NCBI GenBank assembly: GCA_004194705.1
Contig: SADC01001185.1
Coordinates: 518,413 to 582,412, forward strand
DNA: 64,000 bases
Direction of reading: 5' to 3'
Source: Ditylenchus dipsaci
Lineage: Eukaryota; Nematoda; Chromadorea; Rhabditida; Anguinidae
Both the position numbers and the translations under genes were made by a program. The notes under the pieces are model-generated. The model was not told the DNA's origin, ran no database searches, and saw nothing but the letters and a program-made list of their open reading frames with translations. How positions within the stretch are numbered: the stretch's first letter is position 1; each line of letters opens with the position of its first letter. Below, piece by piece: positions 1-64,000 of this stretch.

Positions 1-784
1 CCAAATTTTGCGAACTCATGACGAATTCGCCGGCGAAACCACTCGAACAATCGTTCTGTTTAGGCGAATTCCCGGAAAATCTTGACAAACTCGCCTGCTA
101 AACCGAAAAACTTTGATAATACGCATATATGTATTTGCAGGGTCTGTAATTGGCAGAAAGTGTGAACACGCTATGCATATCACTCGGTTCTTCCACTTGC
201 ATTATGTCATTATTCAACCCATATTGCAATGGGATCTCAATATTTAGCACAATTTAGGCCGCAATTTTTTTGTGAATTCCAAAGAGACAAGACCAGTCTT
301 TTCGTACTTGATATTTGAATGCATAAAACTTTGTCAGATAGCAAACACAAGAGGTGCGCACGCAGAATTCATACAGGATAATTCCTAATTGCTAAACCAG
401 CTAACAAGTACTTACTTCTACTCTGATCTGAGGTTCAGGTAGGTTTAGTTACCAAGCCATCCCTTCATCAGACAATTAGAGAGTGTCAAAAGCGTACACC
501 TTATGCTACATGTGCAACTATCGGAATCTAACTCAAATTTATAGCTAGTTGTTCTTGCATCTATTCGAATGCACCTGAAAGTAAAAAAAAAAAGAGAAAA
601 GAACAAAGCGGCTGAAAAATATAAGAAAAGCTTATCCAACAGAAGGATTTGTCTGCTCAAATACCTAAAAATACCAAAAATACTCAAATACCAAAATAAA
701 AGATACCGGTAGCTTTCGATGCAAGCGAATCCCGAAAAACAGTAGATGGGGTAGATCGATTGAGTAAATAAAAAACACAAACAA
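1..784. other. No gene seen
   Basis: AT-rich sequence with no convincing exon, long open frame or clear repeat array. The open frames on the - strand around 445-780 and 684-884 are low-complexity and show no recognisable domain. Confidence 0.5.
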
Positions 785-914
785 AAAAATAAACAAACTG
801 GAACGAAATATTCAAAATGATTTCAAAATCGATTTTGAAATTCAAATCTCTGGCGTGCCTGGTACCCGCCAATTTAAAATGCAAGAATTATTCCATCGGG
901 CGCGAGCATGCCCT
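785..914. repeat. End of a dispersed element; uninterrupted copy of the 6358-7600 repeat
   Basis: Reverse-complement match to 6358-7600: both contain GGTACCAGGCACGCCAGAG and GCATGCTCGCGCCC next to a TTAA/TTTAA junction. This copy has one ATTTTAAATT (as reverse complement) where the other carries the 6402-7505 insertion between two copies of that word, so it is an empty-site reference. Confidence 0.75.
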
Positions 915-918
915 TTAA

Positions 919-1778
919 GGGGGGGGGCGGTGATGGCAACTTTATATACGCATCGCCTTTTGTCGAAAGTTCAAGTCCCTCTGGGGGTGTTTTAATTTAA
1001 TTTTTTAGTAAGTTTTTTGACTTTTAGGTCCAAAAATCATCGAGCAATCGATTGCAACCATTTCCAGCACTGCTTTGCCGTCATCAATTGCCTCAATTTT
1101 GCGTTTTTTGCAATGATTACCAAAATTAAAGGAAACTAGCCAAAATGATGCGTACTAGGAACTGAGATTTTTTGCGATTTCAATTTATATTATTTTATAC
1201 AACCGTATGCTGAAAATGACGGCAAGAAGCCGGGCTACATTTTGAGTATAAGGTTGCAAATGAGTATGTAAATTAAAATTGGGAAAAACGTCAGTTCCAG
1301 GATGTTACCGAAAAGTACTGGGATAGTCCTATTGAGGATTTCATCGAATTGGATTTTTTATATTTTAGCTCTAACTTTATATCAAATTTTCATCTGTATG
1401 ATAGCTCAAATGAAAGCCCAGAAGCTTGGCTACATTTTGACACTAAACTTGTTAATAAAAGGAGAGAAAAAACTAAGGTCTGCAGCCAGTGGTAGTCGAA
1501 CCTGTGACCAGTGATGTATTTTTGAGATTTTTCGCTCCTGCTCTTGCTCCGGGCTCTCAATTTGCAAAAAATTGCTCTGAAATTTGCTGCTCCGGCCTTC
1601 GCTCCGGGCTCTCGACTTTTAAAAATTTGCTCCTGCTCTTGCACCGGGCTCTTAAGTTTCAAAAATTTTCTCCGGCTCTTGCTCCTGCTCGGAGCCAGAG
1701 CGGAGCAAGAGCCAGAGCCGGAGATTTAAACATGACTGCCTGTGACCTAAGGCGATGCGTATATAAAGTTTCCCCCCT
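919..1778. mobile_element. TTAA-flanked element with B-box-like motif in its ends
   Basis: Both ends abut TTAA (915-918 and 1779-1782) and start with a G run. Just inside, ACTTTATATACGCATCGCC occurs in inverted orientation at the two ends, followed by a tRNA B-box-like GGTTCGA (right arm, near 1492-1500) or AGTTCAAGTCCC (left arm, near 970). TTAA duplication is typical of piggyBac-type transposition, but no transposase is present, so this is a non-autonomous copy. The hAT-like element 1509-1738 sits inside the right arm. Confidence 0.6.
1509..1738. mobile_element. hAT-like MITE, 8-bp TSD CCTGTGAC
   Basis: Flanked by CCTGTGAC at 1501-1508 and 1739-1746; ends CAGTGATGT and ACATGACTG. The interior has about three tandem units built on GCTCCTGCTCTTGCTCCGGG alternating with poly-A/T spacers, then an inverted GGAGC/CCAGAGC block. 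CAGTG termini with 8-bp duplications are characteristic of hAT transposons. No coding capacity. Confidence 0.75.
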
Positions 1779-2606
1779 TTAATTTGGAGCTGAAACAATT
1801 CTACCAGGTTTTTCAACATGGCTCTTGCAACAAAAAACTTTATGCATATTTAATTTATGCATCAATTTAAACAATATTTTTTCTTGACAATTTTAGTTTT
1901 TTTGTCATGAGAACCAAGACTAAACTAAGGAAAAAATTCGATTTTTTGAAAACCAAGTGTTACCCTGCCAGTAGTCAAGAATCACGATCATACGAATGGT
2001 TGCACCTTGAAAATTAAATTTTGAGGAAAGGATTTTTATATATTTATATCATGGTCATATATATGTTTTATATATCATGGTCACATTTCAAACTTCAATA
2101 AACTGTTTCTCAAAATTTTGAATATCACGCGGGATCTAGCCGAACACTTTTACACGTAACCTGGAGGTGCTCTACAAGAATACAATAAATTTTTTTATTG
2201 TCTTTTGTCTTAGATAAAAGATCCTCAGAATCTCATTGTAAGAGCAAACTAATGCCTGTGAGGAGTGCTGAGTGTGTATTGTTTAATATAATAAAACAAT
2301 TCCGAACACAGTTCCGAAATACAAAAAGTTATTTTTAAGGAGGTAGAGTGCAACATTTTACTGAAGGGGTCAGCAGACATTTTTGGCTTCGAAATGTTGT
2401 AGGTCAACATTGGGGCCAACAAAATATTGAACGAAAAATTGTTGAAGATAGTATCAACATTTCAGGGTCAACAGAAATGTTGACTATAACAATCGACACT
2501 GCCAAACACTATATTCTACCTAAAACTTATACCGCACAGCACAAAAGCGATCACAAACATAATAAAAACGCGTATTCACATGAATATATGCGAAAGAAGT
2601 AAAAAG

Positions 2607-3750
2607 TGGGTGTTAAATCTTAAATAAAGTTTGAATCAAGTCAAACTTCACCCAATTTAAAGTAAGACTTTTAGGGTTGTCGAATCGAGCGCTCGATTTC
2701 GAACTTTTCGCTCGAAAGTTCGAAAAATTTCGAATTTCGAGCGGAAATTCCGAATTTCGAGCGCTCGAAAAAAAATTTCGAATTATGCTTTTGAATTTCG
2801 AGCGCTCGAAAAACAAATTCGAATTATGCTTTTGAATTTCGAGCGCTCGAAAAACAAATTCGAATTATGCTTTTGAATTTCGAGCGCTCGAAAAACAAAT
2901 TCGAATTATGCTTTTGAATTTCGAGCGCTCGAAAAACAAATTCGAATTATGCTTTCAAATTTTGAGCGCTTATTTTCGAGTTATAGTTTGGAACTTGCAG
3001 CACACAAAGAAGAATGTAATGGTGAATTTTTCTTGTTTTAGAAAAATGCCAAGCGATGTTTGGAAATCGTTTAAAAAAGTCGGTTGAAAAGCTATTTTCA
3101 CTTGTGGTGAAGTACTTAGACTGCCAAAGAGTAGATCAACAACTTATCTTTCGGGTCACCTGAAATCGGCAAGGCCCAAGGAAAAGTTGGCGAACAAAGA
3201 ATTGGGCCTTCTGAGGCGAAAAAAGCCAGAGCGGTGCCCTTTACGATCTCAGAGTCTCCAATCTGCGCCGTTTGATCAAGCACAACTATGAACAAAGAAT
3301 GGTAGTTTTTTCGGCCGCTTATTCGTTTGGTGTGGTAAAACGGTCGTGTGTGGTCGATTAACCATGGTTTCGATTAATTTATTTCTAAAAAATCCATTAA
3401 TGAGGCGGCGAAGCCTCCTCATTAATGGATTTTCGAATTTCGAAATTTCGAATTTCGAATATCGAATCGAGCGCTCGACTCGAAAATTTCGAGCGCTCGA
3501 CAACCCTAAAGACCTTACCCAATTTAAAGTTTAAATTTTAAAGGAAAAATTTGACTGGATATTTAAAGTTTAAATTGGGTAAGGTTAATGTTTAAATAAA
3601 CTTTAAATAAACCTTAACTATACCCATCATTCACTTTTCCAAGTTAGGTTAAAGTTTAAATTAGGTTACATTAAGGTTTAAATTGACTTTGAATCCTATT
3701 TAAACTTTAACATTACCTTATTTAAACCTTGACTTTACCCTATTTAAACC
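2607..3750. repeat. GGTTAAAGTTTAAATT-type repeat cluster, split by a hAT element
   Basis: Many variants of GTTTAAATTGGGTAAGG on both strands, at 2607-2663 and 3509-3750. The cluster is interrupted by 2672-3508. A separate CAACATTT-rich stretch lies just upstream (about 2340-2490). No gene seen in 1790-2600. Confidence 0.6.
2672..3508. mobile_element. hAT-like element with 41-bp tandem repeats
   Basis: Ends TAGGGTTGTCGA and TCGACAACCCTA, flanked by AAGACTTT (2664-2671) and AAGACCTT (3509-3516), an 8-bp TSD with one mismatch. About 2750-2960 is a tandem array of a roughly 41-bp unit containing the palindrome GAGCGCTC; matching GAGCGCTC copies lie inverted near the right end. Non-coding. TAGGGTTG termini and 8-bp TSD are hAT-type. 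Confidence 0.8.
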
Positions 3751-3779
3751 CGAGTTCCTGTGCGAGAATCGAAATGATG

Positions 3780-4090
3780 CGAAAAAACATTGCTCCGCGA
3801 CCTAGTGACCCGTGGTTCAAAAACGGGGCACCGCGACTTTGACCCGCAACTAAAAAAGTTTGACCCGCGGGTCAAAAATCTGGCTTCATAAAACTGACCC
3901 GCCACTTTCGCACCGTGACCTGTGACCCGCGACTTTAAAAATGTGACCCGCGGGTCATTTCAAATTTATAAGTAAATTTTGACCCGTGACCCGCGGGAGT
4001 ATGAGTGGAGCTATTAGGGGCATTTTTAGCAAATTAGGGGGCATCTTTAGTAATTAGGGGGCAAAATTAAATACCACCCCTATTTTTAGT
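3780..4090. repeat. TGACCCGCGGGTCA array and ATTAGGGGGC repeats
   Basis: Around 3795-3995 there are about ten degenerate copies of GTGACCCGCGGG, several forming the palindrome TGACCCGCGGGTCA. Immediately after (4012-4075) follow three copies of ATTAGGGGGCATTTTTAG. No partner array was found, so an element boundary is not claimed. Confidence 0.6.
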
Positions 4091-4169
4091 GACATTCTCG
4101 CTATTTCAAAATTCCGATTTGGAGCCAATTTAAACATAAAATAATCTGATAAAACATTACTATGAGAAT

Positions 4170-4319
4170 TAGGGTTGCTGAATTTAGCGAGCAGAATCTT
4201 TTTCGGAGAATATTCTCGAGAAAATGCACGCAGAATCCCTTCTAAAAGGGCTTAGAAAACGCATTTTTTCCTAAAAAACCGAGAATATTCTCGGAAGAGT
4301 TAACTATTCAGCAACCCTA
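4170..4319. mobile_element. hAT-like MITE, 8-bp TSD ATGAGAAT
   Basis: A 150-bp foldback with ends TAGGGTTGCTGAA and TTCAGCAACCCTA, flanked exactly by ATGAGAAT (4162-4169 and 4320-4327). Same terminal octamer as 2672-3508 and 44730-45923, so these probably shared one transposase source. Confidence 0.85.
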
Positions 4320-4571
4320 ATGAGAATACATTTCTTTCTATGAAAAACAAACACGTTAATGTTGGAGACCACCAATTTTCCAGTCAATTTTTGCAACAAA
4401 ACTTGTTCATTTTAACCATGTTAGCACATTAAAGGACCATACTTGTAGATGACAATGAGAATTTGGAAAATTCAAATGCGCGTGCGGAACAGCTTTTTTA
4501 CTCCAAAAATACTTTTTGAATTATGCATTGTTGGTATATGTTAATAAAAATCGATATACTGTATAAGTAAC

Positions 4572-4642
4572 CTAGGTGGCTCAGTAGTATAGTAGCCTGG
4601 TTTGGTTATTATACATCTCAGGTTCGATTCCCTTGTCTGCTA
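4572..4642 (+). other. tRNA-like sequence (A and B boxes)
   Basis: GTGGCTCAGTAGTATAG resembles a tRNA A-box/D-arm, and GGTTCGATTCCC about 45 bp later is a perfect B-box-like T-arm. Acceptor pairing is poor, so it is not called a functional tRNA gene. A related copy is at about 51070-51142 in the sister element. Confidence 0.6.
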
Positions 4643-4671
4643 TTTCATATTTGATCATTCATGTTAATGCA

Positions 4672-5446
4672 GGCTCATACTGATTTGGTTTGCGAAAAGG
4701 CTGAAATATGCCACGAAAAAGATTATTTCTGCCACGAAAAACGACATACCACGAAAAAGCGGAAATGTGCCACGAAAAAGCTGAAATGTACCACGAAAAA
4801 GCTGAAATGTGCCACGAAAAAAATTATTTATGCCTTTTTCTGTCCAAGACCAACCAAATTTAGCAATATTTTGCAAGAATTCAAATTTTTTAGTCATGAA
4901 ATAACTTGGATCCCTCAGAATCCTACCCCGGAATGACCAGAAACCCTGAAAGTTGGTTTTTTGGGGGTTTACTAAAGGGGGAGTAAACTTTTTGCGAAAA
5001 TTCGATTGGGCGGGTCAGAATTCCGGTCCGATCGGTTTAATCGCTCAAAATCCCAGGTTTATGGTGTTTTGAGTGGTTCAGCGTGGAATTCTGAGTGATT
5101 CAGCCGATCGGACCGGGATTCTGATCCGCTCAATCGAATTTTCGCAAAAAGTTTACTCCCCCTTTAGTAAACCCCCAAAAAACCAACTTTCAGGGGTTTC
5201 TGGTCATTCCGGGGTGGAATTCTGAGGGATCCAAGTTATTTCATGACTAAAAAATTTGAATTCTTGCAAAATATTGCTAAATTTGGTTGGTCTTGGACAG
5301 AAAAAGGCATAAATAATTTTTTTCGTGGCACATTTCAGCTTTTTCGTGGCACATTTCCGCTTTTTCGTGGTATGTCGTTTTTCGTGGCAGAAATATTTTT
5401 TTCGTGGCATATTTCAGCCTTTTCGCAAACCAAATCAGTTTATGCC
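4672..5446. mobile_element. Word-array MULE-like element, 9-bp TSD GTTAATGCA
   Basis: Exact GTTAATGCA at 4663-4671 and 5447-5455. Ends GGCTCATACTGATTTGG and CCAAATCAGTTTATGCC. The TIRs are arrays of a 20-21-bp word containing CCACGAAAAAGCTGAAATG (about five copies left, four right, inverted). The interior is a large palindrome almost identical to that of 32260-33033, which has a different terminal word. No transposase inside. TSD length and GG...CC ends fit Mutator-like elements. Confidence 0.85.
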
Positions 5447-5640
5447 GTTAATGCAATGATAAATTATTTAAAAAATAATTTCGGAGTAAAAAAAGTGTCC
5501 CGCGCGCATTTGAATTTGCCAAATTCCTATTGTCATCAACAAGTATGGTCCTTTAAATCACGTCATTAAATTTATTTTAAAAATTTCTAGACCGCAACAC
5601 TAAAATAATTGGATTCATGTGTGTTATAGGAGTGGTGTAG

Positions 5641-8600
5641 GTGGAAAAAATTCAATTCTTTTGATGAAATGGACAGCACTTTGAATGTGCAGGCAAGAAA
5701 CAGTTTCTAAAAAATTTAAATTGGAAAAATGAATTCTGTTTATTACAGCAATGGATCCAACAATGCATCCTCATTGACTTCAAGGATGTAGACACCATCG
5801 TAAGTTATTGCTTTTTGTGAAAATTTTCAGTACACCTTTTGTTAATTCAACAATTTAATTTTAGTTAAATTGCCCTAAAGGAGTGGAAGAAGGAGTTTGG
5901 AAATATGGTGATTAACAAGGTACAAGTTGAAATATCTATACTTTTTATTCTAGAACACTTGCGCCAATTTTGCATGGAACTGAATGGATTAGCAGTGCTT
6001 TTGCAAGTCAGTGAATTTTATTTCAAGATCGAAAAAGTGGAGGTGTAAAGTCACCAGTGACGTAATAATAGTATTGAAAGAGTGCTACAATAACGCTACA
6101 AGAGTGCTACATAACTCAAGGGACCGGCCAAGTTACCACGTCCGACACCTTATTGACATCCATTTTTTCAAGCTTCTACCAGTGCTGTTTTGACCATCTG
6201 GTCCCAAATATCGCAAAGCATTTTTTGGAAATACAAATTTTCTACGCTACTCGGTTATACACCCCCCCCCCCCTAAAAAATCAAGATTTTTGGGAGTGGT
6301 CAAAACTCATTTTTAGCAATAATTTTGCCATAAAAGGACCAGAAAAGTGATATTAAGGGGGCATGCTCGCGCCCAATGGAATAATTCCTGCATTTTAAAT
6401 TAGAGATGATGACGATCGATTAATCGCACCTGCGATTAATCGCAAATCGCACCAAATTTGGCAAAAAATAATCGCATCGCATAATCGCATGCATGCTTTT
6501 GAAATAATCGCAAATCGCAATCGCAATTTGAGAAATTGCACGATTAATCGCAAATTTTGCCATACTGAAAAATTTTACCAGCAAAATTACTTTTAGTAAT
6601 GGATGGAACTTTTTTTACCGCAAAAACTTGGAAATTACTGCAAAATATTTTTTCTCACCGTAATGTGATCTTCCGGCAAAATACTTTTCTCACCGCAAAA
6701 TACTTTTTTTCTTACGCAAAAATACTCTTTTCTCATCGCAAATTTTTTTAATCAGAAAATAACTTATCTCGCTCAAAATCTCACCCAGAGTGGTCAGAAG
6801 CAATTGAAAGATGGTTTTTAGGATTCACTAAAAAGGAGTCAATTTTTCGCGAAAACTCGATTTCACGCATCAGTATCCCACTTTAATCGGCTTAATCGCT
6901 GAGAATCTAACTCTAAGCCATTCTCAACCACCTTAAAGCATCCTAAACTGTTCTAAACCAGAATGTAAGTATTCTGAAAAGTCTGAAGGGTGGTTCAGAG
7001 CGGTTAAGGGTGAGATTCTTAGCTATCGAGATGACTAAAGTGTGATTCTGATGCGCGCAATAGAATTTTCGCAATAAGTTCACCCCCAAAAAAGCAGCTT
7101 TTAAGTGCTTTTGACCACTCTCGGGTGGGATTCTGAGCGATCCAAGTGATTTTCTGACTAAAAAATTCAAATTCCCGCGAAATTTTGACTAAAAATCCTT
7201 GATTTTCTCAACAATAATCTGAAGATGCTTAATTACAGGTACTTATTGTTGATAGTTGTCGCAAATGTCCACGTCTACTTTAAATAAAGCTTTTGTTTGT
7301 GCATAGTGTTAAAAGTTTTGATTTCCAGGAGCTAAAAGCAAAAGTAATCGCATAATCGCGCGATTAATCGCACCTGAATTTTTTTGCGATAATCGTTGCG
7401 ATTAATCGCATTTAATTTTTTCAAATAATCGCAATCGCAATCGCATCGGGTTAAGACCAAAATAATCGCAATCGCATAATCGCAAAAGGCCAAATCATCA
7501 TCTCTATTTTAAATTCGCGGGTACCAGGCACGCCAGAGATTTGGATTTCAAAATCGAATTTCAAAGAATTTTGAATGTTTGTTTTAGTTTTTCGATATTA
7601 TCGGTCGCCCTTTTTCCATTTACTCATGTCTCATTTATAAACGTTGTCATTGGAAAAAATGTTTTATAAAGGCACTTTTACGCTAACGACGACGACAACG
7701 ACGGGGCAGGAGCAGCCTGTGACAATTCAAATTCTGCCACCGCAAATTGTGCCAAAATCAAGAGCAATATTCGGCAAATAATTACCGAATATTGCTCTTG
7801 ATTTTGGCACAATTTGCGGTGGCACAATTTGAATTGGCACAGGCTACTCCTGCCCAACGACGACCTATTTATAAAAATCCAACGACAACGCCAACGACAA
7901 CGAAAATTTTTCTTCCAAATTAGACAAATTTTGCATTTTAAGTCAGAATTTTAAGGATTAACTATATTCTCCACACGTTTTTCTTCGAAATCTCGACTAA
8001 AAATGCGAAATTTGTCCAATTTCGAATGAAAAATTTCGTTGTCCTTGGCGTTGTCGTTATACTTTTTATAAATAAGTCGTCGTCGTCGTCGTTGGCGAAA
8101 AAAAGGGTTTTATAAAAAAAAATATTCCAGCGACAATGACGACGAGAACGACAACGTTTATAAATGAGCCATCAATCGAACTTGCCCAATTTCGAACCTA
8201 CCCCCTACCCAATTAGGGTTACTATGCATACAATCCGTAATTCTTAGGCATTTTCAGACTCCTCTAGGATAACTGAGAACACGATGTTGCATTAGATAAG
8301 TTTTTCTAATGTTTTCTGTCGTCCCTTGCTTTTTTTCTCTTGTATGTTTTAGGTGCCTGAAGCTGCAAAAGCGAGAGCATCAATTGATGATAATCAAATA
8401 AAGCAAGCGCGCTTTGAGACTGGACACATTCTGTGTGGAACTGCTTATGACGACCTTCAGAGACCAGTGTGATTAGACTATCTGTGCCGAGCTTTTGTTA
8501 CGCGCGAAAAGTGATAGGTACGGTAAGACTTTGAAGTTTTGGTACAGAGTGATGAACTAAGTCGGATTATTCAAGGTTGCGCTCTGAACCTGTGACTTTA

Positions 8601-11600
8601 CCGAAAGGACGTAAATTTATTTATCTGATGGAACACAAAGAAAAGTTCAACATTGCTGCATTAGATAAGCTTTTATCAGATTTTCTATCGTCTATTGCTT
8701 TTTTTCTCCTGTAAATTTTAGGTGCGTACAGATGTAAGAAAGAAAATGAGGTCGCTTACAATTGAACTCCGGCTTTGTTGCTTAGGCTCATCCTCAATTT
8801 GGTTTCTGGCTCCCGATGAATTGGCTGTCGAACAGTCTGAATAAGCCGTACCTTTGAATCCTGTCTTGTCACAAAACCTTTTGGCCCGGACCTGTTTGGC
8901 CTGTCTTGTCCAAAAATTTCCCATTTTCTCGTATGTTGTACTCTTCACTGTGTTTGAATAAAAAGTCTTTCGAAAAATGGGACTTTTGGTTTTAGTGGAA
9001 TACTTTTGATAGGTGTCCGAATATGTCGTATTTAGTTTATGATAATTACTGCACAGCAACTTTGGCAAATTGTTGAAATGGTCTACTAGCCGATCGCGGG
9101 CGTACTTATCATTTGTAGGTAAAACGGAGGATCAAGGGTGCAAGGGAACCAGCAAAATTATCAAAAGAGGATCAAAAAATCACGGTAAGGAAACCTGAAA
9201 TTCCGTTGCCGCCGTGCTGAGGAGCAATGTCAATTTCTTGAACCACAGTATCGCTAAAACTTCACGAAAACTATTTTTAGGAGTGTTCAAAAGTCATTTT
9301 TAAGTAATATTTTGCTATAAAAGAACTAGAAGTTTTTTAATAGGGATCAAGGGCTGTATTGGGAAGGGAAGGGACAAAACAGGGGCCACTTCTATAGAGC
9401 CTATAAGTACCAAAGAGTATTAATTCTCTGAAGCGTTGAAGGCACTTACAAACCCAGCCCCTTGTGGTGGACGGAAAAGTATAAGTACTTTGAAAGGATC
9501 AGGCCGATCAGCCGGGTGGATCCCACGGAATGTCGTTTAATTTTTGGATGGCTGAGTCTCTGGCTCGTAGCCATAGGCCGGAAAAGGGGAGACCCTTTTC
9601 GGCTAAATAATCAAAGAGGTTGAACACAGTTTTGAATACTGGGGTCTACCGCATAAATAAACTCTGGTATGCATGTTTTTCATCCATCCAGAGTCTTTTT
9701 CGAGTGATTTGTGTCTAAGGTACCGTATTTCCTCTAATAAGCGCCCCCGCTCTTATAAGCAGCCCCCCCCTCGACTTTGAGGGTCTGGATCTCAGTGTAG
9801 AAGCAATATTTTGCAAAGCTGTTTGATACGTTTTCTTAACTCCCCCGAGCTCTACCGATTCCACTTTTCAGATTTTGGTTGAGCACCCAAAAATCGGAAT
9901 CGAATTCCAAATTTTCCGATTTTCGGGGGTTTGAAAAATAAGCGCCCCGGGGCGCTTATTAGAAGAAAAAACGGTATGTGGGGGTATAGGACATTTCGCG
10001 CCCTAGGACATTTCGCGCCCGCCCCATTTCACGCCCGCCCATTTTGCGCCCTAGGACATTTCGCGCCCGCCCATTTCGCGCCCTAGGAATAGTGGCGCCC
10101 GCCCTGAGGTTACAGGTTTAAATCCTGGTAGCATCAGATATTTTTCTAATTTTCAGTCATTAACTAATTATTACTGGACCAGTAAGCCGCATGGTGGGTG
10201 GCATACCTGTTACCTCTCCTAAATGGGTATCCATCTCTAACATCCAAAACTTTGGTTTCAGCTGAAATTAATAAAAAAAAATCAATGTACTATATCAAGA
10301 ATAATGTGCGGAAGACGGCCTGATACTTCTAAAACAGCGACTTGACTTGCAGGAACCGCAGTTCTGCGTAAGTTTTATACCGTAGAGTATTCGGGTGATG
10401 CCCAGGTTAGCAAATACTCAACCTTCAAAATTTCACTTGTTTTTGACTTTATTGTTAGTAAAATGGTACAACAAGTAATAACACACAAAAACTAATTGAA
10501 AGAGATTTCTATCTTTCTATTTTCTTCAACAATTTTCCAGCCTGTAGCTCTGAAGCCATCACTTTGCGATATTCATCCATATCCTCCTGTTGTACGATGG
10601 ACAGACTTCACGCGAGGCACTTTCAGCAAATTGACAAATGAAGACACCACAGTCGCAGCCATTAGTTTGCTTTGGAACACTCTACAAATTTTTCAGTGAA
10701 AAAGTTTGATAGAAATTTTCAAATTTACTTTGTTTCACCTTAATTTACCTTATCTTCTGCGTTGTTGAGATCAAATAGGGACCCTGTGCCATCCGAAAAT
10801 TGTATGCGATGCCCGATAGATATTCAATAGGCACAACCTTTTCCCAGCTTTTGACAGCTTTTTTGACCAGTGCTAGCATTCTCTTATCCGCCCTCCGATA
10901 TTTCTTTGGCTTGATTGGTGGATAATGACCAACCACCATTTTGCTGTACGCTTTGTCTACGCCTCTTTGCACAACAAAAAATAGAAAATAATAGGTACAG
11001 AGATGTTAGATACCTTCATCGAGTCAATAAACTTGAAAAAGTTTGGATGACGGACCCCTAACTCTCATCCTACTATTTTTTTTGATGGGCCTCTTAATTG
11101 AGATGATAAATTTTTTCTTGTGGTATTAGAAACATACCTGCATAATTGTTCGTTCTGTTTTCGCCATTTTCAATTTTTAACCTTGAAACAAAGAATTCAT
11201 CATTAGCACAAAGGACAAATAAATTACCAAGATAGTATTTTTCAAACCCATTCAAAATAGGACTCAAAGAAACAGGCAGGTGCTTTTTCAGAGATGAAAA
11301 GCATTCATCAAGTCGTGAGATCGGCACACCTGATAAAGCCACGATTTTACGGTTGATTTTCTAAAAAATTTTAAAGACTAACTTCATGAGCGAACTGAGC
11401 ATCATTGTCGTACTGTGCAGAAAGTCCTACTTGCCCAAGGTGCTTGTACATATAAGAACGCAGGTGCCAATAGCAGCCATCGATTGAAACCTCCTCCCAT
11501 TCTCCACAAGCCGCATTCTGAATAGCTAATTCATAATCGCAAGAAATTCCTCGAGATTGAGCTGAGGAAACACTTCATGTAGCATTTGTCAGCGCATGAA

Positions 11601-14600
11601 TCAGCTAGCAGCCATTCATCTGGTTCACGTCCATTTATAGCATCATAAAGCCATAAATAATATCATAAATAATAATGCTCTGAAACAACAGGGCTTCTAA
11701 GAACCATAGATATGAAAAATCACCTATAGAGAAGTCGGAACAGGAGGGGGCTTGCAATCTTCTAAATCTGTTCTGGCTCGTCTAATTAGTTTTTTTCTGA
11801 CCTTCGCTTGTGGCATTGCATCATGTATTCCTAGTTCTTGCTTGATTTCGGACTTGCGCTAAGATCTGCCTGTCTGCTATAATAAGAAAAGTACAAGCCA
11901 AGAAGAAAAACAGCAATAAAACAATTACCATGGTAGTAGTCATAGCTAGATGTTTCTCTTCATTCCTGATAGCGGTGACGGCAATGTGAGACGGATACGA
12001 TTCACATCCGTGACCTGTCACCATCCTGAAATATATTTGTTAAAAGTCAAAACAACTCAAGCATCATAATTACTTCATGAAATACCCTTTCTCACTAAAC
12101 CATTCTCTCCCTTTGCAGCCAATTGATTTCTGATCACATTCCGCTAAGACTTTTCCTTCGTTGACACCTTTCAAATCACGATGCTTCGTGTACATTCTTC
12201 CTTGATGGATAAGCTTCCTTTTCCCTCTGTTTGAGAATGCATCATGAGGCTTAGCTAGTAGAGCTTCCATTTGTACAGCGTTCTGATAAAACAAATTAAG
12301 AGTAAGCTAATCAAGAGTATCTAAGAAACCAAAAAGAAAAAGCACTATATGCGAGCCTTTCGATCAGCTCTTATTTTGGGCAGGCGCGATTTGTCCTAAG
12401 GCGCGAAATGGGCGGGCGCGAAATGTCCTAGGGCGTGAAATGGGCGGGCGTGAAATGGGGCGGGCGCGAAATGTCCTAGGGCGCGAAATGGCTCAAGCGC
12501 GAAAAGGGCGAACCCCGTATGTGGGTGTGCGCATCTCAACTCCAAGCCCCCAAGCCCCTGCGCCCTCTTCGGGGTCGCAGGGGGCTTGGGGGGCTCGAGA
12601 GTTAGAGATGCGCGCACTCACTTACCTTAGACATGATTCCGAGCAAGACTTTTGATCAAAAACCGCATATAGAGTCTCTTTTTGCCACGGCCCATGTTAA
12701 AAAACATGGTAAGACACCCGAAAAATAAGATCCTCTAATTGCTTTTATTATTTTTCCCTGAAGGGGGGGAGGGGTTATTACCGAGTAGCGTCAAATTTTC
12801 TTCTCTAAAAAAAGCAAAAACTCAATTAAAAAACAGGATTTTTTAAATCGAGTTATGTTAAATGCTTTTTGCCTTTTTAGTAGGGTTGGCCTCCCTCCCG
12901 GTTGATTTGCAGGTATTTGTTTTTGCCTTTTTAGACAATTATTGCCTTTTTAGGCTTTTTGCCTTTTTAGACAATAAAAATTTAGTTTTATGAAAAACGA
13001 TCGGCAAAATCAGAATCCTCACGATATTTGGGACCAGATTGTAAAAACAGAACTGGCGAAAGACTTTAAAAATCAGGTTAAAAAAAGTGTCGGACCCTAG
13101 GTGGGAACGAACTCCTGACCTTAAATTTATGTTATGTAAATATATAGAGAGTCTACTGAATATTATTGTGTTTTCGACCTACTATTATCATCCCAGATGT
13201 CCATATTTATAAGACTTGTCGTTATTTAAGGATTCCAAACAGTGATGGCAATTTGAATCATTTTCGTAATTTGAATCTTTGCGGGAAAAAATGGCTGTGA
13301 TTCAAATTACGTTCAAATTTATTTGGTCAAAACAAATTTGAATCACTGCTAATTTGAATCATCGCTTTCAGTGATTCAAATTTATTTGTCTAATTTGAAT
13401 CACAGCTAATTTGATTCTCGACACGAAATCAATTATTTTGAAAAAAATTTTGTGTGAAATTCAAGGTGGCAAAGACCAGATGGCTCAGGACAGTGCTGGG
13501 AACTCGTCCTTGGCTCGTCCTTGATATTTTTACGGTCTTTCTCATCGAAAATGTCATTAAATTTCAGAATGTTTGATTCTAGATCTGCTTAAATATATAT
13601 TCTCTACAAGTTAATAAGATAACATTCCTGAATGCATAAAATTCATTAAGTTACACGAAAATGACACTAAAGTCTAAGACGAGTAAATGGACGAGTTTGA
13701 GACGAGTTGCTCGTCCTTAGACTTTTGACGTATTTTTTGTACAATTTAATGCGCTATCTGTGTTATGTTCTTTGCAATTTGTAGAGTAGAGCTTCCTTGA
13801 CGAATCCATACCAAAAGATTGAAAATACACAACATCATTGATGAAAAAATCTGTCAAATATGATGGACAAGGGAAGGACGAGGCAAGGACGAGTTCCCAG
13901 CGCTGCTCAGGACTAGAGCTGTGAAATGGAATATTATCGGGAATATTCCCAGAAAAACACCGATTATCACCTGGAATATCACCGAGAGAACAAAAATGGT
14001 GATAATCTTTTGCTAATAAAATGATTGTGTCTGAACCACCCCACACCACCCAAAACACCCAAAACCACATAATTCACCCAAAACTACCCAAATACTTCGA
14101 GCCACCGGGAAACCGCAAGTGTTGGTACTCAGGTAATGTCCTCAGGCAGCTCAAGCAGCTCTTTCTGGGTGGTGCTACTTCGGGTGTGTACTCATGTAGT
14201 GGTATCCTGGGGCGTTAATCGAATTGATCCATACCGAATCGGCTCACACACGAATCGGTCGGCTCTAGGTCAATTGATCAACGGTCAATTGATCTACGGT
14301 CAATTGATCTACGGTCAATTGATCTACGGTCAATTGATCAACAGGTCAATTGACCTACAGGTCAATTTATCTACAAATTAATTTAAACTAGCATTTTATG
14401 TTTTTATTGTCTTTCGGCAACAGTACACTCTCGATAGACCGCCACCTCTAAAGACGCTGGTTTGCTGGTGGTTTATCGAGGGTGCCATTTCCTGTAAATG
14501 TCGTGTACCTGACTAAATCGGGTAACCATAATGTGACGGTTTATCGAGAGTGGACTTTATTTGATTTTCTTTCGATTTTTTTCTAGCTCTTATGGAAATG

Positions 14601-17600
14601 TTATGCTGTTCCCATATTATTTTGCGCGACAATAGTTGAGTCGCCATAACCTGGAATTTTTTTAAATGATCGAAAATCTCAATCTTAGATATGTTGTGTA
14701 ATGTTATCGGATGTTCAAAATCTATTTTTTCAGAGTACTTCTGCGTCTGAAGAAGCTTCTTGAAGAATGAAGCTGAATCCTTGGTCTCCTCACCGGCTCG
14801 CAAGTCTCGCAAATTCCATTCCAATGCTCCGTCTCACACTAAGAGCAAGATCGTGTCGGCGCCTCTCTCCAAGGATCTTCGCAACAAGCATGGAGTTCGC
14901 TCTGTTCCTACTCGGTCAGTTGCTGTAGATCTGTATCCTAATTCGATCACATTGTTTTTCAGAACTGATGATGAAGTCATTGTCACGCGTGGACACGCGC
15001 GGACACGCGTGACCGATTGATGCTTCGGACATCTCTATTACCAAGCTGATGTTGGACAAGGACCGCCGTGCAATGCTTGAGCGCAAGGCTGCTGATCGTG
15101 CCCGAGTCACTGGAGCTCTCAAGGAAAAGGACACCGAAGAGACTATCGACAAATAAAAATATCCGGCGCTACCGGAGTACCCCCCCCCCTCCCCAAATGA
15201 AATTTTTTTAAAAGTGTTTCCAAACACCCTATATCGACCTAAAATTGCCTCAAAAGCTCGAAAAAAGGCATTATTTTTGTGTTCTAGTCAATAAAAAATT
15301 GAGTTTTGGGACCACCCAAATATACCTATTTTGACCATTTTTTAATTGGATTTAGGGCCATATTAGGGTGGAAAGAACCAAAAAAGGGCCAATTTAGTGT
15401 GAAAAGGAAGATGTTGAACGTAGTTTTGTTGACTGGGGCCTACCGCATAAATAAACTCTGGTATGCATACATTTTTATGCATCCAGAGTCACTTTCGAGT
15501 GATTTGCGTCTAAGGTATGTGGGTGTGCGCATCTCAACCCCAGGCAACCAAGCCTTCTACGCTCCCGAAGGGGCTTGGTCGGTTAGAGATGCGCGCCCTC
15601 ACTTACATTAGACATAATTCCGAGCTAGACTCTTGTACAAAAATGCATTTAGAGGCTCTTTTTGCCCAGCTCCAGTGACCAAAACATGCCATAACAGGCA
15701 AATGGTTGAAATTTCAAAATGTCAAAAACTCAGTTTTTTATTAACCAGAACTCAAAAATACTGTCTTTTGTGAACTCCTGAGGTGATTTTAGGTCGATAT
15801 AGGGTGTTGGAAACACTTTAAAAAAGTTCCATTTGGGGGGGGGATATACTCCGGTAGGGTCAAATATCCTTATATTCCATTTGCGCTTTGCTGTTCCTTC
15901 TTTGGTGTTATTGTTGTTGGATTAAAGCGCGGTGATGTGTTTCGGTATATTTTTCGAAAACTTTATTAAAAACTCAAAAATTTGCTTATCTTTGAGGTGA
16001 GTGATAACTTATTTTAATGCCCTGAATGTAAGGAAACTTTTGCGGATAAGTTCACCTAAAACCGATAAGAATGAAATCCGTTACAGACGTGGGTTACTTG
16101 GAGTTACATGTATAGAAATATCAGTCAATTTTCGAATTTTTTGATTTGGCGCAAACATCGTAAAGTGATTATGATTTTGAATTTTAAGGGGCTGTGGTGG
16201 ACGACCACTTGATTTCATTGATTCAGACTGAAAAATTTCAATTCCCGCAAAACTTTTATTTGGAGTAGTTTTGGATGGTTTCGGGTGGTTTTGGTTGGTT
16301 TTGGGTGTGTTGGGTGCTTTTGGCCATTTTGGATGTTTTGGGTGGCTTGAGGTGGTTTTGAGTGGTTTGGGGTGGTTCGGACACAATCTAAAAATTTTCG
16401 AAAAAACAACAGGGGGACCAAGGCAATCATTAAATGAAAATATTCTTGAATGAAAAAACAACAGGGGGACCAAGACAGTCTTAAGCTAAGTACCCAATGG
16501 GAGCCGCACCTCCGCACTCCGCACTCCCGCGCAAATCTTCACTCCCGCGGTGCGGCACCAGCGTGTACACAATCAGGCGACACATTTTTGGAGCCGCACT
16601 CCCGCGCTCTTCATTCGGAGTGCGGCGCATCATCCTTGTTTCATTTTCTTTTGCTGTTTTCCTTGAAACTTTTTATCGCACCTGTTTCATGCAAGAATCT
16701 TTACTCAGAATCTGTTCTGCTATGTATTGCGGAGCTTGTGTTGTACGCTTTTTACCTTGATATTTTTAGGCTGCTTTCAGAAGTGTCGATTTCCCAAGCT
16801 GCTGTAATGGAACCTGTTACTACGATGAAACCTGCTACCACGATGGTATCTGCTACTGGCGGTATCTCCTACTGGCGGTACTATTTCCAAGGTGATGTTG
16901 AAATTTGCAGTGTGTTGTTATTAGTGCTTATTTTTGCAGAAAACCAGGAAACAAGAGAAAGAAGAGCGTGCGAGTCAGCTTATTGCTCTGGTGCGAGATG
17001 AGCCTATTCTCTACAACATGTCCAATGCCGACTAAAAGAACAACTCACGCAAGGTGCTTGTCTGGGGAGGTATCGCGACGAAATATGGCTTCAAAGGTGA
17101 GATTTTTTTACAGTCCTGGTCGAGAACCTATGTTTAAGCAGAATTTGTTTTCAGATGGAAAGGAGGCAATGTCGGTATGGAAGAATCTGCGCTCATCGTA
17201 CAAGAAAAAGAAAGACAAGAAGCTACCGAGTGGAAGTGCTTCCGAGCCCGAGAAACAGAAGTGGGTACACTATGCAGAAATGAATTTCTTGAAGAACCAC
17301 ATCGAAGATCGCATCGCCCAGTCGTCTACTCTTGTTCAGTGTTCGGAACTTGTCATCGATGAGGAGGGAGAGAATCAATGTAAGGATAATTGTGAAGTGG
17401 AATTTTGTTCTTTTTACGTTTTTTTTAGTTTTCAGCGACGTCCAAGCGTGAGTCTCAGTCCAGGCGTCTATCGCAATCCAGTCCCGTTGTGCGGAAAAAA
17501 GAAGCGCGTAATGGATGAGTTTGAATCGAAGATGCTAGAGCTGGTGGAGAAGGAAGAAATCTGCACCTTGGCTCGAGATGTCGATGAGAAGATGAAGAAA

Positions 17601-20600
17601 ATATCTGGTGCTCGGCATGCGCGGATAAAGATGGCTTTCGAGCGGGCTGTTCGCGAGCAAATTTATCAAGTGGATGAGTATTTGCTCGATAATCAGTAGT
17701 TTTTTTGTCGGGGTTGTTGTCAGTTGGTTACTCAAAATAAAAAGTTATGTTGAAAAACGCTTGTGTTACTTGTTGTGATTCTATGCACATATGTTATGTG
17801 TTGTTAGTGGTAATGGATTGAAACAATTTTGCTAATTTAGAATCTTGCGTTCAAAACTAGCTTTGCTTGTGCTACTCCGCAGACGCAAGAGGCAGAAGAA
17901 AGGAAGGAGGTACTGGGTGCACCCGCTATGGAGAAATCGACCGGAGCTTGGTGCTTATTTTGCTCTGCTGCCGCAGTTGAAAGTCAATCCAGATAAGTTC
18001 TTCGACTACATGAGAATGAATCCTGAAGTTTTCGCAACTCTACTGCGGGTTCTTAATGAAAGGTATTTTTGTTCGTAATCCAGTCCTTGAATAACTTTGC
18101 AAACTTTCAGGTTGACAAAGTACTCGATTCGGACTCCGATCTGTGCCGAAGAAAGACTGATGCTCACAATTCGCTATCTGGCCACAGGTGAGAGCTACCG
18201 TTCGTTGTCTTTCCAATTTCGAATGGGGTGTATGACAGTTTGCCGAATCATCTCTGATACTTGCTCGGCTATCTACGAAGTTCTTCATCAATATTATCTC
18301 GCTATGCCGAAGACAGCGGAGGAGTGGCATCAGGTTGCTCTTCGGTTCTGGGAAAAATCAAACATTCCAAACACTCTAGGTATTGATTCAGTCCCGTTTC
18401 TTTATCGTTGAGTTTAACATCTCAGGTGCGATCGACGGGAAGCATATTTTGATTCGGAAACCGCCTGGAAGTGGAACAAATTTTTTCAACTACAAAGGCA
18501 GAACATCGACAGTCCTAATGGCAATCTGCGACGCGGACTACAATTACATCTACGCTTCCTACGGCCACTACGGACACATGAGCGATGGGGGTAACATGTT
18601 TATTACGTCTTTTTTTGTGCCATGTATAATCTGTCTTGTATCTATGCATTTATGACAAGAGCGATTTCAAGAGGAGGCTGCGAACGGGCGACTTCAAGAT
18701 TCCTGTCGATTGCAACTTTCCAGGGACATCGACGCAAGCGCCTTTCTTTTTCATTGGGGATGGTGCCTTTCCACTATCGCGGCGAATGATGAAGCCATTT
18801 TCTGGCAATGATCTGTCATACGAGCAAATGATCTTCAATTACCGGTTGGGATGACTCGTAAAACATACATCTTTGCTATTTATCATTTGTTTGCAGGCTC
18901 TCTCGCGCTAGGCGTATGATTGAAAACTTCTTTGGTATTCTGGCAGCCAAGTGGAGAACACTTCTCAAGCCTATGGAGCAGGAGGTGACTAATTCGGATC
19001 TGATGGTCAAGGCAATTCTTGTTCTTCACAACTTCCTCATAAGGCACTCTACGACAAACAGGCCCAGAAATAATATTACGCATCAAACTTTATATTAAAC
19101 GCTTTGTTTTCTAGATCTCGCTGACGTTGGAGAAGAGGACAATGGTGCATGGAGAAGGTACATCGAGCCAATGGAGTCAGTCACTTTGGCTTCTGGAGCA
19201 CGGTCTGTCGTCACCGAAGATAGAAGAGAAGTTCGCCGGCTGCTCATGGAGTTTTTCATCAGCAATGCAGGAAGGCTCAATTTTCAAGATCGTATGATTG
19301 GTTTAATCTAGTTGTTGTACCTGTAGTAATGTTTATCGTAGACTTTCATATTGCGCTATTATGAATAAAATGTCGGCGGTAGAATAGATTGGTGTCGAGT
19401 TTTTGGGACATATTGTTTATTGTGTTAGGATTGATATACCAGTAACGCGCTGGTAACGCGCAGTAACGCGCATTGATAATTCAAAAAATAGTACAGGGCA
19501 GAGAGAACATGGTACAGGGTAGAATTATGAAAATCGAGGTTTTCCGGGATCCGAGCTTATTTTGGACCAAAATCCCAACCCGAAACCCGCCCTCAGCAAC
19601 GTGGAAAACCCAGACCCCGACCCGGAAATTTTTGGCAAAAAAGCCTGACCCGAAACCCGCCCTGAAGCACAATAGTCAGCTCTGGTAAGTCAAGAAATTT
19701 ATACATTTTGAGCGGCTATAAGTTTTTTCTAGGATGAATTCCGAAATTCTATGAATGTCAATCAACTCAGAAAAAGAAATACATTTTTTGGCATATATCA
19801 CGTGGGAAAAAATATCCGGCTAAATTCTGAAAATGCAAAAAAATGCATTAAAAAATTGAGTGCGGCGGTGCGGATTTGCACCGCACTCGAACTCCTCACT
19901 TTCTCACTCCCGCGCCGAGGAGGCAAAACCTCATTGGGTACAGTCGAGTGCCGCACTGCGGTGGTGCCGCTCTTAGTGCGGGAGTGCGTAGGTGCGGATC
20001 CAGTGTGTACTCAATGAGCTCTGCACCCTCAGATCTGCACCCTCACCCCCTCATTGTGTAAGCACCTTTAGAATGAAAAAAAAGGACGAAACGTTTCGTC
20101 CTTTTTTTTCATTTGAAAAAAAAGTGCTGAAACGATAACGCGCCTATTTTTCAACCTCTAAAAATCGAAAAATTTTGAGGTCGATTTTGAGATTTTTGGG
20201 TGCTCAACCAAAATCTGAAAAGTGTAATCAGGTAAACTCGCGGCAACTAAGAAAACGCAAAAAACAGATTTGCGAAATGTTCGCTCTAGGCTGAGATATA
20301 AGGTCCGTAGGGTGGGGACTTATTAGAGAGTGGTGACTTATTAGCAGTGAGCAGTGTTAAAATTTCACTTACAATTACATTCGCATAATCGAAATGATTA
20401 ATCAAATAAAATCAATAAAAATTGTTGTTTTCAATTGATTAATCAAAATTAATTAATTGAAACAGGTGGTTTCAATTGATTAATCAAATGGAATTGAAAA
20501 AAGTCGTGGTTTCAATTGATTAATCAACCGAAATTTAAAGAACTCGTGATTTCAATCAATTAATCAAAATTAATCAATTGAACCTGTGATTACAAGTTAT

Positions 20601-23600
20601 TAATCAAATGTAATTGATTGAACTTATGGTTTCATTTACATAATCAAATCATATTAATTGAGTTAATGATTTCAATTACATAATCAAATCTATTTATTTG
20701 AAGTCTTAGTTGCATTTTAATAACTAAATGTAAATGAAATTGAATTTATTGCATATGATTTGCCAGAATCGCAGAGAAGCAAGTGAAATTAAGCTGTTGA
20801 TTATCATAAATCAGCTGCGTTGCTCATGACCTTGGTAATGGGTATACCTACGACCGGATACACATTATGAACGGATACAACGACCGGATACAATTACGAC
20901 CGGATACAACGGCCGGATACAACGGCCGGATACACTTTCCCATTTGATTTTGTAAAAAATCAAAAATATCAAAAAAAGTTTTGTAAATGAATCTTGGACA
21001 TCTAATTTATTTAAAAAAAAACAACAAATTATCAACCATACAATAAATCAATAAATTTAAAATAGTTCAAACAAATTTTTAAAGGTCGGATTCTTAGGGG
21101 AGGGGGAGGTATTCGCTATTAGCGCCGAAATTTGTTTTTTTAATTTAGATTTTTAGTCATTTTTCAAAAAAATTTAAAAGTGTATCCGGTCGTTGTATCC
21201 GTTCATAATGTGTATCCGGTCGTAGGTATACCCATTACCAAGGTCATGAGCAACGCAGCTGATTTATGATAATCAACAGCTTAATTTCACTTGCTTCTCT
21301 GCGATTCTGGGCAAATCATATGCAATAAATTCAATTTCATTTACATTTAGTTATTAAAATGCAACTAAGACTTCAAATAAATAGATTTGATTATGTAATT
21401 GAAATCATTAACTCAATTAATATGATTTGATTATGTAAATGAAACCATAAGTTCAATCAATTACATTTGATTAATCACTTGTAATCACAGGTTCAATTGA
21501 TTAATTTTGATTAATTGATTGAAATCACGAGTTCTTTAAATTTCGGTTGATTAATCAATTGAAACCACGACTTTTTCAATTCCATTTGATTAATCAATTG
21601 AAACCACGACTTTTTTCAATTCCATTTGATTAATCAATTGGAACCACTACTTCTTTCGGTTTGATTTGATTATGTAATTGATAACCATGCTCGCCTTTTT
21701 TGGTTACATTCTTAGCTAGTCGTAGCTACCCGTTTTTCACGTACACAAGCGATGCTGGTTGCTTAAATATCACTTTTGGGTGAAAAGCTCGTGAAAAATC
21801 AATTGTATAATGCATTCAATTGATTAATCATAACATCACTGCTTATTAGAGGGTGGGGACTCCCCACTGGGGAGTTAATACAGTAAATACGGTATAGCTA
21901 ATTTGAATCTTGACAAAAGCGCGAAACCACGTTTTTAATTTGAATCATTGATTCAAATTGCCAACACTGATTCCAAATCTTGTTTTTGTTTGAAGTTTTT
22001 AGTCAACATCTTATTTTTTGGCAGCTAAAGAGCGATAAGCACTAAATAAAATAGCAAATTTGGGGAAAATATCCAAAAATGTCCTTATTTTGAGCAAATG
22101 TCCTTATCCTGGAAAAAGAAATCTGGTCTTTGCAAAAAATCACCTGAATTATAACCAGTAAACTGAGTTACAAACTGAGAGGTAACCTGCCCGGAAGCAG
22201 TCTTCAATAATTGGATCAAAAACAATACCAAAAGCACGGTTTGAATTGGAGGATGTCGCATAATCTTTATCAATATGTCAACTTGTTCCTACCTACTTAT
22301 ATCGGGAGTATGTTATAACGAGGTTCCACTGTAGAATGTTTATTACACCCTGTTAACCAATGTTTGAGCTTAAAAATTAATAAAAAAAATTGAGGATGTT
22401 TGCAAACCAGAGGCATGCAATCAAATGACAGCCACTGAACAATGGGTAATCAACTTTTTTTTTTTGATCTCATTCGCCTTATTTCCAGATCTTTCTTTGT
22501 GCCGCTCACAGAAATCCCAAAGAGGTATAATTTTTTAGAATGGCTGATTTTACCTTATTATTTCTAAAAGGCAGCTACTCTTTTTACGCTTAATTTGCCC
22601 TTTCATTTGCAGTGCTCAGCCATAGACTACACCAGACACACACTTGACGGAGCAGCCTGTCTTCTCAACAGCAATCGCTATTTCTCCAGTCGTATTAGCA
22701 TAAAAGAATCTTCCATTGCTAAAATCGGCTCAGGTTTCACTACCTTAGAAAACAAAAACTGGTTTAGAAAAATGCCTATTCCAAATTTGGATTTTAAAGT
22801 ACTACAGTCAAACCTCATTATAACATACCCCTTGGGCCCACCCTATAGGGTCCTGGGCCTAGGGTATACAGGGTGGGCCAATTTTTTTGGAACACTTTAA
22901 ACGATCATAACTTTTTTCTATGATGGAATTTCGAAATTCTGTAAACGCCATTCGACTCAGAATCAAAAAACAATTTTTTTGGTGCATGGAGCTCGAAAAA
23001 AATTTTTGGTCAAAATTTTCGAATTTGCCTTGGTACCCCCTGTGTTCTAAAAACGTCGATTTTTTGCCACTGCTTGTTGTTGTTGTTGTGCAAAAAATCG
23101 ACGTTTTTAGAACACAGAGGGGACCAAGGCAAATTCGAAAATTTTGACCAAAAATTTTTTTTCGAGCTCCATGCACCAAAAAATTGTTTTTTGATTCTGA
23201 GTCGAATGGCGTTTACAGAATTTCGAAATTCCATCATAGAAAAAAGTTATGATCGTTTAAAGTGTTCCGAAAAAATTGGCCCACCCTGTATTATATCGAG
23301 TGGTATATTATATCGGGAGCATGTTATAACGAGGTTCCACTGTAGAATGTTATTACACCCTGTACATTGTGTTTATGGGTTACTTCGTCCATTAAATCCG
23401 TCAATGAATTAAACAAGAGCTTAAACTAAGTTTCAATTGATAACCAGTAGACATATTTGCGAATTCGGAACATCAGAAAACATAATACTAAAAGCCAAAT
23501 TTTGAAACAGGGTACTTTTTCGACCACTCTATATCAGTTTTCCAAATTTCCAATATTCAGTCTGCCGCCGGGTGTACCGCATTTTCTCCCACGCATACTT

Positions 23601-23821
23601 TCATCACAGAACTGTTTTCGATGCATTTGAGGTTGGCCAATAAAAAAGGCTCGACACCATTTTCATTTTTATGTTTAAGAATGAGTCATTCCTGTGCAAG
23701 CGCTTCACCACTTTTGTCATGTAATTTAGTTAAATCGTGGTCTGTTCAACAAGGATAATAATTGTAAAATTTTAGCAAATATCAACTCATGGCACAAGAA
23801 GTAAATTTTAATCGATCGTAA
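5641..23821 (+). CDS. MOB4: MOB4/phocein-like gene (ten exons seen, 5' end missing)
   Basis: MOB4 (phocein) is a MOB-family adaptor; in animals it belongs to STRIPAK phosphatase-kinase complexes. Exons: 5641-5692 (start possibly 5630), 5749-5799, 5866-5908, 5954-6006, 22395-22445, 22489-22524, 22613-22733, 23561-23631, 23680-23720, 23776-23821. Joined, they read the conserved family blocks in order, including [84 protein letters not shown] and [10 protein letters not shown]. Cys/His residues of the MOB zinc site are present (C of DVCKPEAC, H of FSHAYFHH). Phases match at every junction. The first intron has a GC donor (CAG|GCAAGA). The 16.4-kb intron 6007-22394 holds most of the transposons described here, and the acceptor at 22394 (ATTGAG) is weak. 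The last exon gives a short C-terminus, so a further exon or a truncated tail is possible. The first coding exon is not found upstream. Confidence 0.9.
6358..7600. repeat. Dispersed element end, split by 6402-7505
   Basis: Second copy of the repeat at 785-914, in opposite orientation, starting next to TTAA (about 6354-6357). The copy is continuous before 6401 and after 7506 when the inserted element and one ATTTTAAATT are removed. Upstream 6130-6350 ends in a TACTCGGTTATACACCCC-type sequence shared with 12760, 15170, 54970 and 57170. Confidence 0.7.
6402..7505. mobile_element. Word-array MULE-like element, 10-bp TSD ATTTTAAATT
   Basis: TSD ATTTTAAATT at 6392-6401 and 7506-7515; ends AGAGATGATGA and TCATCATCTCT. 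Outer arrays use the palindromic word CGATTAATCGCA (about 6411-6560 and 7340-7490). Inside the left end lies a second array (about 6590-6740) of the TTTCTCACCGCAAAATAC word that forms the outer ends of 32260-33033. The interior 6735-7150 is a diverged version of the interior shared by 4672-5446 and 32260-33033. No coding region. Confidence 0.85.
7620..8175. mobile_element. Inverted CGACGACGACAACG array element
   Basis: Left end carries CATTTATAAACGTTGTC and an array of CGACGACAACGA; the right end repeats these inverted (CGACAACGTTTATAAATG). The two halves also contain AACGCCAACGACAACGA in inverted orientation. The MITE 7704-7854 is inserted in the left array. TSD not resolved. Confidence 0.65.
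7704..7854. mobile_element. 151-bp foldback MITE, 8-bp TSD CAACGACG
   Basis: Flanked by CAACGACG at 7696-7703 and 7855-7862; near-perfect palindrome with ends GGGCAGGAG and CTCCTGCC. The flanking array also contains this word, so part of the TSD match could be coincidental. Non-coding. Confidence 0.65.
8280..9120 (+). other. Two exon-like blocks of unknown identity
   Basis: Two related stretches (about 8290-8475 and 8655-8850) begin with TGCATTAGATAAG, run through a pyrimidine-rich tract ending TTTTAG and continue into an open exon. The first reads [18 protein letters not shown]... and ends after 39 codons. TGCATTAGATAAG also precedes the proteasome-like exon at 50577. They lie inside the MOB4 intron. 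I do not recognise the protein; transposon-borne gene fragments are possible. Confidence 0.3.
9721..9976. mobile_element. TA-inserting MITE of the ACCGTATTTTCTCTAATA family
   Basis: Ends CCGTATTTCCTCTAATAAG and CTTATTAGAAGAAAAAACGG, bracketed by TA at 9721-9722 and 9975-9976. Relatives of the host sequence read GTCTAAGGTATGTGGG, so a single TA became two on insertion. Interior: one diverged arm pair around GCAAAGCTGTTT and CACCCAAAAATC. Non-coding. Confidence 0.85.
9983..12516 (-). mobile_element. Potentially autonomous word-array MULE, 9-bp TSD GTATGTGGG
   Basis: GTATGTGGG occurs at 9974-9982 and 12517-12525, and related copies elsewhere have the intact GGTATGTGGGTGTGCGC target. TIRs are arrays of GGACATTTCGCGCCC (about six or seven copies left, 9987-10104; about six right, 12383-12510, inverted). 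Just inside the left array is a B-box-like GGTTTAAATCCTGG. The interior encodes the split MULE transposase at 10745-12294. Confidence 0.88.
10745..12294 (-). CDS. FLYWCH/MULE-type transposase (multi-exon, possibly decayed)
   Basis: Transposase expected to cut and join the ends of 9983-12516. From the N-terminus: a FLYWCH-like zinc-finger region (exon about 12070-12294, ending [12 protein letters not shown]; its H/C continuation GHGCESYPS at about 12010); a basic linker, [15 protein letters not shown] then PPPVPTSL (about 11735-11823); the C/H part of the MULE DDE domain, [16 protein letters not shown] and [11 protein letters not shown] (about 11380-11510); [18 protein letters not shown] and ENRTNNYAG (11094-11342); and the C-terminal [15 protein letters not shown]...EYLSGIAYN (10745-10972). 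These follow the usual order of FLYWCH-MULE proteins. Short introns separate the blocks. The catalytic Asp segment between about 11530 and 11720 is poorly resolved ([12 protein letters not shown] is a candidate for the first Asp), and some frames need unverified splices, so activity is uncertain. Confidence 0.72.
12700..13240. repeat. TTGCCTTTTTAG array; otherwise no gene
   Basis: Five or so copies of TTTTTGCCTTTTTAG between 12865 and 12975. A CTAGGTGGGAACGAACTCCTG segment at about 13095 resembles a tRNA T-arm in reverse. No coding signal. Confidence 0.5.
13240..13420. repeat. AATTTGAATCAC repeat cluster
   Basis: About eight variants of AATTTGAATCAC/GTGATTCAAATT on both strands. A shorter cluster of the same word is at 21895-21975. 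Confidence 0.6.
13491..13904. mobile_element. hAT-like MITE, 8-bp TSD GCTCAGGA
   Basis: GCTCAGGA at 13483-13490 and 13905-13912; ends CAGTGCTGGGAACTCGTCC and GGACGAGTTCCCAGCGCT. Contains repeated CTCGTCCTTG/CAAGGACGAG words near both ends and GACGAG words in the middle. Non-coding. Confidence 0.82.
14025..14375. repeat. CCACCCAAAAC and GGTCAATTGATC tandem repeats
   Basis: 14025-14095 is a CACCCAAAACCAC-rich stretch. 14268-14375 is a clear array of about seven 16-17-bp units GGTCAATTGATCTAC. The intervening sequence shows no convincing exon. Confidence 0.7.
14415..14556. mobile_element. Foldback with CACTCTCGATAGACCG ends
   Basis: AGTACACTCTCGATAGACC at the left is inverted at the right as GGTTTATCGAGAGTGGACT, with a second inner pair (GGTTTGCTGGTGGTTTATCGAGGG). 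It resembles the ends of 41926-42095 (ACTCTCGATTTAACG), a pogo-like MITE type. Confidence 0.5.
14767..15156 (+). pseudogene. RPL26: Ribosomal protein L26 (uL24) pseudogene, intron retained
   Basis: Exon 14767-14914 gives [17 protein letters not shown] then [20 protein letters not shown]; intron 14915-14962 (GT...TTTTTCAG); the second exon starts [11 protein letters not shown]. After about 11 codons the match stops and resumes out of frame at [14 protein letters not shown]...[12 protein letters not shown] to a stop at 15154-15156. So the central KOW/YRKK part is missing, and there is a frameshift between the ATG and SSPARK (one base short). The retained intron, and an upstream TTTTTTCAG that could end a 5'UTR intron, argue against a processed copy: this looks like a DNA-level duplicate that decayed. 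It lies inside the MOB4 intron, same strand. The C-terminal block resembles nematode RPL26 as I recall it. Confidence 0.88.
15165..15861. mobile_element. Long-TIR element, 8-bp TSD AAATATCC
   Basis: AAATATCC at 15157-15164 and 15862-15869, immediately after the RPL26 stop. Ends GGCGCTACCGGAGTAC and ATACTCCGGTAGGGTC, with arms of about 70 bp (AACACCCTATATCGACC inverted at both sides). A foldback-module copy (hairpin CTCTGGTATGCAT and GTCTAAGGTATGTGGG...) occupies the centre (about 15440-15690). Confidence 0.7.
16080..16480. repeat. GGTTTTGGGTGGTTT repeats and two GGGGGACCAAG motifs
   Basis: 16262-16380 is a degenerate tandem array of GGTTTTGGGTGGT. Two copies of AAAAAACAACAGGGGGACCA follow at about 16401 and 16454; the same motif recurs in many element ends elsewhere. 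No gene in 15870-16480. Confidence 0.6.
16941..17699 (+). pseudogene. MADF-domain accessory protein of Harbinger element, disrupted
   Basis: DNA-binding partner expected to act with the transposase. MADF domain: [18 protein letters not shown], an in-frame TAA where families have Tyr-Lys-Asn, then [16 protein letters not shown]; a 55-bp intron (about 17098-17153); then [15 protein letters not shown] and [16 protein letters not shown] Ser/Arg-rich linker follows an intron at about 17381, and the BESS-like tail [13 protein letters not shown]...[13 protein letters not shown] is in a different frame from the linker, consistent with a one-base slip in an A run near 17500. One nonsense codon plus one frameshift suggest a dead copy. 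Confidence 0.75.
17845..19310 (+). pseudogene. PIF/Harbinger DDE transposase, splice sites partly decayed
   Basis: Exons about 17845-18062, 18111-18379, 18426-18590, 18648-18846, 18897-19060, 19114-19310. Reads [28 protein letters not shown], the HTH-like [18 protein letters not shown], then the DDE core: GAIDGKHI (first Asp), FIGDGAFPL (second Asp), [10 protein letters not shown] (Glu), and HNFLI near the end. All three catalytic residues are present. Defects: no clear AG acceptor before [10 protein letters not shown] (about 18648) and no GT donor after the HNFLI exon (about 19070). The preceding MADF gene is also broken, so mobility is doubtful. Lies in the MOB4 intron, same strand. Confidence 0.85.
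19320..19855. other. No gene; short GTAACGCGC repeats
   Basis: 19443-19472 has three GTAACGCGC units, a word also found at 42960 and 43137 in the GGCATGCC MITE family. 19560-19680 is rich in CCCGAAACCCGCCC words. Nothing coding is recognised. Confidence 0.4.
20071..20115. repeat. Perfect hairpin
   Basis: GAATGAAAAAAAAGGACGAA is followed directly by its inverse around an ACGT centre (AAACGTTT), giving a stem of about 22 bp with no loop. Confidence 0.8.
20345..21841. mobile_element. hAT-like element with about 600-bp palindromic arms, TSD CTTATTAG
   Basis: CTTATTAG at 20337-20344 and 21842-21849; ends CAGTGAGCAGTG and CATCACTG. The arms hold about eight degenerate copies each of TTTCAATTGATTAATCAAA and are nearly perfect inverted copies over several hundred bases (GCAACGCAGCTGATTTATG and its inverse). 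The centre is the ACGACCGGATAC array 20840-21233. Non-coding. Confidence 0.82.
20840..21233. mobile_element. ACGACCGGATAC word-array core
   Basis: GGGTATACCTACGACCGGAT begins the left array (six copies of ACGACCGGATAC variants, 20849-20935) and three inverted copies close at 21181-21233. The word is a variant of those ending 29445-31094 and 47032-48165. Flanks are themselves inverted, so a direct TSD cannot be read. The middle is AT-rich and non-coding. Confidence 0.7.
22805..23342. mobile_element. pogo/Tigger-like MITE at TA
   Basis: Ends CAGTCAAACCTCATTATAAC and GTTATAACGAGGTTCCACTG between TA dinucleotides (22803-22804, 23343-23344). The CAGT...AACCTCGTTATAAC terminus is typical of pogo/Tigger elements. 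A second right end with the same flank is at 22290-22350. Interrupted by 22869-23288; sits in the MOB4 intron between exons at 22733 and 23561. Confidence 0.75.
22869..23288. mobile_element. Mariner-like long palindrome MITE at TA
   Basis: Ends CAGGGTGGGCCAATTTTT and inverse, flanked by TA (22867-22868, 23289-23290). The two arms match for about 200 bp and include the GCCTTGGTACCCCCTGTG motif. Only a short spacer (TTGTTGTTGTTG) separates the arms. Confidence 0.82.
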
Positions 23822-24060
23822 AATGAATCATGCAAGTTTTGACCTATTATAGCATCTAATTGTACCCATCCTTCAACAGCAAGAGAACACAACCACTGCA
23901 TAAGTCCAAATAATGGATGTATCTTGAAATTGATCTTGTGTAAATACAAAATTCCCACCTTTTGTAGACATTATACAGTTTGGCAAATAAATTTTTCTTT
24001 CAAGGTCTTTCTTTCAGTGCATTGAAAAGTGTTGAATTTTCATTGTAAATAGACACGTTA
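23822..24060. other. No gene; MOB4 3' flank
   Basis: AT-rich sequence downstream of the last recognised MOB4 exon; may hold the 3'UTR. No clear polyadenylation signal was singled out. Confidence 0.4.
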
Positions 24061-24065
24061 GAAAA

Positions 24066-24900
24066 AAACGGCTAGGGGACATTTTTCAAAAACGACATTT
24101 TTCAAAAACGACACTATTCAAAACGACACTTTTCAAAACGACACTTTTCCAAAACGACACTTTTCAAAACGACAATTTTCCAAAACGACATTTTTACAAG
24201 GTTTTTAGATAGCCAAATTAATAGCTTGGTGGATTGATTCACGTTCTTGTTAAGATAGCAAGATAAGCTCAAGCACATCAAGCGACAGTGAAGAAAGCAT
24301 TCTGGAAGTCGTTCCGATTGAAGTCTATCCCGAAGCGTCAAGAATTGAAATTATGGAAAGCTCACAGAACAAGAAGAAAATGCTGGCAATCGGCGGTTGG
24401 TTCTTCCTTTGTCCTTTTTTTAACGTGTGTAACAGCATGGCCCGAATGGCAAACGCGATCGACGGGATCAATTTAGAAGATTTGAACATTGATGGAATCT
24501 AAATAGTTTCTTCTGAAGTGGAGTATTACTGTTGTTATCGCTTACTTTTGATTAATAAAGCTTGATTGGTGGACGAAACTGAGGTTTAATTATGACTGTT
24601 GTGATGTCTGTCTGGTTGGATGGGTATAGAATAATGTATAACGCTAAATTTTGACAGGAGTAAAGAAATGCCGTTTCGAGAACTGTCGTTTTTGAGAATT
24701 ATCGGAACAATGGAAAACGTAGTTTTAAAAATCGTTTTGAAAAAGTTTTGGAAAAATGTCGTTTTGAAAAATGTCGTTTCGAAAAATGTCGTTTGCTACA
24801 TTAGAAAATGTCTTTTTGAAAAATGTTTTGAAAAAATGTCGTTTATTTCGAAAAATCAAGTCGTTTTGAAAAATGTCGTTTCTTGGAAAAAGTAGTCGTT
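24066..24900. mobile_element. AAAACGACA word-array element with one exon-like block
   Basis: Left array of TTTTCAAAACGACAC (about eight copies, 24085-24195), right array of GAAAAATGTCGTTTTG (about eight copies, 24660-24890), inverted. Between them 24261-24505 is open in one frame on the + strand: an acidic start SSDSEESILEVVPIEVYPE, then GWFFLCPFFNVCNSMARMAN and INLEDLNIDGI before a stop. The product is not recognised. A candidate 9-bp TSD CGTTAGAAA/CGTTCGAAA has one mismatch and is weak. Confidence 0.6.
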
Positions 24901-25021
24901 CGAAATCGAAATCGAACAAATGCATTACGAAAAGCAAATGTTTTGGCTTTAAACTTTAAGAAAAAGTGGTACCTAGCCAATAAAAAAAAACCTTTTAAAA
25001 GTCTTTGAAAAACAATGAAAT

Positions 25022-25275
25022 GGGCATGCCCGATACACCCGAAATGGGCATGCCCGTGCGACACGGAGAAAAGGCGGGGACCAGCACTTTTTTCTTTCTC
25101 GATCAAGTTTTACATGCATACGCATTCAGATTTTTTAAGTTTTCTGCCTGGCTTTTAAAATTAGTATAGGGTCATCAATATTAGATTTGACGCAAAACGA
25201 GTGAAAAACAGAACGATTCAAAAAAAATTGCTGGTCCCGCCTTAACTTTTTAAAACGCACGGGCATGCCCCTTTA
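25022..25275. mobile_element. GGGCATGCC-ended MITE
   Basis: GGGCATGCCCGTGCG ... GGCGGGGACCAGCA at the left is inverted at the right (TGCTGGTCCCGCC ... CGCACGGGCATGCCCC) next to TTTAA. Sister copy at about 42955-43155. Sequence to 25690 is without genes and includes a palindrome-like pair around TTTTGGCGTTCTGC/GCAGAACGCCAAAAA (25480/25640). Confidence 0.65.
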
Positions 25276-25774
25276 AGAGCGATTTTTGGAAGTCAAAATT
25301 AAAAAATTAGTTCATCGGTCAAATGACAATCGATCCGGGATACCCATCAAGCGATCGGTTCGATGGAAACAATGCGTAGAGAACAGAGTGAAAAATTTAA
25401 AAGATTCATGAAACAACATTCAATCAAGCATCTACACGGTGCGCATGTGTGTTTGGCCCCTTTTGCGACATTTTTGGCGTTCTGCCCTATGTTCTATTTT
25501 GCCCACTTCGGGTTTATATTAAAGCCATTATGTAATTCGTAAGACATTTTCAGTCCCGGCTAACATGCGCTGGCCTACCCTAATAGCTGAGCCATAATTA
25601 AAAATAAGGCCTACGTGGCTAAAACAGAACATAGAGCAGAACGCCAAAAATGCTAGAAAAGGGGCCAAACACACCTACGCCATCTACAAACTAACATATT
25701 CTTGAAGTTTATCAACGAACAAAACAAACCAAGTTCAACAACCGTTTTCTTCGAAATTAAATTTTTCGAAATCG

Positions 25775-27957
25775 CTATCCACGACGAGCGTCCGGCGCAT
25801 CCGGTGAATCACGACGCTTCTTTTGCTTCTCAGAATTCACTTTACCATGCACTTCCCTGCTGGTGTGCTTTTTGTCTTCTTCAATTTCTGCTGGCGGACA
25901 ATCTTTCACATGTGCCTTCTCCTTTCCATCAGTATCCTTCGAACAGCCGTTTTTAGCGTCAACAGAGCAGTTTGTGGACTTGAGTTTACTTTCACAACGC
26001 TTGGCTACCTAAAATCAAAAAAAATCAACAAATTGGAGCTCATAAGTTTTACCTCTTCGCCGGTGAGCGGTAAGTAATAAATTGTTGGCTTGGCGACTGT
26101 TTTCTTGTATAACGAAAGCAAATCCTTGGAAATATCTTCTTTCTTCTTTTCCCCTGGTGATTTTGCTTCAGATGGATCAGCTACAGAAAATCGAATCTTA
26201 TGAATGGGAAATAGGAAGTAAAGTTGATGCAAACATTTGATCTCAGGCGACGGAGAAACAACCTTTGGCTTGCGCTCATGTTTTTCGTGACCTTCCTTTA
26301 CCTTGATCCGCTCATCTTTATCATGGCCTTCTTTTGGCTTGCACTCATCGTTGCTGTGGTCTTCCTTCACCTTGAAGCGCTCATCTTTATCGTGGCCTTC
26401 TTTTGGCTTGTCCTCATCTTTGCTGTGGTCTCTGCTCACCTTGACGTGAGCTGCTAGACGATGAGGTTGACTGCTCTTCAGCACTGCTGGTTCAATCTTA
26501 AACTGAACTTTAAGGTTGCGATTTTCAAACAAAAAACAACCTTAGTTTCCACAACAGCTAATCGAGGTCTCAATCGATCCGGGACACCTCTCAAACGATT
26601 GGTTAACTGGAAATAATCCGTAAAAGAGTTCTATAGAATTTTCCGAAGAAATAGAAACCGGGTTTTCGATAAGTTATACGGGAATTCTATCAAGAGTTAT
26701 CCGGATATTTCTCTGGAATTGAAACTGTCTGAATTTTCCGAAAAACCGGAGAAATAGGCACTCAATCTTAATTTTCAGCAAACTCTTAAATAAAAAGCGA
26801 ATTTGCGTTTCCAGTACAGCGAAACATCAATATAGAACCTAAATTGGAGAGCTACTGCACTAGAACTGCAAAACGTACGAAGGGGCCAATAATCGGGGTT
26901 GTAAAGTCAACCACAGTTAATTATACAAAACTATAGTCAACTTTACAGCCACAGTTAACAATACAAAAAATTTAGCTTACCGGTTTTCGGTAAGTTTACG
27001 GGCTGTGTCAGTTACCGGCAAGTTACTAGTGACCTGCCAGTAAGTTACGTGGTAATGTGAGCTACCGTGGTGACTTACCGCGGTAACCCTCGAACTAACT
27101 GATCTCTTTCACATTTTCTAATTCTCTATTTTTTTGTTTAGTCGGAGAAATAGGCTGAGAATTCTCCGTAGAATTCTCCGGGAATTATATATCTCACAAC
27201 CCTAGTTCTTGCTCACAAATCAAAACTAACCTTTTCGTTAGAAGAGTACTGAACATCAAGAGGCACACCACACATCGCAGGCCAAACAGCGCCATGGAGA
27301 GAATCTCGAGCCAATTTAGCTTGCTCTTTTGTCTTAAACTAAAAGAAACAACTCAAAAATTTTAGTTCTGAAAATAGTAACCTTTGCAATGCAGTTGGTT
27401 TTGATGTCATCAATCCAAAAACCATCTTCAACCAGCTTTCCGAATTCGCTCAGCAATGCCTGTATTTGCTTAACCGTGAAAGGACGCTTCAGACGACGAA
27501 TATGAATCAGCGTAGTCAGTTCAGAGCTAAAGTGCACAAAAACAATACAAATCCCACTCAGAAAACGAAAAATAGACCAAGGAGGAGATGGATTTCTGAG
27601 TCTGAGCAACCGCTGAGATGTCTTTGTATCCTTCGCCGACTTCTTGGACGGTTCCAATTCGGCTTCTTTCTTTGACGGCTTGATTATTGGCTCCGCTTTG
27701 ACTTCTTTCTTGGTCTGCTTTTTTGGTGGTTCGACTTCAATTTCTTCGTCATATTTGATTGCCTCTCGCTTCGTCTTGATCTTAGCTGGAGCTTTGCTGT
27801 CTGTCGGTTCATGCTTAGATCGTGGTAGATCATCTGCAGCAACTTTTAGATTGACATCCAGCTTCGGCTCTTTGACAGCTATTGCAGGAAAATCTTCTTG
27901 TCCGGAGAGCGATTTCAACGGTATCTCTTCTGTTGACTCATCATCCAATGACTTCAT
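25775..27957 (-). CDS. ACIN1: Acinus-like RNA-binding protein (RRM + RSB motif)
   Basis: Acinus is a nuclear RNA-binding protein that joins RNPS1 and SAP18 in the ASAP splicing/exon-junction complex. Exons (minus strand order): 27611-27957, 27382-27526, 27231-27338, 26235-26502, 26053-26180, 25775-26008. Start chosen at the ATG 27957 (MKSLDDESTEE), just after an acceptor-like TTTGTAG. An acidic/basic N-terminus precedes the RRM-like domain (IHIRRLKRPFTVKQIQ, LVEDGFWIDDIKTNCIAKF, ARDSLHGAVWP), which matches the Acinus RRM, including its FWID and HG-WP signatures. A charged region with three degenerate KPKEGHDKDERxKVKEGH-type repeats follows, then the RSB motif LYKKTVAKPTIYYLPLTGEE that binds the partners, and a basic tail. 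The N-terminal SAP domain of longer forms is absent. All introns are GT-AG; the 26503-27230 intron contains inserted repeats. Confidence 0.92.
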
Positions 27958-28204
27958 AGCGCAATCGATACTACAAATAAGGATTTGAAGGAATAGACAA
28001 ATTTTAGGGTTCATATTGACACAAAAGAGTGGGACGGTTCAAAGGGATGAACAGTCGAACCTCCCAATAACGACCACCTTAGGGACCGGCCTAAGGTGGT
28101 CCACGTTGTGTCAAACACGTCAAATGACCAAATCGGAGTTGGCGTTCTGTTTTAATGAAAATCCAAAATAATTTTTCATTTTCAAATAACATTGACGAAA
28201 ATAT

Positions 28205-29394
28205 CGTTACTACTCATTTGCGCAAAACTCATTTGCGCAAACTCATTTGCGCAAACTCATTTGCGCAAAACTCATTTGCGCAAATTTTTTGAAGTTACAG
28301 GTTCGAAAATATTACTACTCAGGAGTTTTACCTGAGTTCTTCAACCTGGGTACGACCACGTGGGTAGAACAAAACCAAGTGGTCGTCCACTTGGATTAAA
28401 AATTTTTTTACGTTTTTCATGTTCCAAAACCTTTTTTTCTGAATTGATTTAGGCATGCAAAATTTGTTTGTCTACTCACAATAATCCACAAAAGTTTAAG
28501 GTCGACCACCTTGGAGTGGGTAACTACCCACGGTATTGATATTGTGTTCAGGACACGATTTTGGGGACACGGACAATTCACCGTACGGACGATTCATCGT
28601 CCGGGACAATTCACCGTCAAGGACAATTCACCGTCAGGGACAATTCACCGTCTGGGACAGTTCAAATTAGCCCTTTGGATTTGAGCCCCCGCATTTGAGA
28701 CCCCCCCCCCCTCCCCCGTATTTGAGCCCCGCATTTGAGCTCCCGCATTTGAGCCCCGCATTTGAGCCCCATTGCAAAAGCCGACATTTGAATCGGGACA
28801 CGGACATTTCACTGGACATTTCACACGTATATAAAGATTTAGCCCTTATCCCGGACCATGTACCCCCAAAGGGTCAGCCCTTATCCCGGACCATGTACCC
28901 ACAAAGGGGCTTCCTATTGAATTAGGTTGCCTGCCGAAGGCAGGCAGGTAGAAGGAGAAGAATCTTAACCAAAATTAAATGGGGCTCAAATGCAGGGCTC
29001 AAATCCAAAGGGCTCAAATGCGTGTTAACGGCTCACGGTGTTCCGATTGACTCATTGTAATAATGATTGTATGTAAACTGACGGTGAATTGTCCCAGACG
29101 GTGAATTGTCACGTACCCCGATTTTGGATAGGGTACATTGATTTTTTAATACTTTCAGCTTAATCCAAAATATCGGATTCTAGAGGTGAGTGCTTATTCA
29201 AAAGAAGTACCAGGTGGATCTCCTATCCAACCTGAGGTTTACTGGTCTTATAAAAACTAGTTTATGGTTGTTATTCAAGAAAAAATAATTTCTGCTACCA
29301 CCTGCATTCGAACCTGTAACTTTAAAAAATTTGCGCAAATGAGTTTTGCGCAAATGAGTTTGCGCAAATGAGTTTTGCGCAAATGAGTAGTAAT
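28205..29394. mobile_element. Word-array MULE-like element, 9-bp TSD CGAAAATAT
   Basis: CGAAAATAT at 28196-28204 and 29395-29403. Arrays of ACTCATTTGCGCAAA: five copies left (28212-28287), four right inverted (29326-29388). Immediately inside both arrays is a B-box-like segment (AGTTACAGGTTCGAA and TTCGAACCTGTAACTT). 28565-29118 is a later insertion. No transposase. Confidence 0.85.
28565..29118. mobile_element. Word-array MULE-like element, 9-bp TSD CGATTTTGG
   Basis: CGATTTTGG at 28556-28564 and 29119-29127. Arrays of GGACAATTCACCGTC (about six left, two right inverted). Inside are further short arrays: CCCCGCATTTGAG (28685-28770) with inverse CTCAAATGCAGGG at 28983-29025, and TATCCCGGACCATGTACCC twice. 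Same terminal word as 34774-35537. Confidence 0.85.
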
Positions 29395-29717
29395 CGAAAA
29401 TATGCTCAATTTTATGCACTAAATATTCATAAAACTGTTATTTAGGTAAAACCACAACTCGGTACACATTATGACTCGGTATCACGACTCGGTACAAGCA
29501 CGACTCGGTACCATGACTCGGTACAAACACGACTTGGTACTACGACTCGGTACATTTTTTTTCACAAATTATTTTCCTATTGAGACTAAACGCTGGTTCT
29601 GTCTATTTTGGGGTCGAGTATTCATTGTTTTTATGCTCGCCGATTTTATCATTAGTGAGCTGAATATTCTTGTTAATCAAAATAAATTTCAATGTTTTCA
29701 TTTTCAGATCTTTCGCT

Positions 29718-30880
29718 ATGGCCAAAATGCAAATGACCCACTCACAGAGAATTGGAGCAAGAACAGCGCCAATAACCTACGCAGAAGACGGAATAAAATG
29801 CTTTATTTGGACGAAGACCGGTCGAACTTCCGTCAAGAATGGGTTCCAACAGTGCTACTTCAACTGTTCCGAATGCAGAAGTTTCAAAGAAGCTAATGGT
29901 GGTCGAGCAAGAATGGGGCTAAAGTACAGTATATGTCATAGCCGGAAATCTTCACAAGTCATGTTTTTTCAGCGTTTTAGCACCTAAAACATACAAAAAA
30001 CACGTTTTCCGGCCCCGGTCGGCCATTCTTTGAACAAAAAATTTTTTTTTTCGATTTAAATGACCAAATCATGATACCCTATAGCCCACCCCATGGTCCA
30101 TTAATTTTCATGTCACTTTGTTTGTGTTTTAATGATTTTTAGTTTATCATAGCTCTGTTATGTCAATTATGTCTAAGGTATGTGGGTGTGCGCATCTCAA
30201 CCCCAAGCAACCAAGCCCCTGCGCCCCGAAGGGACGCAAGGGGCTTGAGAGTTAACTTGAGAGTTAGTTTAAGGTCATTGGAACAAATGTGAGAAGATCC
30301 GTGCAAGCAGATGTCGCAGCCGGCGCCAAGGAAACACCAGCCACAGCAAGAGTGAAGATCGATGCCAAGCTAGTCAGGGAGTCGGTCCGAGGACAACTAA
30401 TCATGCTGAGAGCTACCACAGCAAGCAGCGACTACATTTTTTGATTGATTCTAAGCTTGTTCATTGGGTGGTGCCATTTCGGCAGGTAAGATTCATTCTT
30501 TGCATATACGGTTTCTGAATTGCATTTAGCTTACTCACAGAAGAAGTTGATGCAATGGATGTCTACCAAGGTGACCAGCCTCCAAGAAGACAGATAACCG
30601 ACTATGGTGAGATTACTCAGAGGCTGGTCCAAGGAAAGGTTTATTTTTCTACGTCAGTAATTTATTAGTGCTTTTTTAACCTTAGAACAAGAGCTTGCAG
30701 TTTTTTTCCAGCGGCGATGGCGTCAACCGGGAAGGGCAGTACAACGAGAAAATGTGCAAGTACCTAACAAGAGTAGGACGACTGATCGGAATTAGCATTG
30801 CCAATTTTCAAGAGGTGCTCCAGGAGGATGATATCCAATTAAATGTGGCTCAAGAAAATATAGAACCAGCTTTAATTTGA
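29718..30880 (+). CDS. FLYWCH-like zinc-finger protein of the element (exons incomplete)
   Basis: Exon from the ATG at 29718 (preceded by TTTTCAG at 29701-29707) reads THSQRIGARTAPITYAEDG, then CFIWTKTGRTS and CYFNCSECRSFKEANGG: the aromatic-W and C-x2-C pattern of a FLYWCH-like finger. It aligns with the 47202 protein over its whole finger. Further open blocks on the same strand: NVRRSVQADVAAGAKETP...ATTASSDYIF (about 30280-30450), EEVDAMDVYQGDQPPRRQ...RLVQGK (about 30540-30638), and CKYLTRVGRLIGISIANFQE (about 30687-30880). Splicing between them is interrupted by the repeat at 30174. Likely binds element DNA or chromatin; no catalytic domain is visible. Confidence 0.6.
30174..30262. repeat. 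Foldback module GTCTAAGGTATGTGGG
   Basis: Copy of the dispersed GTCTAAGGTATGTGGGTGTG module with the GC-rich inner stem AAGCCCCTGCG/CGCAAGGGGCTT. Only the left half of the outer stem remains. Confidence 0.7.
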
Positions 30881-31102
30881 AATCCCGATGTAATTAACTT
30901 GTTTTGATGGAATGTTTATGTACAAATTGTTGTTATGTTAGGTAAATCCGTTGTTTTGTCAGAACAAAAAGCTTTGTGACACTGTCGGTATCTGGTTTAC
31001 TTCGAAAGTGCAGCAATTTTAAAAAGTGTACCGAGTCGTGTTTGTACCGAGTCGTGGTACCGAGTCATAGTTTGTAAAGAGTCGTAGGGCAGTCGTTATT
31101 TA

Positions 31103-32215
31103 TGATTTTCTATGAATACTTCTCGTCTAAAAAGTCTGCTTCAAATTCAAGTTCCTCTATTTAAAGAGAGGACGTGCTTTAAACAGATTTAACAGATTTG
31201 TGCTTTGCGTGCTCGATTTGCTTACAAATGGCTTCGAAAATTCAAACTTGATTGTATGTTTTTAAATCCCTCTCAAGGCAAAACATATTTTAATTTAGTT
31301 TGGATTTTCGTGATCCTAATCGTATGGCTTCACAAAAATAGATATATCCCCTATTAGAACTGACTTTTTTCAGCCGTTCTTTTTATTAAACGATAGCTGA
31401 CATTCTGGGAACACGATGGTGTTAGCGACAAACATTATTATTTTTTCTATAACCCATTTTTGGCCTCCGGAGTCAAAAAAGCGTGACCCCCGTCCCAAAT
31501 GCTATATAGAGATGCAATTAAACTTTTTCTAGCTACAGCATATCTTCATTGTTCAAGAGAATGATAAAATACCGCGCAGCTGTAACACCATAGAAACACA
31601 ATTAGTGATATTAAGTTATCCGGGTGGTGATACACATGAGTCTATGTGGTGTACCCAAATGGTATTACTTAGGTGGTACAGCAGTCTGGTTACGATATCC
31701 CACTAGGACCATCCAGTAAAACTACCCAGGTAGTCTTACAAAAAAATCCGTGGGGCGTTATTTTTCGACCCCTCTTTGGAGATGGGGCCTTATAAGAAAG
31801 TGGGGCCTTATTAGAAGATATACGGTATTCAGTTAATGGTATGTATGCATACGGCTGGTTATTGAGATTGTTATTCTTTGTCTAACTTAACGCTGTGCGG
31901 TTTAGGCAATGCCTGGATAAATAACGCTATTATTAGCCAATTATTGCCCCTTCAAGCATAGTTTCATGCAGCCGACTGAAGTCTTCGCTTAAAATTTTAT
32001 TTTTAATTAGAGGTTAAAGATTCCTTTACGAAACTACCGGACACAAAAATTTTTTATTTTATTTTATAACTAATTTTGTAAATAAATCGAAAAGCTTACA
32101 GCTCTAAGTCAAGGATGTTTCTGCTGATAAACTATTACATGAATTGTTATATATCAATGGAAAAAATTTCAAAATTAAATATGGGTTTTCAACACTTTAT
32201 GAGTTGCGATCAAAC
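31103..32215. repeat. No gene; GGTAC/ACCTGG-rich repeats and a TA-MITE end
   Basis: 31615-31745 contains GTGGTGTACCCAAATGG-type words (a GGTACCANNTAGGT theme that recurs at 35640, 36530 and 62640). 31760-31830 is one end of the ACCGTATTTTCTCTAATA family. The rest is AT-rich without coding signal. Confidence 0.45.
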
Positions 32216-33212
32216 TACCGTACTTCCTATAATTAGCCGGCCGGCTCACTTTTTAGATCGGATAATATTTTTTCTCACCGCAAATACACTGCGAATGCAC
32301 CGCAAATTATTTTTTTCTCACCGCAATTTGATCTTCCCGCAAAATACTTTTTTCTCACCGCAAAATACTTTTTTCTCACCGCAAAAATACTTTTTTCCCC
32401 CGCAAACCTAATTTCTGTCTAAGACCAACCAAATTTTGCATAATTTTGCAAGAATTCAAATTTTCAGTCAGGAAACAACTTGGATCCCTCAGAATCCCAC
32501 CCCAGAATGGCCAGAAGCCCCTGAAAGTTGGTTTTTTCGGGGTTTACTAAGGGGGGGGGGTAAACTTTTTGCGAAAATTCGATTGAGCGGATCAGATTTC
32601 GGGTCCGATCGGCTCAATCGCCCACAACTTCACCCTGAACCACTCGAAACCACTATAAACCTATAATTTTAAGCGATTAAGCCCATCGGACCCGAAATCT
32701 GATCCGCTCAATCGAATTTTCGCAAAAAGTTTACCCCCCCTTTAGTAAACCTCAAAAAAACCAACTTTCAGGGCTTCTGGCCATTCTGGGGTGGGATTCT
32801 GAGGGATCCAAGTTGTTTCCTGACTGAAAAATTCAAATTCTTGCAAAATTATGCAAAATTTGGTTGGTCTTAGACAGAAATTAGGTTTGCGGGGGGAAAA
32901 AAGTATTTTTGCGGTGAGAAAAAAGTATTTTACGGTGAGAAAAAAGTATTTTGCGGGAAGATCAAATTGCGGTGAGAAAAAAATAATTTGCGGTGATTTT
33001 CAAGTGTTTTGCGGTGAGAAAAAAATACCATCCTTTTTAGATCCTCGAAAATTGGAAAAATTTGAGTTCGATCTCGAGATTTTTGGTCGAAAATCTAAAT
33101 CTAAATTCATGGGAGTTAAGAAAACAAAACAGCTCTGCAAAATATTCACACCGGGCTGAGATATAGGTCTTCGAAGTCGAGGGTGCGGCGGCTAATTAGA
33201 GGAAATATAGTA
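32216..33212. mobile_element. ACCGTATTTTCTCTAATA-family MITE split by a MULE
   Basis: Left end ACCGTACTTCCTATAATTAG at 32218, right part 33034-33212 with GCTCTGCAAAATATTCAC and GGCTAATTAGAGGAAATA. 32260-33033 is inserted at TTTTTAGATC. Confidence 0.7.
32260..33033. mobile_element. Word-array MULE-like element, 10-bp TSD TTTTTAGATC
   Basis: TTTTTAGATC at 32250-32259 and 33034-33043; ends GGATAATATTTTTTCTC and GAGAAAAAAATACCATCC. Arrays of TTTTCTCACCGCAAAATAC, about six each side, inverted. The palindromic interior (AAGACCAACCAAATTTTGC, CTTGGATCCCTCAGAATCC, AAACTTTTTGCGAAAATTCG) is nearly the same as in 4672-5446. Confidence 0.88.
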
Positions 33213-33261
33213 GTTGTGCCAAAAAAACATTCAAATAATCATTTTATTTACGTTTACACAG

Positions 33262-33837
33262 TTAGTTTTCAGTCATGCACTTGTCAATGACGATGCAGCA
33301 GGCCAGAATAAAAATAACATCTTCTCCAGGCTGTATCTCCACTGCATAGGTGTCTCTGATGGCGAAGAACTCTCTACTGGCTGTGGCCACCAGCTGTTGT
33401 CCTCTATTGAACACAAAAGAGTGGGCTGTCCAGTCACCCGACACACTCAATGGACCATTGACAGTGTCGATGGAAAACTTCTTGGTGAGAAAGGTAAATT
33501 TTTGGTGGACTACTCCATATTCGGCTCCTCTCACAAATATGGTAAATTTGGGCATTCCTAGGTGTATCCTTTGCTGGATGTAAGCAATTTCTTCGCCAGT
33601 TCTCACGTCTGTGAAGTTGAGCTTATAGCCTATACTGAATATTTGGTTCTCAGCATGGAAAACCTTGTTGCCCCACTCATCTTTGATGTTCATGTCCGAC
33701 CAAAGCCAGGACTGCTGCATTATCCATCTGGATGGGAATTGAAATATAGTGCCTGGAGGATAGAAGTGGTCGGATGGAACATTTTGAAATTGTTGGGCAG
33801 AGCCTTGGTATTGTTGAGGATCTAAAGAGTTGTACAT
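33262..33837 (-). CDS. LURP-one-related (Tubby C-like) domain protein
   Basis: 191 residues in one exon, start MYNSLDPQQYQGSAQ. After a Gln-rich N-terminus come beta-strand-like blocks typical of the LOR fold: WSDMNIKDEWGNKVFHAEN, YKLNFTDVRTGEEIAYIQQ, PKFTIFVRGAEYGVVHQKF, TVNGPLSVSGDW, QLVATASREFFAIRDTYAVE, then a short hydrophobic C-terminus (DVIFILACCIVIDK) like the end helix of scramblase/Tubby C-terminal folds. Biochemical role of the family is not well defined; lipid or protein binding is proposed. No transposon hallmark, so probably a host gene. An upstream intron or UTR cannot be excluded. Confidence 0.8.
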   Translation of the reverse strand: MYNSLDPQQYQGSAQQFQNVPSDHFYPPGTIFQFPSRWIMQQSWLWSDMNIKDEWGNKVFHAENQIFSIGYKLNFTDVRTGEEIAYIQQRIHLGMPKFTIFVRGAEYGVVHQKFTFLTKKFSIDTVNGPLSVSGDWTAHSFVFNRGQQLVATASREFFAIRDTYAVEIQPGEDVIFILACCIVIDKCMTEN

Positions 33838-33849
33838 TCTGAAAAAGTT

Positions 33850-34054
33850 TGATTACAATTAGAAATTAATAATGAAACTCGGTTAAGGGTTCACGGTCAT
33901 AAACTTAAACCATATAACGCGTCTCAAAATAGTCATTTTTCTGTTTTTGGGCCAAAGGATGGTGGTTTAGGCATGCTTTTGTTCCGTTGACTATATTTAG
34001 TCATTCCGACTCATGATGAGACCCACTAGATAACCGATAACCCATTAAACAACG
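33850..34054. other. No gene; spacer upstream of LOR gene
   Basis: AT-rich; would contain the LOR gene promoter (minus strand). No specific motif could be supported. Confidence 0.3.
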
Positions 34055-34624
34055 GCTCATTTGATAGCGCTAAACCTCAACTATTTGATGTGAGAAGATA
34101 ATGAACAACTGGGAAATAAAAAAACCACACCAACTGAATAATTTTGGGGAGAAAATTAAAGCAGCGAGGATTTTTATTTTAAAAATCGCAATAAACACTG
34201 AATAAAATGGCGTTTGACAAAAAATGACCAAATTGTACTTTTTTGGCCAAATATACTTTATTTCCCAATTTTGAGTTATGTATTTTGGATTAAACTCCCA
34301 AAGGTCATAAATGAAAAAATGTGCCGGCGTTTTATATAATATTTCTCGATCATCAGTCACACTTACAAGTTTCAAAAAATCCAAAGTAAAGATATAAAAT
34401 AGATATTTCAGTATGTTATGTTTTGCATGTTTCTGTTGGCTGTGTTTGAAAATGGCTAACAAGAGAGCATATGGTAGTGACGATGCGATTCGGAAAAAAC
34501 CTATATACCATTCGATAAAGAATTGAAAATGCTTTTTAGACATAAAGATAATTTTCTGCGCAAAAGTCGATTTTGGGGGTGAAAAATGCGTTCGAAAGTT
34601 GAGTAAAATTGTTCAGCATGGGCG

Positions 34625-34715
34625 ACCGTAAATTCGTCAACGGTGAATTCGTCAACTGGCAAATTCGTCAACTGGCAAATTCGTCAACTGGTAAATTCGT
34701 CAACGGATTTTGACT
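34625..34715. repeat. Unpaired ATTCGTCAACTGGCAA array
   Basis: Five copies of AATTCGTCAACTGGCA variants directly after the arm of the preceding element. It has the look of a word-array end, but no inverted partner was seen in the window. Confidence 0.6.
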
Positions 34716-34773
34716 TGACTATCAAAAATCATTGTACCCTATCTAGAATCACGTCCTGAACACTGTTTGATAA

Positions 34774-35537
34774 GGGTACGCGACAATTCACCGTGGGGAC
34801 AGTTCACCGTGAGGGACAATTCACCATCAAGCATATCAAAAAGTATCGCCAATTCGCCCCCAGAACAATTGGTACGTAACACAATTCGCCGCGGCCACAA
34901 TTTCGATGTGAAATTTGATTCCGCCGCACATTTTTCAATGTATTTTACTATGTTTTGGTCACTGGAGCTGGGCAAAAAGAGTCACTATATACATTTTTAA
35001 TAAAGAGTCTTGCTCGGAATTATGTCTAAGGTAAGTGAGTGCGCGCATCTCTAACCAACCAAGCCCCCTGCGCACCCTTCGGGTGCTTGGGGGCTTGGGT
35101 TGAGATGCGCACACCCACATACCTTAGACGCAAATCACTCGAAAGTGACTCTGGATGCATGAAAAAACATGCATACCAGTGTTTCTTTATGCGGTAGGCC
35201 CAGTATTCAAAACTATATTCAACATCTTCCCCCAGTCAACCAAACTATGTCAAATTAGTCTTTTTGCTGAATTTTTGGTACGTCGAAACATATTTGGCAA
35301 AACAAATTTCGCGGCGAAATTGTGTCTGTGTTCGAGGACAATTCACCTCCAAAGTCATAAATGAGAACTTTTTATTCAATAAATAACGGGAACAGGTAAA
35401 AATAGTTGAGAACGTATTTAACATTGGTAATGAGTGAAGAATAATAACATTAACAATGAAATAAAAAATGTTATTATAAAGGGCTTTTTAATATGTACGA
35501 CGGTGAATTGTCCCTCACGGTGAATTGTCCGTGTACC
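34774..35537. mobile_element. Word-array MULE-like element, 9-bp TSD GTTTGATAA
   Basis: Exact GTTTGATAA at 34765-34773 and 35538-35546. Ends GGGTACGCGACAATTC and GAATTGTCCGTGTACC. Word GGACAATTCACCGTG, three left, two right. A foldback module in reverse orientation occupies 34990-35290 inside it. Confidence 0.9.
34990..35290 (-). repeat. Foldback module, reverse orientation
   Basis: GTCTAAGGTAAGTGAGTGCG ... CACACCCACATACCTTAGAC outer stem, with the inner stem AAGCCCCCTGCG/TGCTTGGGGGCTT and the adjacent hairpin CTCTGGATGCATG/CATGCATACCAG. Most complete reverse copy; a partial one lacking the GTCTAAGG stem is at 36210-36320. Confidence 0.78.
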
Positions 35538-35545
35538 GTTTGATA

Positions 35546-36210
35546 ATGCTGAAAATGCTATTTGACTTGCTGGAACCCGAGTTTTCAAAAGTTTTATGCC
35601 CTGTATGATATACAGGTGATGTGAAGATAGTACCACTAAGTAAATGGTACTCAGGTTGTTGTACCTAGGTAGTGGTACTTAGGTGATATTATCGAGGCAT
35701 GGCCTAGTATCGTTACTCAGGCAGAAGTGCCTAGGTAGTGGTGCTTAAGTAAAAGTATCTTGTAGTGGTGATAGTGACGGTGGATAGACCAGACCATGTG
35801 AGGAGGGGGATCAGACGTAAGGTGGATCACTAGCTAGGTAACATAACCTAGGTACCAGCACCTAGATAGTTCTACCTGCTACTACAACTTGTGCAATATT
35901 GACTCTTATTTAGATTAGAAAACCATCGATGTTTTCACTTTTTATATCATTTGCAATGTGGGGTGTGCTATTCTTGGCCACTACTCAAACGTAAATTCAT
36001 CAATTTCTCTGTCAAAAATATTTCATCGGAATGCCGTTTAATCTTGAAAGCCCTAAAAAATTTTAATTATGAATTCCTTAGGCTAAATCAAAATAATGCT
36101 GAAAATGCTATTTGACTTGCTGGAACCCGAGTTTTCAAAAGTTTTATGCCCTGTATGGTATACAGGTGATGTGAAGATAGTACTACTAAGTAAATGGTAC
36201 TCAAGTGGCT
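35546..36210 (+). repeat. Direct repeat of about 115 bp
   Basis: AATGCTGAAAATGCTATTTG ... TAAATGGTACTCA occurs at 35546-35655 and 36091-36205 in the same orientation with few differences. Between them is a GGTACTTAGGT/CCTAGGTAGTGGT-rich stretch (35640-35880). No gene. Confidence 0.75.
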
Positions 36211-36529
36211 CTGGATGCATGAAAAAACATGCATACCAGAGTTTATTTATGCGGTAGGCCCAGTATTCAAAACTATGTTCAACATCTTCTTGTTAGTGGG
36301 CCCTCCATGATTAGTGACCTCCTTTTATTCCTTCTCTACCCAATACAGCCCTTATTCCCTTTAAATTCAAAAGGCGCCAATTTAAAATTTTGAAATTTTC
36401 ACAAAAAACCATGATACATTTTTCTGTGTTTCAATCCCAGGGATTCTTTTATATGATACTATTCAAACGGTTCATGTACAGTCCATGTAGTTTAAATACT
36501 GCTCAGTGTTTTAAGTACCATATAGGAGT

Positions 36530-36665
36530 TTTAGGTACCCTCCAGGTAGTTTGGGTACCATCCAAGTGGTTTGGGTACCATCCAGGTAGTTTGGGTACCA
36601 TCCAGGTGGTTCGGGTGACATCCAGGTGGTTTGGGTACCATCCAGATGGTACGGATACAATTTAG
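36530..36665 (+). repeat. 20-bp tandem repeat
   Basis: Six to seven units of TTTGGGTACCATCCAGGTGG. Followed at 36825-36862 by three ATGACCCAAGTGCAG units. Open frames across the array are repeat artefacts. Confidence 0.8.
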
Positions 36666-36984
36666 ATAGTTTTGGTAGTATAAGGTGGATACTACCCTTA
36701 AACAGTCATTTAACTTGATGTCTGAAGCCAAAAATTCAAATTTTGGTAAAAAAAAGTTAAAAATAACGACTTTCCCTTCAAAACAACAACATAAAAACAA
36801 TAAAAAAATATGTGAAAAAATGACCCAGGTGCACGATGACCCAAGTGCAGAATGACCCAAGTGCAGGACAAATTTTCTTATTTTTTTTATTGAAAATCAT
36901 TATCACCATATCGTTTAAGTAGATATAAAAATTATGCGATGATTAAAAATCATAAAAACACAACAAAAAATAAATAAAAAAGCG

Positions 36985-37075
36985 TCCATGCGGGTTCGAA
37001 CTTGAGAGGGTACTCGAGCACATAACGCTTAACCGCTACCGGACTACTACCAGACTACCGGAGCAGACATTCATG
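36985..37075 (-). other. tRNA-like sequence
   Basis: On the minus strand GGTAGCGGTTAAGCG (A-box-like) is followed after about 30 bp by AGTTCGAACCCGCATGG (B-box-like). Spacing suits a class II-like tRNA derivative, but no clean cloverleaf forms. Confidence 0.5.
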
Positions 37076-37700
37076 GGGGGTACTGTCAGATATATATGCT
37101 GAACAATTTTACTCAACTTTCGAACGCATTTTTCACCCCCAAAATCGACTTTTGCGCAGAAAATCATCTTATGTCTAAAAAGCATTTTCAATTCTCTATC
37201 GAATGGTATATAGGGTTTTTCCGAATCGCATCGTCACTACCATATGTTCGCTTGTAAGATACTTTTATGCCGTTGAAAAGTTTTTAATAGATAAAAGATA
37301 ATTAATTTCAGCAATAATTTATAGATCTTGAGGGAAATTAAAAAATGAAAAATTGGATTTTCGAATTAAAAATGGAATTTATATAATAAAGAATAACGAA
37401 GTGTAAGAGTGAGTTTCTCCTATTTCATCAGTTGAATGAAAAGACTTTATTCACAGTATTTTGCTTCTTAGAGAACGTGGAAAAAATGGTGACTCATTTT
37501 CTTAAATAAAAAAGTGCTAACAATAAATGTAAAAGAGAAATCGCTATACAAGAAAAATTCTGCAAGTATTTTATTTTCAAAAGCGCGGTTTACGCCGGAG
37601 AGAGTCGAAACTAGAAAAGTACAGATGGAAACTCAGCGACTTTTAAGGGGGAGGGTGCGAATATTTTGAACTCTCAAGTTCAAATCCCCTGGGTGTATAC

Positions 37701-38130
37701 TAGGGTGGTACGGTTACGGTTTATTTTTGGATCCGGTTTATTTTTTCTCAGACATTTTTATCAAAGATTTGACAGAAATTTTTACATTTTGCAGACCCCT
37801 AATACTAAAAATTTCTCCTCTTCAAAACGGATATTAAACGTACAAAAAAATAAACAATAATTGAACTAAAAACCCGGTTAACCGAAAGAAATCAGGAAAA
37901 AAACCGGTTCAAAAAAAACCGGTCGGTTTTTTTACCGATTTCTTTCGGTTAACCGGGGTTTTAGTGCAACTATTGTTTATTTTTTTGTACGTTTAATATC
38001 CTATTTTGAAGAAGAAGAAATTTTAGTATCAGGGGTCCGCAAAATGTAAAAATTTCTGTCAAATCTTTGATAAAAATGTCTGAGAAAAAATAAACCGGAT
38101 CCAAAAATAAACCGTAACCGTACCACCCTA
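37701..38130. mobile_element. hAT-like palindromic MITE, TSD GTGTATAC
   Basis: GTGTATAC at 37693-37700 and 38131-38138; ends TAGGGTGGTACGGTTACGG and inverse; arms match for about 200 bp, meeting at an AAACCGGTT-rich centre. It interrupts a B-box-like repeat (AGTTCAAATCCCCTGGGTGT). Confidence 0.9.
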
Positions 38131-38139
38131 GTGTATACG

Positions 38140-38850
38140 TTACTTTTTACCCTATTTGTTCACATTTTATTTACAAGTTTGTATCGAAGTGGTCCTCAGG
38201 CTCTTGGCAATCCAATTAAAACAACGCACAGCGTTTCACAAGCTACTGGAGCTGACTTACATGCCAAGATCTAGCTTAGACCTTTGTTTTACCCGAAAAT
38301 CCATAATTTTTAGGTTCTTCTCACAGCTTTGATTGGTATATATTCCACTCTTATTTGTCAATCCTACTTTCTAGATGATTGCAAGACATCTAACTGTTCG
38401 ACTCGAGTTTATTCAATACAATAAGCATAAACTGGGAATGTCCCTGCGGTGGCAGGCACCCTTGTTTTGAACTGGTGCATGATGGTATTGAACTGGACAT
38501 TTTCGAGAGTTTTTTTTTAATTTTAGCTCTAGTACTGTGCCCTTCATAATAGCTCCTTGTATAATAGCCCAAAAAAGCCTAAATCGTGGCTACACATTGG
38601 TATACAGAAACATGTGCACTTGAAGAAAAGGACTAGAAAATTTTATCAGAAATGTGCTGGCTTATGCAATCCGATTTCAGCTGATTTTCGCTTGTACAGA
38701 CCCAAATATTTTTGATAAAGTTATGTAATTTTTCCTACAATTGCACAGTTTCCTTCCCCGTAAAGGCGCATTCACAATGAGGAGACTGTTTGCGGATTCT
38801 TAAACAGACTATGCACTAAGAATCTCGGAAACAGAATCTTCGCTTTTTTA
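38140..38850. other. No gene seen
   Basis: AT-rich filler within the right arm of the 34055-38945 structure; no conserved coding signal or array. Confidence 0.4.
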
Positions 38851-38963
38851 ATTTTCTCCCCAAAATTATTTAGTTGGTGTGTTTTTTTTATTTCCGAGTT
38901 GTTTATTATCTTCTCACATCATATAGTTGAGCTTTAGCGCTAACAAATGAGCTATTGATTTAA

Positions 38964-39190
38964 AGGCCATTGCCACCTGTTTTGAATTGTCCCCCGCCAA
39001 TTCAAATTTTATGCCTAATCATTGAACTTCTGTACAGATTTTTCAGCTTGGTTTCTAACAAACAAGCCCTAGAATTAAATGGTACAGTTTTGCTAGAAAC
39101 CAAGTTGAAAAATTCGTAAGTAAATCCGACGATAAAGAAAAAAATTTGAATTGGCGGGGGACAACCGTTGTCCGAGACGGCAATGGCCCT
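38964..39190. mobile_element. TTAA-flanked foldback MITE
   Basis: TTAA at 38960-38963 and 39191-39194; ends AGGCCATTGCC and GGCAATGGCCCT; inner arms TTGTCCCCCGCCAATTCAAA and inverse. 39195-39890 after it has no gene. Confidence 0.8.
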
Positions 39191-39900
39191 TTAAGTAAAT
39201 ATTGCTTTAAAAACTCAGATAAAATTTTAAGAATCCACCCAAGATTCTTAACTTGAATTTGAGTGCGGAATATTGGACGGATTCTTCCTTTTTAAACTCA
39301 ATTTTTTCAACAACATCCACTTTTCAATGGCTCATTTGGTAGATCTGAATCTTAGCTACAAGATGGCACCAACAGAATAATTTTTGAAAAAAATAAAAAA
39401 AGGTTATGGCTATTTCCGTGTGACAAATCTGATTTAGCATCCGCAAACAGCCTCCTCATTTTGTTTTCGCCTTTAAAAAACGTACAAGGACATCACAATA
39501 AAAAAGGCTTTTTTGTGAATGCCAACTGACATTTCGCAATTTTATCCTAACATAAACATATTCATAGATTACTAAATTTATACATAATAAAAATAAACAC
39601 ATAAAAACAAGTTTTTTAGTTTATCATAGTTCAGCACAAAACACAAATGTACATCAGTAACCTGAAATAATAATAATTATTTTATTTTAAAACTGCACCT
39701 GACTGTTTTCCCTAGTTACCATAAAAAAGCAAATACGAAAAACTGGTGAAAGAAAGCAAATAAAAAATCGATGCTGCATAGAACCCTTTCGGTAAATAAT
39801 GTAGTCAAAATGTATTTCAAATAGCTGTTACCAATTTTCCAAACCGAATTACTGAAATGCAGCACCCAGTTTTTAAAATTGCGTTTTTTAACTTTTTTAC

Positions 39901-41728
39901 GGCTAAAATTGATTTCCGCCCTCAAAAAACTGATTTACGCCCTCAAATTATTATTTACGCCCTCAAATCAGAAAGTTGATCAAAATACTGATTTACGCCC
40001 TCAAATTGCTCATTTACGCCCTCAAATTTATTATTTACGCCCTCAAATCGATCAAAATGCTTATTTTAGCCATCAAACTGCTCATTACTTCTTTAAACTT
40101 ATGAAACTGGATGTAAATTAAAAACAGAGAAGTCTCTAGTTGCCTTAAAGGGGATGGATCATATCGGCTAGGTCATAGGTTCTAATTCTCTGGGTATACA
40201 CCTCATTTTTTTTCACAAATTTTAGTGAGTTCACCGACTTTGCTGTCAGCAACTACCACAACAATCTGTGCGTTTTAACACTTATGATCGTCAAAATAAA
40301 AATAAAACAGCTAAATTATACGTAGCTAGGTCTATATAGCTTAACATCTGCCTATTTTGTTGACTTCTCAAGGGTTTGCTTACTTTTTAGAGTCGCCATT
40401 AGGTGAATGTTTTGCTAGCAAAAAACAAAGGAAAAATGTAATAGTTTAACAATTTTATTTGCCGTATTCAACAATAACAACTATCCAACAATTTAATGAC
40501 TTGACAAGAAGTCTAAAGCACGCCCAACTTTCTTTTTTCTTCATAGAGTTCGGCGCTGTTGTAGTGCTGGACGGCATTCTAAATCCGGTAGCATGTCTGT
40601 AAGTCCACCCACGGTAGTCTTTTCGAAGAAGCCAGGATTGGGAGAACTTCAAGCACGCAGTCCAAAGACGTTCGATTCCACCCCACTTTGCAGCCCAGTG
40701 TCGAGAAAGAGTTCTTGTTGCTGAAGAAGTGTGTCTAAGATTTTTTCAAGATTGATAGACGTTAGAGCTTACCTACCGCGAATTCGCAAATATTGGTAGC
40801 CCGAGATAAGACAGCCACATCATCCTTGGAGTGCTTGGAGTGTAGGGGTGAGCTTGACGTGCACTTGCTATGGCGCCAAAATATTTGCTGTATGCCCAAG
40901 TGGCCTCATGCGATGAGATAGCAGTGAAAGTGGGAAAGGGAATCTTGTCGGCATCAAAGAAGGCGGCAACCTGAATTTTGCGATGAGATGATTCTGCTAT
41001 AACATGATAACTTACAGAAGAGGGTAGTTCAGCGTTATTAACTTGTAGGTCCCATCTGCTTGCAAAACCACTGAAAAGGATTGGCGGCGCCTTAGAGTTG
41101 ATATCACAAGAATAAGCTTCACTGACGGACGTTCAACTTTGTCTTTGCCACGCACTGTGATATTCTCATAGAAAAAAGCGACTGCACATGGCCTGTCTTC
41201 GTCTTTAAAATTTATAGTTAAACAAGACCGCGAAGTGGAGGCTACTTACCTGTTATCTCCTTGTAGCGAACTGGTGAGACCTTTTGAGTAGCGGAGGCGC
41301 ATACGAGCTTTGCAGTCGAACTTCCTTTTTCGCTTCTTCTTCGAGTAGTGGCGCAAGTATAGGTCCTTAGCTGCCTTGATTCCTTCTTCAGCGGAGTCGT
41401 AGCAATAATCCTTTCCGTGTTCAGCAAGCCAGCCATCGATCTCCTCCTTGTTCTTGCAGAGCATAATGGTTTTCCACTCGGTAGCGGGCCCTCGCTTCTT
41501 AAACATCTTAAATTTAATGGTAAATCTGAGAAATTTGAGACTGTAAATAAATGATTTGATGGCTAAAATAAGCATTTTGATCGATTTGAGGGCGTAATAA
41601 TAAATTTGAGGGCGTAAATGAGCAATGAGGCGTAAATCAGTATTTTGATCAACTTTCTGATTTGAGGGCGTAAATAATAAATTTGAGGGCGTAAATCAGT
41701 TTTTTGAGGGCGTAAACTACTTATAGCC
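39901..41728 (-). mobile_element. Word-array MULE with transposase gene, 9-bp TSD CTTTTTTAC
   Basis: CTTTTTTAC at 39892-39900 and 41729-41737; starts GGCTAAAATTGATTTCCGC, ends CTACTTATAGCC. Word TTTACGCCCTCAAA: about seven copies left (39915-40065), about six right inverted (41585-41715). A TTAAAGGGGATGG...AGGTTCTAATTC B-box-like module lies inside the left array (40146-40195). Encodes the transposase at 40457-41506. Confidence 0.9.
40457..41506 (-). CDS. MULE-type transposase, four exons, C-terminal DDE part shortened
   Basis: Exons 41250-41506, 41016-41202, about 40777-40970, about 40457-40734. Start MFKKRGPATEWKT. The N-terminal part has a small FLYWCH/WRKY-like region (KKRKRKFDCKARMRLRYS). 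VVLQADGTYKLI carries the expected first catalytic Asp of MULE transposases, followed by FFDADKIPFPTFTAISSHE and WAYSKYFGAI, the usual downstream block. The second Asp (before a C-W-H signature) is not apparent. The C-terminal exon reads LLRKDYRGWTYRHATG and MPSSTTTAPNSM, resembling the W-Y...G.PSTNN block but altered. Probably recently functional or a shortened variant; GT-AG introns of 45-60 bp. Confidence 0.72.
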
Positions 41729-41925
41729 CTTTTTTACCATAACATAAATTTTTATACCAAAGCCAGTAGCTCTGGATTTCAGCTGTCCAAAAGCCGTTGA
41801 ACTCTACTGCGTGGTTCCCAAAGTTAATTTTTTTGGGTTAAATGGGTATAGCAAACCAATACTTACTTTGTTCAAGCCCGTAAATTACATAACCTTTAAA
41901 ATGATCCAGCGAAATTTGGCACATA

Positions 41926-42095
41926 CAGGCAACTCTCGATTTAACGAACCCCTGGGGACCGGTAAAAATGTTCGTTAAACCGAGAGTTTCGTTAAATCAA
42001 GAGTAAATTTTAGTCATTTTATTTAATCACTGGCAGAATAGGCGTTGAAAGAAAGTTCGTTAAATCAAGCGTTTCGTTAAATCGAGAGTTGACTG
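41926..42095. mobile_element. pogo-like MITE at TA
   Basis: TA at 41924-41925 and 42096-42097; ends CAGGCAACTCTCGATTTAAC and GTTAAATCGAGAGTTGACTG, with an inner GTTCGTTAAA pair. Confidence 0.8.
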
Positions 42096-42304
42096 TAGTA
42101 CTTTTTTAGTACTTTTAAGCCTTTAACTAAGTTAGTACTATTAGGTGCTGTGGTACTTAAAATTTATTGCGCATCTGATGATATTAAAATCTTATTTGGA
42201 TTCTTTCAAAATTTTTGAACAGGACCCGATTAACCGGAACAGTGCATTAATTGGCCATGTCGAACTCTACTTTTCGGCTATACAAACCCAATTGGCTACT
42301 AAGC

Positions 42305-42945
42305 TTAAAGCCTTGTATCCAATGACTGAGAGAAAATTTCATGTTTTAAACGCGGAAGGGCTGTAAACTATTTTCGTCATTGAACTTTTTGTTCTTTTGG
42401 TAACATTTTGTAGCTAAGATTCAGGGCTACCAATAAAAAATTTCAGGCCAAAAATCTCTGAAAAAGTTTTGATAAAAATGCGATACTCTCACTTTGCCTT
42501 TTACTTTGACATTCACTCTAATGACTGAAAGGCAGAGTGAGAGTAAACCAGAGATGGGAATCGTACTTTTTAAAAAGATTTGTACTTTTTTCGGGATCCC
42601 AAATCTTTTTTATTTTTGAAGTTATTAGTCAAAATCTTTTTTTACGCTTCAAAATGGCAATAAGCACTGCGTAAAATGGCACTTTTTGACGAAAAATTAC
42701 CAAATTGTGCTTTTGGCCAGATGTACTTTTTCCAATAATTTTCATTCCCATCCGTGGAGTAAACGCATTTTTATCAAAGCTTTTTTCAGAGATTTGTGGC
42801 TGAAAAAAATTTCATCATGTAGCCCTGAATCTTAGCTACAAAATGACACCTACAGAAAAAAAAAATTATGTACAAAAATAAAGTTTACAGCCCTTCCGCG
42901 TGATGAGATTTACTCTCAGTCATTGGAAACGGTGCCAGTGCGTTA
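42305..42945. mobile_element. Inverted-arm element hosting a hAT MITE
   Basis: Arms 42310-42500 and 42765-42940: CAATGACTGAGAG, GCTAAGATTCAGGGCTAC, GATAAAAATGCG inverted at the two sides. A degenerate relative of one arm is at 39345-39440. Interrupted by 42549-42756. Confidence 0.65.
42549..42756. mobile_element. hAT-like MITE, TSD GAGTAAAC
   Basis: GAGTAAAC at 42541-42548 and 42757-42764; ends CAGAGATGGGAATCG and TTCATTCCCATCCGTG. CAGAGATGGGAA is a widespread hAT terminus. Confidence 0.85.
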
Positions 42946-42954
42946 CACGGCAAG

Positions 42955-43155
42955 TTAAGGCGAGGACCAGCAATTTTTCAAAAACCGTTCTTGTTTTCAC
43001 TCGTTTCAACTCGAATCTGATATTTATGACCTTAACCTACTTTTAAAAGTCGGCAGAAAACTTTCGTCGGATCAGGTGGAACGCTCATAAAAAATAGTCA
43101 ATAGAGAAAGAAATTGCTGGTCTTTAATTGCAGTGTAACGCGCTGGTATGCCCCT
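42955..43155. mobile_element. GGCATGCC-type MITE, sister of 25022-25275
   Basis: GCCAGTGCGTTACACGG ... GCGAGGACCAGCAATTTTT inverted against AATTGCTGGTCTTTAATTGC ... TAACGCGCTGGTATGCCCC beside TTTAAA. 43160-43460 has no gene. Confidence 0.6.
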
Positions 43156-43461
43156 TTAAAAGCGGCATCCGAAGGCTTTGTCAAAAAAGTATAATTTCAA
43201 TGTTATAGTCGCTTTAAAATTTGAAAAAAATGAAGATTTATGACCATTTATAAGTCATGCAGTCGATATTCAATGAATAGGAAATTTTTTTGGAATTGGT
43301 GGTGTAAAAATTTTGAACACATGACCATTCTGCTTTAAAACAAACTTTTTTACGTTTTAAAAACCAGTGACGTCAAAAATATCTTAATTTTCGAAAACAT
43401 TTATTTACGTAAAATGATTTTTGCAGTTATAAAAGCGCATTTTAAAAAATTTGCAAAACTG

Positions 43462-43778
43462 TCATGGTTTGTCACAGTTGTTGAATTGTTTTATTGGCAA
43501 ATACATCTCGCATGTTTTTTTGTAATTGGCCGGATCTTTCCACTGAAATCCACATCTTTTATATAGTGTTTCAGCCCTGGGATTTCCTTCACGAAGGTGG
43601 CAGTTGAGCACAGTCAGTGTGACTGTCTCAGTTTTGCCAGCTTTTTTTATTTTTGTAAGCGCTGTTGTCATCAAAGCTTTGCCCACACCTTTTCCTTCCC
43701 AGTTAGGATCTGTAAGAAGTGTCATGATGTTGACTACTCCTTTTTCCGTCTCGCCATACAGTATCCTACCGATTCTCT
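43462..43778 (-). CDS. GNAT N-acetyltransferase C-terminal exon
   Basis: Reads RIGRILYGETEKGVVNIMTL, LTDPNWEGKGVGKALMTTAL (the acetyl-CoA-binding Q/RxxGxG/A-like motif GKGVGKA), LTVLNCHLREGNPRAETLYK and RCGFQWKDP, ending in a stop at 43462. These are motif A and the motif B helix of the GNAT fold. It begins after an acceptor TTTCAG at 43779-43783; upstream exons were not found, so it is a partial gene or a fragment. Substrate unknown. Confidence 0.7.
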
Positions 43779-43784
43779 CTGAAA

Positions 43785-44205
43785 TTTGAAATTATTTGAT
43801 GCGAAATATGGTTTAGATACGTGAAAACCTGTCTTGAATGGTTTGCACTCTAGTATTGTTACTGTAAATTTTCGAATTTCTATATTTATTTTTTTAACTT
43901 TTGCATAGAAATTTGGTTCGCAGTTACAAATTCGGTTTTAAATTTGCATAAAAAGATACAAAACAAATTTCGGCGCTGTTCCACAATGAAGGTGTTTTTT
44001 TTTGCCTTAGTCTCCCCTGTTGTTTCTGCGGGACTTTTTAGGCCCACGCTTAGACAAAGGCAAGCCGGACGCAAACATATCATCGACTCATGTTTGAATC
44101 TATCCTAACATACGCTCGCCTACCCTTGCCTAAGCCTAAAATTCCTGTGAAACAACATGGGGACCAAGGCGAAAAAACACCCATTGTGGAATAGAGACCA
44201 AATTT
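43785..44205. other. No gene seen
   Basis: AT-rich; contains a CTTAGACAAAGGCAAGC/CTTGCCTAAGCCT-like inverted pair (44047/44126) and one GGGGACCAAGGC motif at 44160. Confidence 0.4.
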
Positions 44206-44207
44206 CA

Positions 44208-44450
44208 TTAGTACCGCCGCATTTTCCTAACTAGCCGGCTTCCTGAGTTTGAGGACCTAGATACGGAGCAAAGTGAATATTTTGCAAAGCTGTTTTTCGT
44301 ATTTTCTTAAAACTTACGAGATCTACCGATTTCGCTTTTTAGATTTTGAATTTTCACTTAAAAATCTCGATATCGACCTCAAATTTTTCCGATTTTTGGG
44401 GATTTAAAAACAAGCTGACTGGCTAGTAAGAGGGAATATGGCAACACAAC
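44208..44450. mobile_element. ACCGTATTTTCTCTAATA-family MITE, diverged
   Basis: ACCGCCGCATTTTCCTAACTAG to CTAGTAAGAGGGAATATGG with the family interior TATTTTGCAAAGCTGTTTTT. Confidence 0.7.
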
Positions 44451-44565
44451 TTTTTGTGTTCCTAATATCGTTCAAAATTAAAGTGATGAAAAAAAAGACG
44501 CTATGCATGCCAATCCACAATGCGACCAAACATTTGAAGTACCGTATTTTCTCTAACAAGTCACA

Positions 44566-46016
44566 TACCGTAAATACTCTATTAAACGGCCCCCCTCCAA
44601 TTAACGGCCCCCCTTAAGGACGTATATCTCAGCTTAGAAAAAAAATTATGCAAATCTGTTTTTCGCGTTTTCCTAGTTACCACAAGTTTACCTGATTCCA
44701 CTTTTCAGATTTTGGTTGAGCACCCAAAATAGGGTTGCAATCTTTCCGGAAAGAATCTTTGCCAGAAAATTTCCGGAAAGTTTCCAGAAAGTTTCTAAAA
44801 TGTTGGAAAGATACTTTTCGATTCTTCCACATGAGTTCTTCCATTTTATTTGCACAAAGCCTCTGTTACATCAACAAATAACATCATAATATTCAAATCA
44901 ACAATTAATCGAAGACAAATAAATCATTCTCATCATAAAATGCAAAATCCAACAATTTTTCTGTTCGGATCATCGTCGCGTTAAAATATCTCCAGCTCCA
45001 GCTTATTGGCTTTGTTTTATCATTGCTGAACAAAAAGAAAAAGGACAACTGCCGACAATTCTGACTGTCGACCCCAGCTGCCGACAATTCTAACTGCCGA
45101 CCCCCAACTGCCGACCATCCAACTGCCGACTAATTATCAGGTTTTGATATAATATAAATCTAGCTATAGATCTAACATTTTTGGGTTTTCCTTTGATTGG
45201 TTTGATTAATATTTGCTGATTTTTTTACAAGTAAACATGCTATTTTGTACTAACCATACTACTCAAAAGCTCAAAAAGGCACTTTTTGAGTTTTAGTCTA
45301 TAAAAAATTGAATTTCGAGACCACCCAAAAGTACCTTTTTTGACCATTTTACCATTAGACATGATTCTGAGCAAGACTCTCAATCAAAATGTATATAGAG
45401 ACTCTTTTGCCCAGCTTCAGTAACCAAAACAGGGAAAAACAGGCAAATAGTCAAAAAGGTCAAAATGGTTTACAAAAATTTATTTGACACATTTGCCTTT
45501 TAGTCATACTTACTCGAAAGAGTAGGTCAGAGTTAGCTATACAAATTATAAAAATTTACATTTGTACACACACGGCGACGCAGCATTGAGAAAAAAAAAG
45601 GTAAAAGATCTTGAAGCGTTTGCCTTGGTTCACCCGAGAGAAAAGTTAATTTTAGTCAGAATTTGATAATTGGTTGGCAGTTGGAATGGTCGGCAGTTGA
45701 CCCTCGTTCAACAAAGGCGGATAAAACAAAAGAATAAAGTGAGCTAAATACAGGCAAATGAAAAACGCCAAAATTTGAGGACAGCAATAACAAGGACATG
45801 TTAAGACATTTGAATTCGCGCCCAAAAGAATCTTTCCAAATTTCAAGGCTCTGGAAAGAATCTTAATTCTTTCCGGAAAGTTTCCGAAAATTTTGCGTGG
45901 AAACTTTCCATCACCCAACCCTACCCAAAAATATCAAAATCAAAATATTTTTTGTTCGATTTTCAGGGGTTGAAAAATAAACGGCCCGGGCCGTTTAATA
46001 GAGTATTTACGGTACT
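44566..46016. mobile_element. ACCGTAAATACTCTATTAAA MITE split by hAT element
   Basis: Left TACCGTAAATACTCTATTAA at 44566, right TTTAATAGAGTATTTACGGT ending at 46014. The hAT-like element 44730-45923 is inserted at CACCCAAAA. A short end of the same family lies just upstream at 44540. Confidence 0.75.
44730..45923. mobile_element. hAT-like element with CTGCCGAC array inside
   Basis: Ends TAGGGTTGCAATCTTTCCGG and CATCACCCAACCCTA; flanks share CCCAAAA (7-8 bp). TCTTTCCGGAAAG words near both ends. Inside, 45047-45122 has four AACTGCCGACAATTCT-type words and 45665-45702 two inverted copies, so a word-array element is nested, though its TSD is unclear. Non-coding. Confidence 0.75.
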
Positions 46017-46019
46017 CGG

Positions 46020-46224
46020 AAGAGACAACTTTTTTATCTTAAATTAGTGTCATATACAGACCAGATCAATAAGCGCCAATTTTTTAGTTTTTGTGAATTT
46101 TTCAGTTTCGTGAAAAGTGCCGGTTGTTTCTTTACAAGTTTTATTTGACTTTGAAGTTAGAAAAAAAGTTAAAAAGTTATGTTTACCGTAATTTCTCAAA
46201 TCATCGTCCAACAGCATCCTTATA
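46020..46224. other. No gene seen
   Basis: Short AT-rich spacer without recognisable signal. Confidence 0.4.
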
Positions 46225-46234
46225 ATTCAAAATA

Positions 46235-46663
46235 GGACGGTACTTTTTTCTGCCCGCAAATTACTTTTTTCGCCCGTAAACTTTTTTTCCCCGCAATTTT
46301 TTTCCGTTCTTTCTGCCTGTTTATCTTGAGTTTTCTGATATTTTTCAAAAAGCGATAATACCATAGCGTAGCCATGCAATTCTAGTTTTCAACGTGGTAT
46401 TATTTTATACAAGGTCTAAAAATGAATAACAAAAATGTAAAAGTATAAACCGAATCATTTTTTGGCTCGTTTTATACTTTTACGTTTTCTTTTTCATCAT
46501 TCAAAGATTTTGCAGAAAATAATACCTTGTTAGAAACTAGAATCGCAGGCTACACGACGGTAATATCACTTTTAAAAAAAGATAATAAAACTAAATAGAA
46601 CAAGACAAAAGGAAATTTGCGGGCAGAAAAAAGTATTTTGATGCGCAGAAAAAAGTACCGTCC
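46235..46663. mobile_element. Short word-array MULE-like element, 10-bp TSD ATTCAAAATA
   Basis: ATTCAAAATA at 46225-46234 and 46664-46673; ends GGACGGTACTTTTTTCTGC and inverse. Three left and two right copies of TACTTTTTTCTGCCCGCAAA, a word related to that of 32260-33033 (TTTTTCTCACCGCAAAATAC). Confidence 0.88.
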
Positions 46664-47031
46664 ATTCAAAATAGTGTTTTGGCGTTTGTTTTTGATCGAC
46701 TTTTTAAAAGATGCTTTACAAGTTTTACATGTTAAGAATAAAAACAGATAAGCAAACATGTTTATACCTTGCGCAGCTTTTTTCCAATCTTCTTTGATAT
46801 ATCCATCCATTGTCGGTAATCTTAAAGCATTCTAACTAAAGAAATGTAATATACAGTATATAGACAATTTGCTTTTGTTGAAATTTACAAGAGACAGATA
46901 TACCGCATTTCCTCGTTTTTTAAAAAAGCCCCCTTGTCTAAAAAGAGCCCCGTGACTTTGGGAACCTTTATCTCAGCCCGGGGCAGAAATTTAACATCGC
47001 TGTTAATTTAATACTTACAAGCTATATAGAT

Positions 47032-48165
47032 GGTGGAAACAGGATTCGCTACAAACATAACTCGCTACCACAACTCGCTACACCTTTTTATTACACCTTT
47101 TTGCAATGGGATTTTTATTCAAGCTGCTGATTTTTCGATTATTTTTTCCGTTTGTTGTGAATGTTTTCGTATCTATGACACAATGTATTTAAGGTCTTCT
47201 GATGGCTAACACTCAACTCGTGCACTCGCAAAGGATCGGAACAAAGACTGTGCCGTTGACGCTCACCGAAGATGGTCTTGGAGTCTACTCATGGACCAAG
47301 CGAGGAAGAACAGTCACGCTTGCAGACGGCTCCGAAGAAGTTTATCTCAACTGCGCTGGATGTCCTGCCGTCGTCGACAAGAAGGCGCCAAGAAAACGTG
47401 GAGTTCTTCGATTACGATATCCTGATCTTACAGATTCACACTCCGGTCATTGGTCGTTCGTGGTATGTTTTACTGAAAGGAGTGAAATTAAGCATTATTT
47501 TTTGTTTAGATGGTTAATCTGGAAAAAGGAAAGCTAGTGTACCACGACTCATTGCATGGCGACGGCACAAAGCACGTGAACTTGATAAAGTAAATAGTTT
47601 CAGATAAGAATCAAGTTCACAGAGAGCCATTATAGGGATTTCGTGGCAGAATATGCGGTCGAAAGAGGATATGCGACGGAGGATCGATCAAGTGACTTCA
47701 TGACGGTTGACCCATCTAATTGGCTTTGCTGCTGCCCAAAGGTTTGTCTAAGATTTCACTGGTCGGTGAGTAAATTCTAATTTCTAGGACATCCCTAAGC
47801 AGCAAAACGGTTTAGACTGCGGAGTTTTCGTCTGCAAGTTTGCTGAATGTGTGTCTCGTCGAGGACGGATGGAATTCACTCAACCGCAGATAGCTGTCAT
47901 CAGGCGGAGAGTTGTTCTAGAAATGTTATCACCATGTGTTATTTTGTTCAAATGTTATTGTTTGTCTTTTACTTATCTCACGTTCTATAAAGTTATTCAA
48001 CTTTTGATGGAGTTGTCAAATTTATAAAAGCGGAGAATCGGGACAGTAAAAAAATGATCAAAAAATCAGCAGCTTGAATAAAAATCCCATTGCAAAAATA
48101 AATAAATAAAAAGGTGTAGCGAGTTGTGGTAGCGAGTCATGTTTTGTAGCGAGTCGTATTGCATT
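47032..48165 (+). mobile_element. Word-array MULE-like element with FLYWCH-Ulp1 gene
   Basis: TATATAGAT (47023-47031) and CATATCGAT (48166-48174) are a 9-bp TSD with two mismatches, confirmed by alignment to the uninterrupted MITE 55591-55817. Three words left (AACTCGCTAC type, 47047-47080), three right inverted (48115-48155): ACGACTCGCTAC. AAAAAGGTGT/ACACCTTTTT inner arms. Encodes the gene at 47202-48027. Confidence 0.85.
47202..48027 (+). CDS. FLYWCH-like finger joined to Ulp1 (C48) protease-like domain
   Basis: ATG at 47202. The finger SQRIGTKTVPLTLTEDGLG, YSWTKRGRTV, VYLNCAGCPA matches the 29718 protein. Then a Ulp1 core: SGHWSFV (catalytic His), intron 47462-47507, VNLEKGKLVYHDSLHGDG (Asp), DFVAEYAVERGYATEDRS, DPSNWLCCCPK, intron about 47742-47788, then DIPKQQNGLDCGVFVCKFAE with oxyanion Gln and catalytic Cys, to a stop at 48025-48027. 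So H-D-Q-C are all present. The segment FFDYDILILQIHTP, expected just before the His, lies in another frame, and the finger is unusually close to it, so an internal deletion and frame slip are likely; the 47589-47632 intron also needs a non-standard splice. C48 proteases cleave SUMO or related tags. Confidence 0.75.
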
Positions 48166-48294
48166 CATATCGATTATGCTCTTTCGATTTGTCATTTTCG
48201 TCCCACAATCGCAAAATCGACCTTAGATTGTTTTGAAAATTATGGTTTGAATAAAATAGCCCCCGGGAGCCTTTTTAGAAAAAATACGGTACTC

Positions 48295-48770
48295 ACAGCT
48301 AGAATATATTTAATATCACGTTTTTCTTTTTTGACAGAAAAAGTATGGTGGAATATTTATATGCTTAAACTAAAAACACCATCAAGGTATTCAAATCTCC
48401 CGTAAAATTAAAAGAATATATTTATACATGCAAAAAAAATTATACCTGCTTTAGAAGAAAGATCTCTGTAAAAATTCATTAAAAATAAGTTGAAGATATG
48501 AATTGTTGGCGCACAAACATTTCGTTAAAATATTAGAACTAATAATTTGCGAGTTTATTCATGAGAATATTATGCCTCTGTCGACTTCTGTTTTTGCAAA
48601 AGTTTTTTTTTGTTTGAAATCATCCATTCAATCATCATTAGACTTATTCGAACCGCCATAAATTGGTAGATATTGAGGTTCATCTCAAGATCATTGGGTG
48701 CACGACCAAAAAAATCAAAAGCAACATTTCTGTCAACTCCCTCGAACTGAAAAAGCGCATCGAATTCCAA
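48295..48770. other. No gene seen
   Basis: AT-rich, no array or exon recognised. Confidence 0.4.
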
Positions 48771-48775
48771 GCAGT

Positions 48776-49140
48776 GACGGGACCGGCTAAACTTCAGGCA
48801 CATGTTTCTAGCCGTTATTATTATCATTACCCAGCCCGGTACTGCGCATTATTAGGTAGCTCAGAGATCGGCTCCGCGCTAGGAATAAAAAAAATAGTCA
48901 TTTAACCTTTTTAACATAGCGGCACCGGCCTGGTACCGAAACAATTTTGACGTAAAATTCCCTTGTAAATTGTTTCCGCACCAGGCCGGTGCCGCGATTC
49001 AGAAAGGTTTCAATTATTAATTTTTTTATTCCTAGCCCGGAGCCAATGCCTGAGCTAACTAATAATCCGCGGCACCAGGCTGGGTAACACGAATAAATGC
49101 TAGAAACACTTGCTTGAAGTTTAGCCGGTGCCGAGATTTA
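48776..49140. mobile_element. GC-ended inverted-repeat element
   Basis: Arms of about 150 bp: CCGGCTAAACTTCAGGCA..CATGTTTCTAGC and inverse near 49120; inner pair GGCACCGGCCTGG/CCAGGCCGGTGCCG at 48921 and 48980. TSD unclear. 49145-49390 is without genes. Confidence 0.6.
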
Positions 49141-49413
49141 CAACACTGATTCCACGACCACAGCGTCGAACAAGAACACGCAAACATTGAGTTAAAATGA
49201 AAATTTAAAAGTTTGTTATGATTTTGCTTGGAAACCGTTATTAATTTTTGTTAAACCACTGTTGCTTTTTTGAATGAAGTTGTGTTACCCAAGTTTAGTG
49301 CTAAAAATTGCTTTTCAATGCTCTTTTGAATAAAAAAAAATCTTGCCGAGGCAATGACAAAAAAAAATTAAACTTGGAACAAAACCCGCAGTTAATTTGC
49401 CGCATCCTGTAGG

Positions 49414-49578
49414 TATACTTGCACATTCTCCGAAAAATAAAAAAATGCCGCCGCCGCCTCCACCAGGAATTTTCAAAAATTCTGCCGCCTTTGCCGGCGG
49501 AGCGCCGGCCGCCGGCACTTTGAAGGTGCCAATTTTTCGCGACGGGCCGCTGGCGGAAGGCGGTCGCCTGCAAGTATG
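49414..49578. mobile_element. hAT-like MITE, TSD CCTGTAGG
   Basis: CCTGTAGG at 49406-49413 and 49579-49586; ends TATACTTGCA and TGCAAGTATG. GC-rich interior with CCGCCG and GCCGGCGG palindromes. Proline/glycine-rich open frames here are compositional. Confidence 0.75.
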
Positions 49579-49892
49579 CCTGTAGGTCTTCGAAGTCGAG
49601 GAGGGACTATTGTATACGAAGAAAAGGGAATTGATTTATGAATTCTGATATTTCGCGAAGCATCCAACACCTAACTTTGGCTGTCTACCCTGCTTCTTGG
49701 CAAGTTCCTCTAGAGCCTTTGTTACCTCTATTTTCAGGTTTTATTAGATCATTGTCGGCAGAAGATGGCCATGCTGAGCATAAAGTTCCTCTTTCACATT
49801 CTCTATTGCTGCTGCATTTCCCATTATATTCTGCAAAATCCTGATTCAGTTTTCTTTAATTTTTTTATGCAACCGAATAAATTTAGCGCTAC

Positions 49893-50235
49893 TGAAGGGA
49901 GTGGCCAACTTGTATGACTAGAAATTTTCTTTATACATGGCGCAGTGAATGAGCGTTTGTATTTTGGCCTAAAATCACGCGCAGGTTCGATTTCATCTGG
50001 TCGCACGCTATTTATTTTGATTTCTTTGACCAATTTATCGGTGTAATTAGACCTTTTAGCGTCATGTTCGCCAATTACCACTATACGTTGGTCAAAGAAG
50101 CCATAAGAATAAATAGCTTGCACCACGTGGGGTCGAACTTGCGCACCATTTAAGCCAAAAAAAAACTAACGGTTATCCACTGCAGCATGCATACAGAAAA
50201 TTTCTAGTCATAAAAGTTGGCCTCTCCCTTTAAAG
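49893..50235. mobile_element. Foldback element with tRNA-like A and B boxes
   Basis: Left GGGAGTGGCCAACTTGTATG and right CATAAAAGTTGGCCTCTCCC beside TTTAAA. The left arm has GGCGCAGTGAATGAGCG (A-box-like) then GGTTCGATTTC (B-box); the right arm has an inverted pair (CCACGTGGGGTCGAACTTGC; ATCCACTGCAGCATGC). Another copy begins at 52157, retaining only the A-box part. Confidence 0.65.
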
Positions 50236-50576
50236 GAGCATGTTCACGCAGTCAAATTCAAATGTTGATATTTGAATTCCCGGGACCAATCCTACAAATG
50301 GATTTTGACACGAAATGTTTTTTTCAAATAAATATTTTTGGCTTTTCAAGCAAATTCTTTTCTTTGACGTGCTTTTTTATCCAAGTCAATTGTTTTTGAT
50401 ATAGAATGCATGTCTTTTCTAGTTTTATGTTTTACTTACAGGTTACCTGGTTTAAAAGGTTTGCATGAAACGCACTCGTATTACAATGATTAGCTAGTCT
50501 GCTGCGGATTTTGCATTAGATAAGTCTTTCAAGCTAATTTGCCGTTCATTTCGTTTCTTTTGTTCGTCTTTTTTAG

Positions 50577-50903
50577 GCTACGTTACCGTTGGCATGAAAA
50601 GCAACACTCACGCTGTTTTGGTTGCTCTGAAGGTTTGTCTTGTTAAGTATTCAGTGCTTTTATCCATGAACTGGTTTGAGCGTTCTGCGAATGACCTCTG
50701 CTCCTATCAGAAAAAAATCTACGCGCTGGACTGCCTTGCTGGAATCTCTATGGCCGGTCTACTGTCAGATGGAAGGATGCTCGCGTATGTTAGGATTTAT
50801 TAACTTTTTTCTTTTAGGTTCTCTCTAAATTTTATTGCGACTACATACGGCCTGACAATGTCATCAGAGAATGTAGCATCGAATCCACGAATTAGGCAGT
50901 TGT
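50577..50903 (+). pseudogene. PSMA1: Proteasome subunit alpha type-1-like fragment (three exons)
   Basis: Exons 50577-50632, 50681-50788 and 50818 to a stop at about 50903, with GT-AG introns of 48 and 29 bp. Reads YVTVGMKSNTHAVLVALK, RSANDLCSYQKKIYALD and GISMAGLLSDGRMLAY, close to the alpha-1 (alpha6) core block THAVLVALKR...QKKI...GISIAGL..D.R.L. The last exon (VLSKFYCDYIRPDNVIREC) is not convincingly proteasomal and ends early. The N-terminus and the C-terminal half are missing locally, so a captured or decayed gene fragment is likelier than a working gene. TGCATTAGATAAG, as at 8290 and 8660, precedes it. Confidence 0.72.
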
Positions 50904-50934
50904 TGAAAAAGACGGCTTTTTACTTTTGCATGTA

Positions 50935-52155
50935 AATTTCGGCTTTAATTTTTTGCTGATGACAATGGGAATTTGGCAAATTTAAATGCGCGCGGGACAC
51001 CTTTTTTTACTCTAAAAATGTTTTTTGAATTATGTGTTGTTGGGATATAATAATAAAAACATAATTTATCCAGGTAGCTCAGTGGTATAGCAGCGTAGTG
51101 CGGTGAATGTTGGTCTCAGGTTTGAACCCTGTGTCTGCTGTGTTATTTTCGATCATTTATTCGGCTATACTATAGAATGCCCCCCCCCCAGCTAGCGAAA
51201 AATTTACTTTTCCTGAAGGGGAAAGGACCCGTCCCATTTTGATTCTCGTGCTCTGAATAGGCACGGAAACACATTGGTTTCCGAAAAATCGAAAAAAATT
51301 TTTTTCGATTTGCCTTGGTCCCCAAGGTAAAAAATTTAAGAAAATTCAAAAAAAATATTTTTTTGAATTCCCGCCAAAACATTTTTACAGGGAATTAGGG
51401 CTGCATTGGGAGGGGAAGGGACAAAAGAGGGCCACTAATCACACAGAGCCCATTAACAAGAAGATGTTGAACATAGTTTTGAATACTAGGGCCTACCGCA
51501 TAAATAAACTCTGGTATGCATGCTTTTTCATGCATCCAGAGTCACTTTCGAGTGATTTGTGTCTAAGGTATGTGGGTGTGCGCATCTCAACTCCAAGCCC
51601 CCAAGCTTGAGAGTTAGAGATGCGCGCACTCACTTACCTTAGACATGATTCCGAGAAGTACTCTTGACCATAAAATGCATATAGAGTCTCTTTTTGCAAC
51701 GGGCCATGTTTAAAAACATGGCAGGACATCCGAAATAGTCCAGAATTCACTTTTTTATAATTTTGACATGAAAGTGGCCCCTTTTTTTCCCTTCCCCTCC
51801 CAATACAGCCCTAATTCCCTTTAAAAATGTTTTGGCGGGAATTCAAAAAAATTTTTTTTTGAATTTTCTTAAATTTTCACCTTGGGGACCAAGGCAAATC
51901 GAAAAAATTTTTTTTTCGATTTTTCGGAAACCAAAGTGTTTCCGTGCCTATTCAGAGCACGAGAATCAATATGGGACGGGTCCTTTCCACTTCAGGAAAA
52001 GTAAATTTTTCGCTAGCTGGGGGGGGGGGGCATTCTATAGTGTTACCATTTATTCTTAACACATATAAATGGTTTAAAAAAATTCGTAATAAAAAAAGTG
52101 TCCCGCGCGCATTTGAATTTTCCGAATTTTCATTGTCATCAACAAGTATGGTCTT
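50935..52155. mobile_element. Second copy of the tRNA-bearing TTAA element, with nested repeats
   Basis: GATGACAATGGGAATTTGGC at the left and CATTGTCATCAACAAGTATG at the right, ending in TTTTAAA shared with the next element. The left arm has tRNA-like GGTAGCTCAGTGGTATAGC ... GGTTTGAACCC (51072-51130). Inside lies an inverted element 51178-52035 (CCCCAGCTAGCGAAAAATTT arms), within it the foldback-module element 51395-51830. Confidence 0.7.
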
Positions 52156-52398
52156 TTAAAGGGAGAGGCCAGCTTGTATGACTAGAAATTTTCTGTATGC
52201 ATGGTGCAGTGGATAAGCGTTAGTTTTGGGCTTTTATTGTGTTAGATACAAAGTCTAAAAATGGTGAATAATAGCTGAAAAAATATATTTTAAAAGTCTG
52301 CTAAAAATTCCTAAATCTTATTAGGTTTACAAGACCATCGCCGTTGCTGGCAGTTTAAAAACGACGAAAAATTTAAAAAAAAAACATAAAAAATATAT

Positions 52399-52470
52399 TG
52401 CCTTACACAGGAATCGAACCTGTGACCTTCTGTTTACTAGACAGACGCTCTGCCACTGAGCCAGTAAGGC
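52399..52470 (-). tRNA. tRNA-Thr(AGT): tRNA-Thr (AGT)
   Basis: Complete cloverleaf on the minus strand: 7-bp acceptor GCCTTAC/GTAAGGC, D-arm with GGCTCAGTGGCAGAGC, anticodon stem TCTGT/ACAGA with loop CTAGTAA (anticodon AGT), variable loop AGGTC, T-arm ACAGG-TTCGATT-CCTGT, discriminator A at 52399. No intron. A-box and B-box promoters are intact. The other tRNA-like pieces in the window lack this pairing. Confidence 0.95.
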
Positions 52471-52550
52471 ACATGTTCAGGGATATGTTAAGTTCAACTC
52501 TGTACTCGAACCAAAGTCTCTAATTTGTAGATTATCTTGAAGAAGAACTA

Positions 52551-53090
52551 CTAGTAATTTTGCAATGCCTGAATTCTCTGATTGCGGAGTCGTTTCATCA
52601 AAGTAATTTTGTTAAAGTTGCTATCCAGCAGTTGAACCGTTATGTTTGGGATAATTTTTGCAGGTGATGGCAATAGGAGCCTATTTCCCAAGTTATCGTA
52701 CGAATAAACTGATTTTTGAAATAGACTAACTTTGCTTCCGTCCTGGATATATAGTGCATATTCTGAGGACTCGATTGCAATATTTGCATGACTTGCTTTT
52801 TTGGCGACAGGTGGTAGGACGAGAACATTTTTGACGCACACACACATTAAGCCCTTTTGGACGTAATTGATTGGCCCTAGGATAGGCATAGCTTACTTTT
52901 CGACTAACTCTAGTAAAAGCAGCTCTCCCAATCTTCTTTTACTAGTTTTATTTGGTTTAGTAGTAGTTGTGGTGGTCTTGCGTCTTTTCCTTGATGTTGA
53001 TTTTCTATTATATCTGGCCTTATTGCTTCTAGCTGCTGATCTCGGCCATCTTTGAAGGACTTTGGAATGGGTGTATTCGTCACTTGTTTC
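52551..53090 (-). CDS. Unknown protein block, duplicated at 61722-62100
   Basis: Minus strand: a basic stretch KSTSRKRRKTTTTTTKPNKT (about 52960-53020) is followed by GPINYVQKGLMCVC...; another frame gives a Cys-rich string (CVRQKCSRPTTCRQKSKSC). The last part, ALYIQDGSKVSLFQKSVYSY to MKRLRNQRIQALQNY, stop near 52551, is open and protein-like. The plus-strand copy at 61722 shares the basic block and C-rich part. Two copies in opposite orientation suggest a repeated exon pair, perhaps of a mobile element. Function unknown. Confidence 0.4.
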
Positions 53091-53099
53091 AGCTTACCT

Positions 53100-53405
53100 T
53101 AAATTTTTCTACAACCAAAGTGTCGATTTATAAAATAACACCGCATGTTTTGTGATAGATATGTTTTCCAATACGTAAAAAGAAAATCTGGTCTCTTTAT
53201 AATTTTAACAGTATGTGGACACATAAAAATATGCCTAAGTTGCTTTTGCTAAAAATGTATTCATTTGTGCTCTTCCTTGTTTCTTTAAAGTTATCAAACA
53301 TTTTATCGTCATAAATGCACCAAAATTAGAAATGTATTGGTCTCTTAGGGCGTTGTTGTATCCAGGTTCGACTGTATAATAAAAAAGATAAAAAATTCCT
53401 AGTTA
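53100..53405. other. No gene; one pogo-like end
   Basis: TATCCAGGTTCGACTGTA near 53357 looks like a pogo-type terminus; otherwise AT-rich. Confidence 0.35.
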
Positions 53406-53409
53406 CTTT

Positions 53410-53990
53410 CAATTACCAAATTATTGAAAATTACTTGTTTTTCGTAAAAATTCAGGAGTGAAATAAAAATAAATTGCGAATAGAAATATGATTGCTGAAA
53501 GGAAAGCAATAGTGAGAATAGCAATGCAATGCTTGCTCATTCTCAAATTCTTGACTTCAAACAAAAAATACTGAACTCAAAGATATTTATGTTAATGTAT
53601 TGAGAAATCAATCAGATTTACGAGAAAAAGGAAACAAAGGAATTAATTAGATGCAATAAATAAATACTTTTTCGAAAATTGCCATGGATTTTTAAGGCTA
53701 TATAGTAATATGAAATTTTTAATTTAGGAAGTTTGTAAAAAAGTATTTGTTTATTGCAGCTTATTAATTCTTTCACTTTTGTTTCGTTTTTGCGTAAATC
53801 TGATTGATTTCTCAATACATTAACATAAATATCTTTGAGTTCAGTATTTTTTGTTTGAGGTCAAGGATTTGAGAACGAGCAAGCATTGCATTGCTATTCT
53901 CACTATTGCTCTCCTTTCAACAATCATCTTTCAATACATACTTTATTTTTCTTTGACTACTGAATTTTTACGAAAAATAAGTAATTGTTA
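53410..53990. mobile_element. Long inverted-repeat element
   Basis: Arms of about 190 bp: TAAATCTGATTGATTTCTCA, CATTAACATAAATATCTTTG, GCAAGCATTGCATTGCTATT inverted at 53485-53625 and 53790-53925. Arms end near AATTACTTGTTTTTCGT/ACGAAAAATAAGTAATT. Non-coding centre. Confidence 0.75.
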
Positions 53991-53999
53991 ACAATTACC

Positions 54000-54990
54000 A
54001 ATATTTTGAATAGAAAACTAGGATTTTTCGTCTTTTTATATATATTTTTGGGGCTCTAAGTTGTGATAAATCGCAAAAACCTGAATTTTCAAGTTAATTT
54101 GGCGCACTTACGACTGTAAGAGTGTTTGGCTCTATATATCCACAAAAATGGGTGGTAACTTGCCCGAGAGAAGTGATCAAAAGTGGACCAAAAACACGAT
54201 GCCAAGAACACGATTTTGAATCAGCGAGGTCGTTTATTAGAGAAAATACGGTAAAGATTAAATAAAAAAACTGCACTATTTACGGTAGTTCAGAAATTAT
54301 AAAAAATTGAATTTTTAAAAAATGCTTACTATTTTTTATTGAAAAATTAAGCTTATAATTTTTTATCTTAATCTTTTTTTTGAAACTATCTAAAATCAGC
54401 GATCAGCCTTATGTAAAATTATAAAAGAGATCATAAAGACCTATTTAAAAATGTCAAAAAACATATAGAAGCAACGAACCCGAAAATTAAGAAATATTTG
54501 ATTTAAATTTTTTTAATTATTGTCTCTTTAACTATCGTAAATGGATGTCACATATAAAGGAAGAACCAAATCTAGATAATAGATATCCAGGAGGAAGTTT
54601 TGGCTCTATATGTGTTGAGGTTACCCCGCAAAAATATCCCTTGGTCCCCTGTTGTTTTTTTTCGAGTTTCATCAAAATTTTGCCTTGGTCTGCCTATTGT
54701 TTCACAGTTTTTGTTCAAAAAATTACATTTGCTTAATTTTTTGTTTTTTTTTGCAATCTGATAAAAAATATTTCTGGTGCAATAAATGCTATGAAATACT
54801 ACTTATCTAATCATTTCATGCATAATAGATGCTAGAGAAATTGATGACGTTTGATAAAAAAAAAGCTAGTCGAAGACTAAACACCATAAGAAAAATTTTG
54901 AAAAAAATCGACAGGGGGACCAAGGCATATTTTTTCGAGGGCAGCCCCGATACATATAGAGTTTTCGGCGCTACTGGCTTATACCCCCCC
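54000..54990. other. No gene; MITE fragment and GCCTTGGTC motifs
   Basis: 54228-54255 is an end of the ACCGTATTTTCTCTAATA family. CCTTGGTCCCCTGTTG (54643), GCCTTGGTCTGCCTATTG (54677) and GGGGGACCAAGGC (54914) lie within 300 bp. Ends with the CGCTACTGGCTTATACCCC-type terminus at 54968. Confidence 0.45.
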
Positions 54991-55006
54991 CCCCCCCAAA
55001 ACAGCT

Positions 55007-55315
55007 ATGGGTGGCAGCAGCAACAATACTGGCGGCGATGTTGGTTCCTCAAGCCGCGATGGCAGTGTTGGTAGCAAGCACAAGACAGATGTCTCCTGCT
55101 ATGAAATCCAAAAGAGGTCAGTGAAAACAGTTTTATCTTTTGTGGTTTATAAGCCATTTTTTTATTGCAGAATGCGGAACTATGAAAAGGCACTTCGAGC
55201 CAAAGGGACAGAAGATGCATCTGAGGAGGTAGTTGAAGCGCGGCTGCCAGCACCGATAAATGCTGAGATGCTATTCGATATATTCTATGCGAAGAAGGTC
55301 GGAGAGGCAATTTAA
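55007..55315 (+). CDS. Unknown C-terminal exon pair
   Basis: Open exon MGGSSNNTGGDVGSSSRDGS...DVSCYEIQKR, intron with GT...TTGCAG (about 55117-55170), then MRNYEKALRAKGTEDASEEV and LPAPINAEMLFDIFYAKKVG before a stop at 55313-55315. Low-complexity Gly/Ser start and a helical C-terminus. The frame continues upstream into the poly-C terminus of a repeat, so the true start is unknown. Not recognised; a transposon-encoded or host terminal exon are both possible. Confidence 0.4.
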   Translation: MGGSSNNTGGDVGSSSRDGSVGSKHKTDVSCYEIQKRSVKTVLSFVVYKPFFYCRMRNYEKALRAKGTEDASEEVVEARLPAPINAEMLFDIFYAKKVGEAI

Positions 55316-55590
55316 GAAGCGATAGAAAGAAGCCGGAGGTGGTGGAACAAACGAGAATATGTGAGATTGTTATCTGATTGTCGTGATAGTATGTGAATAA
55401 AATTAGTTATCGTTTTGATTAGGGGGACCTATTTTATTTTTGTAATAAGAGTAGTGTTTGAATCTTGCAATTTTTGTGTTGTGTGCCTTCTACCTAAAGA
55501 ACGGTGGCCACTATGGAGAGTAGTATCAAATTTGAAGGCTGTTAGTTCGCATGTTACACTATTCTCTCAGACTCCCACCTCATATTAATA

Positions 55591-55817
55591 CCGTATTTTC
55601 TCTAATAGAAGCCCCCCTCAACTTTGAGGGTCTGTATCTCAGAGCAGAGTCAATATTTTGCAAAGCTGTTTTCTGCGTTTTCTTAACTCCCACGAGCTCT
55701 GCCGATTATGCTTTTTAGATTTTCACACGAAAATCTCGAGATCAAAATAAAATTTTCCTTATTTCTTGGTGATCGAAAAAAAGAAGCCCCGGGCTTCTAT
55801 TAGAGAAAATACGGTAA
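55591..55817. mobile_element. ACCGTATTTTCTCTAATA MITE, best intact copy
   Basis: TACCGTATTTTCTCTAATAG to CTATTAGAGAAAATACGGTA, near-perfect 19-bp ends at TA, about 225 bp, interior GCAAAGCTGTTTTCTGCG, CGAGCTCTGCCGATTATGC. Useful reference for the split copies. 55320-55590 has no gene. Confidence 0.88.
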
Positions 55818-55819
55818 TA

Positions 55820-56600
55820 GACAGCATCCATTCATATGAACTTAGAGGATAAGTCAATACTCTAGTAAAGATCGGTGATGGTAGTTAATGCTTTTGGTAA
55901 AACCGTCATGAGCACAATACTTGGAGTAGAATACCACAAAGTTTTTCACTTCTTCAGCCACCCTTCACAGTTCGGCGAAATACAAGTGCCGAAACAATCA
56001 TAAATTAATTTATTTAAAAAGGTTTTAATTGTCTTTTCTAAAAAAATTTATACTGAAAATGACCGCCAGAATCGAGCGGTTCTTCCAGTCATTAAAAATC
56101 TACAAAAGAATTAAAAAAGTTAGGTATTTAAGTCAATTCAAACGTTGTTTCGGGGGTAAGTTTCGGGGTATAGTGAAACACACTCCCGAATGACTATGTG
56201 AATTAACTTTGACACCCAGATTTTTTAATCATTTTGTAAATTTTTTATTATGAAAAGTGTTCACTAGAATCTGGCGATCATTTTAAGTATAAATTTTTGG
56301 CTACTTCAGCCAAAATATTGAGTAAAAGGGGGTCTGAATCGACAATAATTAAAAACCGATAAAAGACCGATAAAACACCGATAAAACCGATAAAACACCG
56401 ATAAAATTACAGTCATAAAATTAATTCTCGTTTGAATTTTATCGGTCTTTTCTCATTTTATCGGTTTTCCCCACCATGGTTTTTACTGGTCATCCTGTAC
56501 TTTTAAAAATTGATAATTGCATGTTTTAGCAGCCAAAATTCAGTGTCGAAATGAAAAAGGTGACTGTAGCTTGATAATATTGGTCTCATACGAAAATAAG
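55820..56600. repeat. ACCGATAAAAC array; otherwise no gene
   Basis: 56353-56405 holds five ACCGATAAAAC units; inverted TTTTATCGGT copies at 56445-56472 close a small foldback. 56040-56330 contains AATGACCGCCAGAATCGAG and CTAGAATCTGGCGATCATTT, a second weak inverted pair. Confidence 0.6.
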
Positions 56601-56877
56601 TCGATATTTTTAAGGTGCTATTGGCAGTTTGCAGTATAGCTCAGTTAGAAATGAAGAAGTGGAGATAATGTGGCTGAATACGGACCCAACTTATCAGAGA
56701 CAAGGGATTGGCATAGCTCTGATGACAACGGCACTTAACAAAATAAAGCAAGATTGGTTTGGTTACATCGACTGTTTCAAATTTTCAAACTCTCAAGGGC
56801 AATCCTTACGCCGAACGTATATACAAAATGTAGATTTAAATGAGTTACTCCAGAACGCTATAAAAACAATTGCTTGA
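56600..56877 (+). pseudogene. GNAT acetyltransferase fragment, frameshifted
   Basis: Reads EVEIMWLNTDPTYQRQGIGI and ALMTTALNKIKQ, motif A of GNAT with QRQGIGIA intact. Then the frame changes: NPYAERIYK, matching NPRAETLYK of the 43462 copy, is in a different frame and meets a stop. Exon start follows TTTGCAG at about 56627-56633. Paralogue of 43462-43778 on the opposite strand. Confidence 0.7.
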
Positions 56878-57167
56878 TGAACTTACCTGTAAAAAATTAT
56901 GTAAATTGTGAAAAATTAATACAATCTTGAGTATTCATTAAATAATACCATGAAAATGTAAATTTACAAAAAACTTTTTATATCTATTCGCCGGGTGGAC
57001 TGGCAAGTTCTTCGTTTAGTGAAAAAGCAGCTATAAGGGCATTCATCTAACGTCCAGGGAAATCGACGTAGAGATAATTCAAGAAATCAACTGAACAACA
57101 TTTTACACTCGGGAATCCAAAAAGATCTTGACACCACTCGTTTTTACCACTCCCGAGCCCTAAAAAA

Positions 57168-57360
57168 AGCTACTCGGTTTTAAACACCGTCCCCTCCCCA
57201 GTAATTTTTTAGGGGTATCTGAGACCATACATTTTTTTTGAAAAAACTGAAATTAGTACGGGTTCAGCCCTGAGCTTAAGTCCTAACTCGAATCCTAAGC
57301 ATAATTTCTAAACTAAAATTTTTAATGGGGAGGGGGGATTGTTGTAAAACCGAGTAGCAC
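57168..57360. mobile_element. TACTCGGTTTTA-ended MITE
   Basis: GCTACTCGGTTTTAAACACC ... CCCCTCCCC is inverted against GGGGAGGGGGGATTG ... TAAAACCGAGTAGC. The same terminus theme occurs singly at 6255, 12770 and 54968. 57360-57780 has no gene. Confidence 0.6.
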
Positions 57361-57780
57361 CAAGATTTTGCTGAATACGGAAAAAAGCTAGAGCTCATTT
57401 TATATTGAAAAAAAATTGCGCCGAAAACCCGAGCTCCTGATGTTTCATATATTTTTAGAATATTTTTATAATTTTAATATTTTTCAATATTTTCAAATTC
57501 GCAAGAACATTTTGCATTTTTTGACCAAAACATGTTTTTTTGAACTAAATCTGTGAAATTAAATCTTTGAGTTTGAAAAAAGAACAGCAAAATCAATTTT
57601 ATATATAATTTTGATTTAACAAGTCAAGGCCTGACTGCAAAACCAGCTCATTCTGGTGCAGAATTTCCTGAAGAATCTTTGTCGAACAAAAACAGATAAT
57701 CAAATGTACTTCAGAAAGCGCATTTAATCCCTTACAAAATGAGATATAATGCGTATGTGTATGGTGATGTAATCAATAGA

Positions 57781-58155
57781 TACCGTATTTCTTCTAATAG
57801 CTCGACATGTCGAGTCATTTTTCGATTACAGTCATCGTCGCTATAGTGACACCTTGGTGTCAGCTAGTTTGCTTTTAGCTAAAAGAAAATGACTGAAGTG
57901 GCACACTCGCTATAGTGATACCCCAAGATCGGTCCCCAGGGGTGTCACTGTAGCAGCCCGCTTGACTATATCCGAAAATTGGAAAAATTAGAGATCGATC
58001 TTAAAATTTTGGGTGAAAATTCAAAATCGAAAAAGCGAATTCGGAAGAGCTCGTGGGATTTAGGAAAACGCAAAAAACAGTTTTGCAAAAAAGTTCTTTT
58101 TTCTAAGATGTTAGTCCTTAAAGTAGGCGGTGTCGAGTAATTAGGAAAAATACGG
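57781..58155. mobile_element. ACCGTATTTTCTCTAATA-family MITE with insertion
   Basis: TACCGTATTTCTTCTAATAG to GTAATTAGGAAAAATACGGT. The extra 57810-57960 carries CGCTATAGTGACACC/GTGTCACTGTAGC, a small foldback that may be a separate insertion. Confidence 0.7.
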
Positions 58156-58159
58156 TATA

Positions 58160-59000
58160 CATTTTCTTGCATAACCCTTGCCAGCGATTTTACTTTTAAA
58201 TTTTACTTTTTAAAAGTGTGAGATTTTGCGGAAAATTTGCCTTTCCAACAAAATCCTTTCATGAAATTCTGCACCAGAATGAGATGGTCTTACAGTCAGG
58301 ACTCTCCGTGTTAGAATAAAAGACGGCGTAATTGCTCGCGTAAACTAATTAATTTATTTCACATTTGTGTCTCTCTCTCTCTCGTTTACATAACCTTGAT
58401 TATAATGCGTGCTTTTTGTAAGTTGAAAATTATTTTTGACTCAATTTTTCATTCTTTATTTTGAGCAAATGATAAAGGATTTCACCATTTTCCTGTGTGT
58501 TATGTTTATATTTGCAGTTTTGATTCAAATTATTTCACATCTTTATCCCTCTTATAAAACATCTGAAGATATCGGTAATTTAAACAATTGATTAAAAAAA
58601 TTAAAATAAGGAATCTTTTATAAGGCATTTTCTAAAATTGAAGTATCACGTGATAGAGTGCGAAAAACTGCAACAGATACAAATGTCAGATCACAGATGA
58701 AACTGTGTTTTCCCCTCTTTTTGAAATGGTTGAAGAAGTATGCTGGCAGCCTGGTCATAGGTGGACGATTCTATTTTGATTTTACTGAGTTTGGAATCAA
58801 TATTTTTGAACACAATATTCGAGCAAATTTTATATCGAAAGACAACAAAAACTTTGACAAGTATTTTTATCCTGACAGCATCTGAATCTCTATATAGTAT
58901 TTGGGATGGGAGGGGGGCATCTGTCTGTCGCCAATTTGAGTGGTCTCATTGAGCATTTAACAAATTTTTTAGGCAATATTTTAATAGGAAAGTTTGGTCT
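58160..59000. other. No gene; short CT repeat
   Basis: A (TC)n tract at 58372-58383. Short open frames near 58658-58950 show no domain. Confidence 0.4.
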
Positions 59001-59154
59001 CATTAGAAAGTCCTTTCGACGGTCGAGGACATTTGCAAACAGATTTTGGTTTTCATTTTCAAAAATTTAAAAATTCGATGGTTGAAGTTGAAAATCCGGG
59101 GTTTCATGAGAATATTTTGGGCAATATTTTGATAGACAAGTTTGTTCTCGATCG

Positions 59155-60175
59155 GAAGCCCCTTCAACGGCGGAGGACCGTTTACTATGGTACTGGTTCG
59201 GAATGTGCACCACATTTTTTGCCTTGGTCTCCCTATTGTTTTTTCTTGAAAGATGAATTGGTCCCCCTGTTTTTTGAAAATGATCATGGTAAAGGTGATC
59301 ATGTTAAAGGGGGGGGTGTATTTCCTTTCCGTATCTGGTCCCGCATGGAAATCGTTTTAATTCAAATTAAACCACATTTATAGGTTGCAGGTTCAAGTCT
59401 CTCTGGGTGTGAACTTTCTTTTTTTCACATTTTATTCACTAGTTGGATATCAAAATAATTCTAATTGTCTTGCGAACGCAGCAAGATTATCAGGAAGGAT
59501 TCCACATATATATATATCTAAGCTAGGGGGGGATAAGGATGCTTCATAGGCAGGGGACCTTATTCAATCATACTTTTTCTTTGGTAAATAAAAATTTGCA
59601 AGCAACCCAATTATCGAAGTAAAATTTTCGGTGTAGAATTTTTTGTCAAGTACCTAGTGCATTCATGAGTATAGAAAATTGCTAATCACTGTAAGAAAAA
59701 TAATAAAACAGCTAGAGGCAATATAAATCGAAGCATATGGCTTATGGCTGGCTTTCTTTTACTTCAAAATGAAATTTCAATATGATTTTTGACCAAAAAA
59801 GCAATCCTGGAAATGTCTACGATCGATTGATTAGTATTTATAAGTCTGACACTCAGTGTGAGTTAAGCTCAATCCCTGAAAAAATGTGAAAAAAAGAAAG
59901 TTCACACCCAGAGAGACTCGAACCTGCAACCTATAAATGTGGTTTAATTTGAATTAAAACGATTTCCATGCGGACCAAATACGGAAAGGAAATACACCCC
60001 CCCCCCTTTAACCATAACCACCCTTATCACCATAATCATATCAACTGCAATGGGCACGGGGGACCAAGGCATTTTTCCAGAAAAAACAATAGGGAGACCA
60101 AGGCAAAAAATGTGGTGCACATTCCGAACCAGTACCATAGTAAACGGTGCTCCGCCGTCGAAAGGGTCCGAAACA
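59155..60175. mobile_element. Long-TIR element with B-box-like motif and GCCTTGGTC motif in its arms
   Basis: Left arm 59155-59425 and right arm 59885-60175 are inverted copies: GTTTACTATGGTACTGGTTC, GCCTTGGTCTCCCTATTG, AAACCACATTTATAGGTTGC, then the B-box-like GGTTCAAGTCTCTCTGGGTG. Internal 59430-59880 is non-coding. TTAAAGGGGGGG inside each arm recalls the TTAA-type ends. Confidence 0.7.
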
Positions 60176-60179
60176 CTTC

Positions 60180-60815
60180 TTTTACTATCAGATTTGCATT
60201 TTGGTTTAAAAAATTGAGAATTTCGCCCCTTCAAGTTGAAAAGCTCAAAAAATTTGGAATAAAAAACTTTTTTGAATCGGCGCTTATTTCCTGGCCACGG
60301 ACCACTTGCAAACCCGCCAACCACCGGGTAAGTACCCAAACCACATTTATACACCATAATTACCAAAAAGGTACCCCAACCACCATGATGGGGCCTGAAA
60401 CACTTGGAAGCCCCCCCCCCCCCCCAACCAGGATGGGGCCGAACCACGTGGGTACATGAAGGTAGAACGTCATGGGTACATGAAAAACAAATTATGAAAG
60501 GCGCCTGTAAGGTGCCTATCCACCTTATTTTAAATAATTGTTTCGATACCAAACCTATTGAAATGGAGCTAGAAATGTCCATCTATGACCAGGCTACCAG
60601 CATAATTCTTCAAACCTCTTAAAAAGACGTAAAACACAGTTTCCCCTGTGATATCACACTTGTATCACATGCAGTTTTAAATGCGCTATCCCATGATGTT
60701 TTTATTTTCTGAAAATTTTAAATACAATTTTGAGAAAATTGCAAAACCAGACTGTGACACCCAAATTGAGCACTCTGAACATTTTGGTATATTGTAAGCA
60801 AAAATTGGCTCAAGT
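60180..60815. repeat. No gene; CCAACCACC/GGGTACATGA repeats
   Basis: 60300-60480 is a loose CCACC-rich cluster with GGGTACATGA twice. Open frames across it reflect the repeats. Confidence 0.4.
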
Positions 60816-61570
60816 ATACAATCCCCCCACGCAGAGTGCTCGGATGGAGGAGATAACTTCAAATTCGTGTTTCTCGACTCCGATTTCATGAGAAAACCGG
60901 CGGTTTTTTGATTCTGAGAAAAAAATTCGAAATACAGGAGGTGGGGGGGGGCGTACGTATCATGGTTTTTTAGCCAAAATTTCAAGGGATCAAGGGCAGT
61001 ATTGGGAGAAGAAGGGAATAAAAGGGGCCACTAATCACACAGGCCCACGAACAAGAAGATGTTGAACATAGTTTTGAATACTGGGGACCACCGCATAAAT
61101 AAACTCTGGTATGGATGCTTTTTCATGCATCCAGAGTCACTTTCGAGTGATTTGTGTCTAAGGTATGTGGTGTGCGCATCTCACTTACCTTAGACATGAT
61201 TTCGAGAAGCACACTTGATCAAAAAATGCGTATAGAGTATCTTTTTGCCAAGGCCCGAGTTGAAAAAGATGGTGAGGCAGTCGAAGAATACATATATTTA
61301 CTTTTCTATAGTTCTTCTATAAAAGTGGCCCCCTTTTATTCCCTTCCCCTCCCTATACAGCCCTCAATCCCTTTAGAATTCAAAAGGCGCCAATTTAAAT
61401 TTTTGGAATTTGGCTAAAAAACCATGATACCCCCCTGTAGTTCGAATTTTTTTTCTCAGAATCAAAAAAACAGCCAGCTTTCTAATGAAATCGGGGTCGA
61501 GAAATACGAATATGAAGTTATCTCTTCCATCCGAGCACTCTGCGTGGGGGGATTCTATACTCCAACCAAA
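60815..61570. mobile_element. Long-TIR element hosting a foldback-module element
   Basis: Arms 60815-60985 and 61375-61565: CCCCCCACGCAGAGTGCTCG, GAGATAACTTC, TTTGATTCTGAG inverted. Between, 60987-61375 is the foldback-module element with outer pair AAGGGATCAAGGGC/GCCCTCAATCCCTTT; its GTCTAAGG stem loop is reduced (61157-61196). Confidence 0.75.
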
Positions 61571-61721
61571 AATTTTCATTGAATAGTCGACAGGGATGAG
61601 CTTAAATTGAGGTATTCTTCAAATTGAAAAAAGTTGCCTCTTTTCTTGCAATTTCTGCGTAATTTTTCTTTTATGGATTGATCAGACTGTGAGAGGATTT
61701 TCAAAAGTGGATTTTAGACAA

Positions 61722-62100
61722 GCTGAAACAAATAACAAATACGCCGCCCTCCAATGTCCTTCAAAGATGGCCGAGATCAGCAGCTGCAAACAACAAGCCC
61801 AAATATAATAGAAAATCAACATCAAGGAAAAGACGCAAGACCACCACAACTACTACTAAACCAAATAAAACTAGTAAAAAGAAGATTGGGAGAGCTGCTT
61901 TTACTAGAGTTAGTCGAAAAGTAAGCTATGTCTATCCTAGGGCCAATCAACCACGTCCAAAAGGGCTTAATGTGTGTGTGCGTCAAAATGTTCTCGTCCT
62001 ATCACCTGTCACCAAAAAGCAAGTCAAATAAACAATGCAAATATTGCAATCAAGTACTCAGAATTTGCACTATATATCCAGGACGAAAGCAAAGTAAGTA
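61722..62100 (+). CDS. Second copy of the unknown basic/Cys-rich block
   Basis: KSTSRKRRKTTTTTTKPNKT then KKKIGRAAFTRVSRKVSYVY and RPKGLNVCVRQNVL on the plus strand, about 85 percent similar at DNA level by eye to 52551-53090, but the 3' part is cut short and carries different indels. Likely non-functional. Confidence 0.35.
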
Positions 62101-62214
62101 TCTTTTAAAACCTTGCGAAATGATAATTTTTAGAGAAATTTTTTGAATAAGCATACTGTAAAAGCTTTGTTTACCGTTCAGTGTCAAACTATAATTTTTT
62201 TGTATCTTTAGCAT

Positions 62215-62350
62215 GGTTCGCAAAAACAGCAAATTTGCTGAAATGCAGCAAAAATAATTGGCGTTGTGTGTTTATTGAAAACAGCAAAATTGCAGTTTTC
62301 AATGCAGCAAAAATTTTGCTGCATTTCAGCAAAATTTTGCTGCATTTCTT
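62215..62350. repeat. GCAGCAAAATT repeats
   Basis: About six ATGCAGCAAAATTT/AAATTTTGCTGCAT words in both orientations, forming a potential foldback. Confidence 0.6.
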
Positions 62351-62459
62351 CGCTCCCTACATATTACGCATCTTTCATTTTTTCAACTATATTTTTTGGG
62401 GGTTTTTTCTATCTGGAGTCAAAAAATGTATGAACCACCAGTATAAGAGCAATACCTAG

Positions 62460-63190
62460 GCTTCATGCAGCCCGTAGAAGTTACTCTTAAAGTGGAGGGA
62501 GGGATTTTCATATAAGCATTGGCTAGGTCACAGGTTCAAATCCACCTGGATGCATGACCAATTTTTCACTCCATTTTTCATATTTTATTTTCAAGCTTGG
62601 TATGAAAATCTTACTTATTCTCATGGCTATCCGACAAGAGGGACTGCTCGATACCCAAACCTGGGATCCCCACCTGGGTACCCCTCCCGTGTACAGGATG
62701 GTCTGAAAAAATTCAGAAAAACATAAAAAAGTTTAAGTTTGAATTTTATTTGTCTGCAACTCATTCATATTTTGTGTTTCGTATAGAAGAGCTCGAAGTT
62801 AGCTTAACTGCTGTTACTGATTTTTCTGGGTAAATCAATGGGGCAAGAAATTTTCAATATTTTCGGAATCTTTTCAGACTACTCTGTACTACTCCACCTC
62901 TTTTCTGCGGAGCTCCACCCTGTGTACTCCTCCACCTGGGTACCACCACTTGAGTACTACCTCATGGGTATTCCCCTTCCAGGTACTCCCCATATCGGTA
63001 TCACTCACCTGAGTAACACCACCTTGGTACCCCCACCTGGGTCCACCAATTACTCAACTACGAAGATCGGGCACAGGATCGTGAGTGATGGTAAACTTAT
63101 AATCTTTTTTAGATTTTTGCCAATTAGATTGGCGACCTACAGCATTTTTCGTTTGATAGACCAAACTTAAGTCAATCCTAGAAGCTTTTA
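62460..63190. repeat. B-box-like repeat and ACCTGGGTACC cluster
   Basis: 62523-62560 has TAGGTCACAGGTTCAAATCC, a relative of the B-box-like repeats at 970, 37680, 40175 and 59385. 62640-62700 and 62930-63050 are rich in CACCTGGGTACCCC. No gene. Confidence 0.5.
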
Positions 63191-63193
63191 GGC

Positions 63194-63335
63194 TCAAGAG
63201 GTGGCTGAAAAGTTCTGAATCCCTTCTTCGTCCTCGCTGTCATCCTTCTGATCTGTCCTTATCTTCTTCTTTTGTTCCTTTTTAAAGTCAGAGTTGCACG
63301 TGAATGAAGTATAAATGTTTTCACATTCAAATAAC
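63194..63335 (-). CDS. Terminal exon of an unrecognised protein
   Basis: Minus strand after an acceptor TTTTTATAG: LFECENIYTSFTCNSDFKKE, QKKKIRTDQKDDSEDEEGIQ, NFSATS, stop at 63194-63196. The charged acidic tail looks like a genuine protein C-terminus, not repeat translation. Upstream exons would lie beyond 63345 or outside the window. Family not identified. Confidence 0.4.
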
Positions 63336-63344
63336 TATAAAAAA

Positions 63345-64000
63345 GTTGGTAGCTTCCGAAGGTTTGACCAAGGAAAAAGAGAGTATGTTCGACGAATAGA
63401 ATGGCCCTACATTGGACATTTTTAAATTTTAGTTCTAACTAAATTTGAATTTTCAACTTTATTATGGCTTAGATATAAGCCATAGTCTAGAATCATGGCT
63501 ACACATTGGTATAAAAAATGTGTAATTGTAAAGAAAATACAGAACATATTGTAGAGATTAGGTAATTTTAGTTGCTTATTTAGTTTCTCTCCGAGGAGAG
63601 CCGATCGGGTCGAAGGGCAATTTGCCCCACCACCAACCACATTCCAGACTCTCTCCCAGCGGCTAGCTTATCCCCCTCCTATTGTGTATATTTGCCCTAT
63701 GTGCTTGCTAGCGCTCATCACCCCACCTTATTATCACCATCTATTTGTTGTGTGCCCCTATTGCCCCACCCACCCCAGTGCTAGATCTCCGCGGAGATAT
63801 ATGTATTGTATTGTGTAGTTTGTAGTGGAAAATGGCATTAGCCATTTTCACAATCTATCATCGTTGTGTTTTTGTGTTCTTACGAGCTAGCTGTATTTTG
63901 TTTGCTCCCATTTAGCTAAATAAACCTACTTCTCTTATTCCCTTTCTACAACATAAGGGTTGGATCACCCCCTCTGAGGAGATTCCCTAAGAAGTATTTT
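63345..64000. other. No gene; possible LTR-like end
   Basis: 63640-63960 differs from the surroundings: GC-richer, with TTAGCTAAATAAACC (polyadenylation-like) and then CTACAACATAAGGGTTGGAT near the edge, a layout seen at the 3' end of retroelement LTRs. No duplicated copy or primer-binding site could be confirmed. Confidence 0.25.

Follow-up and report, generated by a model that had tools for sequence, protein, structure and literature searches.

Foldback Mutator-like transposons with family-specific terminal word arrays in the nematode Ditylenchus dipsaci

Results

The 64-kb stretch of the Ditylenchus dipsaci genome analysed here (hereafter the window) holds 12 elements, E1-E11 and E5b, whose ends are inverted arrays of a family-specific word (Table 1). 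An initial annotation had described eleven elements of this kind; the design was confirmed, and all ten words that it listed were found where it had placed them and run in opposite directions at the two ends, but the count rises to twelve with E5b, an extra GGACAATTCACCGTC element, and the E11 word, GACACTTTTCAAAAC, was absent from its list. The 8-10 bp target-site duplications, described there as mostly exact, were recovered as well: when repeats of 8-10 bp were scored against a null of 400 mispaired ends, ten of the 12 elements had an exact repeat above the 95% level, nine of them also above the 99% level and E6 above the 95% level only, while against the same null E10 had no direct repeat and E11 no clean one. 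Both ends start with GG in seven elements (E1, E3, E5, E5b, E7, E8, E9), the initial annotation having given mostly GG...CC ends; E11 ends in GGCTAGG without a clean repeat, and the remaining four do not have GG at both ends.

Table 1. Features of the window (positions in the 64-kb stretch; strand as + or -, a dot where none is assigned).
Feature	Position	Strand	Word	Direct repeat	Remarks
E1	4672..5446	.	CCACGAAAAAGCTGAAATG	GTTAATGCA	Non-autonomous foldback; 21-bp unit
Core common to E1 and E7, E1 copy	4838..5303	.			Palindromic; 88% identical; enclosed by E1 words
E2	6402..7505	.	CGATTAATCGCA	ATTTTAAATT	Ends AGAGATGATG
E3	9983..12516	-	GGACATTTCGCGCCC	GTATGTGGG	Degenerate FLYWCH-MULE-Ulp1 coding element
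E3 Ulp1 protease piece	10607..10681	-			PF02902, E 1.1e-5, above cut-off
E3 MULE catalytic-core piece	11374..11574	-			PF10551, E 0.011, below cut-off; 77% to L049
E3 FLYWCH piece	12073..12306	-			PF04500, E 0.001, below cut-off; 54% to L013 piece
E11	24070..24983	.	GACACTTTTCAAAAC	none clean	Ends GGCTAGG...CCTAGCC
E4	28205..29395	.	ACTCATTTGCGCAAA	GAAAATAT (8 bp)	Host of nested E5
E5	28565..29118	.	GGACAATTCACCGTC	CGATTTTGG	Ends GGACACGG / GGGTACGT
E6	29445..31094	+	ACGACTCGGTAC	GTTATTTA (8 bp)	Repeat at 95% level only
E7	32260..33033	.	TTTTCTCACCGCAAAATAC	TTTTTAGATC	Foldback; 21-bp unit
E5b	34774..35537	.	GGACAATTCACCGTC	GTTTGATAA	Second element with the E5 word
E8	39901..41728	-	TTTACGCCCTCAAA	CTTTTTTAC	Degenerate transposase, putative second MULE lineage; 21-bp unit
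E9	46235..46663	.	TACTTTTTTCTGCCCGCAAA	ATTCAAAATA	
E10	47032..48166	+	ACGACTCGCTAC	not found	Limits approximate
E10 Ulp1 piece	47788-48024				PF02902, E 3.7e-8, above cut-off

E5 lies within E4 and itself contains CCCCGCATTTGAG arrays, and the interior of E2 includes a diverged E7-type stretch (about 6601-6742). The 21 near end-to-end matches to the joined flanks of E4 were about 35 bp longer, and therefore gave no exact empty site. Four more copies of E1, found in L001-L007, each have an exact 9-10 bp repeat and E1's end motifs. Single-ended arrays also occur in the window, at 14264-14374, 34630-34704 and 45046-45135.

Two of the elements had been thought to carry MULE transposases. A first Pfam scan of ten window ORFs found none, but homology identifies one in E3, up to 77% identical to the transposases of other loci, and less surely one in E8. 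Membership of E8 in a second MULE lineage is likewise suggested with less certainty by its better preserved relative L083, which matched one MULE-domain protein (3.6e-7, 30% identical); the E8 word was present in 11 of the 12 loci retrieved with the E8 N-terminal peptide, the window copy counted. No MULE was found in the other ten window elements, apart from 23 residues of E11 that match the MULE locus L072, of which this element is a partial relative. E6 and E10 have related ORFs and words one base apart, and the E10 ORF appears FLYWCH-like by eye only, with no Pfam match. The proposed tie between word families and FLYWCH-type MULEs does not extend to seven window words (E1, E2, E4, E6, E7, E9, E10), for which the window and 64 MULE loci yielded no encoded MULE transposase.

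Across the genome, scoring 150 of 504 candidates gave at least 115 PF10551 matches, and 64 of these loci were examined. A word array lay nearby in 60 and no word in four; a matching inverted array pair enclosed 32, compared with 24 of 300 random window stretches. Elements of this set contain the MULE-type DDE transposase that defines the Mutator-like superfamily, together with the N-terminal FLYWCH domain of the Phantom/Muta clade. With a profile built in this analysis, FLYWCH was detected upstream in 43 of the 64 loci; Pfam PF04500 scored above cut-off for the L009 and L064 pieces, below it for E3 and not at all for L037. Ulp1 and the MULE transposase both lie between the arrays in L027, L044 and L045. 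Database matches of one transposase were to proteins of nematodes, wasps, mites, aphids and dragonflies and to unnamed proteins. Most elements scored have direct repeats of 8-10 bp: among 26 of the 32 paired MULE loci (the other six being too close to the locus end) and the 12 window elements, 30 of 38 exceeded the 95% level of mispaired ends, the exceptions being L015, L019, L021, L038, L047, L069, E10 and E11. Three of the 30, L029, L053 and L066, have assigned ends without the GG motif, which are probably misplaced.

The words themselves are abundant. Exact genome copies on the plus and minus strands numbered 141 and 143 for CCACGAAAAAGCTGAAATG, 24 and 27 for GGACATTTCGCGCCC, 579 and 476 for ACTCATTTGCGCAAA, and 42 and 62 for GGACAATTCACCGTC, while the reversed-word controls of these four had no genome match. 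Among the matches listed (the first 100 places per word, and all 51 for GGACATTTCGCGCCC), the four words group into 208 same-strand arrays; neighbours no more than 7 kb apart point inward in 60 cases, the same way in two and outward in none. Two of the inward cases, with gaps of 5 and 24 bp, lie within one array of a palindrome-holding word, leaving 58 real pairs. For about 88 of the 208, the matches listed include no exact-match partner at this distance, the partner being diverged, lost or outside those matches. For GACAWWWCACCGCC, in the first 100 of 743 places listed, all 15 multi-word clusters had the expected orientation, none mixed AAA and TTT, and the minority form occurred in both arms of all four clusters that had one.

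Words and transposases are concordant. The 60 loci fall into 24 word clusters (similarity threshold 0.7, the 95% level of shuffled words being 0.39), and mapping these onto the transposase tree takes 24 changes, where the minimum is 23 and 200 shuffles gave 44-51. The test suggested with the initial annotation, of whether every transposase clade has a word of its own, is thus positive. The tree was built from 83 columns and has many open forks, and 28 of the 60 word assignments rest on one hand-picked array from the repeat table. The Mantel correlation was 0.60 for the 60 loci and 0.49 for 37 representatives, with none of 2000 permutations as high. Among 1262 transposase pairs below 60% identity, a word was shared in none at a similarity of 0.7 and in 11 at 0.6. 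One cluster, GACAAAACACCGCC, spans two transposase subclades; GACATTTCACCGCC differs from it mainly by a three-base block, and the catalytic cores of the corresponding transposases are 84-96% identical. FLYWCH had no clear advantage over the catalytic core in tracking the word, the partial correlations being 0.14 and 0.16 respectively for 25 representatives and 0.25 and 0.16 for all 42 loci.

Words are spaced 14-17 bp apart in 360 of 395 steps at the 32 paired loci, which were chosen with periods of 12-24. A block, C[A/G]TTT, is common to words of different families; their remaining bases vary. With one word per cluster, rotation-aligned, the shared information was 7.98 bits, compared with 5.73 +/- 0.22 in 40 shuffles (largest 6.29) and 6.86 in 20 random re-orientations (largest 7.23). 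Terminal motifs are similar among families of the 14-17 bp class, and an asymmetry of GGGT at one end and GGGA at the other marks 15 of the 17 MULE elements with GG ends, all but L025 and L046; among window elements it is present in E5 and absent from E3 and E5b, and from the 21-bp class (E1, E7, E8, E9). The orientation of the gene relative to the two end types varies (9 and 7).

The core that E1 has in common with E7 (E7 copy at 32412-32880) lies between unrelated arrays: the similarity of the E1 and E7 words, 0.26, equals the mean of shuffled words (0.26). The edge 16-mer of this core has 526 exact genome copies.

Discussion

Taken together, our observations support the foldback-type Mutator-like identity first proposed for these elements, and are probably best explained as a whole if the word is a binding site of the family transposase, which is the most likely function of the words. 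The elements would move by cut and paste, producing target duplications of 8-10 bp. Ends of the 14-17 bp class have three parts: outermost a short motif at the presumed cleavage point, as a rule GGGT on one side and GGGA on the other; next the array, in which the family word is repeated from two to more than ten times; and innermost the cargo. The family transposase would bind the word, probably through its FLYWCH zinc domain, and the array could confer higher avidity and a specificity beyond the reach of a single short site. As enzyme and word drifted and the array was homogenised, cross-mobilisation between families would end. Non-autonomous elements would belong to any enzyme reading their arrays, and therefore the same core could occur between different arrays; the E1/E7 core suggests that defective elements can switch the enzyme that moves them.

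Arrays could also be passive, arising close to the ends when replication slips or gap repair is aborted, spreading by homogenisation, and inherited along with a transposase that reads the terminal 10 bp only. Concordance with the tree is equally expected from descent, which alone predicts it, the word is tracked by FLYWCH little or no better than by the catalytic core, and the terminal motifs, being similar from family to family in the 14-17 bp class, could suffice. We consider this explanation unlikely, however, because unit spacing is maintained at 14-17 bp across families, the block common to the words exceeds that of shuffles, and short elements without transposase (E1, E7, E9) keep their arrays; moreover, wholly unlike words around cores that are 88% identical would not be expected from gradual drift. 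Less likely still is a role of the arrays outside transposition proper, as binding sites for a family-specific protein of different function such as a transcription regulator or an anti-silencing factor of the VANC type. In favour of this, an additional Ulp1 protease is encoded by some families, and the available passages on the Mutator-like VANDAL elements of Arabidopsis describe co-divergence of the anti-silencing protein VANC and its motif through tandem-repeat formation (PMC5735166). However, the VANC motifs described there are internal, in introns and upstream regions (PMC5735166), whereas the arrays found here are terminal and inverted, even in transposase-less elements of a few hundred bp.

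The single-ended arrays, and those without an exact-match partner among the matches listed, would fit satellite DNA into which unrelated elements were inserted. Tetris, reportedly a foldback transposon turning into a satellite, counts for such an origin. Yet none of the 62 neighbouring array pairs of the four words among the matches listed points outward, and direct repeats bound the arrays, which makes this origin highly improbable; satellite DNA unbound to element ends is ruled against by the same inward pairing.

Contrary to what had been supposed from a comparison with Drosophila FB/Galileo and Arabidopsis FARE, which omitted two nearer relatives, Tm1 and Muta, the design is not unusual in itself. 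Tm1, a Mutator/foldback element of the Phantom subclass in root-knot nematodes (Meloidogyne), has in the available passages FLYWCH and MULE domains, target duplications of 8-10 bp (mostly 9), ends built from 13-15 bp words in tandem, terminal motifs that are asymmetric and include CCTACCC (GGGTAGG read inward), and MITE-like non-autonomous members (PMC3169594), all features with a counterpart here. It differs in having one word family as described there; in D. dipsaci, 24 word clusters occur among the 64 loci, some members bear Ulp1 and there is also a 21-bp class. Ends of the Tm1 type, with 13-15 bp words and asymmetric motifs, characterise our 14-17 bp class and not the 21-bp class. The Tm1 word CGATTCAGTATCCGC and its M. 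hapla form CGTTTCAGTATCGC reached best similarities of 0.52 and 0.55 among the 60 words, below the 0.7 threshold though above most shuffles, and the elements are therefore Tm1-like, not Tm1.

In Aedes aegypti, the passages available on Muta report 9-15 bp tandem repeats in ten of 12 long-TIR families and FLYWCH in 13 of 14; Muta1, which is mobile in yeast, carries 12-bp repeats separated by spacers of 3-4 bp and is assigned to the type 2 foldback elements (PMC5225508). There too, a genome holds many MULE families and transposase-less derivatives, but the families number 14, and we found no test of repeat-transposase co-divergence in those passages (PMC5225508). Galileo of Drosophila offers a functional parallel: in the available passages, its foldback-like ends of tandem repeats are bound by the THAP domain of its own transposase, whose binding to other subfamilies is, but for one exception, weak or absent (PMC3688188), and chimeric copies combine ends and interiors of different subfamilies (PMC3688188, PMC3573991). 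The corresponding role of the FLYWCH zinc domain is putative here. Galileo nevertheless has a P-superfamily transposase with THAP, 7-bp target duplications and, as described, no MULE or FLYWCH (PMC3688188, PMC3573991). A Galileo or P-superfamily identity was rejected for our elements, in which MULE and FLYWCH domains were found instead, with repeats of 8-10 bp (the range of lengths scored). Kaonashi/KI-MULE and FARE2 are plant Mutator-like elements with a Ulp1-type protease. L027, L044, L045 and E3 resemble them in domain content, joining Ulp1 and MULE in one transposon, and differ in their animal host and FLYWCH N-terminus. Within the literature searched, the novelty lies in the scale, the word-transposase concordance, the core under two end types and the animal FLYWCH-MULE-Ulp1 elements.

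Since a shift in recognition has to involve both ends and the enzyme together, it is an open question how a transposase comes to recognise different DNA while keeping its own copies. Tentatively, the genome may be a natural library of at least two dozen largely non-interchangeable transposase-array pairs, in which the word would combine a conserved and a fast half-site read by the zinc domain, arrays would act as exchangeable address labels, whole non-autonomous cores could switch transposase by simultaneous replacement of both arrays, and families would arise, in a process akin to speciation, as their recognition words diverge rather than their catalytic enzymes. The families provide a natural set for studying how transposases discriminate their own ends, and since one genome offers many enzyme-word pairs at graded distances, a recognition code of FLYWCH becomes measurable. 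FLYWCH domains are also present in host transcription factors.

Transposases and their words

A six-frame search of the D. dipsaci genome gave at least 115 MULE-domain matches (150 of 504 candidates scored), and 64 of these 115 loci were read, comprising the 30 best and 34 others, with several obvious duplicates skipped. Matching inverted arrays of a word, the short tandem unit of an element end, enclose 32 of the 64; another 28 have an array on one side, assigned by eye, and four have no word array. Of 300 control stretches taken at random from the array-rich window, 24 were likewise enclosed by matching arrays, and arrays scoring at least 80 occurred in 61 of the 64 loci versus 200 of the 300 control stretches; because high-scoring arrays are common in the controls too, enclosure is the sole informative test.

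Our results show that words follow transposases across the tree. Protein identity correlates with word similarity over 60 loci (r 0.60) and over 37 representatives (r 0.49), with none of 2000 permutations as high in either case. On a tree built from 83 columns of 60 transposase cores, in which 23 of the 53 inner branches are open, the 24 clusters into which the words group by similarity require 24 changes, one above the minimum of 23, versus 44-51 when shuffled, so that the pairing of each transposase clade with one word, proposed as a test in the initial annotation, is borne out. No word is shared at similarity 0.7, our level of sameness, among the 1262 transposase pairs below 60% identity, 11 of which reach 0.6. 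Twenty-three representative pairs with at least 75% transposase identity have word similarity below 0.6, which argues that words change faster than enzymes. Much of the concordance would be expected from descent alone. FLYWCH as a better predictor of the word than the catalytic core was also considered, and the two are not separable (partial correlations 0.14 and 0.16).

The exception to the concordance is GACAAAACACCGCC, which is found on two transposase subclades; a search for a FLYWCH piece in the second (L025, L049 and L052) found none. The transposase exon of L025, a short element, is closer to the other family; its identity is 89% to L027 over 248 bp, 83% to L062 over 269 bp and 78% to L043 over 580 bp. 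A search for autonomous partners compared the words of window elements E1, E2, E4, E6, E7, E9 and E10 with the 60 MULE-locus words, and no similarity reached 0.7. The E5 word has similarity 0.69 to GACATTTCACCGCC, and that of E3 0.73 to a GTTTCCCGCC word; the E3 transposase, by contrast, is nearer the GACA-word clade. A GGACATTTCGCGCCC pair around a MULE match on C93 was considered as the full-length partner of E3 and dropped, since reading of that locus (L046) revealed a different element, with the word TTTGCTAAGCGGTCGA, nested inside the pair.

Word arrays as element ends

The assembly comprises 1359 contigs and 226,978,389 bases; a survey of this species gives, in the accessible part of its text, 227.2 Mb and 55.7% repeats (PMC11118728). 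Repeat finding and word scans in the window recovered all ten words named in the initial annotation and their inverted placement; the element design had been seen correctly, and twelve elements result (E1 to E11 and E5b). Ends were set by an 8-10 bp direct repeat just beyond the arrays, with end match and leading G also scored, and were compared with a null of 400 mispaired left and right flanks. Among 38 elements (the twelve of the window and 26 of the 32 MULE-locus pairs, the remaining six being too near the locus end), 30 exceeded the 95% level of this null and 24 the 99% level (10 and 9 of the twelve window elements), and the target site duplications of 8-10 bp thus hold at further copies. 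The 95% level was missed by L015, L019, L021, L038, L047, L069, E10 and E11. In L029, L053 and L066, which pass the repeat test and lack GG ends, the ends are probably misplaced.

The words could instead be unlinked satellite, the alternative against which the initial annotation had set its reading. Four window words have 284, 51, 1055 and 104 exact copies in the genome, and their reversed controls matched nowhere in it. Over 100, 51, 100 and 100 listed places (the first 100 for three words), adjacent arrays no more than 7 kb apart point inward in 60 cases, the same way in two and outward in none. In two of the 60 the gap, of 5 or 24 bp, lies within a single array of a partly palindromic word; about 88 of the 208 listed arrays are without an exact-match partner nearby. 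Four further E1-type elements, in the genome loci L001-L007, all carry the E1 end motifs and an exact 9-10 bp repeat (the copies in L003 and L004 are one element, its repeat found from L004 and not from L003). Inward-facing arrays and repeat-flanked copies are the behaviour of transposon ends, and array orientation leads us to reject satellite for these words.

End motifs were compared in 20 MULE elements that pass the repeat test, 17 of them with GG at both ends. In 15 of the 17 the two ends differ, GG(G)T opening one and GG(G)A the opposite one; of the remaining two, L046 carries GGCTGTACCC at both ends and L025 is unclear. In the window this asymmetry is seen in E5 and absent in E3 and E5b. 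Tm1 shows the same kind of terminal asymmetry, according to the available part of its description (PMC3169594). The 5' side of the transposase lies towards the GGGT-type end in nine and the opposite end in seven of 16 MULE elements, and differs even between the near relatives L011 and L036; it looks as though the segment enclosed by the arrays had been inverted.

Within the ends of the 32 paired MULE loci, words are spaced 14-17 bp apart in 360 of 395 steps; array units are about 21 bp in E1, E7, E8 and E9. When one exact word per cluster was aligned by rotation, a block C[A/G]TTT was common to the words and the remaining positions varied more. The shared information, 7.98 bits, exceeds both that of 40 shuffled sets (5.73 ± 0.22, largest 6.29) and that of 20 randomly oriented sets (6.86, largest 7.23), which argues that this excess is part composition and part order. 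Searching the genome with the degenerate GACAWWWCACCGCC gave 743 copies, and 10 for the reversed control. Among the first 100 of these 743 places, orientation is correct in all 15 multi-word clusters, none of which mixes AAA and TTT, and the minority form occurs in four clusters, in both arms of every one, as joint homogenisation of the arms would predict.

Proposed exchange and recognition of ends

A palindromic core of 470 bp, 88% identical, is common to E1 and E7, whose arrays are unlike (similarity 0.26, the mean of shuffled words); on either side the homology ends no more than about 16 bp from the array edge. A genome search for copies of this core gave 3224 initial candidates, 40 of which were scored. 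L089 and L090, taken from a core-edge search because the exact E1 word was not listed there, are further copies of the core; E7 words accompany one of them and diverged E1 words the other. The arrays of these four copies show that one core carries at least two end types, and we infer that ends were exchanged when nested or paired elements underwent recombination or gap repair.

From its anatomy and from precedent, the word array is likely to be a transposase-binding site. The zinc domain of Galileo binds the tandem repeats of its own ends; that of one subfamily bound the end of a second more weakly, that of a third not at all, and that of one other species well (PMC3688188, accessible portion). 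Muta1, built like the D. dipsaci elements, moves in yeast, as stated in the available text of PMC5225508. The kind of element is already known from Tm1 and Muta, and VANDAL/VANC is a known case in which a Mutator-like protein and tandem motifs diverge in parallel (PMC5735166, in the part available). Within the open-licence literature searched, three features are new: how many words a single genome holds, their concordance with transposases across the tree, and one core under two end types.

Coding content

Pfam detected no MULE domain in ten window ORFs, and of the two MULE transposases that the initial annotation placed in the window, that of E3 was recovered only through homology and small pieces. 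MULE and Ulp1 pieces are enclosed by the same array pair in L027, L044 and L045, and occur in L049, L052 and L070 with the pair absent in the stretch examined. In L039 roughly 1 kb separates an Ulp1 piece from an E3-word array, and another such piece is present in E10, whose ORF is 41% identical to that of E6 over 70 residues and whose word differs from that of E6 at one base. The E8 lineage has a 21-bp word in 11 of 12 loci, FAR1 and SWIM signals, both below cut-offs, and one MULE-domain homologue, 30% identical. Comparison of one MULE-locus transposase with proteins gave 32 matches, of which the five from D. dipsaci cover 40-57% of the query and are 44-64% identical to it. The main text of a MULE review does not mention Ulp (PMC6446971), and no animal FLYWCH-MULE-Ulp1 element was found by title or abstract start among the papers listed; within the literature so searched, Ulp1-bearing FLYWCH-MULE elements in an animal are new.

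Neighbouring features and nests

Features of the window, in window coordinates
Position	Strand	Feature	Remarks
10607-12306	-	E3: FLYWCH, MULE and Ulp1 pieces, in order	
14264-14374		Lone TCTACGGTCAATTGA array	Inverted partner absent nearby
16902-18655	+	MADF DNA-binding domain, HTH_Tnp_4 and DDE_Tnp_4 pieces	HTH_Tnp_4 below cut-off; a set we take to be that of Harbinger-type transposons
20395-21687		Large foldback, 267-bp perfect inverted arms	40-bp TGATTAATCAA repeats
26005-28038	-	RSB motif near lysine-rich ORF (PF16294, 1.9e-8)	Presumably the host gene acinus
28205-29395		Three-deep nest: E4 containing E5 containing inverted CCCCGCATTTGAG arrays	E5 also holds a 35-bp tandem pair
33262-33852	-	LURP-one-related/scramblase-like ORF (PF04525, 2.7e-7)	Adjoins E7
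34630-34704		Lone AAATTCGTCAACTGGC array	Inverted partner absent nearby; word resembles that of MULE locus L056 (0.62)
43462-43791	-	GNAT acetyltransferase fragment	
45046-45135		Lone CAACTGCCGACAATTC array	Inverted partner absent nearby
56614-56877	+	GNAT acetyltransferase fragment	

A direct repeat was sought around the innermost arrays of the E4/E5 nest and none was found, and a search for the exact empty site of E5 within E4 did not yield one. Nesting also occurs elsewhere in the genome: the TTTGCTAAGCGGTCGA element of L046 is inserted within GGACATTTCGCGCCC words and, in L089, an E7-type element within TTTGCTAAAA words, in both cases inside the word array of another family.
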